Origin: Linnemannia elongata | Lineage: Eukaryota; Mortierellomycota; Mortierellomycetes; Mortierellales; Mortierellaceae | Direction: 5' to 3' | Length of the DNA: 64,000 nt | NCBI GenBank assembly: GCA_036320915.1 | Contig: JAXBDG010000016.1 | Coordinates: 186,001-250,000, forward strand | Shown: one piece after another, positions 1 to 64,000 of the stretch | Layout: the number at the start of each line of letters is the position of its first letter | How positions within the stretch are numbered: position 1 is the first letter of the stretch | The notes under the pieces: model-generated | Database searches by the model: none | What the model was told of the DNA's origin: nothing | The model's input: the letters and a program-made list of their open reading frames with translations, nothing else | Made by a program: the position numbers and the translations under genes

Positions 1-68
1 GTAGCAGAATGAGGCTCAGTTAAGCAACAAAAAAGTGCTAGAAGTTAAAGAGTGCGCTAGAGTCAAAG

Positions 69-719
69 CTACTGAAAGCATTCACCTCCGTTGTTCGTCG
101 GAGGCCATACTGGTGGGGTTGCACCCAGACAGGCAGTTGTGCATCCATTGCACCGTACCAGGTTCCTGTCTCTTCTCCTATTCTCCACCTCTTCACATTC
201 TGATTGATCTTCCCCCGAAAAATCTTGGCAGGCGTCAAAACGTCTCCGATACAAGCTTTGGACCCTTTCTCCACACTGTTCCGACTCGGGACGGCATATA
301 TCTTCGTCACAGAACTCCTCGTCGTTCGCAGCCTGCTGTGACAAAGGGAACATCTGGTTGAACAGCTGACCATACGTGCAGTGACCACTCTTTCCTGGTT
401 TAGGTTCGGCACAGAGAGCAGCATATCTTGCGTCAAAAGTTGAAGCGAGAGTTTGCAAACTGGTTCTACACGCAGGGATACCGTTCGGGTTGCAATGCTC
501 TGTGAGGTAGGCAGTCCACCGCGACATGCAATTTTTCCAAACTACATCGGAGCAGGCCCAGTTCTCAACGTTGCCATTCCAACATTGACTGTTACTTCGA
601 GACCAGCAATCATTCGTGAGGGATTGCCTGAGACCGTTAAGCACTTGAACGTTACAATTTGCCGCCACGTGTTGAATAATCAACTGGCAATAAAACGCGA
701 CTAAAATCAAACGCAGCAT
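69..719 (-). CDS. Cysteine-rich secreted protein, function unknown
   Basis: The reading frame gives 216 aa from the chosen start at 719; an in-frame ATG 28 codons earlier (803) is less likely because it would bury the signal peptide. The protein opens with a hydrophobic signal peptide (MLRLILVAFYCQ..., likely cleaved after VAA). The mature part holds 18 cysteines, an even number spread over its whole length, which suggests a disulfide-rich extracellular protein. It has no hydrophobic C-terminal tail, so it is probably soluble. I do not recognise the family. A TATA box lies at 1068-1077, and a good donor (CAAG/GTAAGC, about 1014) sits between it and the ATG, so a 5' UTR intron is likely. It stands alone beside a repeat field, a typical setting for lineage-specific secreted genes. 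That it is secreted is fairly sure; its role is not known. Confidence 0.7.
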   Translation of the reverse strand: MLRLILVAFYCQLIIQHVAANCNVQVLNGLRQSLTNDCWSRSNSQCWNGNVENWACSDVVWKNCMSRWTAYLTEHCNPNGIPACRTSLQTLASTFDARYAALCAEPKPGKSGHCTYGQLFNQMFPLSQQAANDEEFCDEDICRPESEQCGERVQSLYRRRFDACQDFSGEDQSECEEVENRRRDRNLVRCNGCTTACLGATPPVWPPTNNGGECFQ

Positions 720-1067
720 TGCGTAGAGACTATAAGAGAGAGGATTAGATAAAACGTGGATGATATCGATAAAGACCTTACTATGGGTGGACCAGTGCAG
801 CATGAGTTATTACCTTGCTTATGGGAGAGGGTTGGGAACGACAGACAAAGAGGATGGAATAGGTGCTTTTGCGTAGGATAATGTAGTTGCCGCGGAGAAT
901 GGAAAAAAAATCCGAGGAAAAGTTATGTATGGTGGGAAGATATGTGAATGTAAGACTGGGATGAAAGTCAATTAGGAATATAGGACAACGGAGCGGAAGG
1001 CGGGGGTTGCTTACCTTGTTTGTAGGCCGTGGAGAGAGCTGTGGAAAAAAGTGGGGCGGGATGGAGG

Positions 1068-1077
1068 CTTTTATATA
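1068..1077 (-). promoter_or_regulatory. TATA box of the cysteine-rich secreted protein gene
   Basis: Read on the minus strand this is TATATAAAAG, about 350 bp before the chosen ATG at 719. The gap is explained by a probable 5' UTR intron whose donor CAAG/GTAAGC lies near 1014. A strong TATA box in a fungal gene usually goes with inducible expression (inference). Confidence 0.5.
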
Positions 1078-1329
1078 TCAGAGGTTCCCATCAAGGATCA
1101 GAAATCGACTTTGCAGAAATAATATACATTGGTGCCATTCTTAATAGGTTTTCCAATATACGATACTCATTGGATATGTGCCATGCGCATGATCGGAAAA
1201 GAAGAGATTTTTCGTTATGAGGAGCAAGCAAATACTTAGATCACCTTGTGGACTTGAAGAGTGTGGAAGACGCGAAGAATCGTTTAGCAGAGACTCCCAT
1301 GCCAAGTCGTAGATGTAGAGGAAACATTC

Positions 1330-2880
1330 AGAGGAAACGAGTTCACAATGCGCATGCATAGAGAATAGGGGCAAATGTAAGAGCCAGTGCATGCACAATG
1401 AGAGAAATAACTGCAAGCACAGCGCGTAAACAGAGAAAAGGGTCAGGGAAGCATGCAAGAGAATGATTAGCGAATAAGAAAGGAGTGTATGCACAGTGCA
1501 TGAAGACTGAAAAGAACATAGCAGCTTTCCTGGGCTTAAGAGGTAAGAGAATATGAACAAGGAATAGGGACAGGGGAATGTACCAGAGCACAGTAACAAA
1601 GAAAGAGGAATGAGAACGACCGTAGAGACTAGAGACAAAGAAAGGGGCATGGGGTTGTGTGAGGCGTGGATAACGAAAGCCAGATCATAGAGCATTGACA
1701 CCGCAAGAACAACGTAAAGGGCATGGTTAAAAGGGGAATGGGGATGTTAAAGGGCATGAGCAGAGAAGATAAATACTGAGCTCACAGAGCAAGACGGACA
1801 AAAGGCATGTGGGACGTGCTGGGGCATGGGAAGAAAAGGAGAATTGAAACGAAAATGCCTGAACATAAACAGCAGAAGCAATATGGGTATCTGCTGTGGT
1901 ATGGGATAGAAAAAGAAAAAAAGGATGGCGTACAGTGCTTCAACAGGGTAAGTGACGTATGACCTGTGAGGGCATGACTAGCGAAAGAAAAATGATGTGG
2001 GTGCTGGCCATGAAAAAAAGAAGCATGAGAACATGCAGCTGTGTAGTTGGAACTAGAAAAGATGCTCTTCACTTGAAAACGGAAAAAGAGCACGGGAAAA
2101 AACAATGGGAGCTTCAAAGGCGAAAGCAAACAAAGTGTGCACATATCATGAACAAGAGAAGGGCATGGAAACGTGACAGTGCGTGGTAGCGAAGAGGGAG
2201 GAGAGTAAGCACAGCGCATGAATAATTAAAACAGAATGAGAGTACGATAGGGCGCAAGTAGATTATGAAGGACTGAGCGCTGTGTGTGAAGTAACGGCAC
2301 CAAAAAAGAGATGACTGTGCAGCCAATGAACAGAAAAGGGGTATGGTAACATGCTATGGCGTGGGTAACGAGAAGAATGGATATTCGCATAGTGAATGAA
2401 CTAAAAAAAAAACTTACAGTAATGTGGGTGTGGTTGCTGCGGGTGGGAAAGAGAAAGAATATACGCAAGGCATGAACGGAAAGAATGGGCTTGGGGATGT
2501 GCGATGAGCGGGTGGAGAAAGCAAGAAAGTAAAAAGAGTACGCACAGCGCATGAGCAGCATAAAGGGGCATGGGAATGTGCTAGGTCGTTGGCAGCGATG
2601 AAAAAGATAACCACAGTGCATATGCAAAGGAAAAGGGGTATAAGAAGGCACCAGGGCATGGGTAGCAAAAGGAAATGGACATGAACAGAAACAAAGAGCA
2701 TAGGAACGAATCCAAGGGTGGGTTGCGAAGAAGGAAGAGAGTAAGCTTTGCGCAAACAAAGGAAATGAACATGGGACATGCATGGGCAGTGTACGAACAA
2801 GGAAAAGGGGGCACGAAAGCAAACTGAAATGGGAAGTATGCACAGCGCTTGAATACATAGAGGGGGCAGAGGTGTGTGCT
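1330..2880. repeat. Degenerate repeat field built on a GCACAGCGCATGA-type core
   Basis: A purine-rich stretch in which variants of the same words keep returning: GCACAGCGCATGA, AAAGGGGCATGGGAA and GGGCATGGGTAGCGAA. Clear cores are at 1416, 1490, 2208-2220, 2541-2555, 2611-2624 and 2839-2850. Units are irregular in length, roughly 60-110 bp, and strongly diverged. Open frames on the minus strand here are rich in Ser, Leu, Phe, Cys and His and only reflect the repeat; I do not call them genes. It looks like an old minisatellite. Confidence 0.6.
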
Positions 2881-2899
2881 CAGGCTTGAGCGATGAAAA

Positions 2900-3360
2900 T
2901 ACATGTCTCCCTTCTCTTCTCTTTTATCTTTTCTCTATTCTCTTCTCTTCTCTCTTCTCTCTAACTCTTTTCTCTACTCTCTTCTCTTCTCTTCTCTTCT
3001 CTAACCTCTCTTCTCACTTCCTTTTTTTTTTTTTTTTTTTTTTTTCCAAGTACACAATAATTGCAGTCTTCACCTGATATATGAACCAGTTACTTTGTAA
3101 ACCATGTGATTTAAGATGTTAAGTCGCATAGGCTGTGACTAGAGAGGGTGCCTGCGGGCGATGCCACGAGTGTTTGTGTTGGTGCTGGTGTTGGTGCTGT
3201 GGTGGGAGATGGAATGGGGTTCTTGGAGGCTCTTGGGCTTTTTTGGGTTCACTGGGATAGAGAAAAAAAGAAAAAAAGAAAAAAAAGAAAACAAGAAAAG
3301 AAAAAAGAAAAAAAGTAAACAAAAAAAGAAAAAGAAAAAAAAAGAAAAAAAAAACTTCAG
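2900..3360. repeat. Simple-sequence block: CTTCT tract, poly-T and A-rich tract
   Basis: Pyrimidine repeats of the CTCTTCT type run from about 2900 to 3015, followed by a poly-T run (about 3022-3045). A GTGTTGGTGCTG repeat follows at 3174-3200, then an AAAAAG-rich tract at 3260-3352. Lysine-rich and phenylalanine-rich open frames in this interval are products of composition. Confidence 0.7.
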
Positions 3361-4552
3361 TGTCCTGAGGTGCGCGTTGTGTGTGCGGTCACCTTCGCTT
3401 CGGGGGTGCTCCTTGGGGTGCTCTTCGAGTGCCCATGCCGTCTCTTGGCGTCAAGACTGCAGTCCCGTTAGCTGAGGGAAGTTAGCTGAGGGAAGGGGGA
3501 GAAGAGAGGGGAGGATCTGCTGCTGTTTTCATTTCGATGGTCTCTCTTACGGCCTTGATTTTTTCGACGACGGGCCAGTATGCTCTTGGCTGTTCTTGCG
3601 CACATACCAGCCCCCGCTGTGCGTCTCCAGTGTTGATTGCCTCTCTTGTGCTCAGGGGGATCCAAAAAAAAAGAGATCAACAGGGGAAAGAGTGCTTGCT
3701 TAAAAGTTCGCGCAAGATTGCTTTGATGGTTGCGCTCGCAGCGCGCTCCCTCCCTTCTTCCGCATGCGGCGCCAGGAAGGGAACACATAGCTCGGGCTTC
3801 AACCTCACAAAGTACTGGCGCTTCGCGCAAGATACTGGTTCGGGCCATGTCCCTCATGTGATTAGAGATGGGTTCCTGGGTCCCGAGGCCCCGCCTGTGG
3901 GACCTATACTGGCTCTCGGTTACTGCAAGGAACATCTCTACGTCTCTTTGTCGGTGAAAAAGACTGACTCTGCGAATAAATTTTTCGGAAGAGATATCAA
4001 AGGGGTCTTTCTTCTCTTCGTTTTTTTTTTTTTTCGATTGACTTACTAATTGACCATGCTGTAAGTTGAAGGACCAGGTGATAGCTATTGACAGAGCACA
4101 TCAGCAAATGTGGCATATTAGTTTATAGCCACTAATACACGTTGCACCCCACGCATATTGTGGCAATACAAAGTCTTTCCTCAGTTATCCAAGTGCTGTG
4201 TTGGTCAAATGAAGACCTTCCATGCTTCTCTCCTTTATTTTTTCATCTCCCTCGCGTACATATACAAAAAATAAACTTTTAATACTGTGGCGGAATCAGG
4301 GCTTGTTCGCTGCGGATGATAGAGCGGTCGTAGCGCTCCCTCAGTTACCGCCTCTCTCGACTCCTTGAATGGACACTATGCGCTTTCACTGAAATAACAA
4401 GTCAGCTAATGTCGGTGGTGTCTTTGGTTAAGGCAAAGAGCAAAAGAACCACCATGCTTTACCCAAAAAAAAGACCATCCGGTCAGGGTATATGATTTGC
4501 TACATGTTGGTCAATACTCCATCCTCCTCTCCTTTCTCCTTCTTTCTCTACC
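3361..4552. other. Gene-poor interval with a GC-richer island
   Basis: The part at 3360-3960 is visibly richer in G and C than its flanks and is open on both strands (plus 3537-4049, minus 3468-3935), but neither frame looks like a protein family I know and neither has a convincing start context. A 14-bp direct duplication (GTTAGCTGAGGGAA) sits at 3467-3494. The rest, 3960-4552, shows nothing I can support beyond being the 3' flank of the small minus-strand gene that follows. Confidence 0.4.
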
Positions 4553-4804
4553 TCATACATAAGCCCTGCCATCTTCAACGGCAGGCTCGACTTTATCCCG
4601 TCTCCGCTGCTGTTGCTGATAGCTCCGTACACGTTTCGCAGTCGTGTTAACAATGACTCCAGCAACGTTTCCGGTACTCCTTGCGAGGCAGTAGCAGAAT
4701 GTTGAAATGCTGAGGAGTGGGATACCGATGAGGAGGAACCATATCGAAAGTGAGGCGAGCCATTGGAGGATGTATGTCTCTGGGATGTAGGATTGGAAGG
4801 ACAT
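4553..4804 (-). CDS. Small single-pass membrane protein, hypothetical
   Basis: An 83-aa protein starting at an ATG with a good fungal context (ACACAAATG). It has a short polar N-terminus, one hydrophobic segment at about residues 14-42 containing WFLLIGIPLLSISTFCYCLA, and a basic, glutamine-rich tail (KRVRSYQQQQRRRDK) before the acidic end. By the positive-inside rule the basic C-terminal side should face the cytosol. The sequence around the hydrophobic stretch looks like a real membrane helix, unlike the shadow frames nearby. I do not recognise a family. No intron is needed. An unspliced small gene of this kind is hard to prove without transcript data. Confidence 0.5.
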   Translation of the reverse strand: MSFQSYIPETYILQWLASLSIWFLLIGIPLLSISTFCYCLARSTGNVAGVIVNTTAKRVRSYQQQQRRRDKVEPAVEDGRAYV

Positions 4805-6924
4805 TTGTGTTTCTTTGTTGGTTGTGAAATAGAGGGGGTTTTGATTGCAGCAAGGGAGAAGGAAGTATGTGTGAGGTTAGAAAGGGTTGGAGGGTGGACT
4901 GTGGAAATGTATGTGCGGGTAGCGCCCCACGGTAGAAACTCAGCCAGTCTGGTGTAGATCTCTTTCTTTTGATTGTCTGTTTCTCCCCCTTTGCATACCG
5001 GAGCAAAAGATGGAATGAACGAGTGAACCAAAAGCAAGAGATGGGTGGGTCGAGGTTGACGAGGAAGTTGAATGGAAGAATGGGCGAATGAAGAGGTACG
5101 AGAGTGATGAACGATGAAGAGGTTAGAGTGAATGAGAGTAACAGGTACATGTAATCACTGTGGCCTATTCCATTTCTCTCTCTCTCTCTCTCTCTGTCTC
5201 TTTTTTTTGGAACGTCAAAGTTTTAATCCGAAAACGGAAGTCTAAGTGTAGCTCATGCGAGCACGGTATTCTACGTCGTTATAGCAAAGCAGAATAGATA
5301 AAGTGTACTGCGCAAAACCGAGGAAACACAATCCGTAATCTGCGCCAGGCGCACCTGCGCATACCTCCGGATGACCCTTGCTGCCCTTCGGGGGCGGTTC
5401 AAGGGGTAAGACTAGGTGTCTTCCGTCTCTCTCTCTCTGTCTCTCTCTCTTCGCTTTGAAGAGAGAAAAAAAAATTCATCACGTGCAGCCCATGGGTATA
5501 GAATGAGGAGTGGGTGCGTGCGAAATGGAGTTGTGGAGAAAGAAGGCGTAAAGGAATGGATGACAGGCTTAGCTTAGCTGTCAAAGTGATAGTGAGGGAG
5601 AGGACTGATCATCGACTCGCCCCTATTTCAAACTGCCTATCTCTTCTATATGGAATATCTTTTCTATCTCTTTTTGTCTCTGCAAGGGCAAGAGAATCAT
5701 AAAGTGAGGACAAAGCCTCTCGAACCATTCAGGAACACACTCCCCACTCCCACTTCAGCTCCAGGAGTGGTATGTATCCCAGTTAAAACACTTCCGACCC
5801 AAAAGAATCTCGAACGATGGGTCTCACCCACAGAGTTTGGATCTTGTCTCTCAAAATCAAACATGTCTCCCTCAGAAGAAGTGAAAGTGATACCCAATCC
5901 GCGTTTCTCCATCCTGTTAGTGGTGGTGTCTCCAATAGATAATCTTGTGTCTGAGGAGAGATGGGAAAGTGTCAAGGCACTCTACTTTGTAAAGGGAGCC
6001 AAAAATGGGGTTATATTGGTTACCGAGGGTGTGGAATATATACCGCTATCTACCCCTGGTCCCTGACATATGAAGCCCTTGTGCGCTTTTGCATAGCCAT
6101 TGATTGTGTGAGAAAGGGATTATGAGAGGAGAAGGGTTGATAGTCGACTGTCCTTTTTATTTGTCTGCGATGGAGCCGTGAAGTTCGTGGAGTTGATAAA
6201 GAAAGACGTAAAGGAGAGAGAAGAATGTTTGGTTTCCAGGTCGGGTCTCGCACCTTGTTTCTCTCAAACAGATGAATGGACCGTCATAACACAATGTCGA
6301 TTTACCTTTCTTTTTGAGTGATTGAATGTAAGTATGTATGGGTTTCGACATCACCCGATAAACCTAGACTCCATCTTTCTGTCCACGCTGTTTTTTTTGT
6401 CCCACGCCAAGTCTGCAAAGCGTTAATTGATCTTATCATCTATCTTCTATCTATTGACAAACAAAAGGACGACTTTTTCATTCATGCTTCTTCTTTATTT
6501 GGCTGTTGCATATGCATGCATGTAAGCATTGGGCAACAGAGACAACAACCAAAGTGCTCACGAGAGGAATGGGGGAAGAGAGGAATGGAGAAATGAAGCG
6601 CTATTGACCCTTTTGAAGTGGTCCTTGACCAGTCCTTAATGTTTAACCCTCTTGTTCCTGCGTAACGATGGCAGATTGCACCAGTGACTCGACTTGTTCA
6701 TCGAAAGGAGAAGGAAGGAAGGAAAGAAAACTTTGTTTCGTAGAAAAAGGTGACTTGGATGTCTCGGGTTCAAAACCTATTCTTCTGGGCATCTGTTGTT
6801 CATGACCCGTCTCTATTTGACCTGTGACAGGTCCCTCCCAAGGCTTCGTTGACATTTCCATGGGGTTGTTCACAAAACAAGAATATTGAAGCGGGCCCTC
6901 CCTTTCACAACCCGATGGAGCTCT

Positions 6925-6958
<34 letters not shown>

Positions 6959-7952
6959 AGATGGTGTATTGCCATGGTTATGATCGCCTGCTACGTGTTG
7001 CTCTCGGGAATGGTGGGGTGGGTAGGAGCACGGCGTAACACCGGTTGGTTGTCCTCTGTGAGCTATGACTTTTATTCAATGCTATCCTGTTCGCCCTTCC
7101 TATGTTCCTGCTCCTGCATTGTCCCATCCGAGCGTCGTTGTAGAAAAGCATAGTGAGGCAGATTACGCTTTAGATATGAGTGATGTACAGGCCATATCAA
7201 AAAGACAAGAAGATGAGAAAAGTGGAAAGGAAGGAATTACTAAAAAGAAGAGGAAAGAGAAGAGGAAAGATATCGTGCTTGGACTTTGCAAGAGATAAAA
7301 AAAAAAAAAGAAAAAAAAAAAAAGGCAGACTCCCAAAAGATATCGCCACTTGGTCACGAAAAGAGCAAAGAAAAATGAAAGGAAAGGGCGGGACATGAAG
7401 TCAAGATAAAAGAAAAGCCAGCGAGATAGGGGCCAACAGGTGTCTAGAAAAAAAAAGTGTGGAGAAGTGCGAAAATAAAGCCGAGAGCAATGAAGAATAA
7501 GAGTGAGAGAAGAGGAGGCCTAAAGATAAGATAGCATCTTCTGTTCAAAGGTAAAAAGGAGATGATTAGCGTGCGCACCGTCCAACACTCGGAATAGCAA
7601 CAGAAAAATATATCATCGATTGGGAGAGAAAGACGGAGCTGGGTTAGAACCTTCGTAAAAGGAGGGGAGATAGACTACGTAGAGAAAAGAAAGCCAATGC
7701 TCAATTGTTGCGAGTTGGTTGGTTATCAGTGTTTTGTTTTTGTTTGTTTGTTTGTTGTCATGTCCCCCCTTCTTACTCTCTATCTGGATGGGATGAACAA
7801 CATGTATGTGTGGTCGGATAGTTGTGGGTGTGGTGGACAATGCTCAAACAGTCAGACAAGGGCGGGAATCGGACGGGCTAGAAAAAGAAAAAGAAAAAAA
7901 ATTCAAAGGTCCGACCAAGTGAACACTTATCCATCCGTTCATTCCCCCTTTG

Positions 7953-8004
<52 letters not shown>

Positions 8005-8673
8005 CATAGAAAATCGAATGGACGATGATAGAGTAAACAAGGTTGTGTTGGGTTGTTCATTGGATATAGGTGGGGTGATTATGGATTGTTGTATTTCTTT
8101 CGTTCTTGTCATTGACGAGGAAGCATTCGTATCTTTCGTGGTATCATTGACAGTGTATCATTTTATCGTTGCTTTTGTTGTTTGATGGTCAATGGTATGG
8201 TTTTGTCTCTGATTGTGTGTGTGCGAGTGAGTGAGTGTGTGAGTTGTCGTCTGTTATCCAACATGACTCGAAAAAAAAGATGTTAAAGGAACGAAAACGT
8301 AAAGTCTCGCAATGAAAGGAGTAACGAAGAGAGAAAAAAGAGACATTTTGTCTGGATGGGATTCGATGTGATCCACCGACTGGGAAAGGGAACAGCAGCA
8401 ACAACGGTTATGGAGGGAGGGTGAAGGAAGAGGAAGAGACAGAGGGAGAAGCACAGACATCACATCGACGATACATATACGGATCAGAAAGAGGGAGGAA
8501 GAGGAGGGGTTTCTATTCGTTAATGATCAAAAACCCAATTCAATGATTACGGTATTGAGTAATAATCACCCTATCATGCCTATCATTCACACCATCATAT
8601 CTGCTCGATCCGAATGCAACAACAGACTTTTTTTTCTTTTTTTTATGACCTTTGCCTTCAAATAAAAGGCTAC
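4805..8673. other. Gene-poor, homopolymer-rich interval
   Basis: No gene can be supported here. It contains CT and T-rich microsatellites (5175-5210, 5424-5450), a T31 run (6927-6957), an A/G-rich lysine-type tract (7210-7390) and a T38-A11 junction (7956-8004). The only places that read somewhat like coding sequence are 5697-5960, open on both strands, where the minus strand has an acceptor-like CTCCTCAG at about 5960, and the minus frame at 6643-6920. Either could be a relic exon; neither has splice partners that I could find. Confidence 0.5.
7956..8004. repeat. Homopolymer junction T38 followed by A11
   Basis: An uninterrupted run of T (7956-7993) passes straight into a run of A (7994-8004). 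Such a junction can fold back on itself, and run lengths are prone to sequencing error. No mobile-element end was recognised beside it. Confidence 0.8.
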
Positions 8674-8860
8674 GTCGCTCCTCTCTCTTTTTTTCGCTTT
8701 CTGTTTCTCTCTCCTCTTCTTTAAATCACTCACTCACCTCTTCTCCCTTCACTCCTCTTCTCCTCCCTCACTCTCACTCATCTCTCATTCCTTCTCTTCT
8801 CTCCTCTCTTCACCTCCATTCCTTCCTCTCATTCCTTCTTCTCTCCTTCACTACAAAATA
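8674..8860 (+). promoter_or_regulatory. Pyrimidine-rich leader of the glycogen synthase gene
   Basis: About 180 bp of almost pure C and T (CTCTCTCC, CTTCTC words) ends a few bases before the ATG at 8868, whose context is AACACAAAATG. An AAATAAAAGG word at about 8658 may act as a weak TATA element. Pyrimidine-rich leaders of this kind also precede the OPT genes of this window and probably contain the transcription start. Confidence 0.5.
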
Positions 8861-8867
8861 ACACAAA

Positions 8868-11800
8868 ATGACTACAGAGAAGCCCGCCCAGCCAAGAAAC
8901 GTCCACAAGCCTCTCCTCTTCGAGATCGCTTGGGAGGTCGCCAACAAGGGTAAGCCTTGCTGCCCGTACAGGCAAGATAAAAGAAAAAAAAAACAAGCGA
9001 AGCAAGACAGGCAACTAACAGATTATCTTCTTTCACACGTCCTTTCAACCAACAACCAGTCGGAGGTATTTACACGGTGCTAAAGTCAAAGGCGCCCGTG
9101 ACATGCCACGAATACGGCGACCGTTACACCATGATCGGACCCCTGTCCTACAAGACCGCCCCCCTCGAGGTTGAGACTCTTGAGCCTGAGACCCCCGAGC
9201 TCCGTCTGACCCTCGAGTCGATGAAGGAGCGTGGCGTCAAGTTCCTCTACGGTCGCTGGCTGATCGAAGGTGCGCCCAAAGTTCTTTTGTTCGATACTGG
9301 ATCGGTTTACCATAAGCTGGATGAGTGGAAGGGCGATCTCTGGAACGTTGCCGGGATCCCTTCCCCACCTAATGACCATGAAACGAACGAGGCTATTCTC
9401 TTTGGATACCTTGTCGCCTGGTTCCTCGGCGAGGTAAGAACTGACTTTTTCTTTTTTTTTGACTCGATTGTTTTCAAAGTTTGTTTATGAGGAGAATTTT
9501 TTTGCTTTGGGACATGACATGGGGTTGATTCCATCAGAACAGGAACATGAGCAATCACATATCGAGCAAGAGGGAGAGGGACAGAGAATCGACACACAAG
9601 GCACGCACGAAATCAGAAAACAAAAACACGCAACAACAGCAGCTACGACGACGATAAACACTCACACCAGCAGGAAGACTACAAAAAAGAAAACGCAAAG
9701 ATAACTACATCGGGGAACATCGAAGGGAACCGGGAGTCAATAGAAGCAAATAGCAGTTGAAGGGGAAGAAGTGGAGGATACAATCGCACAAAGATGGGAA
9801 ACGATCAACAAAATGGAAGACTGAGAGATTCTATCCGTGAGAAAGGCAAAGACAAGGAGAGGCGATTCGTTATCCTGCCACTTTCCCTTTTCCCCTTACC
9901 TTCCTTACTTTCCCCTCGTTCTCCGCTTCCCCACTCTGGCATCCTCCGCTACTTTAATTTGTTATCTTTTCTGAAAAGAAAAGAGTGTGCGTGCGTAACA
10001 TCCTCGAAGAAAGGATCGAGAAAACAAAGCAAGTTAAAAAAAAGGGTTCTTGGCTCTCATTGTGTCTTTTCTCTCGAACAGTGGAAGACAAGGATTGTTT
10101 CCGGTGTCCCTCCCCCAACAAAACAAACAACAACAGCAACAAAAACAACCTGTGATCTGTAAACACAAGCGCGCTCGAGAGAATGTATTGACGAGAGAGA
10201 GAAAAGGGTGCCATTTAGGCGTGGTTCATGCGTGCTAAGTCTTCCCACTAGAGTTGGATCCATATGGTTCCCTTTTCTTTTTCTCATTCTGTGGCGCCAG
10301 GGCTTTAGAGATACAAGACAACAAAAAAGAGTCTAGCGATGAAATCGTGCACTTGACTCGCCTAGTCCACCATCATCCTTCTCGCCTTTCCCCTTTAATT
10401 TTTTTCTCTTCAGCCTAAGCTAACTACCACCTCAATCTCCTTCAATCATCATTGCTATCGATATTAGTTTGTTGTCCATGAGCAAAGGTCTGCAGTGATT
10501 GCCCACTTCCACGAATGGCTTGCCGGAGTCGGTATTGCGCTCTGCCGCAAGCGTCACATCGACGTCACGACCATCTTCACGACCCACGCCACCTTGCTCG
10601 GCCGTTACCTCTGCGCCGGCTCCGTCGATTTCTACAACAACCTCCGCTCCTTCGATGTTGACCACGAGGCCGGCAAGCGTGGCATCTACCACCGTTACTG
10701 CATCGAGCGTGCTGCAACACACTGCTGTGATGTCTTTACGACCGTCTCCCACATCACTGCCTACGAGGCCGAGCATCTGTTGAAGCGCAAGCCTGATGGT
10801 GTTTTGCCTAACGGTTTGAACGTTGTCAAGTTCTCGGCCATGCACGAGTTCCAGAACCTGCATGCCGTTTCCAAGGAGCGCATTCACAACTTTGTCCGTG
10901 GTCACTTTTATGGTCATTACGATTTTGATCTTGAGAACACTCTTTACTTCTTCACCGCTGGTCGTTATGAGTACCGTAACAAGGGTCTGGACATGTTCAT
11001 CGAGTCCCTCCAGCGTAAGTCTTTTACTGATTGTGCACGTTGACCCTCTAATGGTTTCCCTTACTTTCACATTTCTGCTTCCGATACCTTTTTTTTTTTT
11101 GTTGTTGTTGTGTTACATATCACCCGGGGAAAACAAGGGTGAAGAAAACGGCGGACTAACAAAATTATCTTTACTTATCGCGAACAAAAAAAAAAAAAAT
11201 AGGTTTGAATGAAAAGTTGAAGGCTGCTGGCTCGAACATGACAGTGGTCGCCTTTATCATTACCCCAGCCGAGACACATTCGTTCACTGTCGAGACCTTG
11301 AAGGGTCAGGCTGTTGTTAAGCAGTTGAAGGAGACTGTCACTGATATTGCCAAGCGTATGGAGACCCGTCTGTTTGAGAAGGCCGCTCGGTAAGTTCTCT
11401 TGCTTTTGCTTGTGAAAGTGCATGTATGCACGATTGATCAACAATTCGCCTACACCCATGTGCTCTTGCTAACGCATGCTTATCTTTGATACCTCAATGC
11501 ATAATCCAATTAGTGGTGGAGATGTGAACACGACCGAGTTTTTGACAAGCGAGGACCAGATTCTACTCAAGCGCCGTACATTCGCCCTCAAGAGATCCAC
11601 TCTGCCCCCTATCGTCACCCACAACATGGCTGACGACAGCAAGGACCCCGTCCTGAACCAACTCCGTCGTCTCTCGCTCTTCAACCACCCCTCCGACCGT
11701 GTCAAGGTCGTCTTCCACCCCGAGTTCTTGAACTCAAACAATCCTCTCTTTGGTCTTGATTACGAGGAGTTTGTCCGCGGTTGTCATTTGGGAGTCTTCC

Positions 11801-12606
11801 CTTCGTACTATGAGCCTTGGGGCTATACCCCCGCAGAGTGCACTGTCATGGGTGTCCCCTCGATCACGACCAACCTGTCTGGTTTCGGATGCTTCATGGA
11901 CGATAACATCGTGGACTCTTCAGAATACGGAATCTATATTGTCGACCGCAGGATGAAATCTGTCGAGGAGTCCATTCAACAGTTGTCGGACCAGATGTTG
12001 ATGTTCTGTAACAAGTCCCGTCGTCAACGTATCAACCAGCGCAACCGGACAGAACGACTCTCGGATCTTTTGGATTGGAAGCGCATGGGACTCGAGTACA
12101 TCAAGGCCCGTCAGTTGGCCCTCCGCAGAGCCTACCCTGACTCGTTCGACGATGATTACTTTGGAGCCGCGGACGAGTCGGGTGAACACCAACCCCGCGC
12201 CAAGGTTCCCAACCCACGCTCCGCCCCGGGATCTCCACGCATCCGGACACCCCTCGAAGGCGCCGACAACGAATTGACCTTTGCCAACATGTCGATCTCT
12301 GACCGTGAAAAGTACCTCTCCTACAAGATGCAGGGCCATGACGACGACGATTCCGATCTCCAGATCCGCATCCCCTTTCGTCGCCTCTCCCAATCGGCCC
12401 AAGAGGCTGCTTTCTCCGAGGGACACTTCACCCCCTCGACGGAGGAGGTGACAGCGGCCAAGGAGAATATTTCGGCTGTGGGAGTTGCGGCGGCTCAGGC
12501 GCAATATAAGGATAAGATGAATGGGGATAATGGGTTCTACGGGTCGGCCACTAATACGTCCAGTGGGAGCAGTGCCTTTGTTGGCGGCAAGGGTTACAAG
12601 CAGTAA
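8868..12606 (+). CDS. GSY1: Glycogen [starch] synthase (UDP-glucose), GT3 family
   Basis: It extends glycogen by alpha-1,4 transfer of glucose from UDP-glucose in the cytosol. Five exons: 8868-8949, 9060-9433, 10468-11014, 11203-11389, 11514-12606, giving 760 aa. The frame and spacing match yeast Gsy proteins across every junction, including the eight residues between WFLGE and AVIAHFHEW. The UDP-glucose loop [20 protein letters not shown] is at about 23-42. The catalytic E-x7-E lies in [11 protein letters not shown] (E497 and E505). The arginine cluster [20 protein letters not shown] from about 566 is the glucose-6-phosphate site. The C-terminal tail has SPxxxTP-like phosphorylatable sites (PGSPRIRTP), as expected for control by kinases. 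Intron 2 is 1034 bp, about ten times the usual size here. The gene is convergent with Tom40, 370 bp downstream. Family certain; exon ends very likely. Confidence 0.93.
9434..10467 (+). other. Long intron 2 of glycogen synthase
   Basis: It begins with GTAAGA after the codon for WFLGE and ends in ATATTAG before FVVHEQRS. The alignment to yeast Gsy leaves no missing residues, so no extra coding exon is expected inside. The contents are A-rich in the first half (9540-9850) and mixed later. I found no gene on either strand within it. Confidence 0.75.
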
Positions 12607-12976
12607 CCTTCTTTCGTCGTAGTTCTTTGTTAGTTTCTAGTTATGTTCTTTTTGGATTTCGCGATTTGCATCTTTTTTTTTTTTTTACTTGACACCTTTT
12701 CTTATATACACCTGAAAAACAACAACAAAACACCCAACCCGTTTGTAAAATATTAAAACAAGATTTTTCTCATCCTATCTACTGATGTTTGACAGCTGTT
12801 TTGCCCAGCAAGTTGAACAATAAGACAATAGAGCACAAAGTCATGTATGGAGTAAGGATTAAAAAAAAACAAAAGAGGTAGTAGTACATTTGTAAAGATT
12901 CTGAATTGACTGGGTTGTTTTGATCGCTGAGAGATGTAATCGAGGTAGCAAGGAAGGAAGGACATCGTTTCTTTTT
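12607..12976. other. Convergent 3' intergenic region (GSY / Tom40)
   Basis: Both flanking genes end here. There is a T-run at 12672-12685 and A-rich words after it, fitting poly(A) sites for both, but no canonical AATAAA for the glycogen synthase gene stands out. Nothing else seen. Confidence 0.6.
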
Positions 12977-15003
12977 CTAGACCTCCCACATCATCCCAAC
13001 GCCGAATCGGCTCTGGCCCTAAAAAAGAAGGATCAAAACAAGAACCCAATCCAAGGGTCACAGAAGTCATAAGTAAAAAAAAGTTCTTCCCATCGCACCA
13101 ACAACGCGTTTGATAACAACATCACATAAAAAAAAACAAAACTGATAACACATCAACCAAGCCAAAAAATCCTTGAAAGTTCGTTTTTTTTTTACCTTGC
13201 CATGATCCATCTCGCCGCTGATAAGGAACGAAAAGCCCGGCACAATCTTCTCCTCCAACACCGCGGCAACCTTCCCCGTGGTATCGACTTGTCCTCTAAA
13301 AGTCGACCTCCGGAATTCAAACTTGCCCCCAACTGTTGCGACCGCATCCCGTCGTCCACCGGCCGTGACCAACTGGATCTCTGTCCCGAAATCAACCTTT
13401 TCCGAGTATCGCAAGTAATAACTCGCCTGGAGAGCCCCGAATCCCTGGTAAGTCGCTGTGGCGATATAGTCCGGACCCGTATATTTGGCAACGTAGGAGT
13501 ATGTAGTTTCGGCGCTTTGTGGAGTAGGCCGTTGGTGGACGGCTTCTGCACCGAGAGCGAGGTTGGGGGTAATGGATTGAAGGTAGGAGGTGATGAAGAT
13601 TCCTGTGCCTTCTGTTGGGGAGGGGTTGACACCCTTCAGATTTAAGTTGAAGTCCTTGCCGTTGTAGTCCTGTTCAATCTGTAACATCGAGTGTCCTGGT
13701 GTTGTTGACAGCTGTTATTTTGGGCCATTGATCAATGAAAAGAGGAGGGTCAGGGTTTTAGTGAGAGGCAAAAAAAAAAGTATACTGATCGCCGAAAAAT
13801 AAAATAAATGACCTCATCCCCGCCAGTTTTGACCTGTCGTTTTTTTGACATAATCCTGACTTAGATCCTGTTTTCCCTCCAGAATGTGTGTATGTATGTA
13901 CCTGCGACTGGACTTTGGAGACGTTGGTGTTGCTCCATGCATAGTTGGCTCTCGCCTGAACATTCCCATCCGTATCCAAGTTCCCCGACAAAAACGACTA
14001 TACAACAGATTTAGGAAGGCCACAAAATGATTTGTTAACACATTTGCCTTACAAAATATATCGCAATTGAGAAGTATGCACTTTTGTTGACCTCCCAGGA
14101 CTTGAATGTCAAAGATCCTAAAGCAGAAACAGAAAAGACAAGTAGTAGGATGCGTACCTGCTGGCCAATAAAGGCGGTGCCAAAATTGTATGTGGAAGGT
14201 GATGCGGCAGCACCCATGGCGAAGGAGTGGGTGACCTGGAAGTTGGGTGTTAAGACCTTAGTGATATCACATCTTGCGCCGTCAAATACATGGTTCGTCA
14301 AGAACGTGTCTATTTCCCATATGAAAAAATAATAAAAAATAAAAAACGGAGGTCAGTATGGTAGAGGTGGTAGAAGGTGTGAAAGTTTTGTTATGAGTGT
14401 CTTGGCGAAAGTGGAAAAAAAAATGTCTAAGGTTTCGGAGAAAACGTCTAGTTGTAAGCGACATTTTTTTTCTTTGTAGTCAATAGAGAGGGTATTGTGC
14501 GTTTCTTGTCGTGTGCTATTGTTGTTCTTTTTGCTGATCCCGACACAACAAGTCCATTCGTTGCATTCCTCTGCGAGCCACACTTGTTCATCAGTGAGAG
14601 GTCGTCTTCCTCGACAGAGACGTCGTAGTTTCGGAAAAAAGGCGCCCTTTCCTGTTGAACTTGTCTTCCATTGTTATCTACAGAAATGAACCAGAAAAAA
14701 AAATCATAAAAAATCCCGGTGCAATCCTTCGCTGCCTTCCTTCCTTCCTCTCTCTCCTCTTTCTTAAAACTCTCTCAATAGCTTACGCTTGACTTCCCGG
14801 TTGACACCTTCAAAGGTTCCCGGATTAGGCAAATTCAATCCATCTCGGAAACGGTTCACTTTTGTCCAGGCCTCCTTGACCTGGTCCACCAGGCCTCCTC
14901 CGCCTGTTGCAGTAGGTTTAGAGGGTGTAAAGTCGACAACGGGGGGTACTGCTGTGTGGGGGTTGTATCCGAAGGGTGTTGTAGTCTTTAGCGGGGATGT
15001 CAT
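12977..15003 (-). CDS. TOM40: Mitochondrial import receptor subunit Tom40
   Basis: The beta-barrel channel of the TOM complex in the mitochondrial outer membrane; nearly all nuclear-encoded mitochondrial proteins pass through it. Five exons on the minus strand: 14787-15003, 14158-14309, 13902-13997, 13196-13711, 12977-13018, 340 aa, close to the family size. The order of landmarks follows yeast Tom40: a Pro/Gly-rich N-terminal part, NPGTFEGVNREVK, TFLTNHVFDGARCDITK, GNLDTDGNVQARANYAWS, MLQIEQDYNGKDFNLNLK, FEFRRSTFRGQVDTTGKVA, GFSFLISGEMDHGK and a last strand GQSRFGVGMMWEV. The final exon encodes only 13 aa and holds the end of the last strand. Its acceptor was placed after TTTTTTAG because this restores the yeast spacing. 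Intron 1 (477 bp) is longer than the others. Very sure of the family. Confidence 0.92.
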
Positions 15004-15489
15004 AGTATTCCTTCAAGTTTGTTGATTGTTGGAGAAGGTTGGGTAGTTGTGTGAATGAGGGAATAGAAAAGAGAGAAGGTTGATCAGTGTAATAGGGGGA
15101 AAAGGGAGGAAGTGGAAGAAAAGAAATATCCTGAGAGAGGGTGTGTTCGGTGGCAAGATCAATCTGCGCGCGGGAAAAAAGGGTAAAAAGGAAGGACGAT
15201 GATAAGGGAGGACTGCGATTTGACAGGGAAGGGAATTCTTCCCTCGTGGGGTGGGTGTAGGTTTGAGAACGTCACTCGCATGGTGTGGTATGCGTGAGTA
15301 CTTGATAGCTGGTACTTGTACTGATGTCATGAATGCCCATGCCTACTAATAGACTTTCTTTTACCCGGTTAATCCATTGGGGTTCTCATTCCTTTTCTTT
15401 TACTTTTGCTATATGAGATGAGAGAGATGGGTATTTTTATCTGTTTTGTTTTATTGAATGTATTTGACATGATAGTGATTTACAAGTGA

Positions 15490-15527
<38 letters not shown>

Positions 15528-15569
15528 GATCTGAAAAAAGAAGCAAGATGTCGAGAGGAAGGAGGACCG
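15004..15569. other. Intergenic: promoter of Tom40 (minus) and 3' flank of the 210-aa gene
   Basis: A CT-rich stretch read on the minus strand (15040-15200) forms the Tom40 leader. A GA microsatellite (15496-15525) lies just beyond the stop of the 210-aa gene. No further gene seen. Confidence 0.6.
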
Positions 15570-16296
15570 TTATGGATGGGTCTGTTGCTCGGCAGGGACA
15601 GAGACAGAGACGACAACATCCTCAAGCTCAACTTCACGTCCAGCCTCGTCCCTCCTCTTGGTCTCAGCAGCCGTTTGCTGTGCGTGCTCATTGACATCAT
15701 CCCGCTCATAAAAGACCTCCTTGACCATGTCCAGATACGACTTTGTCGGCACCTCGGACCACTTCTTCTCCAATGCAGGTGCAATATCGCCCAGACAAAC
15801 TCCCGATTTAGCATACATCCTGTACAATGGTTCAATCTCGGCATCAATCTTGGGCTGCTCTGGACGAATCTCCAATCTGTACCGTTCCAATGTAGGATCC
15901 GATTGATAAAAGGACTGGTAGTACTGGAGCCAAGTGAGGTCAGGGTTAGGGACGGGGAGCAGATCAAAGACGAGGTCGAGGGGTTCTGAGGGTCGGTCGT
16001 GGAAGAGAACAGCTTGGACGACTTTGGAGGGGCCGACGGTCTTGAACCATTCGAGGATTTCTGCCTTTGTGCCGAGGAAGACGAAGGTAGAGGTATGGCC
16101 GAGGGAGAGCGAGATCTTGTTGCCGAGCATGGGGGGTGTCACAATCCTCTTGTCTCCTGGGAAGTCGCCTATTGAGTGATAAGGAAGGAAAGCAGTGGTT
16201 AGAGTGGGTTGTAATGAGGAGTGAGAATAGTTCTCAAGAGTGTGTTGATTGTAAATAATTACCCATGGCGTATCCGTAGTTGAATGAAGAAGGCAT
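15570..16296 (-). CDS. Conserved-looking hypothetical protein, 210 aa
   Basis: Two exons: 16263-16296 (11 codons, MPSSFNYGYAMG) and 15570-16168. The short first exon was chosen because its ATG has a good context, its donor GTAATT and the acceptor CAATAG keep the frame, and the join restores a glycine codon. The protein has no signal peptide or membrane segment. The middle part (GNKISLSLGHTSTFVFLGTK ... DLTWLQYYQSFYQ) is mixed alpha/beta in look. The C-terminal 50 residues are charged and low in complexity (basic TKRRDEAGR followed by EVELED), so probably disordered. I do not recognise the family. It is divergent from IWS1, with which it shares a 601-bp intergenic region. Confidence 0.7.
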
Positions 16297-16897
16297 GGTC
16301 GTTTGTTTGAGTGTTGTTGGTTGTTGAGGTTGTTGTTGCTGTGAGTGCGTGTGTCGAAGAGAGAATGAGAAACGGGATAGAAGAGGAGGAAGAAGGAAAA
16401 GAATGATGTTGGTTTGGGTTGAGACGTTTGTTGTCGAAATAAATAGCAAAAAGTGTGTCTTACTTTGACGTCCTTGCACACACCCTCCTGACCTTCCTAG
16501 ACCCTTCTTCGCTCGCTTCTCGCTTTGTTTCTCTTTCTCGACTGTTGCATTCTTCCATTCTTCCCAAACCCCGGCAATTTTTCCAGTCTTCCCTCTGTCG
16601 ACAGCAAAGAAAAAGGCCTCATTGTGACTGCTACTGGATCAGGCTGCCACCTCCAAGCCACCTTCATCCTGACAAGCTCCTTCTTGTAACGAGAGGTTAT
16701 TTCGTGTTTGAAAGGAAAAGAAGGGCAACTGAAACCAACGCTCTTTCTGTTCACATCCCTCCCTCTCTCTCTATTTCTCTTTCTCGCTCCCCTTTAACAA
16801 CACATATTCAACGGACAGCACACACAACAACAACTTCAGCGATACAGACACACTCACACTCAACCACCAAACACACACAGCACATCACAACACAACC
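16297..16897. promoter_or_regulatory. Bidirectional promoter between the 210-aa gene and IWS1
   Basis: The two genes start back to back, 601 bp apart. The IWS1 side carries a CT-rich tract (16755-16795) and a CA-rich leader (16800-16895) ending in ACAACCATG. The other side carries TTGTTG/CAACAA words near 16310-16340. I see no clear TATA box on either side, which fits housekeeping expression. Confidence 0.5.
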
Positions 16898-18804
16898 ATG
16901 TCCTCAGACAAGGTACACTCAAACAGCGTCCAGCAACTGCAACTTACACAGACTAAACCAGAGGCACACGCCAATCAAGCGAACCTGATCAACTCATCAC
17001 ATTCTCTTCTCTTGTGTGGCTATGGATCATCTTTCAATAGAAACGCATTGTCGACGACATCTTTGGTGACGACGATGACGAAGACAGCCAGAGCCAGGAC
17101 GGAGACCGCGATTACGAAGGTACTCTTTCACTTTCACTCTCAGGAAAAACGCCTCGGTCTTTTCAAACAAGAAACCTAACGAAAATCACGCGTTTGTGCT
17201 TGTCTCTGGATATAGATCGTCCAAGTACAGGAGACAAGGGCGAAGGAGCAGCAGAGGAACAGGAGAACGGCGCCGATGGCACTGATGGAGATGGCGCAGG
17301 AGAAGGAGAAGCAGGAGCAGACGAGGAAGACGACGATATTCAACTCCCAAGCTTCAAGAAACGTCATGCCGATGGAGAGTCACCCACCCCCGAACCCAAG
17401 AAGAAGAAGAAATTGGCAAAGAAAGCAAAGCCTTCAGCTGATGGAGCAGGAGCAGGAGTTGGACCAGATGGTGCAGAGCTCCCACTTGACCCTTTGCAGG
17501 AGAAAATGTCAAAGTTGGACAGGGATTTTGATCTTGCTATCAAGAGCGGCAAGTCTACCAGTCGCAGACGCAAAAAGGATGACGAGGATATTGACACGGA
17601 GCTGGATGAGAGTGCAGCACGATTTGTGGCAAAGATGCAGGAGGCGGCTTTTGCGGACATTGACGCAAAGTTGAACCGTCAGGCCGCTCTTGCCAAAGTC
17701 AGGATGCTGGAAAACGTCAAAGCCCAGCTCAACAAGTAACGTCTGCGTTCTTATTGTTCAAGATATATGTTTCTCTAACTATTTGTGCCTGGAAATATCA
17801 CAATACTAACCATATCCACCTTTTCCTCGATAACCGCCTATAGGTCTCATGTGCATAACACCTTCTTGGACAACGGAATTCTGGAATCAATGAAGCTGTG
17901 GCTGGAACCCCTTCAGGATGCCTCCTTGCCAAGTTTGGACATTATTCAGGACTTTTTGGACATCCTCGACATCGTATGTTGATCTCTGCTTCCTTGGCGC
18001 CTGGATACAACCTCATTATTTTTCAGCACAATGTTCAGGACTAACGGCTTTCTTTACCTTCGTTTTCAATTACAGCTTCCAATTCAGACACACCACCTTT
18101 CTACCAGCGGAGTCGGTCGTGTCGTGTACTTTTATACAAAGGTCGATGATTCCCGTGTGACACCATCTATCAAGCGCAAAGCCCATGCCCTTGTCGGTAC
18201 GTTTCAGGAACACCCTTTTTATCTTCTGTTACTTCCAAATGCAGAACTTTCGTACTCACAAGAAATATCCCAATTGAACATTGATAATAGACAAGTGGAG
18301 CAGACCTATTGTCAAGTTGAGTCAGGATTACAGGACAAAGAAGATCAACTACGCAGAGGGAGATCAATCAGCAGGCCAACGTCGGCGTTACGACAACGCC
18401 TCAGCCGCTGCCGCTTCTGCCGAGTAAGACCCGAATTCCGCTATGGGATGATCTGTACCTCTTTGGATGATGGTGTGGTGGCAAAGTTGAAGCGCGTCGA
18501 GATCGTCCTACTAACCCTGACATTCCCTAATGAAAAATAGACCTGCTCAACGGACAATGGGAGTGCGGGTACCTCAGACTAACCACCACGCTTACGCTCT
18601 GATGCCTGAGTCCTCGATCACCTACGACAAGTCCCGCGGCGGCAAGGTAACGTCAATTCTCTGGATCATATTGTGCTTGCTTCAGAAAAGTGTGTTTGGG
18701 TACTTGATACTAATCCTTTTCATCAATTAAAACTATAATAGTCGGACAAGTACAAGAAGCTGAAGTCGCATATGGCCAAGATCAAGCAGGTCAAGCGGTC
18801 GTAG
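16898..18804 (+). CDS. IWS1: Transcription elongation factor IWS1/Spn1
   Basis: A nuclear factor that binds Spt6 and RNA polymerase II during elongation and mRNA processing. Eight exons: 16898-16912, 17041-17119, 17216-17735, 17844-17973, 18076-18196, 18291-18423, 18541-18646, 18742-18804, 388 aa. The first exon encodes only MSSDK. Residues 6-115 are acidic and disordered (IFGDDDDEDSQSQDGD, then Glu/Gly-rich), followed by a basic nuclear-localisation-like stretch (PKKKKKLAKKAK). The conserved core, about 205-310, is the TFIIS N-terminal-like helical domain: ILESMKLWLEPL, SLPSLDIIQDFLDILD, GVGRVVYFYTK, ALVDKWSRPIV. The C-terminus (MGVRVPQ..., SDKYKKLKSHMAKIKQVK) also fits the family. Intron 6 ends AAAAATAG; retention would end translation soon after. 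Family certain; the small exons are well supported by frame. Confidence 0.9.
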
Positions 18805-19160
18805 ATCTATGGGACTGGATGCTGGGCATGGCGTGGACTGAACTGATACATCGAATAGTGACAGACGCATATAGCCGGTGACAGGACAGAGTAGCGACAA
18901 AAACCATCTTTTTTTCAAAGGCATTGGCTTTACACACATTTTTCTCCAACCATTGTCGAATTAAAACAAGAAAAAAAAAAAAAAAAAAAAAAAAACGCAA
19001 CAACTTCTTCAACCCATCTGCTGGCCTCAATGACGTGCTTCACCACTCTCAGAGTCTGATCAAGCCCCTCGCAAATATGTGCATATCAGTGTTATCAATG
19101 CCAAACAGCATCACATGTGTACTTCCGAGTTTTTAAAAAAGTCTAATTCTAGGTAGAGTA
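18805..19160. other. 3' flank of IWS1 with an A25 run
   Basis: Contains an uninterrupted A run (18971-18995) and otherwise unremarkable sequence. No gene seen. Confidence 0.6.
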
Positions 19161-19493
19161 CTACATGATCATTGACACTATAAGCATTAAGACGAGCGCC
19201 AGACCAGACTTGGTAACTTTAGTAATAGCACCCGTGTTTCCAATACATTTGGATACATCGCAAGGGAATAGTTTGACTTCAGGACCGACTCCGTCCCACG
19301 CATTGGCAGAGGTGCCCGAATTAAAGCCGTGCAAAACACAGATATAGGACACTTTGCGATTGAGGCCATCGTGAAGACAGACGTCAGAGTCCTGAAAGGC
19401 GAGGCAATAGCTAGTGCCGTTTGGATAGACTCTCTCTTGGCACACAGACATGGGGAAATTGTGGGCACCAATATATTTGTTTTTGGGGGGCTA
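19161..19493 (-). pseudogene. Possible last exon of a small GPI-anchored-like secreted protein
   Basis: On the minus strand a good acceptor (CTTTTTAG) at about 19494-19500 opens a frame of about 110 codons ending at 19161. It is cysteine-bearing (CQERVYPNGTSYCLAF, CVLHGF, CDVSKC) and finishes with small residues followed by a hydrophobic tail (SGLALVLMLIVSMIM) with no residues after it, as in GPI-anchor signals. I could not find an upstream exon with a signal peptide in the right phase, so it is either an incomplete gene or a relic. The in-frame ATG at 19451 would drop the secretion signal and is unlikely to be the true start. Confidence 0.35.
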
Positions 19494-19504
19494 AAAAGCA
19501 AGAT

Positions 19505-20596
19505 AGAGTGCGATGGGATACTCAGTTAGTTACTTGACATAAATAAGGTACGCAACGGCTTCATTTAACTAAAATAGTCGCTTGTTTTACTTATTTTCAC
19601 TCCTAAGGGTTGAGTGAGCTTGATGGGCGGAAAGGGAGGGACCAAATGGGGGCGAAGATGGAGACCAGATGAGGTGTACTGGGGAGATGGAAGAGTTGTT
19701 CTTGGATGATCTCTTTGACACTGTAGTCCTGATGATCTACCCAAAACACCATCCGGTTGTCCGGTCACATCGGCATGCATTGTTCCATCGTTCCACAATC
19801 TGGGACCATTCCATCGATGCTAAACATAGGACTTAAGGGCAATGCATCGTCGGTGACAAAGACTACCATTGAGCGGATATCAGCTATTAAAGGTCAAGTT
19901 GATGAAGTGTTGCTACACGAACTGTCCGGTCCACGAGCCCGTCACGATCGTCAAATGGTTACTCTTCAAGATTCCTCAACTCCCTCTGTCGACATGGTCC
20001 TCATCCCAGGCAGAACAATTTACTTCCCTTACAAGTTATCGCGTTGGTCTCGAGAAGGGCTGCTGTCACGCCTCTGGAGACTACCGCCTTGGTTCCTTAT
20101 CCTCTCCTTCTTCTTTTTCTACTACTAACGAGGAGAGGAGACAAATCCAGATCCAAGATTCGATCCGCTTCACCTTCCAGATCCGTGGTCTCGGCGACTC
20201 ATCATCCTCTTCTGGATCTTGGCCTCGAGATCTCATCGGACTTGGCCTCACAGCCTCCAGTTGCCATATTTTAATGAAGGAGAAACCCCAGGAGTAAAAG
20301 AGAGGTGAAAATCCCCCAGACCTCCCCATCAGGGCCGCAAACTGACACCCCGAGCAAAAGAGAAGCGCTTGGTCGCGATTGTTACTATTCTTCCCCCTTT
20401 TTAACATCTCTTCGTCCCCCCCCTGACTTTAGATTGTAAAAAAAAAGCTTGCTCTTTGTTTTAAGCAAGTGCCAGCTACAAAGAGAGGGTATATACCGAC
20501 AAGGGGAATTACTCATCTATTGTTGAAAAATCAAAGGCCACGATTAGCCCCCACTTTCAAACCCCAAAAAGGGCTACACGAAAACTTAATAACACC
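19505..20596. other. Intergenic, no supported gene
   Basis: Overlapping open frames at 19757-20300 on the plus strand lack a sensible start, splice signals or recognisable domains. The stretch 20050-20250 is Ser-rich in two frames because of TCC/TCT repeats. Nothing firm is seen. Confidence 0.45.
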
Positions 20597-22421
20597 TTAA
20601 CCGATTGACGAAATCAGCTTACCGTCCGACAATGCAACAACGTCTTTCTTCTTCTTCTTCTTGTTCGGGTTCGGAGGTGTAGATGAAGTAGCATTGAAGC
20701 GTTGAAGAACTTGTGCAAAGAGCCGCTGCTCCTTGCGGCTCAGTTCCTGAGCCTCGGCATACTCTGTACACTTGAGTTTTACTTGATCCGCAGCGGCCGA
20801 CATGAGAGAGAGCAATCGAGGTAGCAGCACGGGTAGAGCGGATTCAGAGACTGGGATCTTGACCTTGCCGACGTGATACAAACGATGAGTCCCGACAAAG
20901 TCCAGAGCCAGTAGATGAGCCTCGACGCCGAATAACTGTAGTCCGAAAACCACAACATTACTCGGCTTCTTTTCGTCGCTGATTGCTTCCCGGACGTTTA
21001 AAAGCCAAGTGTCGCGCAGGGCTCGAGCGATTTTCCATCGGTCTGACGCTGCTTTCTTTGTTGTCGCTCGACCGTCCAGGTGAGCCGTTTCCACAATCAA
21101 GAGCTGTAAACCTGTCGGAGACTCCACTACTGCATCTGCCATACGCCCAGGCACCGTCTTGTCGCTCAATGGATCCCTACCGACATTCTTCCTCCAGCTA
21201 TTGCCTTTAACGGGCACCTCAAACAATCGCAGGGTAAGGTCGTTTTTGGAGAGAGGGCCGTCCAATGCAGCGACAATCAAATCAGTAAGGACCTGGCGCT
21301 CGTTGGACATTGCCGCCGATCGTTGCAGTCGAAAAAATCGCTCACTATTTATGGTGAAAACAAAAAAATAAATAAGTTGGGGTATTGGTCAAAACGTCCT
21401 TGTCAAACTTTTCATCACTTTTTTCTCGTCAGTACCTGAAATCCAAAAAAAACACAAATACAAATATATTTACTATCCAGCCAGGACTTGTCCAAGGTAA
21501 TGCACGACATCATCCTCATGATTCCTCCCGCGCACAGCCTTGATCATGTCCTTGTGAGTCTGAAAAGGCCGCAAAATATCCGTCACCTGACCCTCAAGAT
21601 CCTTGTCTATGTCCAGTTCCAGGCATGATTCCCAAGGGTCGATCTCTCTTGGTTCGAAAAGTGCATTGAGATGTAAGGTGAACTCGCCTCCATCGGTCAA
21701 ATCTGCTATCCCGTCGGCAGACAATGAATACGGCTTTGTTGTTTGTGAACTCTGAAACTCTCGAAACAGCTGGACCAAGTCCTGATTTCCTGATGTCCAG
21801 CGACATGGCAGCCATTCCAAAGCCGAGAAATCTATATGTTCCAAGAGAGGCTTATTGTTAGTGCTTGTCAATTGTAAAAGAAAAAAAAATAGATTGAAAT
21901 TAATAACAAGCAAAATAGCGATTGTACAGTAACATACCGAATGACTCGTTTGTAAAGAGGTTATCGATATCCTGCGCTTGAGCATGATTGTGAGGAGAAG
22001 GAGTTCTATCCCGTGCGGCCGTGCAGGAGGTAAAAGTCCTTTTGCGATGTTGTTGTTGTTGTTGCTGTTGCGGGTGCTGAACGAGATTGGTGAGTTCTTG
22101 TGCGAACGACTGTTCCTTGATAGTATCTGCTGTTGTAGACGACAGTCGCGTCGCCCGTTCTTTCATAATCTCCAGCTTGCCATACTCGCTCTTGAAGTAG
22201 AGCCACGCGTTTTTAGCAAAGTTCTTTAGGTCCGCTGGTTGGCCTTTGTGGTTGGCTATAGCGTGGAGGCCGCGGACATATTCTTCGGGTTGGTGCGGGT
22301 TCGCATCGATGAAGTCCACTAGAGACCATTCCTTTGGAGGTCGGTGCGTGAAGTATGGGTGGAGGTTGAGTGTGGTGTCCTTGTTTAGGGACTCGTCTCC
22401 AGAATAGCGAATGGCGCTCAT
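20597..22421 (-). CDS. Orphan 529-aa protein, perhaps with a degenerate nuclease-like fold
   Basis: Three exons: 21938-22421, 21474-21831, 20597-21344. The first join restores an Asp codon. The second uses donor GTAAAT and acceptor ATAAATAG and bypasses a TAG that would otherwise split the gene in two. The start at 22421 has context ACCATGAGC; an ATG 22 codons upstream is possible but less likely. Exon 1 has a seven-glutamine run. The third exon contains GRMADAVVES, then QLLIVETAHLDG (D351, E366), then a helix DRWKIARALRDTW and several short strands. That order recalls the D...ExK pattern of PD-(D/E)XK folds seen in lineage-specific fungal proteins, but the usual lysine is absent (ETA). A lysine cluster (KKKKKK) near the C-terminus could be a nuclear signal. 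The fold is a guess; the gene model is good. Confidence 0.65.
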
Positions 22422-22900
22422 GGTTGTTCGTGTTTGAAAGGTCAACGCGAAAGTGAGAATGCAGAACAAATAGTGGATTGGTGGCAATTATTGTGCAGCA
22501 TCTGCGACTTTTAAACTTCAATCACGTATTTATTCCGCCCACCGCATGCATTTTGCCCAGAGCTTTTTCAGAACACGCTCAGAGGTCAATCGCAAACCAC
22601 ACCTCCTTTCCTACTCCCATCAACCCATCACCTTCTTCCTGCACCCTTCTTCCCGCACCCTTCGTCGATCGTCAAGAGTTTCCCTTTCCCGCAAAAACCT
22701 GTCTGACCCCATTCCTGCATCACCCCTCTACCTCCAGATGCAACAAGTCCTGGTCCTTGCTGCGTCCTTTTCGTCATGCTTCTACCTTCGCCTATACATT
22801 ACTTGTTATGTTATGTCGAATCGATCAACAAGGCTCAGCAGAGGTGCGATTAACAGCTCGTAATTCCTACTTCACAGGGTTAGCTCTTCTATCTCTGTAC

Positions 22901-23010
22901 TCCCGGACGGCTTTTTAGCGCGGAGAGATGCCAACCCGGCCACCGACGGCTCTTTAGCGGGTGTTGCCAAGGTGTAGTATGAGTGCTACTGACGGCCATT
23001 TGGCGGGTGC
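22901..23010. repeat. Direct repeat, copy 1 (110 bp)
   Basis: Starts with TCCCGGACGGC and ends TGGCGGGTGC. It differs from copy 2 (23135-23244) at only one base (position 22990). Inside, a word of the form GACGGCTCTTTAGCGGGTG occurs three times with small changes (about 22906, 22945, 22991). A wider similarity starts at GGCTCAGCAGAGGTG (22832), so the duplicated unit is about 230 bp with a diverged first half. Confidence 0.85.
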
Positions 23011-23134
23011 CTCCACCCCTTCCCTTCCTTCCTTCTCTTCCTTCCTCCTTCCTTCATACGGCTCAGCAGAGGTGTCATGGGACGACCTTCAAAATATCCT
23101 GCTCTGACAGGGAGGTTTGTTCCTATCTCTACAC

Positions 23135-23244
23135 TCCCGGACGGCTTTTTAGCGCGGAGAGATGCCAACCCGGCCACCGACGGCTCTTTAGCGGGTGTTG
23201 CCAAGGTGTAGTATGAGTGCTACCGACGGCCATTTGGCGGGTGC
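23135..23244. repeat. Direct repeat, copy 2 (110 bp)
   Basis: Second copy of the block at 22901-23010, with the same three internal GACGGC words. The matching upstream word GGCTCAGCAGAGGTG is at 23060-23074. Read on the minus strand, part of it is open (PAKEPSVAG, RAKKPSGS), so it may come from a coding sequence elsewhere in the genome. Confidence 0.85.
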
Positions 23245-25986
23245 TTCACTGAGTTAGGATTCTTCTTCTTACTGTTCACAGAGACCCCCTCCTCTTCCCC
23301 CTCATTGAAACAAACACCAGAGAAAAAAATGCGCTAACCAATCTTTTCAGCTTCAATGTTAGACATTGTTCGGCTTTATTCTACCAGATGATCGTATCGG
23401 GTGCTTCAGGTTCATAATTTTTTTTCTTTTCGCGTTTGTAGGGTTAGCAAAAGAGGTGACACGATCAGAAATAAACAGAGCAAGTAACTCGCTTTACAAC
23501 TATGCAAGCCTTTCGTCAAGCAATTTCTACAAGTTTCATGGTGCGTCCCACATATTGATGCTGAGTGGGTGGGATGTGTGGCCCAGAATGGAGCCGGATG
23601 ACTCGTGTAGGCTGCCTCTCTTTCGAACTAGGATTCTCTTCTATAGTGCCCATTGCATCCACTTTATATGATAGTTGTTGAATCGTACATTGAACGAAAC
23701 TAATGCGTATTTTTTATTAACTACGGGGAAGGACAAGGTGAGGAAGAAGGGTAAAAATAATGAACCCTCGAACTGTTGTTTTTATCGTGTTATGTGCCTG
23801 GATAATCCCTCAATGATAGAGACCATCTCCATGAAATGGGTTCAACGGGGTACGAAGGATTAAGGTTGTGCGAGCCAATATTAGAACAACCCACGGATTC
23901 TCCTCTTTGGCACTTTCGAAGTGATAGCCATTTGAAAGCGCTGGAAGGCACTCTCTGTTATGAAGTGTACCCTTGTTTGTTGATGTCACGAAAATAGGAC
24001 ATGAGAGAGGGAGCAAGATAAAGGGAAGGAGTGAGGGTGGCAAGTATTGCCTTTGGGACGCGGTGCAATTGATGTAGAGAAGGACACTACAGAAATAAAA
24101 CATCTACTTTACTGTGGCACGTTGATATCTGTTGGATGGCAGTTGGCAATTTCGGGCTTTTGGCAGTTGCAAACGCGGAAGGAGACAATAGGACGGACGG
24201 GTCGATTCTTGAGGCACTGGAAATTACAATCTAGTAGGTGTAGAAATTGCACTCTCAAGGTTCCACACATTCTTACATCTCTCTTCCTAGTACACAGAAT
24301 TGGCGTTTCCTCTCAGTATCATACATTTATTTACGGATAAGAGTTATCTGATCCCATGGCATATCGTGTGTGACGCATTGTTGATACACCAAAGCGAATC
24401 GCGTCCTCTTTTCTATTGCTGTATCTCACTCCCTTCTTCCTCACCTCTCCAATGATGGTCTTTTTATTTACTCTTTTTGTAGACAACCCAAAGCATAGTG
24501 GCACACACAAACTTGCGCCACGCCCCTCTTCATTAAATGATACTCTCATGCTTCCGGGTAATCCAGAACCGTGTATCCCCATCTCGGTACTTATCCCTGA
24601 ACCGATGCCAGTACATAATTCTTATCCCTCCCTTGACCAGTATTTTCCGTTTTGCTTCGGTACGTATCCGTAAACTGGAACTTATCCAACGTGCCTACCA
24701 GACTTTTCTCATGCCTACACTTGTCATCGTCTGCTTGTATCTCGGCTGATATCCGTGGGATCGATATGTCTCTACAGCACACACGAAAAAACAGGGAATG
24801 CGACAGGAGGACAGTGAGAAGCACGCTAATGCGCCTGCTTCTTCATGGGTAAAAAAAAAACATTATTGGTTCCTCCCCTCCGAGCGGACTTTTTTTCACA
24901 CACAATGCTTAACGTATTTTGACGCCGTTCCGGGTGGGTGGGGAGGTTCACATCCCCTCCTCACTTCCCTCGTCCAATCGACATGACTCCTACTCTTCCC
25001 TCGCTTATCATTTCTCGGTTCTTATCCGGTAGGGCGTCTAGTACACTTTTTTGTCAAGAGAAAAAAAAAAAAAAAAAAAAGTACACTGAATCCTTGATGG
25101 AAAAGAAGCGATTGGTTATTTTTTTGAGTGTGTTTGTGTGTGTGGGTGTGGGTAGTCTAATGAGACTCAACATGCACTCCGACGGCCCATGGAAGCATGC
25201 ACAGAATTGTCAATCACGCCTTAGTTGGCGTTTAGCTCAATTAGTACTGGAGACTCGTATTAGGTGGCTGTTATTAGGTGGCTGTTATGTAGGCGCACTG
25301 TATTTTTTTAATGTCGCGATGGGATGGGATGAAGTGTGTGGGTGTGTTTGAGAGAGAGAGAGACGAAGAAGGAGGGCGAAAGAAGGAGAGAGAGAAAGGG
25401 AGAGTGAATAGTGGAGTAATGGGTTGGAGTAAGCATAGTCCAGATGGTTTGAGACTGATTGGAGTAGAGTTGATCAAACTCAGGCACACCAATAGGATCC
25501 CTACCCAGATCGCCCCATTCTTCAGCCCTCGGACGGATCTGCCGATGAGAACCAGTATTCCCTCTACGCCTTCAGTAGGTGAACATGGTGGGATCTGAAA
25601 GGTGAAGAGAAAAAAAAAATCGCGCAGAGGGAGAGAGGAAATTGTATGTACTGTATGTACTGACTGGTATGGTACAGATGTCGAACCTGTAATAATTTTT
25701 TTTTTTTTGATCTCGGTGCACTATCCGAGAGAGTGAGAAATAAAAAAAAAAAAAAGTAGGTTTGATCTGCGGAAGAGGTTTCCGGGGCAGGATGTTCTCG
25801 AGAGAAAATTGAACACAAATCTAAAACGGAATTGAACTATCAGTCGATGTGAAAACAAAGTGTACCTGGCAGGAAGGAATTGGGCTCAGACTTTGTTCTA
25901 TAGGAGAAGGATGAGGATTGAGGGGGAGCAGAACAAGAAAAGACGTTGAGAGAGAGAAAGAGAGAGAGAGTGGGAGACGAGAGAGG

Positions 25987-25990
<4 letters not shown>

Positions 25991-26064
<74 letters not shown>
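25991..26064. repeat. GA dinucleotide microsatellite
   Basis: About 74 bp of uninterrupted GA, with diverged GA-rich flanks from 25945. Similar but shorter arrays lie at 15496-15525 and 44053-44089. Confidence 0.95.
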
Positions 26065-26067
<3 letters not shown>

Positions 26068-27001
26068 GATGGGCGTCCAAGGGAAAAGAGATTCATGGTT
26101 TTTTTCTTGTCTTTTCATCTCGGAAAGTGGACCCGAAGAAGAGACATGCATGAAATGAGGGAAAAAGTAAAAAAGGATATTATTTTCGGTAGTAGACCCG
26201 AGAGGTGACAGAATCGATCAAAATGCATGTATGGATGGCGTAGGCTAAAGGCGAAAAAAGAAAAGGAGGAAGGAGGAACAGCCCTAACACTAAACGGATT
26301 AGGAAAGGAAGCAGGCGTCTGTTGGTCTGTTGACTTGAGTGACCCATTCTCTTGTATAGCAGCCAATCATCCGCCAAGGCTAAAGAGGAAGCAAATTTGA
26401 GAGCATGTCCCATCCTTTATCCAAAACAAATAGTGCCATTTCCCTGGTAAAAGCCAACGAGTGCGCGTGTTAATTCTCGGTAACGAACCCTTTTGGGCTC
26501 ATGCAAAAGAGTGAGTGGGTGAACGATTGTTCTCACTAGCTCATACTCTTACAACGCACTCTTTCAGATAAGTGCTCGCACCATGGTTAAACGATGAAGA
26601 AGGCGCACCATTTGTCACACCCTTGTTTCTAATTAAGGTCGAGTTCACGGTAGAGAATAACCCAAACAGACCTATTCGGTCAGCCCTGATATGCAACTCA
26701 AAGGTCCAACCTCCGCTCAGAATTGCCAGAAGAGTGCGATGGATGGACAACCAGAGAGCAGCGCACCTTCCATATTGACTTGATTAACACCCGTTGTATC
26801 ATGGACGGTAGTACCCTTCCATGTTTGCACCACATACACCGCAAGCACCTAATGTCAATTCACACAACGAGAGGAGAAACAAGTTGTGCCAACGGCACAA
26901 TGTTCGGAGCGCAAAACACTTCAGCTTCCTCAGTGTCCATGACCATGTCTGCTAAAAAAATCGGACTTGTAAGTTTGCCGATGTGCCTTGACAAGGGGTA
27001 G

Positions 27002-27009
27002 TATAAAAA
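27002..27009 (+). promoter_or_regulatory. TATA box of OPT copy 1
   Basis: TATAAAAA, 128 bp before the ATG at 27130, followed by the CT-rich leader (27055-27125). Confidence 0.7.
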
Positions 27010-27129
27010 CCGACCGCCTCCTCGCTTCATTTGATTCCTTGTCTAAGGCCACCCTTTCTTCTTCACACCAAACAACGACCCTCCCCTCCCCTCTCATCTT
27101 CTCTCCGTCTTCTCTCTCCCTCCACCACC

Positions 27130-29492
27130 ATGAGCGACAAGCAGGAATACACTGCTGACAAAGTTTTCATCGACGAGAAGGTCGATGATGACCACGCCTC
27201 CATCATCCTCGATGAGGAAGAGAACTCTCCCATCCCCGAGGTTGCTGCCATCGTATCCAACAAGGATGAACCAGGCCTGCCTGTCATGACTTTCCGCTTC
27301 TGGGTCATGGCTGTGCTTTTCTCTTGCCTCCTTTCGTTCTTCAACCAATTCTTGTAAGTCACGCTTGCATTTCCCAATTCTGTTCAGTGTCAGGCCAACA
27401 CCTACACAAGACACGGCCACAACTTCTTTTCTTATCGTGTTTTTATTATCTTCTGAAATATAGCTGGTTCCGTTCCCACCCCATGACCCTCTCAACCTTG
27501 GTCATTCAGCTTATTTCCTACCCCTTCGGAAAGTTCATGGCTCGTGTCCTCCCCGCTGGCCCCCTCAACCCTGGCCCCTTCAATATCAAGGAGCACGTCT
27601 TGATCGCTCTTACCGCCAACTGCGCTGGTGGTACCGCCTACGCCGTTGATATTACCGTCATCCAGAAAGTCTTCTACAAGCAGGATTTCGGTTTCCTTGC
27701 CAACTTTTTCCTCATTCTCACCACCCAGATGTTGGGTTTCGGTATGGCTGGTGTCCTCCGTCGTTACCTTGTCTACCCCGCCGCTATGATCTGGCCCGCC
27801 AACTTGGTCCAGGTCGCCATGTTCAACACCCTCCACAAGGATGAGGATCTCCTCCCTGGCCAGTGGACCCGTTTCAAGTTCTTCTGTGTTGCCACCCTTT
27901 GCATGTTCTTCTATCAGTGGATCCCTGGATTCATCTTCCCCGTCGTCTCCTCGATTGCTTGGGTCTGCTGGATTGATCCCAAGAACCACGTTCTCTCCCA
28001 GGTCGGAGGAGCCAACGGTCTTGGTGTTGGAGCCATTTCCCTCGACTGGAACAACATTGTTTCCTTCTTGGGATCACCTCTGGTTGTTCCATGGTGGGCT
28101 CAGGTCAACATTGCTCTGGGTTTTTTCCTCATTGCCTGGGTCATGGTCCCCATCGCCTACTACACCAACCTGTGGGATGCTCAGCGTTTCCCTATCCTCA
28201 CCTCCAAGCTCTTCACGACCGATGGTGATAAATATCCGGTTATCAGCGTTCTTGATCCAGCTACCGCATCTTTGTCACAGGAAGGTTACAATAAGGCTGG
28301 ACCTCTCCGTATCGCGACCTTCTTCGCTCTCACCTACGGTATCGGTTTTGCTGGCCTCACCTCGATGATAACCCATACCTGGTTGTACCATCGCCACAAG
28401 TTGGTTGCTCAATGGAAGCAGTCTCGCACCCAGTCTGAGGATATTCATCACAAGTTGATGCAGGCCTACCCTGAGGTCCCCGACTGGTGGTACGCTACCT
28501 TGTTCGTTGGTATGACCGCTCTTGCCATCTTCACCTGTCAGTACTACGGATACATGCCCTGGTGGGCCGTTCTTTTGGCCATCCTTCTGGCTGTCGTTTT
28601 TGCTCTCCCCGTCGGTCTCATTCAAGCCTTGACCAACCAGCAACCCGGCCTCAACATCATCACTGAGTATGTCATCGGTTATATCCTCCCCGGTCAACCC
28701 ATCCCCAACGTTACGTTCAAGACCCTCGGTTACATTTCCATGGCACAAGCCATGACCTTCACCTCGGATCTCAAGCTCGGTCACTACATGAAGGTCCCCC
28801 CACGCGCCATGTTCTGGGCCCAGCTCCTCGGCACATTCATCGCCGGTCTCGTCAACTTGCTCACCGCCAACTGGCTCTTGAACTCTCAGAAGGACATCTG
28901 CGAAGGCTCCAAGGAATTTGGATGCCCCCACGCCAACACCTTCTACTCAGCCTCTGTCATCTGGGGAGTCATTGCTCCCAACCTGATGTTCGGTCCTACT
29001 TCCATCTACAACGCCATCAACTTCTTCTTCCTCATCGGTTTCGTCCTCCCCATCCCATTCTACTTCCTCAAGAAGGCATTCCCTAACACCTGGTTCGACT
29101 ATGTCCACATCCCTGTCTTGTTGGCCGCCACCGGTATGATGCCTCCCGCACAAGCCTACCACTACACCAACTGGTTGGTTCTCGGCTTTGCCTTCCAGTT
29201 CTTTGCCCGTCGTTACCGCTCCGAGTGGCATTTGCGGTTCACTTATGTCATGTCTGCTGCCTTCGATTCCGGCGTCGCCTTCTTCGGACTCCTTTCTTTC
29301 TTTATTTTTGGTATCCGTGAGGTTACGATGCCTATCTGGTGGGGTAACCCAGAAGCGGATATTTGCCGTCTGGATACGTACCCCCTGATGGCTCCTAAGG
29401 GTGGAAAGGTCGATCCTTGGGCTCCCAATCCGGAGGCCGAGGATGCACCTCAGTACGTTTTCCCCAAGCCTTACGTCCCCTTCAAGGGTTGA
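27130..29492 (+). CDS. Oligopeptide transporter (OPT family), array copy 1
   Basis: A proton-coupled importer of small peptides, many-pass (about 12-16 helices), expected in the plasma membrane. Exons 27130-27353 and 27464-29492, 750 aa. The start has context CACCATGAG. The N-terminal 60 residues are acidic and cytosolic, ending in ENSPIPEVAAIVSNKDEP and LPVMTFRFWVM, a typical OPT lead-in. The family motifs are NPGPFNIKEH (110-119) and KVPPR (518-522, the KIPPR motif). Other landmarks are LVVPWWAQVNIALGFF, the QSRTQSEDIHHKLMQAYPEVPDWWY loop and TNQQPGLNIITEYVIGYILP. A variable loop spans about 317-356. It resembles ISP4/OPT1-type fungal peptide transporters; the exact substrate cannot be told. 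AATAAA at 29532-29537. It shares 89 identical bases (28035-28123) with copy 2. Confidence 0.95.
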
Positions 29493-30162
29493 ATAAATTG
29501 ATGAGGACCGAAGCATTGCATACCAAAACTTAATAAACATAATACGCTTCAACGTTACTCACATGTTAAAGCACCCGATGTTACTTTATTGTTCTGCTGT
29601 TGTTGCCTTCTCTGCTAAACTACATGAACAAATGAGGATTGTTAGCACTGGTTGTACTTGTGGCCCCCCCCCTTTTTTTTTTGTCTTGGGGAGTCGTTGT
29701 CTATATCTACGTCTTCATCATCGTCCAAGTCCCTGAACATGTGCTCGTTTTTGTTGCCCTCAATGACGACAATGGTGTGCAAGGGTGTCAAGAGAGGGGG
29801 GGGGGAGGCGAGATCACAAACAACTAAAATGTAAGGATTTGATAGGTTGAACGTAGAGGAATGGGAGGATACATAAGGAAGATGGTGGTCCCAAAAAGAG
29901 ACGAGGGAGGTAAAATGAAAATTCGCATAAGAATAAAAAAAAAGTAAAAAAAAAGAGGAGTAAATGGATGGATACAAAAGATGGAGAAGGGTTGTGAGTG
30001 TCTTTTATAGAGAAGCTCGAGGAGGAGTAGCATTGTGAGTTGAAGTGGGTAGATTTGATTCGGGTGCCGCGGTACCGTGGCCGAAGGACCGAAGTAATGA
30101 ATAGAGACGATAGGAGACGAACAACGACGTATAACGGATCGCAGAACCGTAGACGAGGACGT

Positions 30163-30363
30163 CGTATCCGGATACGCGAAGTGGACGTGGCAACAGCTAT
30201 AGGTATGGAAGTCGTATCCGTAACAGTATATACAATGTTGCACATAGGCATGGAAGCAGCATCCGAACTATGAAGGAGGTCATAACCACAGCCACAGATC
30301 ATGGAAGCAGTATCCGCGGTTTATGGCACAAAGAAAAGAAAGTAAAGGTGGAAGCTGCTTCCG
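30163..30363. repeat. Spaced dyad repeat, GGA-N7-TCC type
   Basis: A palindrome CGTATCCGGATACG (30163-30176) is followed by four related words at 30207-30220 (GGAAGTCGTATCCG), 30252-30265 (GGAAGCAGCATCCG), 30303-30316 (GGAAGCAGTATCCG) and 30350-30363 (GGAAGCTGCTTCCG). Spacing is regular, 44-51 bp. The last is a near-perfect dyad. It could be a degenerate minisatellite or a cluster of sites for a dimeric regulator. Confidence 0.6.
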
Positions 30364-31350
30364 ATAAACGCAGAAGAATAAGATTAACGAATCAGAATGC
30401 AAGAAAATGCTTGGTGGTCGCACAGACACATTCATGCCCGTGGACCCATTCTTCGCTCGCACATAGACAAAAGAAAAGAAGTTCGGTTGTATCTGAAGCA
30501 TATTAGGTAGTTAGATGAGTAGCAAAAAAAGTAGTAGGGTACTTTGAAAATCGTCGGTGACTAAGATGGGCTCTTCTTGCGAACAGTGCCAACCATACCA
30601 CACCTCTCTCACCCACCCTAAACCATTTTTTGTTTTGGATATTGGTGCTTCAGTCGAACCAAAATGCGGACGACGCTCATTCAAAACGAGACGTTCAGAA
30701 AGGCAACATGCCGACCAAAGAAGGAGATCATGAACCCATCAATTGTCTATCTAGCACCAATTTTTGAGTCGTTACCATTCTCTTAACGGCACTGGCTGTG
30801 ACTTTGCTCCGAGACGTGTGTACTTTTTGTTTGTTCCCCTTCTACACCTATCAGCAGTGCGTGTTTCTGACCTATCCATGCTAGTAGCGCGCTTTCATTC
30901 ACCCCACGTTTGTTTTCTTTCGATGTGTCGAGGAAGAAAAATCTCATTCTACTTCTTTCTGGTTACTTTAAGGTAATTCGCTAGCTCGCGTCACTCTACT
31001 ACTGCATTCGGCAAAGTTATACACTCACACACCAAGGCTCATGCCACCTTTTGCGGTCAGCCCACTCAATGAGTCCCTGGCAATGAAGAGAATATATCGG
31101 CATTTTTATTCTATGTTGCCACTGAATCTGAGGATGGGATGGAGAGAAACAAGGGAGCGCGAACGAGAAAAAAAGTAGTAGGATTTGAGCTGATAGAGAT
31201 ATGACAAGAGTGAATACACAGTGGCAAGAAGCGAGACGAGCAGGCGAGGTGATTAATTGAACTTGAGGGAGAGACACACCGAAGTACAATTGATCAGAGA
31301 CGTCAATTCTGTGTCAAAATCGTGAGACTGATAGCCTTGACCCTGAGACA

Positions 31351-31396
31351 TGATCAACACTTATTCAGATACCCAACGGAATCCCCTTCCGGTGTG
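31351..31396 (+). promoter_or_regulatory. Shared upstream element of the OPT array (copy 2)
   Basis: Begins TGATCAACACT and continues through ACCCAACGGAATCC to CTTCCGGTGTG. Contains CGG-N9-CCG, the geometry of a zinc-cluster (Zn2Cys6) regulator site. Related sequence lies upstream of the other copies (25471-25506, 36189-36228, 43543-43563, 48102-48130 and, degenerate, 39778-39799). Function is inference. Confidence 0.4.
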
Positions 31397-32282
31397 TTGC
31401 TAAAGACCATTGCAGGCATTCCTGCTAATATTTTACGAAAATAACAACGAGAATCAATGCGTGGGTAAGGAATGAATGATCTGTAAAAAGTGAGTGAGGA
31501 GGTCGTGGAAGGGTGTCTGAAGTTCCAAAACAAATCCTTCGGATGCTGCTGCCGAGCAAACTTACCGAGGATCAAACTATTGTTTCTTTTGTTTGTGTGC
31601 GTGTGTGTAACATGTCCTTCCTTACTTTGCCAATCATTCGTCAACATTTCGCATCAAAATCGATTTTTGACTTTTGGACTTGCTTCCATTTCTTTTGTAC
31701 ATGTATATGTATATTCGTAGGGTGGGCCAGGTGCTGGTTCATTTGCCTCTTTTAATTTTCCATCCACGAGCATTGAGCTAGAAAAACACTACAATGAAAG
31801 GCAAAAGCCCAGGCGGTTCTCACAAGCATCCTAACCCTCACACTCGCCGTCCTTCTACGCCCATAGCCGATTTCTTTTTGTGGTGCTTCCTCGGATTCCA
31901 CATCCAAATAACTCTATTTCTTGTGTTCATGCCCAGAATTAAAAATGGAAGGTACGTTGTTCTCCCCATGGTCATGCAGCCAATGTCAACCTCGTTCTGG
32001 CTAAAGGACAGATACAGACGATGCATGTTGTGTTTGAATTCTGCTGTGTCTTCAAACTGAATGCTCGAGAGCGAGAGGAAACCAATGTTGCGTCTTCGAA
32101 TCGAGGAAGACATTGAATAGCAAAGGTATTGTGTCTCCAAAGCGGCTATGAGAGAGATAAACAAAGTTTTATATCGTTAAGTTGACAAAGATCAACAACA
32201 AAGATACTGCTCCTTCTCTGTACCTGTCAGAACTGACTAGGGAGCCCTCTCCTATGATCAGCGCCCCTTAGGACCAAACTGC

Positions 32283-32290
32283 TATAAAAG
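32283..32290 (+). promoter_or_regulatory. TATA box of OPT copy 2
   Basis: TATAAAAG, 146 bp before the ATG at 32429. Confidence 0.7.
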
Positions 32291-32428
32291 ACATCCGTCA
32301 CCCCGATTATTTTTATCCCTTGTCTACGGCCGCTCTTCCCCTTCCTCACCTAACAAGACCCTGTCACCCCCTCCACTCCCCCTCTTCACTTCGACTTCCT
32401 TCCTATCACCCCCACTTGCGTTCCTACT

Positions 32429-34803
32429 ATGACAGACCACAAGCAGGAATACGCTGCTGACAAAGACTTCATCGACGAAAAGATCGATGCCGAGCGCGCA
32501 TCCATCGTCCTCGAGGAGGATGAGAATTCTCCCATCCCCGAGGTTGCCGCCATCGTCTCTAACAAAGATGAGCCCAGCCTCCCCGTCATGACCTTCCGTT
32601 ATTGGGTCATGTCTGTCCTCTTCTGCTGTCTCCTCTCCTTCTTCAACCAGTTCTTGTAAGTCCAACATTTTCTTGCTCACACTTTTCACATTCATCCATG
32701 AAGCATTTTCTCAAGGAAATTATTCTCACCGTTCATTGATTTACACTTTCCTCCATATTGAATCATAGCTGGTTCCGCACTAAGCCCATGACCCTCTCCA
32801 CCTTGGTCATTCAGCTGATCTCTTATCCCTTCGGAAAGTTCATGGCTAAGGTTCTCCCCGCTGGTCCCCTCAACCCTGGTCCCTTCAATATCAAAGAGCA
32901 CGTTTTGATCTCTCTGACTGCCAACTGCGCTGGTGGTATTGCTTACGCCGTCGACATCACCGTCATCCAAAAGATCTTCTATTATCAGGACCACGGCTTT
33001 CTCGCCAACTGGCTTCTTATTATTACCACCCAGACCTTGGGTTTTGGAATGGCTGGTGTCCTCCGTCGTTACCTCGTTTACCCCTCTGCCATGATCTGGC
33101 CTGCTAACTTGGTCCAAGTCGCCATGTTCAACACTCTTCACAAGGACGAGGATCTCCTCCCTGGCCAGTGGTCCCGTTTCAAGTTCTTCTGTGTTGCCAC
33201 CCTTTGCATGTTCTTCTATCAGTGGATCCCTGGTTTCATCTTCCCCGTCATCTCATCCATTGCTTGGGTCTGCTGGATCGACCCCAAGAACCACGTCCTC
33301 TCCCAGATCGGTGGAGCCAACGGTCTGGGTGTCGGGGCTATTTCCCTCGACTGGAACAACATTGTTTCCTTCTTGGGATCACCTCTGGTTGTTCCATGGT
33401 GGGCTCAGGTCAACATTGCTCTGGGTTTCTTCATCGTCGCCTGGGTCATGGTCCCCATTGCATACTACAACAACTTGTGGGAAGCCCATCGATTCCCTAT
33501 CCTCAACGGCAAACTCTTCACGATCAATGGTGATGAATATCCTGTTCTCAGCGTTCTTGACCAGGAGACCTTGTCCTTGTCCCAGACTGGTTATGATGCC
33601 GCTGGACCCCTCCGTATCTCCACCTTCTTCGCTCTCACCTACGGTATTGGTTTCGCCGGTCTCACCGCGATGATCACGCACACCTGGTTGTACCATCGCC
33701 ACAAGTTGGTTGCTCAATGGAAACAATCTCGCACCCAGTCTGAGGATATCCACCATAAGTTGATGCAGGCCTACCCTGAGGTTCCAGATTGGTGGTACGC
33801 TACCTTGTTCGTTGGTATGACCGTCCTTGCCATCTTCACCTGTCAGTACTACAAATACATGCCTTGGTGGGCTGTCCTCTTGGCTATCCTCATCGCCGTT
33901 GTCTTTTCTCTCCCCGTCGGTCTCATCCAGGCGTTGACCAACCAGCAGCCCGGCCTCAACATCATCACTGAGTACGTTATCGGTTACATTCTCCCAGGAG
34001 AGCCCATTCCCAACGTCACGTTCAAGACCCTTGGTTACATCTCCATGAGTCAGGCTATGCTTTTCACCTCGGATCTTAAGCTCGGCCATTATATGAAGGT
34101 CCCTCCCAAGGCCATGTTCTGGGCCCAGCTTATGGGTACTATCATCGCCGGAACCATCAACTTGGTCACCGCCAACTGGCTCATGGGCTCACAGAAGGAC
34201 ATCTGCACCAAGAAGAACAAAGAGTTCGGCTGCCCCTCGGCCAACATCTTCTACTCTGCCTCTGTCATTTGGGGAGTCATTGCTCCCAACCTGATGTTCG
34301 GTCCTACTTCGATGTACAACGCCGTCAACTACTTTTTCGTGCTCGGTTTTGTCCTCCCCCTCCCCTTCTACTTTATCAAGAAGGCCTTCCCCAACACCTG
34401 GTTGGACTATGTCCACATCCCTGTCATGTTGTCCGCGACTGGAATGATGCCCCCAGCTCAAGCCTACCACTACACCAACTGGTTGGTTCTTGGCTTCGCC
34501 TTCCAATTCTTTGCTCGTCGTTACCGCTCCGAGTGGCACTTGCGATTCACCTACGTCTTGTCTGCTGCCTTCGACTCTGGTGTTGCCTTTATGGGTCTTC
34601 TCTCCTTCTTCATTTTCAGTATGAATAGCATCAAGATGCCTAAATGGTGGGGCAACCCCGAGGCCGAGATTTGTCGGTTGGACTCGTACCCCCTGATGGC
34701 GCCCAAGAGCGGACTGCCCGATCCTTGGGCCCCAAATCCGGATGCCGAGGATGCACCTCAGTACGTTTTCCCCAAGGCCTACGTCCCCTACATCCCCAAG
34801 TAA
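32429..34803 (+). CDS. Oligopeptide transporter (OPT family), array copy 2
   Basis: Exons 32429-32655 and 32769-34803, 753 aa. Same architecture as copy 1: acidic N-terminus, NPGPFNIKEH, the DIHHKLMQAYPEVPDWWY loop and TNQQPGLNIITEY. It differs in carrying KVPPK instead of KVPPR in the KIPPR-type motif, a change it shares only with copy 5, and QDHGFLANWLL rather than QDFGFLANF. Its sequence is a mosaic: 89 bases identical to copy 1 (33340-33428) and 153 bases identical to copy 5 (33649-33801), including synonymous sites, which points to gene conversion. Variable-loop text: GKLFTINGDEYPVLSVLDQE. AATAAA at 34935-34940. Expected plasma-membrane peptide importer. Confidence 0.95.
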
Positions 34804-36967
34804 GGTTATCTCCTTTTCAAAGAGGAGGTGAGTTTCCACATCTTGCTCGTTTTTCTACTATCTACTTTCTTCACCGCGGAACTAGTATGGAAAGAAGTCG
34901 CTTTCTGTTGCTACTTCGCATTCTCTGCCGCGATAATAAACATATTGATGCACGTGTTGCTCAAGAATAGGCTGCCCTTTGTTTTCTTTGTCTCGTTTGT
35001 TTGGTTGGTTGGTTGGTTGGTTGGGGGTTTACTTCCGTATTTTATCCAAATAGGATATTTCGTGATCATTGTGAGAACAGTGCTCTTGCGCTTTTTTTCT
35101 AGTTGGGAGGTTCCTGAAGAAGTCAGTCTGTTTATTCCCTTCTCTGTCAATTGTCGATGTTATTTTTTTTGATGGTGAAGGCTATGTTTTTTTTTTTTTT
35201 TTTTTTTTTTTTTTGTTCTCAGAATAAGAGCAAGAAGGCTCGTTTCTTTCACGATGTTCTTTTTGACAAACAATACTTTCTTCTCACAAGATACGTCACC
35301 GGTAGAAGGCGAAAGAAACAAATACTAATATAGCAAAAGTACTTTTTTTGGTGTTCCAAAACGCTGAGAGGAATCCCATGCATGTACTATAGGTATACCA
35401 AACAAACACGAGAAAATGACCCGAAATAAAGGTGTCTTTTTTTGGGGGTGGGAGGGGAACTGCAATGGGCTCAGATGTACAAGTCGAACATTCGAAAACA
35501 TGCCGTTGGCTTCCATCCCTGTCCTAGACCGTCTGTTTGGACAAACCGGAGAGTTCTTTTGGCATAGTGCATTCTAAGTTGTTTATCCTTTTGTCCTAAT
35601 GTTTTCGACAAATACTCAATTCAAGAAGACAAAAAAGAGTACGTTACCAACCTAAAAAAGTGACAGTCGCCTGATATCGCAGTGCGCTTGTCCTTGTGCC
35701 ATGATATCGTCCCTTACATGTCATGATTTTTTACCCTATCCCTGGCCTGGCAGTGGCATGATTATTTTCTTGTTCCATGGAAATTATTATATTTCCTTAT
35801 TTTCCTGCATCCAAAGGACCAACTATCTCTCCCAGTAAAATCTACTCACACCCAAGACGAATTGGTCGCTAAGAAAATTGCAAATGATAAGCACACATTT
35901 ATTTTCTAAGCCTGACTACTTTTACTCGTAAGGGGAGGAGGCAGACAGCCAGAGAAAAGAAAAGACAAACCCGGGTGAAAAAAACATTTTCCAAAACTGA
36001 GGCGAGAAGGGTGTGAAAAAAATGGAGGGAGGGAAAGTAAGAAGGAGAAAGGGTGATCAAAGCGTGTATGTGTGAGAGAGAAACAAGACATAGACACAGG
36101 TAACCAATAGAGAGACGGACCAAGGTAGAGGGGACGCGTGTGATTTGACAAGTCGGTTCCTGAAATGTGAGACGGATAGGCGTGAGACTGATCAACCTCA
36201 GGCACCAAACGGATTCAATTCCGATGTGATGGGCACTATCACCATGGCATATTCGATGTCCAGAATGAACAAGATAAAAAGAAGACTTAAGGCATCTCAT
36301 GGACGGCAGATGAATGAACGGATGAATGAACGGTGCATTGAAGGAGGAGGGAGCTAAGGTAAGAGGTGTGTTTGTGTAACGGTTCTTGAGCTTCCAACAA
36401 GATCCAGTAAATTTCTGGGGTCACTAACGAGAATGTTCAGAACTGTTTTTTCTTAAGTGTGCTTGCGCTATTGTGGTCACGCACCCTTTGCATATTCATG
36501 CTGATTCGTCCTTTTCACAACAACGGTGCTGCTCCCTGCATTTCATAGTTCCTTTGCATGGTTAGGTCGCTCACTGGCCCGTTTACATTTTAGTTTTATC
36601 TTTGCGAAAAACAAAAACAACCAAGGAACAAAAGCCCACTTTTTCTACCACCTGCTCCATCGCCACCGCTTCAAGTTCATTACAGCCATCAGTTTGTTTC
36701 CAGGGCATCGTTGACGAGAGATTCTTTTTCCCTAGACGTTTTGTTATCTAGAGTCCCAATTGGCTTTCCAATATCCATTCAGAAGTGCCTTTATTTATGC
36801 CCTGGATTGTTATTCGCCTTTTGCTCGTCCAAGATCGAGAAAGATTGGGTCTCCAATTGTAATTCAACGTTGGCTAAAGTTGTTTGTGCTATTTTTTTCC
36901 AGAATGGCCAAGGGAAACTTTCCCATCAAAAGTTCCCATAATTATGGACATTGCTCGCTTCATGAAA
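34804..36967. other. Intergenic between OPT copies 2 and 3
   Basis: 2.2 kb with no supported gene. A long T run lies at 35187-35214 and a TTGG repeat at 35002-35025. The shared upstream element of copy 3 is at 36189-36228. Remaining open frames look like chance. Confidence 0.5.
36189..36228 (+). promoter_or_regulatory. Shared upstream element of the OPT array (copy 3)
   Basis: Starts TGATCAACCTCAGG, then CACCAAACGGATTC and AATTCCGATGTG. Contains CGG-N8-CCG (CGGATTCAATTCCG), a dyad suited to a dimeric zinc-cluster protein. Lies about 870 bp before the ATG. Closest match is the element of copy 1 at 25471-25506. Confidence 0.4.
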
Positions 36968-36975
36968 TATAAAAA
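36968..36975 (+). promoter_or_regulatory. TATA box of OPT copy 3
   Basis: TATAAAAA, 130 bp before the ATG at 37098. Confidence 0.7.
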
Positions 36976-37097
36976 GAGATCCACGCCTTGCTCCTTTTCC
37001 TCATTGTCCTCCGACTGCCCTTCCCTCCTCTCATCCGAACGACCGTCTCCTCTTCACCTCCTTCTTTCTTCCGCCCCCTCCCCCTACTTCCAACACC

Positions 37098-39456
37098 ATG
37101 ACCAGTCACAAGGAAGAATACCTTGCTGATAAACTTGAGGACGAAAAGGTCGACGCCGAGCGCGCATCCCTCACCCTCGAGGAAGAGGAGAACTCTCCCA
37201 TTCCCGAGGTCGCTGCCATCGTCTCCAACAAAGATGAACCCAACCTTCCCGTCATGACTTTCCGTTACTGGGTCATGGGTATCCTATTTGCCTGTCTGCT
37301 CTCTTTCTTCAACCAGTTCTTGTAAGCCTACCGTGCCTGTTCCCAGCAGAGTATTTTTCTTGAGCCAGGACCGTACGTTCAAAAACACACGCAAGACATT
37401 TTTCCACACAATTGATGCATCTATTTTATTACTTAGCTGGTTCCGTACCCACCCCATGACCCTCTCGACCTTGGTCATTCAGCTTATTTCCTACCCCTTC
37501 GGTCGCTTCATGGCTCGTGTCCTCCCTGAGGGTCCTCTCAACCCCGGCCCTTTCAACATCAAGGAGCACGTCCTAGTCGCCCTAACCGCCAACTGCGCCG
37601 GTGGAATTGCCTATGCTGTCGATATCACTGTTATCCAAAAGGTCTTCTATGAGCAAGATTTCGGCTTCCTTGCCAACTTCTTCCTCATTCTCACCACCCA
37701 GACCTTGGGTTTCGGTATGGCTGGTGTCCTCCGTCGTTACCTTGTCTACCCTGCTGCCATGATCTGGCCTGCCAATTTGGTCCAAGTGGCCATGTTCAAC
37801 ACCCTCCACAAGGAAGAGGAACTTCTCCCTGGTCAATGGTCTCGCTTCAAGTTCTTTTGCATTGCCACTCTCTGTATGTTCATCTACCAATGGATTCCTG
37901 GTTTCTTCTTCCCTGTCCTCTCATCCATCGCCTGGGTCTGCTGGATCGATCCCAAGAACCCTGTTCTTTCGCAAGTTGGCGGTGCCCAAGGTCTTGGTGT
38001 CGGTGCCATCTCCTTGAACTGGAACAACATCGTCTCATACTTGGGGTCTCCTTTAGTCGTCCCCTGGTGGGCTCAGGTCAACATTGCCTTGGGTTTCTTC
38101 CTCATCGCCTGGGTAATGGTTCCCATCGCCTATTATACCAACCTCTGGGATGCCCAGCGATTTCCCATCCTTACCGCTGAGCTCTTCAGGACGGATGGTG
38201 ATACCTACGATGTCGATAATGTTCTTCGAGATGGTACCTTGTACAAGGAGGGCTATGCCAACGAGGGACCTCTCCGCATCGCCACTTTCTTTGCCCTTAC
38301 CTACGGTATTGGTTTTGCTGGCCTATCTTCCATGATCACCCACACCTGGTTGTACCATCGCCACAAGCTGGTTGCTCAATGGAAGCAGTCTCGCACCCAG
38401 TCTGAAGATATCCATCATAAGTTGATGCAGGCCTACCCTGAGGTCCCCGACTGGTGGTACGCTGCCTTGTTCGTTGGAATGACCGCCATCTCCGTCTTCA
38501 CCTGCGAGTACTACGGCTACATGCCCTGGTGGGCTGTCTTCTTGGCTATCCTTCTGGCCGTCATCTTCGCCCTTCCTGTCGGTCTCATCCAAGCCTTGAC
38601 CAACCAGCAACCCGGCCTTAATATCATTACGGAGTATGTCATCGGTTATATCTTGCCCGGAGAGCCCATTCCAAACGTCACCTTCAAGACCCTCGGTTAC
38701 ATCTCCATGACTCAGGCTATGCTTTTCACCTCGGATCTAAAGCTCGGCCATTATATGAAAGTTCCCCCTCGTGCCATGTTCTGGGCCCAGCTCATGGGCA
38801 CCACCATTGCCGGTCTCATAAACCTGATCACCGCCAACTGGCTATTGAACACCCAGCCCGACATCTGCACCAAGAGGAGCAAGGAATTCAAATGCCACTT
38901 CGCCAACACCTTCTACTCAGCCTCTGTCATTTGGGGAGTCATCGCCCCAAACCTCATGTTTGGTCCCACCTCCATCTACAACGCCATCAACTACTTCTTC
39001 CTCATCGGTTTCGTCCTCCCCATCCCATTCTATTTCATCAAGAGAGCATACCCCAATTCCTGGTTGGACTTTGTCCACATCCCCGTCTTGTTGGCCGCTA
39101 CCGGTATGATGCCACCGGCAAAAGCCTACCACTACACCAACTGGCTCGCCCTTGGATTCGCCTTCCAGTTCTTTGCTCGTCGTTACCACTCAGAGTGGCA
39201 CTTGCGATTCACCTACGTCTTGTCCGCTGCCTTTGATTCCGGCGTAGCCTTCATGGGTCTACTCTCGTTCTTCGTTTTCGGTATTCGTGGTGTGAGCTTC
39301 CCTGCATGGTGGGGTAACCCAGACCAGGACATCTGTCGGTTGGACTCGTACCCCCTGATGCAACCCAAGGGCGGACTGCCTGATCCTTGGGGCGCCTCCA
39401 TTCAAGACAAGTATGTCTTCTCCAAGCCTTATGTCCCTCCCGCCCCGCACGAGTAG
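37098..39456 (+). CDS. Oligopeptide transporter (OPT family), array copy 3
   Basis: Exons 37098-37321 and 37437-39456, 747 aa, the shortest copy. The N-terminus is shortened (YLADKLEDEKVDAERASLTL). NPGPFNIKEH and KVPPR are present. It is the most diverged in the variable loop (AELFRTDGDTYDVDNVLRDG, two residues shorter than copy 1) and at the C-terminus, which lacks the PNPEAEDAPQY stretch and reads GASIQDKYVFSKPYVPPAPHE. These changes could mean a different peptide preference; that is inference. The coding frame is intact and no catalytic-type residue is missing. Expected proton-coupled peptide importer in the plasma membrane. Confidence 0.95.
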
Positions 39457-40352
39457 ATTAAGAGTACAATTTGTTATCAGTATCCTCAGCCGCCTTTGTG
39501 GTCCTTCTTATAATAAGCAGTTTATTTTTTTGGCGTTATTTTTGTTGCTTGTTGCATTGGATTTTATTTTTCGCTCCTCTGTTTGTTCCGAATCGCGCCT
39601 TGCGCGGGATATATGAATTCTTCTATACTGAACGTCCTTCGCTCATACGCCCTTGCATTCACTTGTGGGAAAGCAGAATAGAAGAGACACAGCCCATATT
39701 GTTGATATGTGTCGATTAGGGCAATGAACGAGAGAAAAGCGGCAAAGTACATCGGATAGAAGTCGTGGATGTTCAATCTTGGATCTAATGAGATCCAAGT
39801 TTGAACAAGCGACAAAAAAATACCTTGATAGATATCACAGAGAGTTTGTGAAAGAGTATTGGTGTCCACAAGACCCTCGGATTGGACGGAGGGTGCATCC
39901 GACTATTTTTTTTCTTTATTTGACTGAGTTTGCATATATGTGTAACATCATCTGCCATTGCTTGCGTTCGATTCGTCAATATTATTTCCTACCTCGGATG
40001 GCTGTTCCATGCTCTACGGGTCATGGACCCGAAATTTTGCTCTTTTTGGCGTTGGAGATTATTTTCTGTATTACCGTGCGGTATACAACAGCAGTTGTTC
40101 TTTCCCTTGATTATTGTAGTACTCGGATATGATACCCGACAGCCTGTACTTTTTCTTTTTACCTTTTGCTTACTACAGGTCTCTCATAATTGCAAGAAGT
40201 CGAAAATGCCGAATTCAAAGCCCTCTAGTCAGGCGTTGTTATGTTTTACACCTTCAATCGTTGTATGAAAGAGAGAAAGAGAGAAAGCGAGTGGGTACCG
40301 TGTCTTTCACGCACCGGAAGCAAAACAGAGGAATGTATTATGTTCATTTTCC
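39457..40352. other. Intergenic between OPT copies 3 and 4
   Basis: Holds the 36-bp hairpin at 39771-39806 and sequence related to the region upstream of copy 5. The minus-strand frame at 39564-39869 has a counterpart at 43318-43719, but I see no proof that either is translated. Confidence 0.5.
39771..39806. other. Hairpin: 16-bp arms with a 4-base loop
   Basis: GTTCAATCTTGGATCT, loop AATG, then AGATCCAAGTTTGAAC. Fifteen of sixteen pairs match. It sits where the shared upstream element should be for copy 4, and may be that element turned into a dyad. Confidence 0.75.
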
Positions 40353-40359
40353 TATAAAT
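40353..40359 (+). promoter_or_regulatory. TATA box of OPT copy 4
   Basis: TATAAAT, 188 bp before the ATG at 40541. Slightly weaker and more distant than in the other copies. Confidence 0.55.
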
Positions 40360-40499
40360 GACATCCTTCTTCCTACTTCTGTTTTCTCCTCGTCCACAGT
40401 TGTCCTTCGTTCCTCTCATACAACAAGACCTTTCTCCTTCTCCTCTTCTCTCTCCCTCTCCCTTCTAATCTTTATATCTTCCGTCCCCCACCTCTATCA

Positions 40500-40538
40500 C
40501 CTCCACCTCTATCACCTTCACCTCTATCACCTTCACCA
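40500..40538 (+). repeat. Short tandem repeat in the leader of OPT copy 4
   Basis: CTCCACCTCTATCA and CTTCACCTCTATCA variants, a unit of about 15 bp, repeat just before the ATG at 40541. Confidence 0.7.
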
Positions 40539-40540
40539 AC

Positions 40541-42921
40541 ATGACTGACCACAAGCAAGAGTATCTTGCTGAAAAAGACTTCATCGACGAAAAGGTCGAT
40601 GCTGAGCGCGCATCCATCGTCCTCGAGGAGGAGGAGAACTCACCTATCCCCGAGGTCGCTGCCATCGTCTCCAACAAGGATGAACCCAACCTCCCAGTCA
40701 TGACATTCCGTTTCTGGGTCATGGCCGTCCTTTTCTCCTGTCTCCTTTCCTTCTTCAACCAGTTCTTGTAAGTTCAAAATTTCTCGTATCCAAAATCTCG
40801 TCATAAACACTATGCTAACAAAGAACAAAATAAACCAAGCTGGATACCGGTTCTAAGCATTCATATCATTACTTTCTACCATTGATTTATAGTTGGTTCC
40901 GCACCAACCCCATGACCCTCTCAACCTTGGTCATTCAGCTGATCTCTTATCCCTTCGGAAAGTTCATGGCCCGTGTCCTCCCCGCTGGTCCCCTCAACCC
41001 TGGCCCCTTCAACATCAAGGAACACGTTTTGATCGCCTTGACCGCCAACTGCGCTGGTGGTACTGCCTACGCTGTCGACATCACTGTCATCCAAAAGGTC
41101 TTCTATGGCCAGGATCACGGCTTCCTCGCCAACTGGCTTCTTATTCTTACCACTCAGACCTTGGGTTTCGGTATGGCTGGTGTCCTCCGTCGCTACCTCG
41201 TTTACCCTGCCGCTATGATCTGGCCCGCCAACTTGGTCCAGGTCGCCATGTTCAACACTCTTCACAAGGAGGAAGACCTCCTCCCCGGCCAATGGTCTCG
41301 CTTCAAGTTCTTCTGCGTTGCCACTGTTGTAATGTTTTTCTACCAGTGGATCCCTGGTTTCATCTTCCCCGTCCTCTCCTCTATTGTTTGGGTTTGCTGG
41401 ATCGATCCCAAGAACCCTGTTCTCTCGCAGATTGGAGGTCGCAAAGGAATGGGTCTCGGTGCCATCTCTCTCGACTGGAACGAAATCGTCGGATACTTGG
41501 GATCTCCCTTGGTTGTTCCATGGTGGGCTCAAGTCAACATTGCCTTGGGTTTCTTCCTTCTCGCCTGGGTCCTGGTCCCTATTGCTTATTACACCAACCT
41601 TTGGGATGCCCAGAGATTCCCAATGTACGGTAGTGCTCTCTTCAAGAGCAACGGTGATCCTTACCCCGTTCTCAGCGTTCTTAACAAGGAGACCTTGACC
41701 TTGTCCCACACTGGTTATGAAGCAGCTGGACCTCTCCGTATCGCCACCTTCTTCTCTCTTACCTATGGTGTCGGTTTCGCCTGTCTTACCGCGATGATCA
41801 CCCATACCTGGTTGTATCATCGTCACAAGCTCGTCGCCCAGTGGAAGCAGTCTCGCACCCAGTCTGAGGATATTCATCACAAGCTCATGCAGGCCTACCC
41901 TGAGGTCCCCGACTGGTGGTACGCTGCCTTGTTCGTTGGAATGACCGCTGTTGGCATCTTCACCTGTCAGTACTACGGATACATGCCCTGGTGGGCCGTT
42001 CTTTTGGCCATCCTTCTGGCTGTCGTCTTTTCTCTCCCCGTCGGTCTCATCCAAGCCTTGACTAACCAACAACCTGGCCTCAACATCATTACGGAGTATA
42101 CCATCGGTTACATCTTGCCCGGCGATCCCATTGCCAACGTCACCTTCAAGACCCTCGGTTACATCACCATGGCTCAGGCTATGACCTTCACCTCGGATCT
42201 CAAACTCGGCCACTACATGAAAGTTCCCCCTCGTGCCATGTTCTGGGCTCAGCTTCTCGGTACCGTTATCGCCGGAACTATCAACCTGGTCACTGCCAAC
42301 TGGCTCTTGAACTCCCAGAAGGACATTTGCACCAAGAACGAGGTCTTCGGATGTCCAAACGCCAACACCTTCTACTCTGCCTCTGTCATCTGGGGAGTCA
42401 TTGCTCCCAACCTGATGTTCGGTCCTACTTCGATGTACAACGCCATCAACTACTTCTTCCTCATCGGTCTCGTCCTTCCCATCCCCTTCTACTTCCTCAA
42501 GAAGGCCTACCCCAACACTATGTTGGACTATGTCCACGTCCCTGTCATGTTGTCTGCAACCGGTATGATGCCCCCCGCATACCCCTTCCACTATGCCAAC
42601 TGGCTGACCCTCGGTTTTGCCTTCCAGTTCTTTGCTCGCCGCTACCGGTCTGAATGGCACTTGCGTTTTACCTATGTCATGTCTGCTGCCTTCGACTCTG
42701 GCGTCGCCTTTATGGGTCTCCTATCGTTCTTCATTTTCAGTCTCAACAACATCGAGATGCCTCACTGGTGGGGTAATCCCGAACGGCCGATTTGCCGCCT
42801 GGATAAATACCCATTGATGCAACCCGCGAGTGGCCTTGTTGACCCTTGGGCGATTGATCCCAAAGCCGATGACGCCCCCATGTACCAGTTCTCTAAGCCT
42901 TACGTCCCCCCCAATCCCTGA
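40541..42921 (+). CDS. Oligopeptide transporter (OPT family), array copy 4
   Basis: Exons 40541-40767 and 40893-42921, 751 aa. NPGPFNIKEH and KVPPR are present. It is the sister of copy 5: both have QDHGFLANWLL, FPMYG/FPMFG before the variable loop (SALFKSNGDPYPVLSVLNKE here), GDPIANVTFKTLGYI, AYP in place of AQAY after GMMPP, and a C-terminus ending PMYQFSKPYVP. Their upstream regions are also alignable, so they arose by duplication of gene plus promoter. The acceptor gives TT/T rather than TT/C for the split Phe codon, still Phe. AATAAA at 43002-43007. Expected plasma-membrane peptide importer. Confidence 0.95.
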
Positions 42922-44047
42922 GTGGCCTTCTTTTCCACTGAAGGGAGGATATGATACTCAGAACTCTTTTTTCTTAGACAGCATTAATATGAATCGTTGT
43001 GAATAAAAAACACATCCTTTGATTTTCATTTTTTTTTTCACTGTTGAAATTGCTTGTGACTTCCGAATTGTCCGTGTCCACAATCGAAAGATAACCACAG
43101 GGTTAGAGGAAGTGTTGTTTGTCAATGGTATCCAGATCAATTAATGGTCTGATTTAGTCGTGTTGACTCTGGCGGGTGCAACGACGCCTTCAAGAAAGAA
43201 CGAAGCATCACTTTTGATCTGTTTGAGCGAACGCTGATACTACTGTAATAACTATGGCGTGGGATGTGAATGACGAGTATAAGACTTCAGGGAAATGGAT
43301 TGAGATCGACAATGGGATTAAGCACGGATCACCTTCGGGGTATAGCATAGAAACATGATGTACCATAGATATATTGGTGCATCTATAATAAACATCCTTT
43401 CATCACATGCACTTGCATTCATTTGTACGAAAGCGGCACGGAAGAGGATCGGAGCATATAATCTATGTCTGTTGATCAGTGTGACGAACGTGAGAAAAGT
43501 GGCAAGGTGCATTCGGGTTGAGGGCCGTGAAGGGTCCATCCCGACACCAATGGGCTTCCTTCCATCCATCTCAGGAGAGATTCTACATGCGCGTCGTCTT
43601 ACCAGGAACAGGCACCAAAAGCAAAATACCTCAGCAAAGATCGTAACGCATGTTTGTGGAACAACATCCTTGTCGACCGACAACAACACACAAGGCCCTC
43701 GGAAGGCACCAAGGATCATCCGACCATTCCTTTCTTTATTTTTCTGTGTCCGTGTAGGTATTTAACATCATCCGCCATTGATATCATGATTCGTTGCTAT
43801 GCTCGTACACATTGCGGATGGTGCATCCTTTTCTACGGGCCATAGACCCGAATGTCGCCTCGTTTGGGTGTTACCAAATCTTTTTACCTTATAAAATACT
43901 ACAGCCCACGGGATCTTTGTCCTTGATTTTTGTTAGACTCGGATTCGGTACCGAGATTCCTCATTATTCTTATTTTTTGGTCTTCCTCGCTGGCAACTTA
44001 TCCTCCCATATTCGCTTGTTCCAAGAGAGAGAAAGAAAAGGCAGAGT

Positions 44048-44091
<44 letters not shown>

Positions 44092-44156
44092 GGCGCTGCG
44101 TCTTCCATGCACAGCAACCAAGACGAGCAAGTCTTTCCTTCTGTGTTCATTTTTTC
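42922..44156. other. Intergenic between OPT copies 4 and 5
   Basis: Homologous to the region upstream of copy 4 over several hundred bases, for example TGCATTCATTTGT at 43411 and the GGCAAGGTGCAT region at 43500, and again at 43770-43950. Carries the shared element (43543-43563) and a GA microsatellite (44053-44089). No gene supported. Confidence 0.5.
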
Positions 44157-44164
44157 TATAAAAG
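44157..44164 (+). promoter_or_regulatory. TATA box of OPT copy 5
   Basis: TATAAAAG, 173 bp before the ATG at 44330. Confidence 0.7.
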
Positions 44165-44329
44165 CCGTTCTATCCCTACTTTCTTTTTGTCCCTCGTCCA
44201 CAGTTGTCCTTCCATCCTCCTCATACAATAAGAACCTTTCTCCCTTTCTCTTCACTCCCTTCACCCTCCCGCAAATACATTCCGTCTCCTTCCCTATTGC
44301 CACGTCCCAGCAATTCCATCACCATCACC

Positions 44330-46688
44330 ATGACCGACCACAAGCAAGAGTACCTTGCTGAAAAAGACTTCATTGACGAGAAAGTTGATGCTGAGCGATC
44401 CTCCATCGCTCTCGAGGAGGAGGAGAACTCTCCCATTCCTGAGGTCGCCGCCATTGTCTCCAACAAGGATGAACCCAATCTGCCCGTTATGACCTTCCGT
44501 TTCTGGGTCATGGCTATTTTCTTCTCCTGCCTCCTTTCCTTTTTCAACCAGTTCTTGTAAGTCCAGTAACTTTTCTGTATATGCAACCCTTTAGAAATTC
44601 ACAAATGATCCAACAGAGATCTTATTCACCTTTCATTCCCTTGAATGTTTGCTTCATAGCTGGTTCCGCACCCACCCCTTGTCTCTCAACTCCTTGGTCA
44701 TTCAACTGGTCTCCTACCCCCTCGGAAAGTTCATGGCCCGTGTCCTCCCCGTTGGTCCTCTCAATCCCGGTCCCTTCAACATCAAGGAGCACGTCCTCGT
44801 CGCCTTATCCGCCAACTGTGCCGCTTCTCTCGCCTATGCCGTCGATATCACCGTCATCCAAAAGGTCTTCTACGGCCAGGACCACGGCTTCCTTGCCAAC
44901 TGGCTTCTTGTTCTCACCACTCAGACCTTGGGTTTCGGTATGGCTGGTGTTCTCCGTCGCTACCTCGTTTACCCTGCCGCTATGATCTGGCCCGCCAACT
45001 TGGTCCAGGTTGCCCTGTTCAACACTCTTCACAAGGACGAGGATCTCCAGCCCGGCCAATGGTCCCGCTACAAGTTCTTCTGCGTAGCCACTCTCTGCAT
45101 GTTCTTGTACCAGTGGATCCCTGGCGTCATCTTCCCCGTTCTCACTTACTTTGCTTGGGTTTGCTGGATTGACCCCAAGAACCCTATTCTCTCACATATT
45201 GGAGGTCCCCAAGGTATGGGTATCGGCGTCATCTCTCTCGACTGGAACGAAATCGTCTCGTACTTGGGATCTCCCTTGGTCGTCCCATGGTGGGCTCAGG
45301 TCAACATTGCTCTGGGCTTCTTCCTCATCGCCTGGGTCATGGTCCCCATCGCCTATTACACCAACCTCTGGGATGCCCAGCGATTCCCAATGTTCGGTAG
45401 TGGCCTCTTCAAAAGAAATGGCGATCCCTACCCCGTTCTCAGCGTTCTGAATAAGGAGAACTTGTCCTTGTCCCAGACTGGTTATGATGCCGCTGGACCC
45501 CTCCGTATCACCACTTTCTTTGTTCTCACCTACGGTATCGGTTTCGCCGGTCTCACCGCGATGATCACGCACACCTGGTTGTACCATCGCCACAAGTTGG
45601 TTGCTCAATGGAAACAATCTCGCACCCAGTCTGAGGATATCCACCATAAGTTGATGCAGGCCTACCCTGAGGTTCCAGATTGGTGGTACGCTGCCTTGTT
45701 CGTTGGCATGACCGCAGTCGGTATCTTCACCTGCCAATTTTATGGGTACATGCCTTGGTGGGCCGTCTTCTTAGCCATCCTCATCGCCGTTGTCTTTGCT
45801 CTCCCTGTCGGTCTCATCCAAGCCTTGACTAACCAGCAGCCCGGTCTCAACATCATTACGGAGTATGTCATCGGTTATATCTTGCCTGGCGATCCCATCG
45901 CCAACGTCACCTTCAAGACCCTCGGTTACATCTCCATGGCCCAGGCTATGACCTTCACTTCGGATCTTAAGCTCGGTCACTACATGAAGGTCCCTCCCAA
46001 GGCCATGTTCTGGGCTCAGCTTCTCGGTACCGTTATCGCCGGAACCATCAACTTGGCCACCGCCAACTGGCTCATGAACACTCAGCCCGGCATTTGCACC
46101 ACAAACAAGGATTTCGGTTGCCCTCACGCCAACACCTTCTACTCTGCCTCTGTCATCTGGGGAGTCATTGCTCCCAACCTGATGTTCGGTCCTACTTCGA
46201 TGTACAACGCCATCAACTACTTCTTCCTCATCGGCTTCCTCCTCCCCCTCCCCTTCTACTTCCTCAAGAAGGCGTACCCCAACACTTGGTTGGACTATGT
46301 CCACGTCCCTGTCATGTTGTCCGCGACCAGTATGATGCCCCCCGCATACCCCCACCACTACACCAACTGGTTGGCTCTCGGTTTCATCTTCCAGTTCTTT
46401 GCTCGCCGCTACCGCTCCGAGTGGCATTTGCGCTACACGTACGTCTTGTCTGCCGCCTTCGATTCCGGTGTCGCCTTCTTTTCTATCGTCTCCTTCGTCA
46501 TCTTGACTTCGAACAACCTCAAGATGCCTACTTGGTGGGGTAATCCAGAACATCATATCTGCCGCCTGGATGGCTACCCTTTGATGCAGCCTGAGAGCGG
46601 CAAGCCTGATCCTTGGGCGATTGATCCCGAAGCTGATGACGCCCCCATGTACCAGTTCTCTAAGCCTTACGTCCCCTTCAAGCCCTAA
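44330..46688 (+). CDS. Oligopeptide transporter (OPT family), array copy 5
   Basis: Exons 44330-44556 and 44660-46688, 751 aa. The start is the ATG in ATCACCATGACC; an in-frame upstream ATG at 44204 lies at the TATA-proximal leader and is not used in the other copies. NPGPFNIKEH is present; the second motif is KVPPK, as in copy 2. The early membrane segment reads LSANCAASLAY where the others have LTANCAGG(T/I)AY, a change in a conserved glycine pair. The end of the last helices is also divergent (FFSIVSFVILTSNNLKMP). Sister of copy 4, but with a 153-base tract (45540-45692) identical to copy 2. Variable loop: SGLFKRNGDPYPVLSVLNKE. AATAAA at 46791-46796. Confidence 0.95.
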
Positions 46689-47263
46689 GCTGTCTTTTGT
46701 TTGATGGGAGGGTACCAAACCAAAACTCGTTTTTTAGTCTGCAATAATAAGAGTCGAGTCTCCTGGTTTTTTTTTGTTTCCTCCTTTGCTAATAAAATAA
46801 TTGATCGGTCAATATGATACTTTCATCGTAAAAATTGCTTTTCTGCTTTCAAATTCTTCAAGTCCTTGTCTGCGATCCTATGGTCCTTGGGGCACAGCAC
46901 ATATGAGGAATGGGGACGAGAAGAACGTTATTTACTCTAGTTTCATTCAGTGATACTCATTACCATAATAGTCTTGTCTGACTCGTTGACTTCACTCGTG
47001 GTCTGATGGCACAGTGACACCCTCGACACGGGCGAAGCATTGGCTTGGTCAGTTTGATCACATAGCGATGGTTTAGGCTGCCGTCATGTGCGTTGTCTTA
47101 CTCGGACAAGATCGTCGGTCAGGTAAGGTTTTTTTTTTTGTTTGTAAGAAATTTGCAAAAAGTACAAAGGTTACATCTAAACTGGGAAAAAACAGTTAAC
47201 AGAGAAAAACAGGAAAGACCAAGCAAAATAAATACAGAGAGATAAGAAAATAAAATACAGGTT

Positions 47264-47430
47264 AGGTGGGGAAGTTGTTGTTGACAGGGGGGTGGTCGAC
47301 TGAGGGTGGGGGTTCACGCTCCTCGTTCTGGCGCTTCTTCTCAGCCAACTGAGCGCGAACTTGGGTGATGGCCAAATCCACCACGGCAAGGACCATGCGA
47401 GTGTCGGTCAGGTAAAGCTCTTGTCATACT
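47264..47430 (-). pseudogene. Orphan C-terminal coding fragment
   Basis: Read on the minus strand this gives about 54 residues, QELYLTDTRMVLAVVDLAIT followed by a charged stretch (RAQLAEKKRQNEEREPPP) and a stop, with protein-like codon use. An in-frame TGA stands directly upstream and I found no sound acceptor in phase. A basic frame upstream (47431-47550, AYQLARLWKRAKK) might be another piece of the same lost gene. Likely a relic left by a duplication in this array. The family is not recognised. Confidence 0.3.
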
Positions 47431-48101
47431 CCACTGAATAGTCACGTGACAGAAACCTTGCCTTTTCTTGGCTCGTTTCCACAAGCGCGCGAGCTGGTAG
47501 GCCTGGGCTCTATTGTTATTCCTCTCTTCCCTCTCCGACACATACTTCATGACGACGAAGGATACTTCAAGCCAAGGCCCCAGAGTAAAGAGGCTGCTCG
47601 ACCTTTTTTTCTATTCATCCCGTTCTTTTCTTGATCCCATCGCCATCACCTCCATCTTTTTTTTCTTCACCATCCCTCACTCTGATTCCCCTTATCCAGT
47701 TAGAGATTCACTCACATCAAGACTCAACCATGGTTGACATTGTTGAATGAGCAGACGCCGGCATCACCCTTTGTTCTTTTGTGCAGTTGTCGTGTCCTTA
47801 TTGGCCTCAACACACACAATCCCCACCGTTCAACCTTATCTGAGACCTTGCCATTGAGAACATCCGAACTATCAGTCCCTTGTTTCTTTTTTGTCGGACA
47901 ATTTCAGGAGAAAAAAGGGAAGGTACGAAATGTTTAAAATGTCCATGTGCTCTGCCGCTTTGAGCATGACGGCGCTAGTTAGAGAGTAGAAAAGAGTAAA
48001 TAGGCACGCCGGAAAGAAGGAGAATGCTAACAAAAGCCGAAAAATGGATTAAGAAGAATAACGTACAGTCTGCATTCGGAGTATGATTTGGCGCAAGGGT
48101 G

Positions 48102-48130
48102 CTCAGTCCAATAGGGTTCGTTCCTGTATC
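48102..48130 (+). promoter_or_regulatory. Shared upstream element of the OPT array (copy 6)
   Basis: CTCAGTCCAATAGGGTTCG followed by TTCCTGTATC. Matches the CCAAT-GG-nTTC-nnTTCC core found upstream of copies 1, 2, 3 and 5. Lies about 600 bp before the ATG. Confidence 0.35.
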
Positions 48131-48590
48131 ACCATGAGTCTTCGGATCGCCTTCCAGCATTGAAGATTACGATTCGTTTTTAGGCTAAAGATTCGACAAA
48201 GAGCATGTATCATGGTTCAATAAGTGACATACAACTATTTGGTTTATCGGATCCATGCCTTTTCATTCGCCAGATTGTCTCTTTCACATTACGGATGCTG
48301 CTTCCAGGGTTCACAACAGTGTATGCGACTGATATCCGCCGCACTAGGTACGCCTTTGATGCGCCGATGCGGCAGCCTCCTTCTTTGCCTTTTTCAGGTC
48401 TTCTTCAATGAAAATAACAAAAAGAGGGAAAAAAAGTTAAAATGGTACTTCCCCATGTACTCCATACTACTCTCTTCCACGCATTGATTTTTTGTTTTTC
48501 GGGCTTCGTTACCGAGGGACGATTTCATGTCCTTAGATGGTCACTTCTATCCTTTTATGGTTCCCTTCTTGATCGCAGAGTCCGATTCAC

Positions 48591-48598
48591 TATAAAAG
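48591..48598 (+). promoter_or_regulatory. TATA box of OPT copy 6
   Basis: TATAAAAG, 124 bp before the ATG at 48715, followed by GCCGCCCGTCCCCC and a CT-rich leader. Confidence 0.7.
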
Positions 48599-48714
48599 CC
48601 GCCCGTCCCCCGCATCGTTTTTTTCCTTGTCCACGGTTGTCCTTCCTTTCTCTCCTGCTCTCTTCTCCCCGCCTCCCCCTTGCTTCTTCACTTTCTACAC
48701 CCACACCCATCATA

Positions 48715-51075
48715 ATGACCGAGAAGCAAGAGTACCTTGCTGAAAAAGACATCATTGACGAGAAAGTGGATGCTGAGCGCTCCTCCATCGTTCTCGATGA
48801 GGAGGAGAACTCTCCCATCCCCGAGGTCGCAGCTATCGTCTCCAACAAAGATGAACCCGGCCTGCCTGTCATGACCTTCCGTTACTGGGTCATGGCCATC
48901 CTCTTTTCTTGCCTCCTTTCCTTCTTCAACCAGTTCTTGTAAGTCTAGCATTTCCTATTCCCGCACTATCCTCCCTAACACCATGCCAAAATCCCCCCTC
49001 TACATCTTTTCTCATCTTTCATGCTGTTTTCATCTTTTCTCCATAGCTGGTTCCGCAGCAAGCCTATGACCCTCTCAACCTTGGTCATCCAGCTTCTCTC
49101 TTACCCTTTCGGGCGCTTTATGGCTCGTGTCCTCCCTGAAGGTCCTCTCAACCCTGGTCCCTTCAACATCAAGGAGCACGTCCTCGTTGCCTTGACCGCC
49201 AACTGCGCTGGTGGTACGGCCTACGCTGTCGACATTACTGTTATCCAAAAGGTCTTCTATGGTCAAGATTTCGGTTTCCTTGCCAACTTTCTCCTCATTC
49301 TCTGCACTCAGATGTTGGGTTTCGGCATGGCTGGTGTCCTCCGTCGTTACCTTGTCTACCCCGCTGCCATGATCTGGCCTGCCAATTTGGTCCAAGTGGC
49401 TATGTTCAACACCCTCCATAAGGAAGAGGAACTTCTCCCTGGTCAATGGTCTCGTTTCAAATTCTTTATTGTTGCAACCATTGCCATGTTCATTTACCAG
49501 TGGATCCCTGGCTTCATCTTCCCCGTCGTCTCCTCCATTGCTTGGGTCTGCTGGATTGATCCCAAGAACCACGTCCTCTCCCAGATCGGTGGAGCCAACG
49601 GTCTCGGTGTCGGTGCTATCTCTCTTGACTGGAACAACATCGTCGCTTACTTGGGTTCCCCCTTGGTTGTTCCCTGGTGGGCCCAAGTCAACATTGCCTT
49701 GGGTTTCTTCCTCATCGCTTGGGTCTTGGCCCCCATCGCCTACTACACCAACTTGTGGGATGCCCAACGCTTCCCCATCCTCACTGCCAAGCTCTTCACT
49801 GTTGATGGTGCCGACTACCCCGTCCTCAGCGTCCTCGATCCAACTACCGCATCTTTGTCCCAGGCTGGTTATGACAAGGCCGGACCTCTTCGCATCTCGA
49901 CCTTCTTTGCTCTTGCATATGGTATCGGTTTTGCTGGTCTCTCTGCCATGATCACCCATACCTGGTTGTACCATCGTCACAAGTTAGTTGCCCAGTGGAA
50001 GCAGTCGCGTACTCAGACTGAGGACATCCACCACAAGCTTATGCAGGCCTACCCTGAGGTCCCCGACTGGTGGTACGCTGCCTTGTTCGTTGGCATGACC
50101 GCTCTTGCCAACTTCACCTGCCAGTACTACGGCTACATGCCCTGGTGGGCCGTTCTTTTGGCCATCCTTTTGGCCGTCGTGTTTGCTCTCCCTGTCGGTC
50201 TCATCCAAGCCTTGACCAATCAGCAACCCGGCCTCAATATCATTACCGAGTACGTTATCGGTTACATCCTCCCTGGTAAACCCATCCCCAATGTCACCTT
50301 TAAGACCCTCGGTTACATCTCCATGGCCCAAGCCATGACCTTCACTTCGGATCTCAAGCTCGGTCACTACATGAAGGTCCCCCCACGTGCCATGTTCTGG
50401 GCCCAGCTCCTCGGCACCTTCATCGCCGGTCTCATCAACCTGGTCACCGCCAATTGGCTATTGAACACCCAGCCCAAGATCTGCAACGGCTCCAAGGAAT
50501 TTGGATGCCCCCACGCCAACACCTTCTACTCAGCCTCTGTCATCTGGGGAGTCATTGCTCCTAACCTGATGTTCGGTCCTACTTCCATCTACAACGCCAT
50601 CAACTTCTTCTTCCTCATCGGTTTCCTCCTCCCGATCCCCTTCTTCTGGTTCAAGAAATGGTTCCCCAACACCTGGGTTGACAACATCCATATCCCTGTC
50701 ATGTTGGCTGCCACCGGTATGATGCCCCCAGCCCAGGCCTACAACTACACCAACTGGTTGGCTGTCGGTTTCGCATTCCAGTTCTTTGCCCGTCGCTACC
50801 ACTCTGAATGGCATTTGCGGTTCACCTACGTCATGTCTGCCGCTTTCGATTCTGGTGTTGCATTTTATGGACTCCTTTCGTTCTTCATCTTTAGCATCAA
50901 CAATATCAAGATGCCTTTCTGGTGGGGCAACCCCAAGACCGATATCTGTCGTCTGGATGGGTATCCTCTGATGTCGCCTAAGGGTGGCATGGTCGACCCT
51001 TGGGCCCCTAATCCGGAGGCCGAAGATGCACCCCAGTACAACTTCCCCAAGGCTTACGTCCCACCCAAGTTGTAA
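48715..51075 (+). CDS. Oligopeptide transporter (OPT family), array copy 6
   Basis: Exons 48715-48938 and 49047-51075, 750 aa. The start is ATAATGACCGAG; an upstream in-frame ATG at 48442 precedes the TATA box and is not used. NPGPFNIKEH and KVPPR are present. It is nearest to copy 1: QDFGFLANF, variable loop AKLFTVDGADYPVLSVLDPTTA, PNPEAEDAPQY at the C-terminus. It is distinctive in the segment IPFFWFKKWFPNTWVDNIHI, where other copies have an FYF(L/I)K(K/R)A(Y/F)P-type sequence. Last of the array and followed by mobile-element-like debris. AATAAA at 51136-51141. Expected plasma-membrane peptide importer. Confidence 0.95.
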
Positions 51076-51370
51076 ATGACTGGAGATGTACCAACAACGT
51101 TGTTATATATATATCAGGGGACCAAGTGTCCAAATAATAAATCTATAATCTCATCAGTTTCATTTCGCTTGTGTTGTTGTTGTTGTTTATTTGTTGCTGC
51201 TAGGCACCATTATTTAAAAACTATCGAGAACCGCGCCTCCACGACGACACCGATGGGGGCATCCCTTGTCAATAGCGGAAGTACCCTTTGTTGCCATGGT
51301 GATGAACTAGAGAGACATGCTCCAGTATTCATGAGAGACTATGCGGCCACACATCACAGTAGCTCCCCGC
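51076..51370. other. 3' flank of the last OPT gene
   Basis: AT-rich, with a TATATATAT run (51103-51113), the poly(A) signal and a TTGTTGTTG run. No gene. Confidence 0.6.
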
Positions 51371-51873
51371 AGGGCACTGTGCGACTTCCTCAATACGGAT
51401 TACACCCATCGACGTGAATAGCGCCTCATCGGAACCCTTTTCGTCCTTGTATGGCATTATTATGCGTTTTTTGCGTTCCAGAAGAAGTTGCATGTGGGAA
51501 TGGCGTACTTGGATGTGGTGTGCGATTGAACAGAGGAGTGAGAGCAAACGCGAGGGAAGATGCTCCATTAGCAACCTTGTTTTGCGTGTGAGCTTAGTGA
51601 GTGATGAAGATTGGGTGTGGGAGTGGTGGCTGTGAAAAAGGTGTGGAAATATCCCTTTATTTCTTTGCATAATTAATAGAGCATCTTCCCTCGCGTTCGC
51701 TCTCACTCCTTGTTCAACCGCACATCACATCCAGGTACGCCATTCCCGCATGCAACTTCTTCTGGAACGCGAAAAACGCATAATAATGCCATACAAGGAC
51801 GAAAAGGGTTCCGATGAGGCGCTAGTCACGTCGATGGGTGTAATCCATGTTGAGGAAGCCGTACAGTGCCCTT
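51371..51873. repeat. Large inverted repeat, about 200-bp arms
   Basis: Arm 1 (51371-51570) and arm 2 (51675-51873) are reverse complements at roughly 90 percent identity by eye, separated by about 105 bp. Both arms encode the same stretch in the outward sense: MQLLLER-KRIIMPYKDEK, then GSDEAL-TSMGVI--EE--QCP. The element is therefore two copies of one coding fragment facing opposite ways. No terminal target duplication was identified. A transcript through it would form a long double-stranded hairpin. Confidence 0.8.
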
Positions 51874-54033
51874 TGAGGGGCCCCGCAAAGATACTAGGCA
51901 ATATCGGGGCTTAGGGCACCAAGAGGATATAATCATCATCGGAAAGTAACTTGACCAATGACGAGCCAGCAGTAAAATCCACGATGAAGGCTTTACAAAC
52001 ATCCGACGAGTCGGTGTGATCCGACCGTCCCTGCCCACCCGTTGGTTGAATAAAGCATACGCAGCCATTCTTGTGTCCAAGGCGAGGTGGCGGTCAGGCA
52101 CGACCGTTGAGCCGGGGCTTCTGGATTCGTCTCCTCCATCTCCTTGTGGTTGAAACCCTGAATCGTTCGACCTTATCGCTCTTGGGAGTTGAGTTCGAGG
52201 CATTTCCTCCAAGACATCTAACCAGTACAGCAAGCAACCAAACAGAGCGTTAAACTTCATATACCCTAAACATTTATACGCATCAGTCCAGTCTCCCTAC
52301 CGGCTGAGCTATTAGCTTTTCGCTTAGTTGATCTTTTCATCTCTCTCGTCACTTGGCGCGCTTGCACTTCTGTCTGAGCAATGGCTTGTTCCCGCATATT
52401 TATTTTATGCTTGCGCTAAATAAACATGCAAGCATAAAAACATACAAACATACAGACATATGAGTATTGCCCATAAGATGGGCATGGCTTTAATGCTCTG
52501 CATATAACAACGCACCGAATCGATGCACTTATGGACTGAATGCCACTGGTCCACTTCTCCATACGGGCTTCTTGACTGAGGCATAGCCGGGAATGGGCAG
52601 CCGTCAACTGACACACGTTCGATTCCTTAAGACGGGGCAATCCCTCTGATGTCCAAACAAGATCAATCTGATTGAGGTTCGTTTCATCTCCGTAATCTGC
52701 CCACACAGCAGGGTCGATGTCGTATCCCTCATAGCCATTCAGGTATTGTGGGCATTTCACACAAAACATTTTGTTTGAGCCGCTAAACCCCGATTAGCCA
52801 GTTATTCAGAACAACATTTTTGCTCCAAACCTATGCAAACCCCACTCACAACTGGATTAGTGGTTAATCGTGTTACTCATTTTGGTTGAAAGGCACAATA
52901 GTCAATTTGCTCCTTGTTCATGAGCATGATGACGGTGAAGCAGTAAAGAAGAGCAGATGAAGAGAGGGATCAGAATGAGGAATCTGTCCATCTTTTGTTT
53001 TCTGGATTCCGACTAGTCTCATGCTTGATTATTAGCCCTCACAGTCTAGGTTGATTATTCAGTCGCTTCTGCTCGGTTAGCAGTCTTTGCTGAACAATCA
53101 TGTCATGGCCAGTTCGTTGTTGGTCCGTTCAAAAAACTCTCACTTTTGATCACACCCGAGAAACCAGAGAAAACAAGAGAGAGAGAGGCAACTCTCTCAA
53201 GGACAAACTGCAGCACGTCAAAGAGGGTTTCGCTTGGCTCCTACTCCTGCTTCCCTTTTCCCTTGAAAGTGTCTATCTAAACATGCTTTGAATTATAATT
53301 CCTCCACTCCCACTCTCTCTCCCTGCACCCTTCATGCGCCGATATGCCACATTTCTTATTGAAATGAAAAGGGCACATGCTTCGCAATCCACAATTTGCT
53401 TTCATTCGCTCGCTTCATATTGCTAATTAGGTTGTATGTGCTGTACTGTGGGAGTACTGCCGCATTAAGGAAAGAAAAAAAAACTGGAATGGGACGAAAA
53501 AATGAAAGTGGTGTCGTTCTATGGGTGAGGAAAGAAATGAGCAAGGGCTATATAAGGTATGCTTGTGTTGAAAAGGTAAACAAGTAAGAGACTCCAAAGA
53601 TCAAGCAGATGGGAAAGTACAATGTCCAGATAAACCAATGTACACCATGGTGGGGCCCTCTTTTCTACGTTTCTATGTCCAAAGTTACATTCCTTCGTCA
53701 CTGGTAGCATACTTGCAAAGGGCAAAAAAGGGGCCAAATGCTTTCTCTACCCATTGATCCATTGAGATAAGGGGCGTGTAATTGTAGAGACAAAACTAAG
53801 AGAAGGAGATGGACTCACACCCCTTCTTTTTCTTGAAGGGGGCAAAAAAGCACAGATAAGCACATAGGCCATGCTATTTGGTTTTCTCACTCCCCTTTTT
53901 TCCTATCCAACTCGCTTTTCATTCCTCGGTCGCTTTCCCATTTTTTTTCTTTCTTCTTTATCATCCTTCCTCTTCTCCTAATACCTTCTATCGCCTCAAC
54001 ATATACAATATCAAAGAAGAGGATATCACCAGA
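51874..54033. other. Gene-poor interval with relics, upstream of the O-mannosyltransferase
   Basis: A tRNA-like scrap is at 52289-52323 (minus). A minus-strand frame at 52416-52769 starts MFCVKCPQYLNGYEGYDID with an acceptable ATG context and reads like protein for about 60 residues, then degenerates into Cys/Tyr-rich text over a CATACAAACATACAG-type repeat (52427-52462); it may be a relic exon. The right end carries the CT-rich leader of the next gene (53925-54000). No firm gene. Confidence 0.45.
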
Positions 54034-57000
54034 ATGAGCAAGAGGCAGCAAGGATCTTCGAGGGGGAACAAGAGCAAATCTCACCAGAGCCTCAGCATCG
54101 CTGAAAAGTCCCTATTCACCAAGGATCTCCTCGACCAAGTTAACAAGGACAGTCTTACTTCTGGCGTATCAACGTCGACCTCCCTTCCTTCCTGGGGTTC
54201 ATCGTCTCAGTTACACCAGCGACGTTCCAGTGGGTTGGAGGATATTGACCAGGATGATCATCAACAAGAGGACGAAGACAAGAGTCAGCGTCGTACAACA
54301 AAACAGAAATCTCATGGGAAATCCGGCGAACAGTTTTCGTCAGTCATTAAAGCGCCAACAGCAACAAAGATGACGACAGCAACTCTCAGAAACCCTTTTT
54401 CGAGGCTGACTTCATTGTCGAGTTGGGCCAACAACACTCAAGAACCGGAGGCGACTAACTTGTGGACGTGGGCGACTTCCAGTCGTGCAATCTCATATGA
54501 ACAGCGACGACAGGAGGATCAGAAGGAAGCGTTTAGCCTTGCCCGACACCAATCGGACCTCCAGACCCGATTCTCAATCACCTTTAGCGACATTAGTGCC
54601 AAGGACCAGCAGCACCATGATTGGGAGCAAAAGAGCAAAAAGAAGGCGGATGGTCATGCCACCATCGATGCTGCTGATGGTAATGGCACCAGTGCGGAGC
54701 GTGAAAAAGAGAGCGCAAAAAATTCGTGGAACTCGATCAAGAGAACTGCAGCTTTTGATCTCACGACACGAGACTGTGTGGCACTTTCGGCATTGACAGT
54801 TGCAACTCTAGGGGTGCGCTTCTGGAGAATCTCCTGGCCCGACGAAGTCATGTAAGCATTTCTTTCTTATATGTTTCGTGAAGAAGCTGTTCTTGTTATT
54901 GGCAAAGGCATTTCTAACTCGTCAACGAGTAAAAAAAAAAATAGACTGGACGAGGTAATGGTGGGTCAGTTGGTGAATGGGTATGCAAAGAGCGAGTTCG
55001 TACTGGATGCCCACCCTCCGCTGGGTAAGATGATCCTTGCTGGCGTCAGCTCATTGTCGAACTACCGCGGATCCTTCGATTTTGAGGACATTGGCGAGTA
55101 AGTGTTTCGATGCAACCCTGTTTTGTATATGTGCCCATCGCTCTCTCTTTCTCATGTTTACTGACATTCGACGCAATGTGCAATTGGTCTCATGAATGAT
55201 AATAGCCAGTACCCGGGATGGGTCCCTTACGCGTCGATGCGAGCGACCATGGCTTTGATGGGCGCGCTCTGTGCCCCAATGGCATACGCGACCCTCAAAG
55301 CCTCAGGACACGGCGCCCCCGCCGCCATCCTCGCTACCACCCTCGTTGCCTTCGGTAATTCTTTTTTCATGCTGCGTCGTCCTCGTTACTTCCTGCTAGA
55401 TACTACCTGATGTGTAAAAATTCTAACCCTCTCCGGGCTTCACCTTTACGAACCGCTGGTAGACAATGCATTAACGGCGAACAACAGAATGTTGACGCTG
55501 GATGCACCCCTGATGTTCTTTACTGCGGCGACCATCATGTCCTGGAATATGTTCATCAAGCAGTCTGCACGGTATGAGAGCCCTCTTGTAACTGTGGTGT
55601 TTTCTCCTGCATCCACCTTATAAGAGCAATAGGGAAACTTACTTTCACATATCGTTTTATGTTCATATGTGGCCTAGACCATTTACAGGATTTTGGTGGA
55701 CATGGTTGTTGGCGACAGGTATCTCGATGGCGGGAGCCATGTCGGTCAAGCTAGTCGGAATTGTGAGTGCCGTGACAACACTATACTTTATGTCCCTCAA
55801 TCTATGGACCCTCGCTCGCGATAAGTCTGTCAACACCGTAAGTCTTCTTATTTCTTTCAATCACGTTTCTATCGTTCATTTGAAGAATGCATTGGTAAAA
55901 TCAAACTAATCATACTAATCATATTCACCTCTTCCTTTACTACAGGGAACATGGATGAAGCATTTTGTTGCTCGTGTAGGTGCCCTGGTAGCTCTCCCTC
56001 TCACGTTATACCTGTTCATTTTCCACATCCACTTCACAAACGAGACCCACCAACCCGACTACCGGACATCCCCCCGCGCAGAATCAGACCTTGACCAACT
56101 CAGCCGCCTTTACCGCCACAGCCTGATTTCGCACTACCCGACAGAGGACCATGTCCAGACCTGGCGCGACGTCGTCTATGGCTCTGTGGTCCAGATCCAA
56201 AGTGAAGCCAAGGCCTATGCAGGAGGTGTTGGCAATGTCTACTTGCACTCTTCGGCTGAGCTCAACCCTGGAGGGACCCGACAGCAGGTTGTGAGTGGGT
56301 ACAGTTATCCGGATTTTAATACGCACTGGATTATTATCAAGGCCGAGATCGATTCGGCGGATGAGCCGGAAGAGATTCCATCGCGATTGGAGTTGGTCAA
56401 GAATGGGGATTTAGTCCGGTTGAGACATGTCTCCACGCGCAAGTGTTTGCATTCTCATAACCATCGAACGTACACAAATTTGCAGAACGACAAACTGAAC
56501 GAGGTGTCGGGTTATGGTGGCCATGGGTTTGATGGCGACTCGAATGATTGGTGGGTGGTGGAGATTGTCGATGCAGAAACTTTGAGAGACGGGCCCAAGA
56601 GTGAGAGTGAGCCTATTAGGGCATTGGAAACCACGTTCAGGTTGCGGCATTATGAGATTGGATGCTTCCTGTTTGCGAGCGATTCGTCGTTGCCGGAACC
56701 TTGGGGCGAGGGCAGGAGTGAGATTATTTGCAGGACTGATGCGCGAGTGACGGAAAAATCTATCTGGCGCTTCGCCAACAACCGCCACGACTACTGTAAG
56801 TCTGCTTTCCATGGATTCTATTTTCATGCGCGCTGTTTTGTAAGCCTCGCCTCCAAAATCATCCTAACACTTGCCTCAACTCGTATATTTTGGACAAAAA
56901 AAAGTGCCAGCGAACACGCCAAAGACAAGTTATCCAAAACCATCGTTTTGGGCAAAGTTTAAAGAGATGCACAAGCTGATGTGGTCTTACCAAAGCCCTC

Positions 57001-59668
57001 CAGAAGAAAACCTTCAGATCTCATCGTCGAACCCTCGACAGTGGCCATTCGGTCAAGCTATGATCTTGGCCTGGTCCGGATACCAGCGTCAGATGGCGGT
57101 TGTTGCCAACCCAGTCGTTTGGTGGACGAGTGCTATGGGTCTTGTGGCCTACTTGGCTTCGATGGCTATCTTTGCGGTCCGGCAGAAGCGTGGATATTTT
57201 GAGACTGGACGTCTTGGAGGTAAGATTTTACCACATGGAATGAGATTGCGGCGACAACATTTCTTTCTTATAGCAAGGCACATACTGACACCTTCTTTTT
57301 TCTCACAACATATGATGCTCAAACGAGTTCAGAGTTCCAACGGTTCCACTTGAGCGACGCAGGAACATACTTCACAGGCTGGGCCTTCCACTACATCCCC
57401 TTCTTCTTTATTGACAGAATCCTCTACCTCCACCACTACTTCCCCGCCCTCTACTTCTCCATCCTCCTCACATCTTCTCTCCTCTCCGGCCTTTCAGGAT
57501 TCCTCCCTCGCCCGGCCCGGTTCGCCCTTTTCACAACCATATCCATCCTCGCCGTTGCGACGTTTATCCGTCTGGCGCCGCTCAGTTATGGGTCCGAAAT
57601 GACGAGAGAGAAATGTGAGGCTGTTGGTAGGTGGGTTAATCCGAGGAACGTCAGAGGGGGTTTCGGGAATGAGTTGGATTGCTCCTTAGCGCCTTTGACG
57701 ATTGAGAGGCCCCAGTTATTGTCGGTGTTGAAAGAGAAGGCAAAGGTTAAGAAGGCTTTGCTAAAGAGGCAGAGGCAGGAAACCAAGACTGTAGATGGGC
57801 AGGGATTTCAACCTACCAACAACGTCGCTGCTGGTCCAATTCCGACAGCAACAACCACAGTGGCAGCAGCAGCAAACAACTTCATGACTGCCGAAGCACC
57901 TATCCCAGACTCTCCCTTCGCCGCTGCCGGCACAAACCCACTTACCCCAGGTTACAATGGCAAAACTCGCCTCTCTGTGACAAAACCCCAACCGAAACTC
58001 CGCGCCCCAATCCTTCCAATGCGCCTCCCACCCGTCAAACGCCGCCTCCCCGTATCCGACATCGTCCTCCTCCCCTACCAACAACCCCCGCAGCACTGGG
58101 ACCAGAACGCAAAGAACCAGATGATGCAGCGAGAGGATCTGAATCTCTATGAGCAGTTGCAGATCCAGCAGCTTGTCTCGGGGGAGTATCAAAGGCTGAA
58201 TAATGACGAGGATGATGAGAGCAGTAATGAGGAAGATAAGGCTCGGGCTAAGGGCGGTAACAAAAATCAGGATCAGGGCAATAGCCAGAACCAAATCCGA
58301 GATGACGAGAACGGTCGCGTCGAGCAACAACGGAACCAGGCACATCAGCAGCTTGAGAACAACATCCACAAAAGTCGACCTCTCGCTCATCAGAACGACC
58401 CACGACTACCACCACCAGCACCTCAACAAATGGACGCAGAGATTGATAAGGTTCTCTCCCGCTTCCAAGAACGCAACCGCCAAGCAGCCTCTGCCGCAGC
58501 AGCAGCGTACCACCAGATCCGGCTGCCCCATGAACAAATCCAAGTCGAGGACGATGAAGCCGGCATGGATCATAACGTGTATGATAGGCTTGCTCGACCA
58601 CCTCTCGAAAACGCCAATGCGGAAGGCGGCGCCGCTGCTGTTGGAGTTGAAGGCGGTAGTGGAGGAGGAGGAGGTGGTGGGGTCAGCGAGAGCAAGAATA
58701 TCAACGGGACCCAACAACAACAACCACGACAGGATAAGCATCATACGATGGGTCTTGCGCAGCCGTTGAAATTTGAGGCCGGGAAGGCTTATAAGCGTCG
58801 ACAAAAGATGATGGATGCCGCCATTGCTGCTGCTGCTGCCGCTAAACAAGCCGACTCTCTGGACCAGGGCCAATACCAGGATCAGGACCAAGGAGTAAAG
58901 AGTTTCTTAAACGCCGCCGCTGACGACCAGAACAAATTACGGAAGATGACTGATGAGGAGAAGGAAGTTGTCAGGAGGGAGAAGGAGGAAAGGATGAAGA
59001 AGCGCAAGGAGACCAAGGAGGAAAGAGATCGAACGCTGGTTGAGAGGATGAGGTTGAGGGCTCTTGCCAAGGAGCAAGCTGAAGCAGCCGCCTCCGCTAG
59101 TGAAGCAGAGGAAGTTGAGGAAGTGGGAGAAGGCGATCAGGAGGAAGTTGTTGATAACCAAGATACTAATCCTTCAGCAGTAGCTCCTCAACAAGAAGGA
59201 TACCAACTCCTTCAGCAACAGCAGGATGACGCCTACTACGGTTCTGACGGCTATGACGACGACGACAACGAAGTAGACGAGGAGCAAGAAGTTGAGATGA
59301 GAGGCCCTCCAATCTCGGTCGGATCCGCAGAAGAACTTGAGCGGGTGTTGAAACAACTACAGGAAGAAGGCGTACGTGCAGAGGTCGTCCGCGGCGCCGT
59401 TACTGAGACCATCGAGGCCCCCGCCATTGTCACCCCCGCTTCCCCCAGTAGTGCGATGCATGACGACCAGTACGAGAATGACGGTGGATACAACGACGAT
59501 TACGAGGAAGGAGAAGAACACGAGGAGGAATTACCGCCACCGATCGCGGTTAAGAACGCCGAGGAACTTGCTTCAGTCCTCGAGAAGCTTGCTGCAGACG
59601 GTGTGCGTGCTGAAGTGGTCCAGGGGGACTTGACACGCTACGTCGAACCTCCCAAGGCATCCGTATAA
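54034..59668 (+). CDS. Dolichyl-phosphate-mannose protein O-mannosyltransferase (GT39) with a very long tail
   Basis: Transfers mannose from dolichol-phosphate-mannose to Ser/Thr of secretory proteins in the ER membrane. Eight exons: 54034-54851, 54945-55097, 55206-55354, 55463-55571, 55678-55837, 55946-56795, 56905-57219, 57333-59668, 1629 aa, about twice the usual 750-850. Residues 1-245 are Ser/Lys/Gln-rich and disordered. The catalytic acidic pair is in LDEVMVG (D275, E276), with LDAHPPLGKM after it and LVAFDNALTANNRMLTLDAP further on. The MIR lumenal part (about 510-740) has LHSSAELNPGG, CLHSHNH and SGYGGHGFDGDSNDWW. The last family helices include FHYIPFFFIDRILYLHHYFPALYF. From about 940 an in-frame Gln/Asp/Ala-rich tail of some 690 residues follows, ending in two copies of a PPI-V---AEEL motif. 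The acceptor of exon 7 follows an A run (AAAAAAAAG) and is unusual. Family certain; subfamily not assigned. Confidence 0.9.
59303..59628 (+). other. Duplicated PPI-V---AEEL motif in the transferase tail
   Basis: Residues about 1509-1541 read GPPISVGSAEELERVLKQLQ and go on EEGVRAEVVRG. Residues about 1586-1618 read PPPIAVKNAEELASVLEKLA and go on ADGVRAEVVQG. Each fits a strand-helix-strand unit of about 33 residues. The intervening 45 residues are low in complexity (Asp, Tyr, Glu). I know of no named domain with this pattern. Confidence 0.7.
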
Positions 59669-59858
59669 ATCAACTCGACTCTCAGTTCGCCACTACACCA
59701 GAACTAGTGTGAAAACTGTAGTCATATATAAATACTTATTAATTATCTACAAAATTCGATCTTCGAGCTTTCTGTGGCTGCTGCAGTACTTGTTGACCTC
59801 GGGGGAAAAGTGGAGAAAGGTGCTCCACAGAAGCAAGGGATATCCAATACGAACTCCC
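59669..59858. other. Convergent 3' intergenic (O-mannosyltransferase / BTB gene)
   Basis: 190 bp between two converging stops. AT-rich words such as ATATATAAATACTTATTAATTA at about 59725-59745 probably serve the plus-strand poly(A) site. Nothing else. Confidence 0.6.
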
Positions 59859-62800
59859 TCACACATGACCCATAACAATACTAAACTGGAGCATGGTCGC
59901 CTGCAACGGGTGATGATGGTGCCCAGATCCATACCGTGATTGCGCTTCACAGTTGCAGGTTACCCCTTGAGTTGGTCCTTGGCTTCCTCCCTCAACTGCC
60001 TCAGCCCCATCATCGTACTGATCTGTGGCCAAATTATCGACCAGCGGCGCTTGGATAAAAATCTTGCCTTCTCCTACTATGGCGTGGCTTCCACACGTGC
60101 CACCACCGAAGACACTGGTACATCCTGCATATCCACATCTGCAACAATCATGGCTGCTACTAGATGGGCCAATTGGGGGACCACTTGCCTCCTGCACTTG
60201 TGATCTATCGCTAATTTCTGCGCCACCACTTCCAGGAGTATCAGAATGAACAGGACCTTGGCCTTCCTGCTGCGGATGTTGTTGCTGGCTGTCTTCATCG
60301 TACTCGTACTCATGGACGTATTCCACATCCATCGTCGCATCCGTCACCATCGTCGTCGTTATTGTCGTGGTAGCAGCAGCAGTGGCTGGGATGATGGGCG
60401 TCACAGAATCAGCTCGATCGACTGCGGTCGCAGCGGGCGTTACTGTTGGGATCGAGGTAGTGCCCTTAGTGGAGGTTGTAAATATAGTGGCGGCGGCAGT
60501 ATCTCCTTCCATAGATGAACAACCCTGTGTAGAGATCAAAAGCCCAGTGCAGTTACAACCAGTCTGCAACTTGATGTCGACGTCGTCCTTCGGGACTGGT
60601 GATTCAGGCAGATACGCTGTCGAGCACAGATTCGACGATCTCCAACCCTATTACGCGTACATCAACCAGACAAAAAAGAAAAAAAGAAGCAGGTTAGATA
60701 TCTGACATTGCTACGCCGTCCCAGTCACCTTTGAACGGAAAACAAACAAAAAAATCGAGAGAGAAAAAACTCACCCAGCTCTGCATGACAGCAAATTCAT
60801 CAGGGCTACTCTGGAATTGCGTAACCTCATGACCAGGCCCTAATCCAACCAGGTAGATCTTGAACCAAGTCTTGGTCATCTCTCGTCTGTCCACAAAACA
60901 ACTGAAAGAGTCCTCGAACAATGCCGCTGCCGCCGCTGTCACCGTGTTTGTCACTTCGGCGCCAGATCCATCATTGCCTTCCTCTCCACCACTTCCTCTT
61001 CCTGGTGATCCGGCCGGTTTAAGTCCTGCCCCAGCAGTGGACACAGAGGACTGTTGGAGCCGACGCAGTTGCTCGGTCAGCCTGGGGAGGGTCGGGAGGT
61101 CAATATACTGGACCCCCTTTCCAATGTCACGATAAATAATGGGACCACCCAAAGTAACAGACGAGCGACTGTGGGAAGGTTCTGAGGGTATAAAGAAATG
61201 GGGCAGACCGGGTTTCTTCCGCGTACCCTCGGCGACTGTTGGCAAGGAGTGTCGATGCAGGTAGACTCCTAACTGTATGCCCCCTGGCTGTCCTGTTGGC
61301 AATTTTTGAATATACAGGTTCCAATACGATCTATACCATTCACAAAAGACGGAGTGTAAGTAGCATCAGTACCAGCGCGTTCCCCCAACAAATGATAGAT
61401 CAAGTCTTAAGGGTAGCCCAAAGAGACTCACCCAGCGTAGAAAAAGGCGTCAGAACAGACGCGGGTATTCTCCTTGAGAACCTGGACATCTCCAAAGGCA
61501 ACACTAAATCGAAATGGCGGATAGATGGGGTATTGCCCATTCAAATCCTTCTCCACCTCAACATCGCCTCCCAGTGCACCACCAACCCCCGAAAGACCGT
61601 ATCCGCTCCTAATGTTGCTGCCGGTATCGTCCGAGACGGAGTCCATGGTCCGCTGCTTCTTGTTGAGTTGAATGAAAGCCGGGTTGGAGGGAGGAGACGG
61701 CTGTAGATGTCTTCCTGGAAGGAGCTGGCTCCAAAAGGACGTCGCACTCGAAGGGAATCCGCTGCTGTTACTGCTGCCGCCAACGGATGCGGGCATTGCT
61801 GCAGAGGCCATAGATGTCAACCGGGCTGCGGACATTGCGGCAGACGCCAATTTCGACGGCTGAAAAGGATGGTTCAGTTTGTTCCAAGTCGTAAGCTCCT
61901 GCAGGGTAGGCTCATCATCCTCTCCGGTGAGTGTAGTGTCCCCTTCAGGGATCGGCTTGTACATTGCAAATGGTCTCCGAATCCAGCCCGATCCTTCATA
62001 TCCCGCATCAAAGTCACCTGGGAAGTCCGACGTGATGAGGCCGATAGTGCTACCGCCACCGGTACCAGCGGTGCTATGGCTGCCGACTCTGCTGCTATTG
62101 CGGCGGCTGGGAGTAGGGATGGGCTCCTTGGGGCCGTGGGCCTCAATAAGGTTGCGGAACTCGACTTGATGCCACAAGGCCTCCTGGATGATGGACGAAC
62201 GGACGAACCGGGAACCCGAGATGGGGTCAATGTCGCGTTGGATGCACTGCAGCTGCTCGAAACTCATGTGCATATAAATAATTCCGCTCGAGAACAGAGC
62301 CTCATACGCCATTTCGTCCTCATCTTCGTATTCCTGCTCCTCCGAGTTACGGGCAAGATTGTCAGCACCGCCAATCGTCGTCGCCTCAGCGCCATCACCA
62401 GATTCCGACCGAGTGCCAACAGCAGAAGAGTTATCACCAGGAGGGAGAGTGCGAACTATGGCAGATATGGCTCGACGTCGGTGCACAATCTGTCGACAAC
62501 GCTCGTACCGCTCCCACTCAGAGGGCACCCAAAAGGCATCCGAGCCCAAAACCTTTAGCAGCCAATCCACGGGCAACTGCTCAAAGACCTGCAGACAGAT
62601 CATCTTGGGATCCTCAAACCCGTTCCGACAGAGGTACGAATGACAGGCCTCAACAATTTTGTCCGACCAAGGGTAGTAGTCACTCTTGTAGCTGAACTCG
62701 ATGTAGGGCAAGAGGTGGTCGGTCCTAAGCGTCCTGATCGCAAATTCTGTGCACTGCTTGCAGAGTGATTCGATCCCAAGGTAGGCTGCGATCGCCAAGA

Positions 62801-63782
62801 CTGAAAGTACGTTCTGTGGGCTCAGAATCGAAGGCGGTACAGGCTGGCTACTTTTGCTTGGCGAGTGTATTGCATCCATGTCCCCATGCTCATCCGCCAA
62901 TCCAGCTCCATAATCCAGTTCGTACTCTCCGTCCTCTACATCACTCTCATCCTCGCGCTCAACGACCCAGATCCCATAAAGTCGGCCAATCGCAATATCG
63001 AACCCTTCCTGCGTAATGTTGGAGTCGTCAAATGTCATGTCCACCGTATCATTGCTGTTCTCCTGCCAGGGGCCTTGTAGCATGTTCTCAAAGAAGGTCG
63101 CCTGCAGCAGTACAAGTCGGTGGAGACGATAGGTCTTGCCGAACGCCCGTAGCGAGATGTCGGAACCTACGCCGTGGACCAATCCATGAAGAGCGAGATG
63201 CTGAGAGACGTTGGTGAGGTACTTCAGCATGGATGACGACACGACGGTTGTGGATGGTTGTGCTTCAGTCTCATTTGATGTTGTTGTAGTAGTTTTAATC
63301 ATCGTGCTATTCCTTCGGCTGCGGGTGTTCCTCACTGCTGCTGGTCCCGTCCATGTGATCCCCACGGCGGCAGCAGCAGCCATTCCAGTCCAGGGCGTCC
63401 TAAGTGACGACGAAGTCGCAGGTGTGGCCCTAGCAGCATTAGTAACCGGAAGATCCTGTTCGTTCTGATGATTGGTGCTGAGTGATGATGACGACGGATT
63501 AGACGACGAGGGACGACCGCCGATGTTGTTATTGGTATCATGACCCATGTGAGGGGGTCTAACTGACGTCCACTGCGGACGAGGAGACAAACTCGCCAAG
63601 GATGTGTAGAATGTCTGTTGTTGATGATGCATGTGGTGTTGGCGTTCAAAAAGTATATGTGGCGGTTGTTGGGTTCGAGGGAACGGTGGACTAGACGAGC
63701 CTATGCCTCCTGGAGGGTTCGGCCCTGTTGATCTTCCTTGAGCAGGCTCTGGACCTGTTCCTCCAGTGTAGGTAAAATCCAT
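59859..63782 (-). CDS. BTB/POZ-domain protein, germ-cell-less-like
   Basis: A probable adaptor: BTB proteins commonly dimerise and recruit substrates to cullin-3 ubiquitin ligases. Three exons: 61432-63782, 60775-61330, 59859-60647, 1231 aa. Residues 1-185 are low in complexity (Pro, Ser, His, Gln, Ala). The BTB fold spans about 205-375: GVGSDISLRAFGKTYRLHRL, LQATFFENMLQGPW, and, after an acidic insert at about 278-300, VLSVLAIAAYLGIESLCKQC. A helical BACK-like part follows. The middle is Ser/Gly-rich. A distal module resembling the C-terminal part of germ-cell-less-like fungal proteins (YPPFRFSVAFGDVQ, SDAFFYAGSYWNLYIQ, QLGVYLHR, KTWFKIYLVG) crosses the exon 1-2 junction. Exon 3 is Thr-rich, then Asp/Glu/Gln-rich, with a CCRCGYAGC cysteine knot-like patch, and ends LQFSIVMGHV. 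The terminal IVMGHV may close the same module. Exon joins keep frame. The germ-cell-less link is from memory of motifs. Confidence 0.8.
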
Positions 63783-64000
63783 TGACTAGGTTGACGAGAG
63801 TCCGTGTGTCCTGCTTGAGAGTGCAGACTCCTGCTTTCGTGTTAGTTCTTTATTAGAAGAGGAGAAAGATAAGGAGGGAGATTATTGTCAACGTTTGCTG
63901 TTTGTTTGTTCGCTTGCTTTTTTTTTTTTTTTTTTTTGGTTTGTGTAGTGCAGTGACGAAAGGTATTGGATGAGGATTCTAGAGGGAAGCAGAAAGAAGC
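63783..64000 (-). promoter_or_regulatory. Promoter region of the BTB gene
   Basis: Upstream of the ATG at 63782 on the minus strand. Includes an A run read on that strand (T run at 63919-63937) and CT-rich words (63850-63880). No TATA box seen. The window ends here, so the neighbour is unknown. Confidence 0.45.

Follow-up and report, generated by a model that had tools for sequence, protein, structure and literature searches.

Contig C8 of Linnemannia elongata carries six oligopeptide transporter (OPT) genes arranged head to tail, and the question arises whether such an array is kept for the dosage of one transporter or for a range of substrates, the two purposes offered in an earlier note on this DNA. 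Within the window, which is the whole stretch of 64,000 nucleotides that was analysed (186001-250000 of C8), the genes occupy 27130-51075:

27130-29492, + strand: OPT copy 1, 750 aa (exons 27130-27353 and 27464-29492)
32429-34803, + strand: OPT copy 2, 753 aa (exons 32429-32655 and 32769-34803)
37098-39456, + strand: OPT copy 3, 747 aa (exons 37098-37321 and 37437-39456)
40541-42921, + strand: OPT copy 4, 751 aa (exons 40541-40767 and 40893-42921)
44330-46688, + strand: OPT copy 5, 751 aa, the faster-evolving sister of copy 4 (exons 44330-44556 and 44660-46688)
48715-51075, + strand: OPT copy 6, 750 aa, identical to database protein P0003 (exons 48715-48938 and 49047-51075)
27002, 32283, 36968, 40353, 44157 and 48591: starts of TATAAA for copies 1 to 6, in this order

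The note had described six intact genes on one strand, encoding 747-753 aa, with a common gene structure, TATA placement and leader type, and this description held. Internal stops were found in none of the six, and decay is absent from the array, all copies being intact. A single GT..AG intron, 103-125 nt long, interrupts each copy within the same codon, TATAAA starts 124-188 bp upstream of the ATG in 6/6, and the leaders are C/T-rich, as judged by eye. The array consists of adjacent paralogues on one strand with no unrelated genes between them, one truncated LINE fragment being present in the last spacer. An open frame of 579 aa runs antisense to copy 4 but was rejected as a gene; it has no Pfam match and exists because the codons TTA, CTA and TCA are nearly absent. 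An inverted repeat 3' of copy 6 was considered as a selected hairpin RNA, but G.U pairs resulting from transitions numbered 6 on one strand versus 5 on the other; strand bias is therefore absent and this reading was dropped.

All six copies matched the OPT family PF03169 (worst E-value 1.9e-171 with long open frames and 9.8e-171 with six-frame translation), and the match on exon 2 spanned profile positions 22-26 to 622 of 623 in every copy. The NCBIfam equivalog TIGR00727 (ISP4_OPT, "small oligopeptide transporter", cut-off 438.7) was scored against copies 1, 5 and 6 and against P0007, a database protein used as stand-in for copy 4 (99.6% identical). Copy 6 reached 657.4 and P0007 646.0; exon 2 alone gave 596.6 for copy 1 and 586.8 for copy 5, both above the cut-off. 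An AlphaFold2 model of copy 6 (pLDDT 81.6, pTM 0.81) was compared with the PDB by Foldseek, and the only matches at E <= 0.001 were two entries of barley Yellow stripe 1, 7wst and 7wsr (E 3.1e-13, TM 0.74-0.75 by target length), while a search of the PDB by sequence matched no chain. Family membership and the OPT fold match of the copy 6 model thus back the role in peptide transport that had been proposed. Yeast relatives are described in PMC7298112 as taking up tetra- and pentapeptides coupled to protons, and proton coupling and substrate of the array proteins are most likely the same, by analogy with these yeast OPTs. The name "peptide-scavenging cluster" exceeds the evidence, since the array contains transporters only and HGATAR sites, the GATA sites of nitrogen regulators, were not enriched in the 800 bp upstream of each copy (1, 2, 2, 4, 0 and 1 sites for copies 1 to 6, versus mononucleotide-shuffle means of 2.6-3.4). 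No peptidase was seen among the few neighbouring open frames with a Pfam match.

Pairwise identity among the six copies amounted to 80.0-88.8% for the proteins and 79.3-85.9% for the coding DNA, and all 15 pairs had dS values of 0.53-0.92 and dN/dS ratios of 0.11-0.17. The copies are under purifying selection, and the array is real and of no recent origin. A tree was calculated from 48 rows, made up of the six array copies, five genomic relatives and 37 database proteins; of the 120 matches listed, many were left aside, as were partial database proteins. The array copies, the relatives on contig C7 at 419 and 500 kb, the relative on C8 at 400 kb and database proteins formed a clade of 24 rows (100/100). 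Among its labelled database rows, the only ones from outside Linnemannia are P0002 (Mortierella hygrophila) and P0005 (Haplosporangium gracile), two species placed in Mortierellaceae by NCBI too. The array originated inside this mostly Linnemannia clade, the sister of which contains the C7 gene at 413 kb together with proteins of L. elongata and M. hygrophila. The sister relationship of copies 4 and 5 suspected earlier was recovered (100/99), as was the closeness of copies 1 and 6 among the rest, which group with their own counterparts at 95/86. Copy 2 joins copies 4 and 5 at 99/99; the placement of copy 3 is weak (64/17).

Among the matches listed, counterparts labelled L. elongata were found for copy 1 (P0001, 94.5%), copy 3 (P0008, 96.5%) and copy 4 (P0007 from AG-77, 99.6%), and counterparts from differently named species for copy 2 (P0004 from L. 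hyalina, 91.5%) and copy 6 (P0005, 92.4%, and P0002, 92.3%). Therefore, the splits of copy 2 from copies 4 and 5 and of copy 6 from copy 1 predate those species. The best of the matches listed for copy 5 was P0007 at only 87.1%; copy 5 itself is missing among them, though copy 6 of the same genome is present, and the lack of a counterpart thus carries no evidential weight. For five of the six copies, a counterpart from a different strain or species is nearer than any of the sister copies, which is not the pattern of concerted evolution. A single contig of another assembly, 948,542 bases long, carries a further type, P0018, as well as the counterparts of copies 1 and 3.

The spacers contain the following features:

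39457-40540, no strand: spacer 3-4, 69-74% alike to spacer 4-5 in three stretches
42922-44329, no strand: spacer 4-5, homologue of spacer 3-4
about 47127-47402 (47114-47415 with duplications), - strand: 5'-truncated 3' end of a LINE, a repeat with matches at at least 20 other places
47114-47126 and 47403-47415: 13-bp target-site duplications around the LINE fragment

The statement that no other gene lies between the copies was correct insofar as the 12 longest open frames listed for the spacers were without Pfam match (E <= 0.1), the exception being the LINE fragment in spacer 5-6. Of the genomic relatives of this fragment, L027 matched zf-RVT above and L025 below the cut-off. Spacers 1-2 and 2-3 matched only themselves, once each in the genome, and the genome matches of spacers 3-4 and 4-5 were themselves and each other (74% over about 200 bp). 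This likeness is in line with the sister relationship of copies 4 and 5, and it suggests a tandem duplication that included the upstream spacer. The remaining spacers have diverged beyond recognition, apart from short promoter stretches.

The non-adjacent copies 2 and 5 have a gene-conversion tract in common:

33649-33801, + strand: tract on the copy 2 side, 153 nt identical to copy 5
45540-45692, + strand: tract on the copy 5 side, 153 nt identical to copy 2

Around the tract 238/251 nt are identical (95%), compared with 1623/2002 (81%) elsewhere, and in the same 251-nt stretch the sister copy 4 is identical to copy 5 at 214 positions. A permutation test on all sites flagged six pairs after correction (1-2, 1-4, 1-6, 2-5, 2-6 and 4-5); with silent codons, 2-5 was the sole pair to survive correction, and 1-2, 1-4 and 2-3 were nominal. 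General conversion across the array was therefore rejected, and conversion is claimed for 2-5, the only pair significant in both tests. Further, the protein of copy 5 evolves about twice as fast as that of copy 4: unique amino acid changes numbered 49 versus 24 when copy 2 served as outgroup (p 0.003, nominal), and the other outgroups, four being used in all, gave 49/25, 43/25 and 45/26 (p 0.005-0.029, nominal). Third-position changes with outgroup copy 2 were 88 versus 92, that is, at equal rates. The rapid protein change of copy 5 could reflect relaxed constraint. Thirty of its changes are shared by no other copy, and 16 of these fall in the helices used, about as predicted from helix content. 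Likewise, 81 positions are fixed within the five counterpart groups but differ between them, of which 38 are located in the predicted helices used; since helices make up 399 of 750 residues, these positions are no denser there and a change of substrate is not specifically indicated. The effective codon number (Nc) was 37-41 for the array copies, 47-59 for four neighbouring exons and 29-31 for the C7 relatives at 413, 419 and 500 kb, and the codon bias of the array fits, if indirectly, real but not maximal expression.

All 63 first-look OPT candidates were scored; the genome has 60 OPT matches in about 36 loci (37 by the grouping rule, but two at C27:792-795 kb overlap and are one). The next match on the array contig is at 400,335, about 163 kb off; this C8 relative is frame-broken, while a database relative, P0010, is intact. 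Smaller OPT groups were found on five contigs:

C27: a group of three in 9 kb
C29: a group of three in 12 kb and a pair
C7: a group of four in 90 kb
C23: a group of three in 37 kb
C1: a further group

Neighbouring OPT locus tags recur, among the matches listed, in Gryganskiella (BGZ83_000184/186/187 and BGZ83_006303/006304), Mortierella sp. AM989 (BGX27_006455/006457) and Actinomortierella ambigua (DFQ27_008044/008045), and tandem duplication is therefore common in this family.

Taken together, we favour, with somewhat better than even confidence, a diversified tandem array of six working OPT genes of the small-oligopeptide (PT) type, which would have a C7-type origin and would differ in substrate preference or expression. 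A C7-type ancestral gene may have given rise to a copy on contig C8, and unequal crossing-over would have multiplied this copy, with gene and spacer duplicated as one unit in the case of copies 4 and 5. Birth-and-death evolution would then have maintained the array, with conversion taking place between copies now and then. Every copy most likely encodes a proton-coupled plasma-membrane importer of short peptides, with glutathione-like substrates possible. Most likely, substrate preference or expression varies among the copies instead of all six summing to the dosage of one transporter. Of the two purposes proposed at the outset, range would fit the sequences better and dosage is the weaker. 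The preference for diversification is based on the divergence of proteins and spacers, not on function tests. A more specific reading, that distinct roles in substrate or expression were kept across Linnemannia, that short pieces were exchanged by conversion and that copy 5 acquired a new specificity since its split from copy 4, is less likely than not.

It is unlikely that the six copies persist because a larger amount of one peptide transporter is of benefit. All six are indeed intact and under purifying selection, their codon bias, stronger than that of the neighbouring exons, is consistent with expression, and conversion holds some sequence in common; but the proteins differ by 11-20% at the dS values given above, and therefore the copies were not kept alike. 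Spacers and promoters have also largely diverged, save spacers 3-4 and 4-5 and short promoter stretches, and the three C7 relatives are more codon-biased than the array. A mostly neutral birth-and-death process, with frequent tandem duplicates of which six simply have not yet been lost, would account for the other OPT clusters in the genome, the adjacent locus tags of Gryganskiella and further Mortierellaceae, and the broken state of the C8 relative next to an intact P0010 in the database. We regard it as improbable, because all six genes are intact at this dS with dN/dS ratios of 0.11-0.17 and five have counterparts in other strains or species. Equally doubtful is a role other than peptide uptake, e.g. 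the uptake of glutathione or folate: ScOpt1 is reported in PMC12687453 to carry both, and single OPTs may do just one, but the best family model for the array is the small-oligopeptide one. Falsely repeated copies in the assembly (51.1 Mb in 32 contigs) are close to refuted by a coding divergence of 14-21% of aligned nucleotides, by spacers that are unique or diverged, and by the counterparts of copies 1 and 3 on one contig of an independent assembly.

Peptide uptake is one way in which soil fungi obtain organic nitrogen, and a compact set of six paralogues with counterparts across the genus is a good system for the question of dosage versus range in transporter arrays. It is also suited to asking if conversion shifts substrate-determining pieces between copies. 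A literature search covering titles, the starts of abstracts and some passages found no paper on the OPT array of L. elongata.

Arrays of this kind are, however, already known from other fungi. The barley protein matched by the copy 6 model has the fold of the OPT superfamily in common, but it is a plant protein of the metal-phytosiderophore (YS) branch with 14% identity. Like L. elongata, the soil fungi Laccaria bicolor and Paxillus involutus have several OPT groups, and OPTs of P. involutus are induced on protein nitrogen; these fungi are basidiomycetes, and the relevant passages of PMC4282482 describe no comparable tandem array. FOT1-2 of wine yeast are likewise tandem fungal peptide transporters with gene conversion, and were shown to broaden peptide use, but according to PMC7298112 they belong to the FOT family, number two genes and originated by horizontal transfer. 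The direct precedent is the OPT cluster on chromosome 6 of Candida auris and relatives, which, as outlined in PMC6297351, also arose by lineage-specific tandem duplication at one locus. The C. auris cluster extends over 296 kb, whereas the six of L. elongata lie on one strand within 24 kb with only a LINE fragment between them; copy number and tightness of the L. elongata array are notable, yet C. auris has, by the same source, up to eight OPT genes at its locus.

Downstream of the array of six oligopeptide transporter (OPT) genes, approximately 300 bp 3' of copy 6, an inverted repeat was found, and two further features lie in the spacer between copies 5 and 6 and inside copy 4, respectively:

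51371-51570 and 51674-51872, arms of the inverted repeat
47114-47415, truncated LINE 3' end flanked by a 13-bp target-site duplication
40921-42660, minus strand, antisense open frame of 579 aa

The arms of the inverted repeat, about 200 nt each and 93.5% alike, are separated by 103 nt, and folding predicted a long hairpin (z -34.7). Since the substitutions between the arms had no strand bias, there is no sign of a selected hairpin RNA, and this candidate was rejected. A genome-wide search revealed no second occurrence of the repeat. Relatives of the LINE fragment are present at about 20 further places in the genome.

In the array, the antisense frame is open because TTA, CTA and TCA codons are few, an explanation limited to the array; the antisense frames of two OPT relatives on another contig (C7) are likewise open, with 612-615 codons.

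Besides, both L. schmuckeri and an assembly bearing the label L. elongata have an additional array-like OPT type (database proteins P0017 and P0018); in the latter assembly, it shares a contig with the counterparts of copies 1 and 3. This genome contributes 11 array-type or C7/C8 relatives to the tree, and not one of them grouped with this additional type (C8 being the contig that bears the array). Another relative of the array's OPT genes is located approximately 163 kb away on C8 (L030, G000:C8:398500-404000); this gene is frame-broken in this strain and intact in its database relative P0010 from L. elongata.
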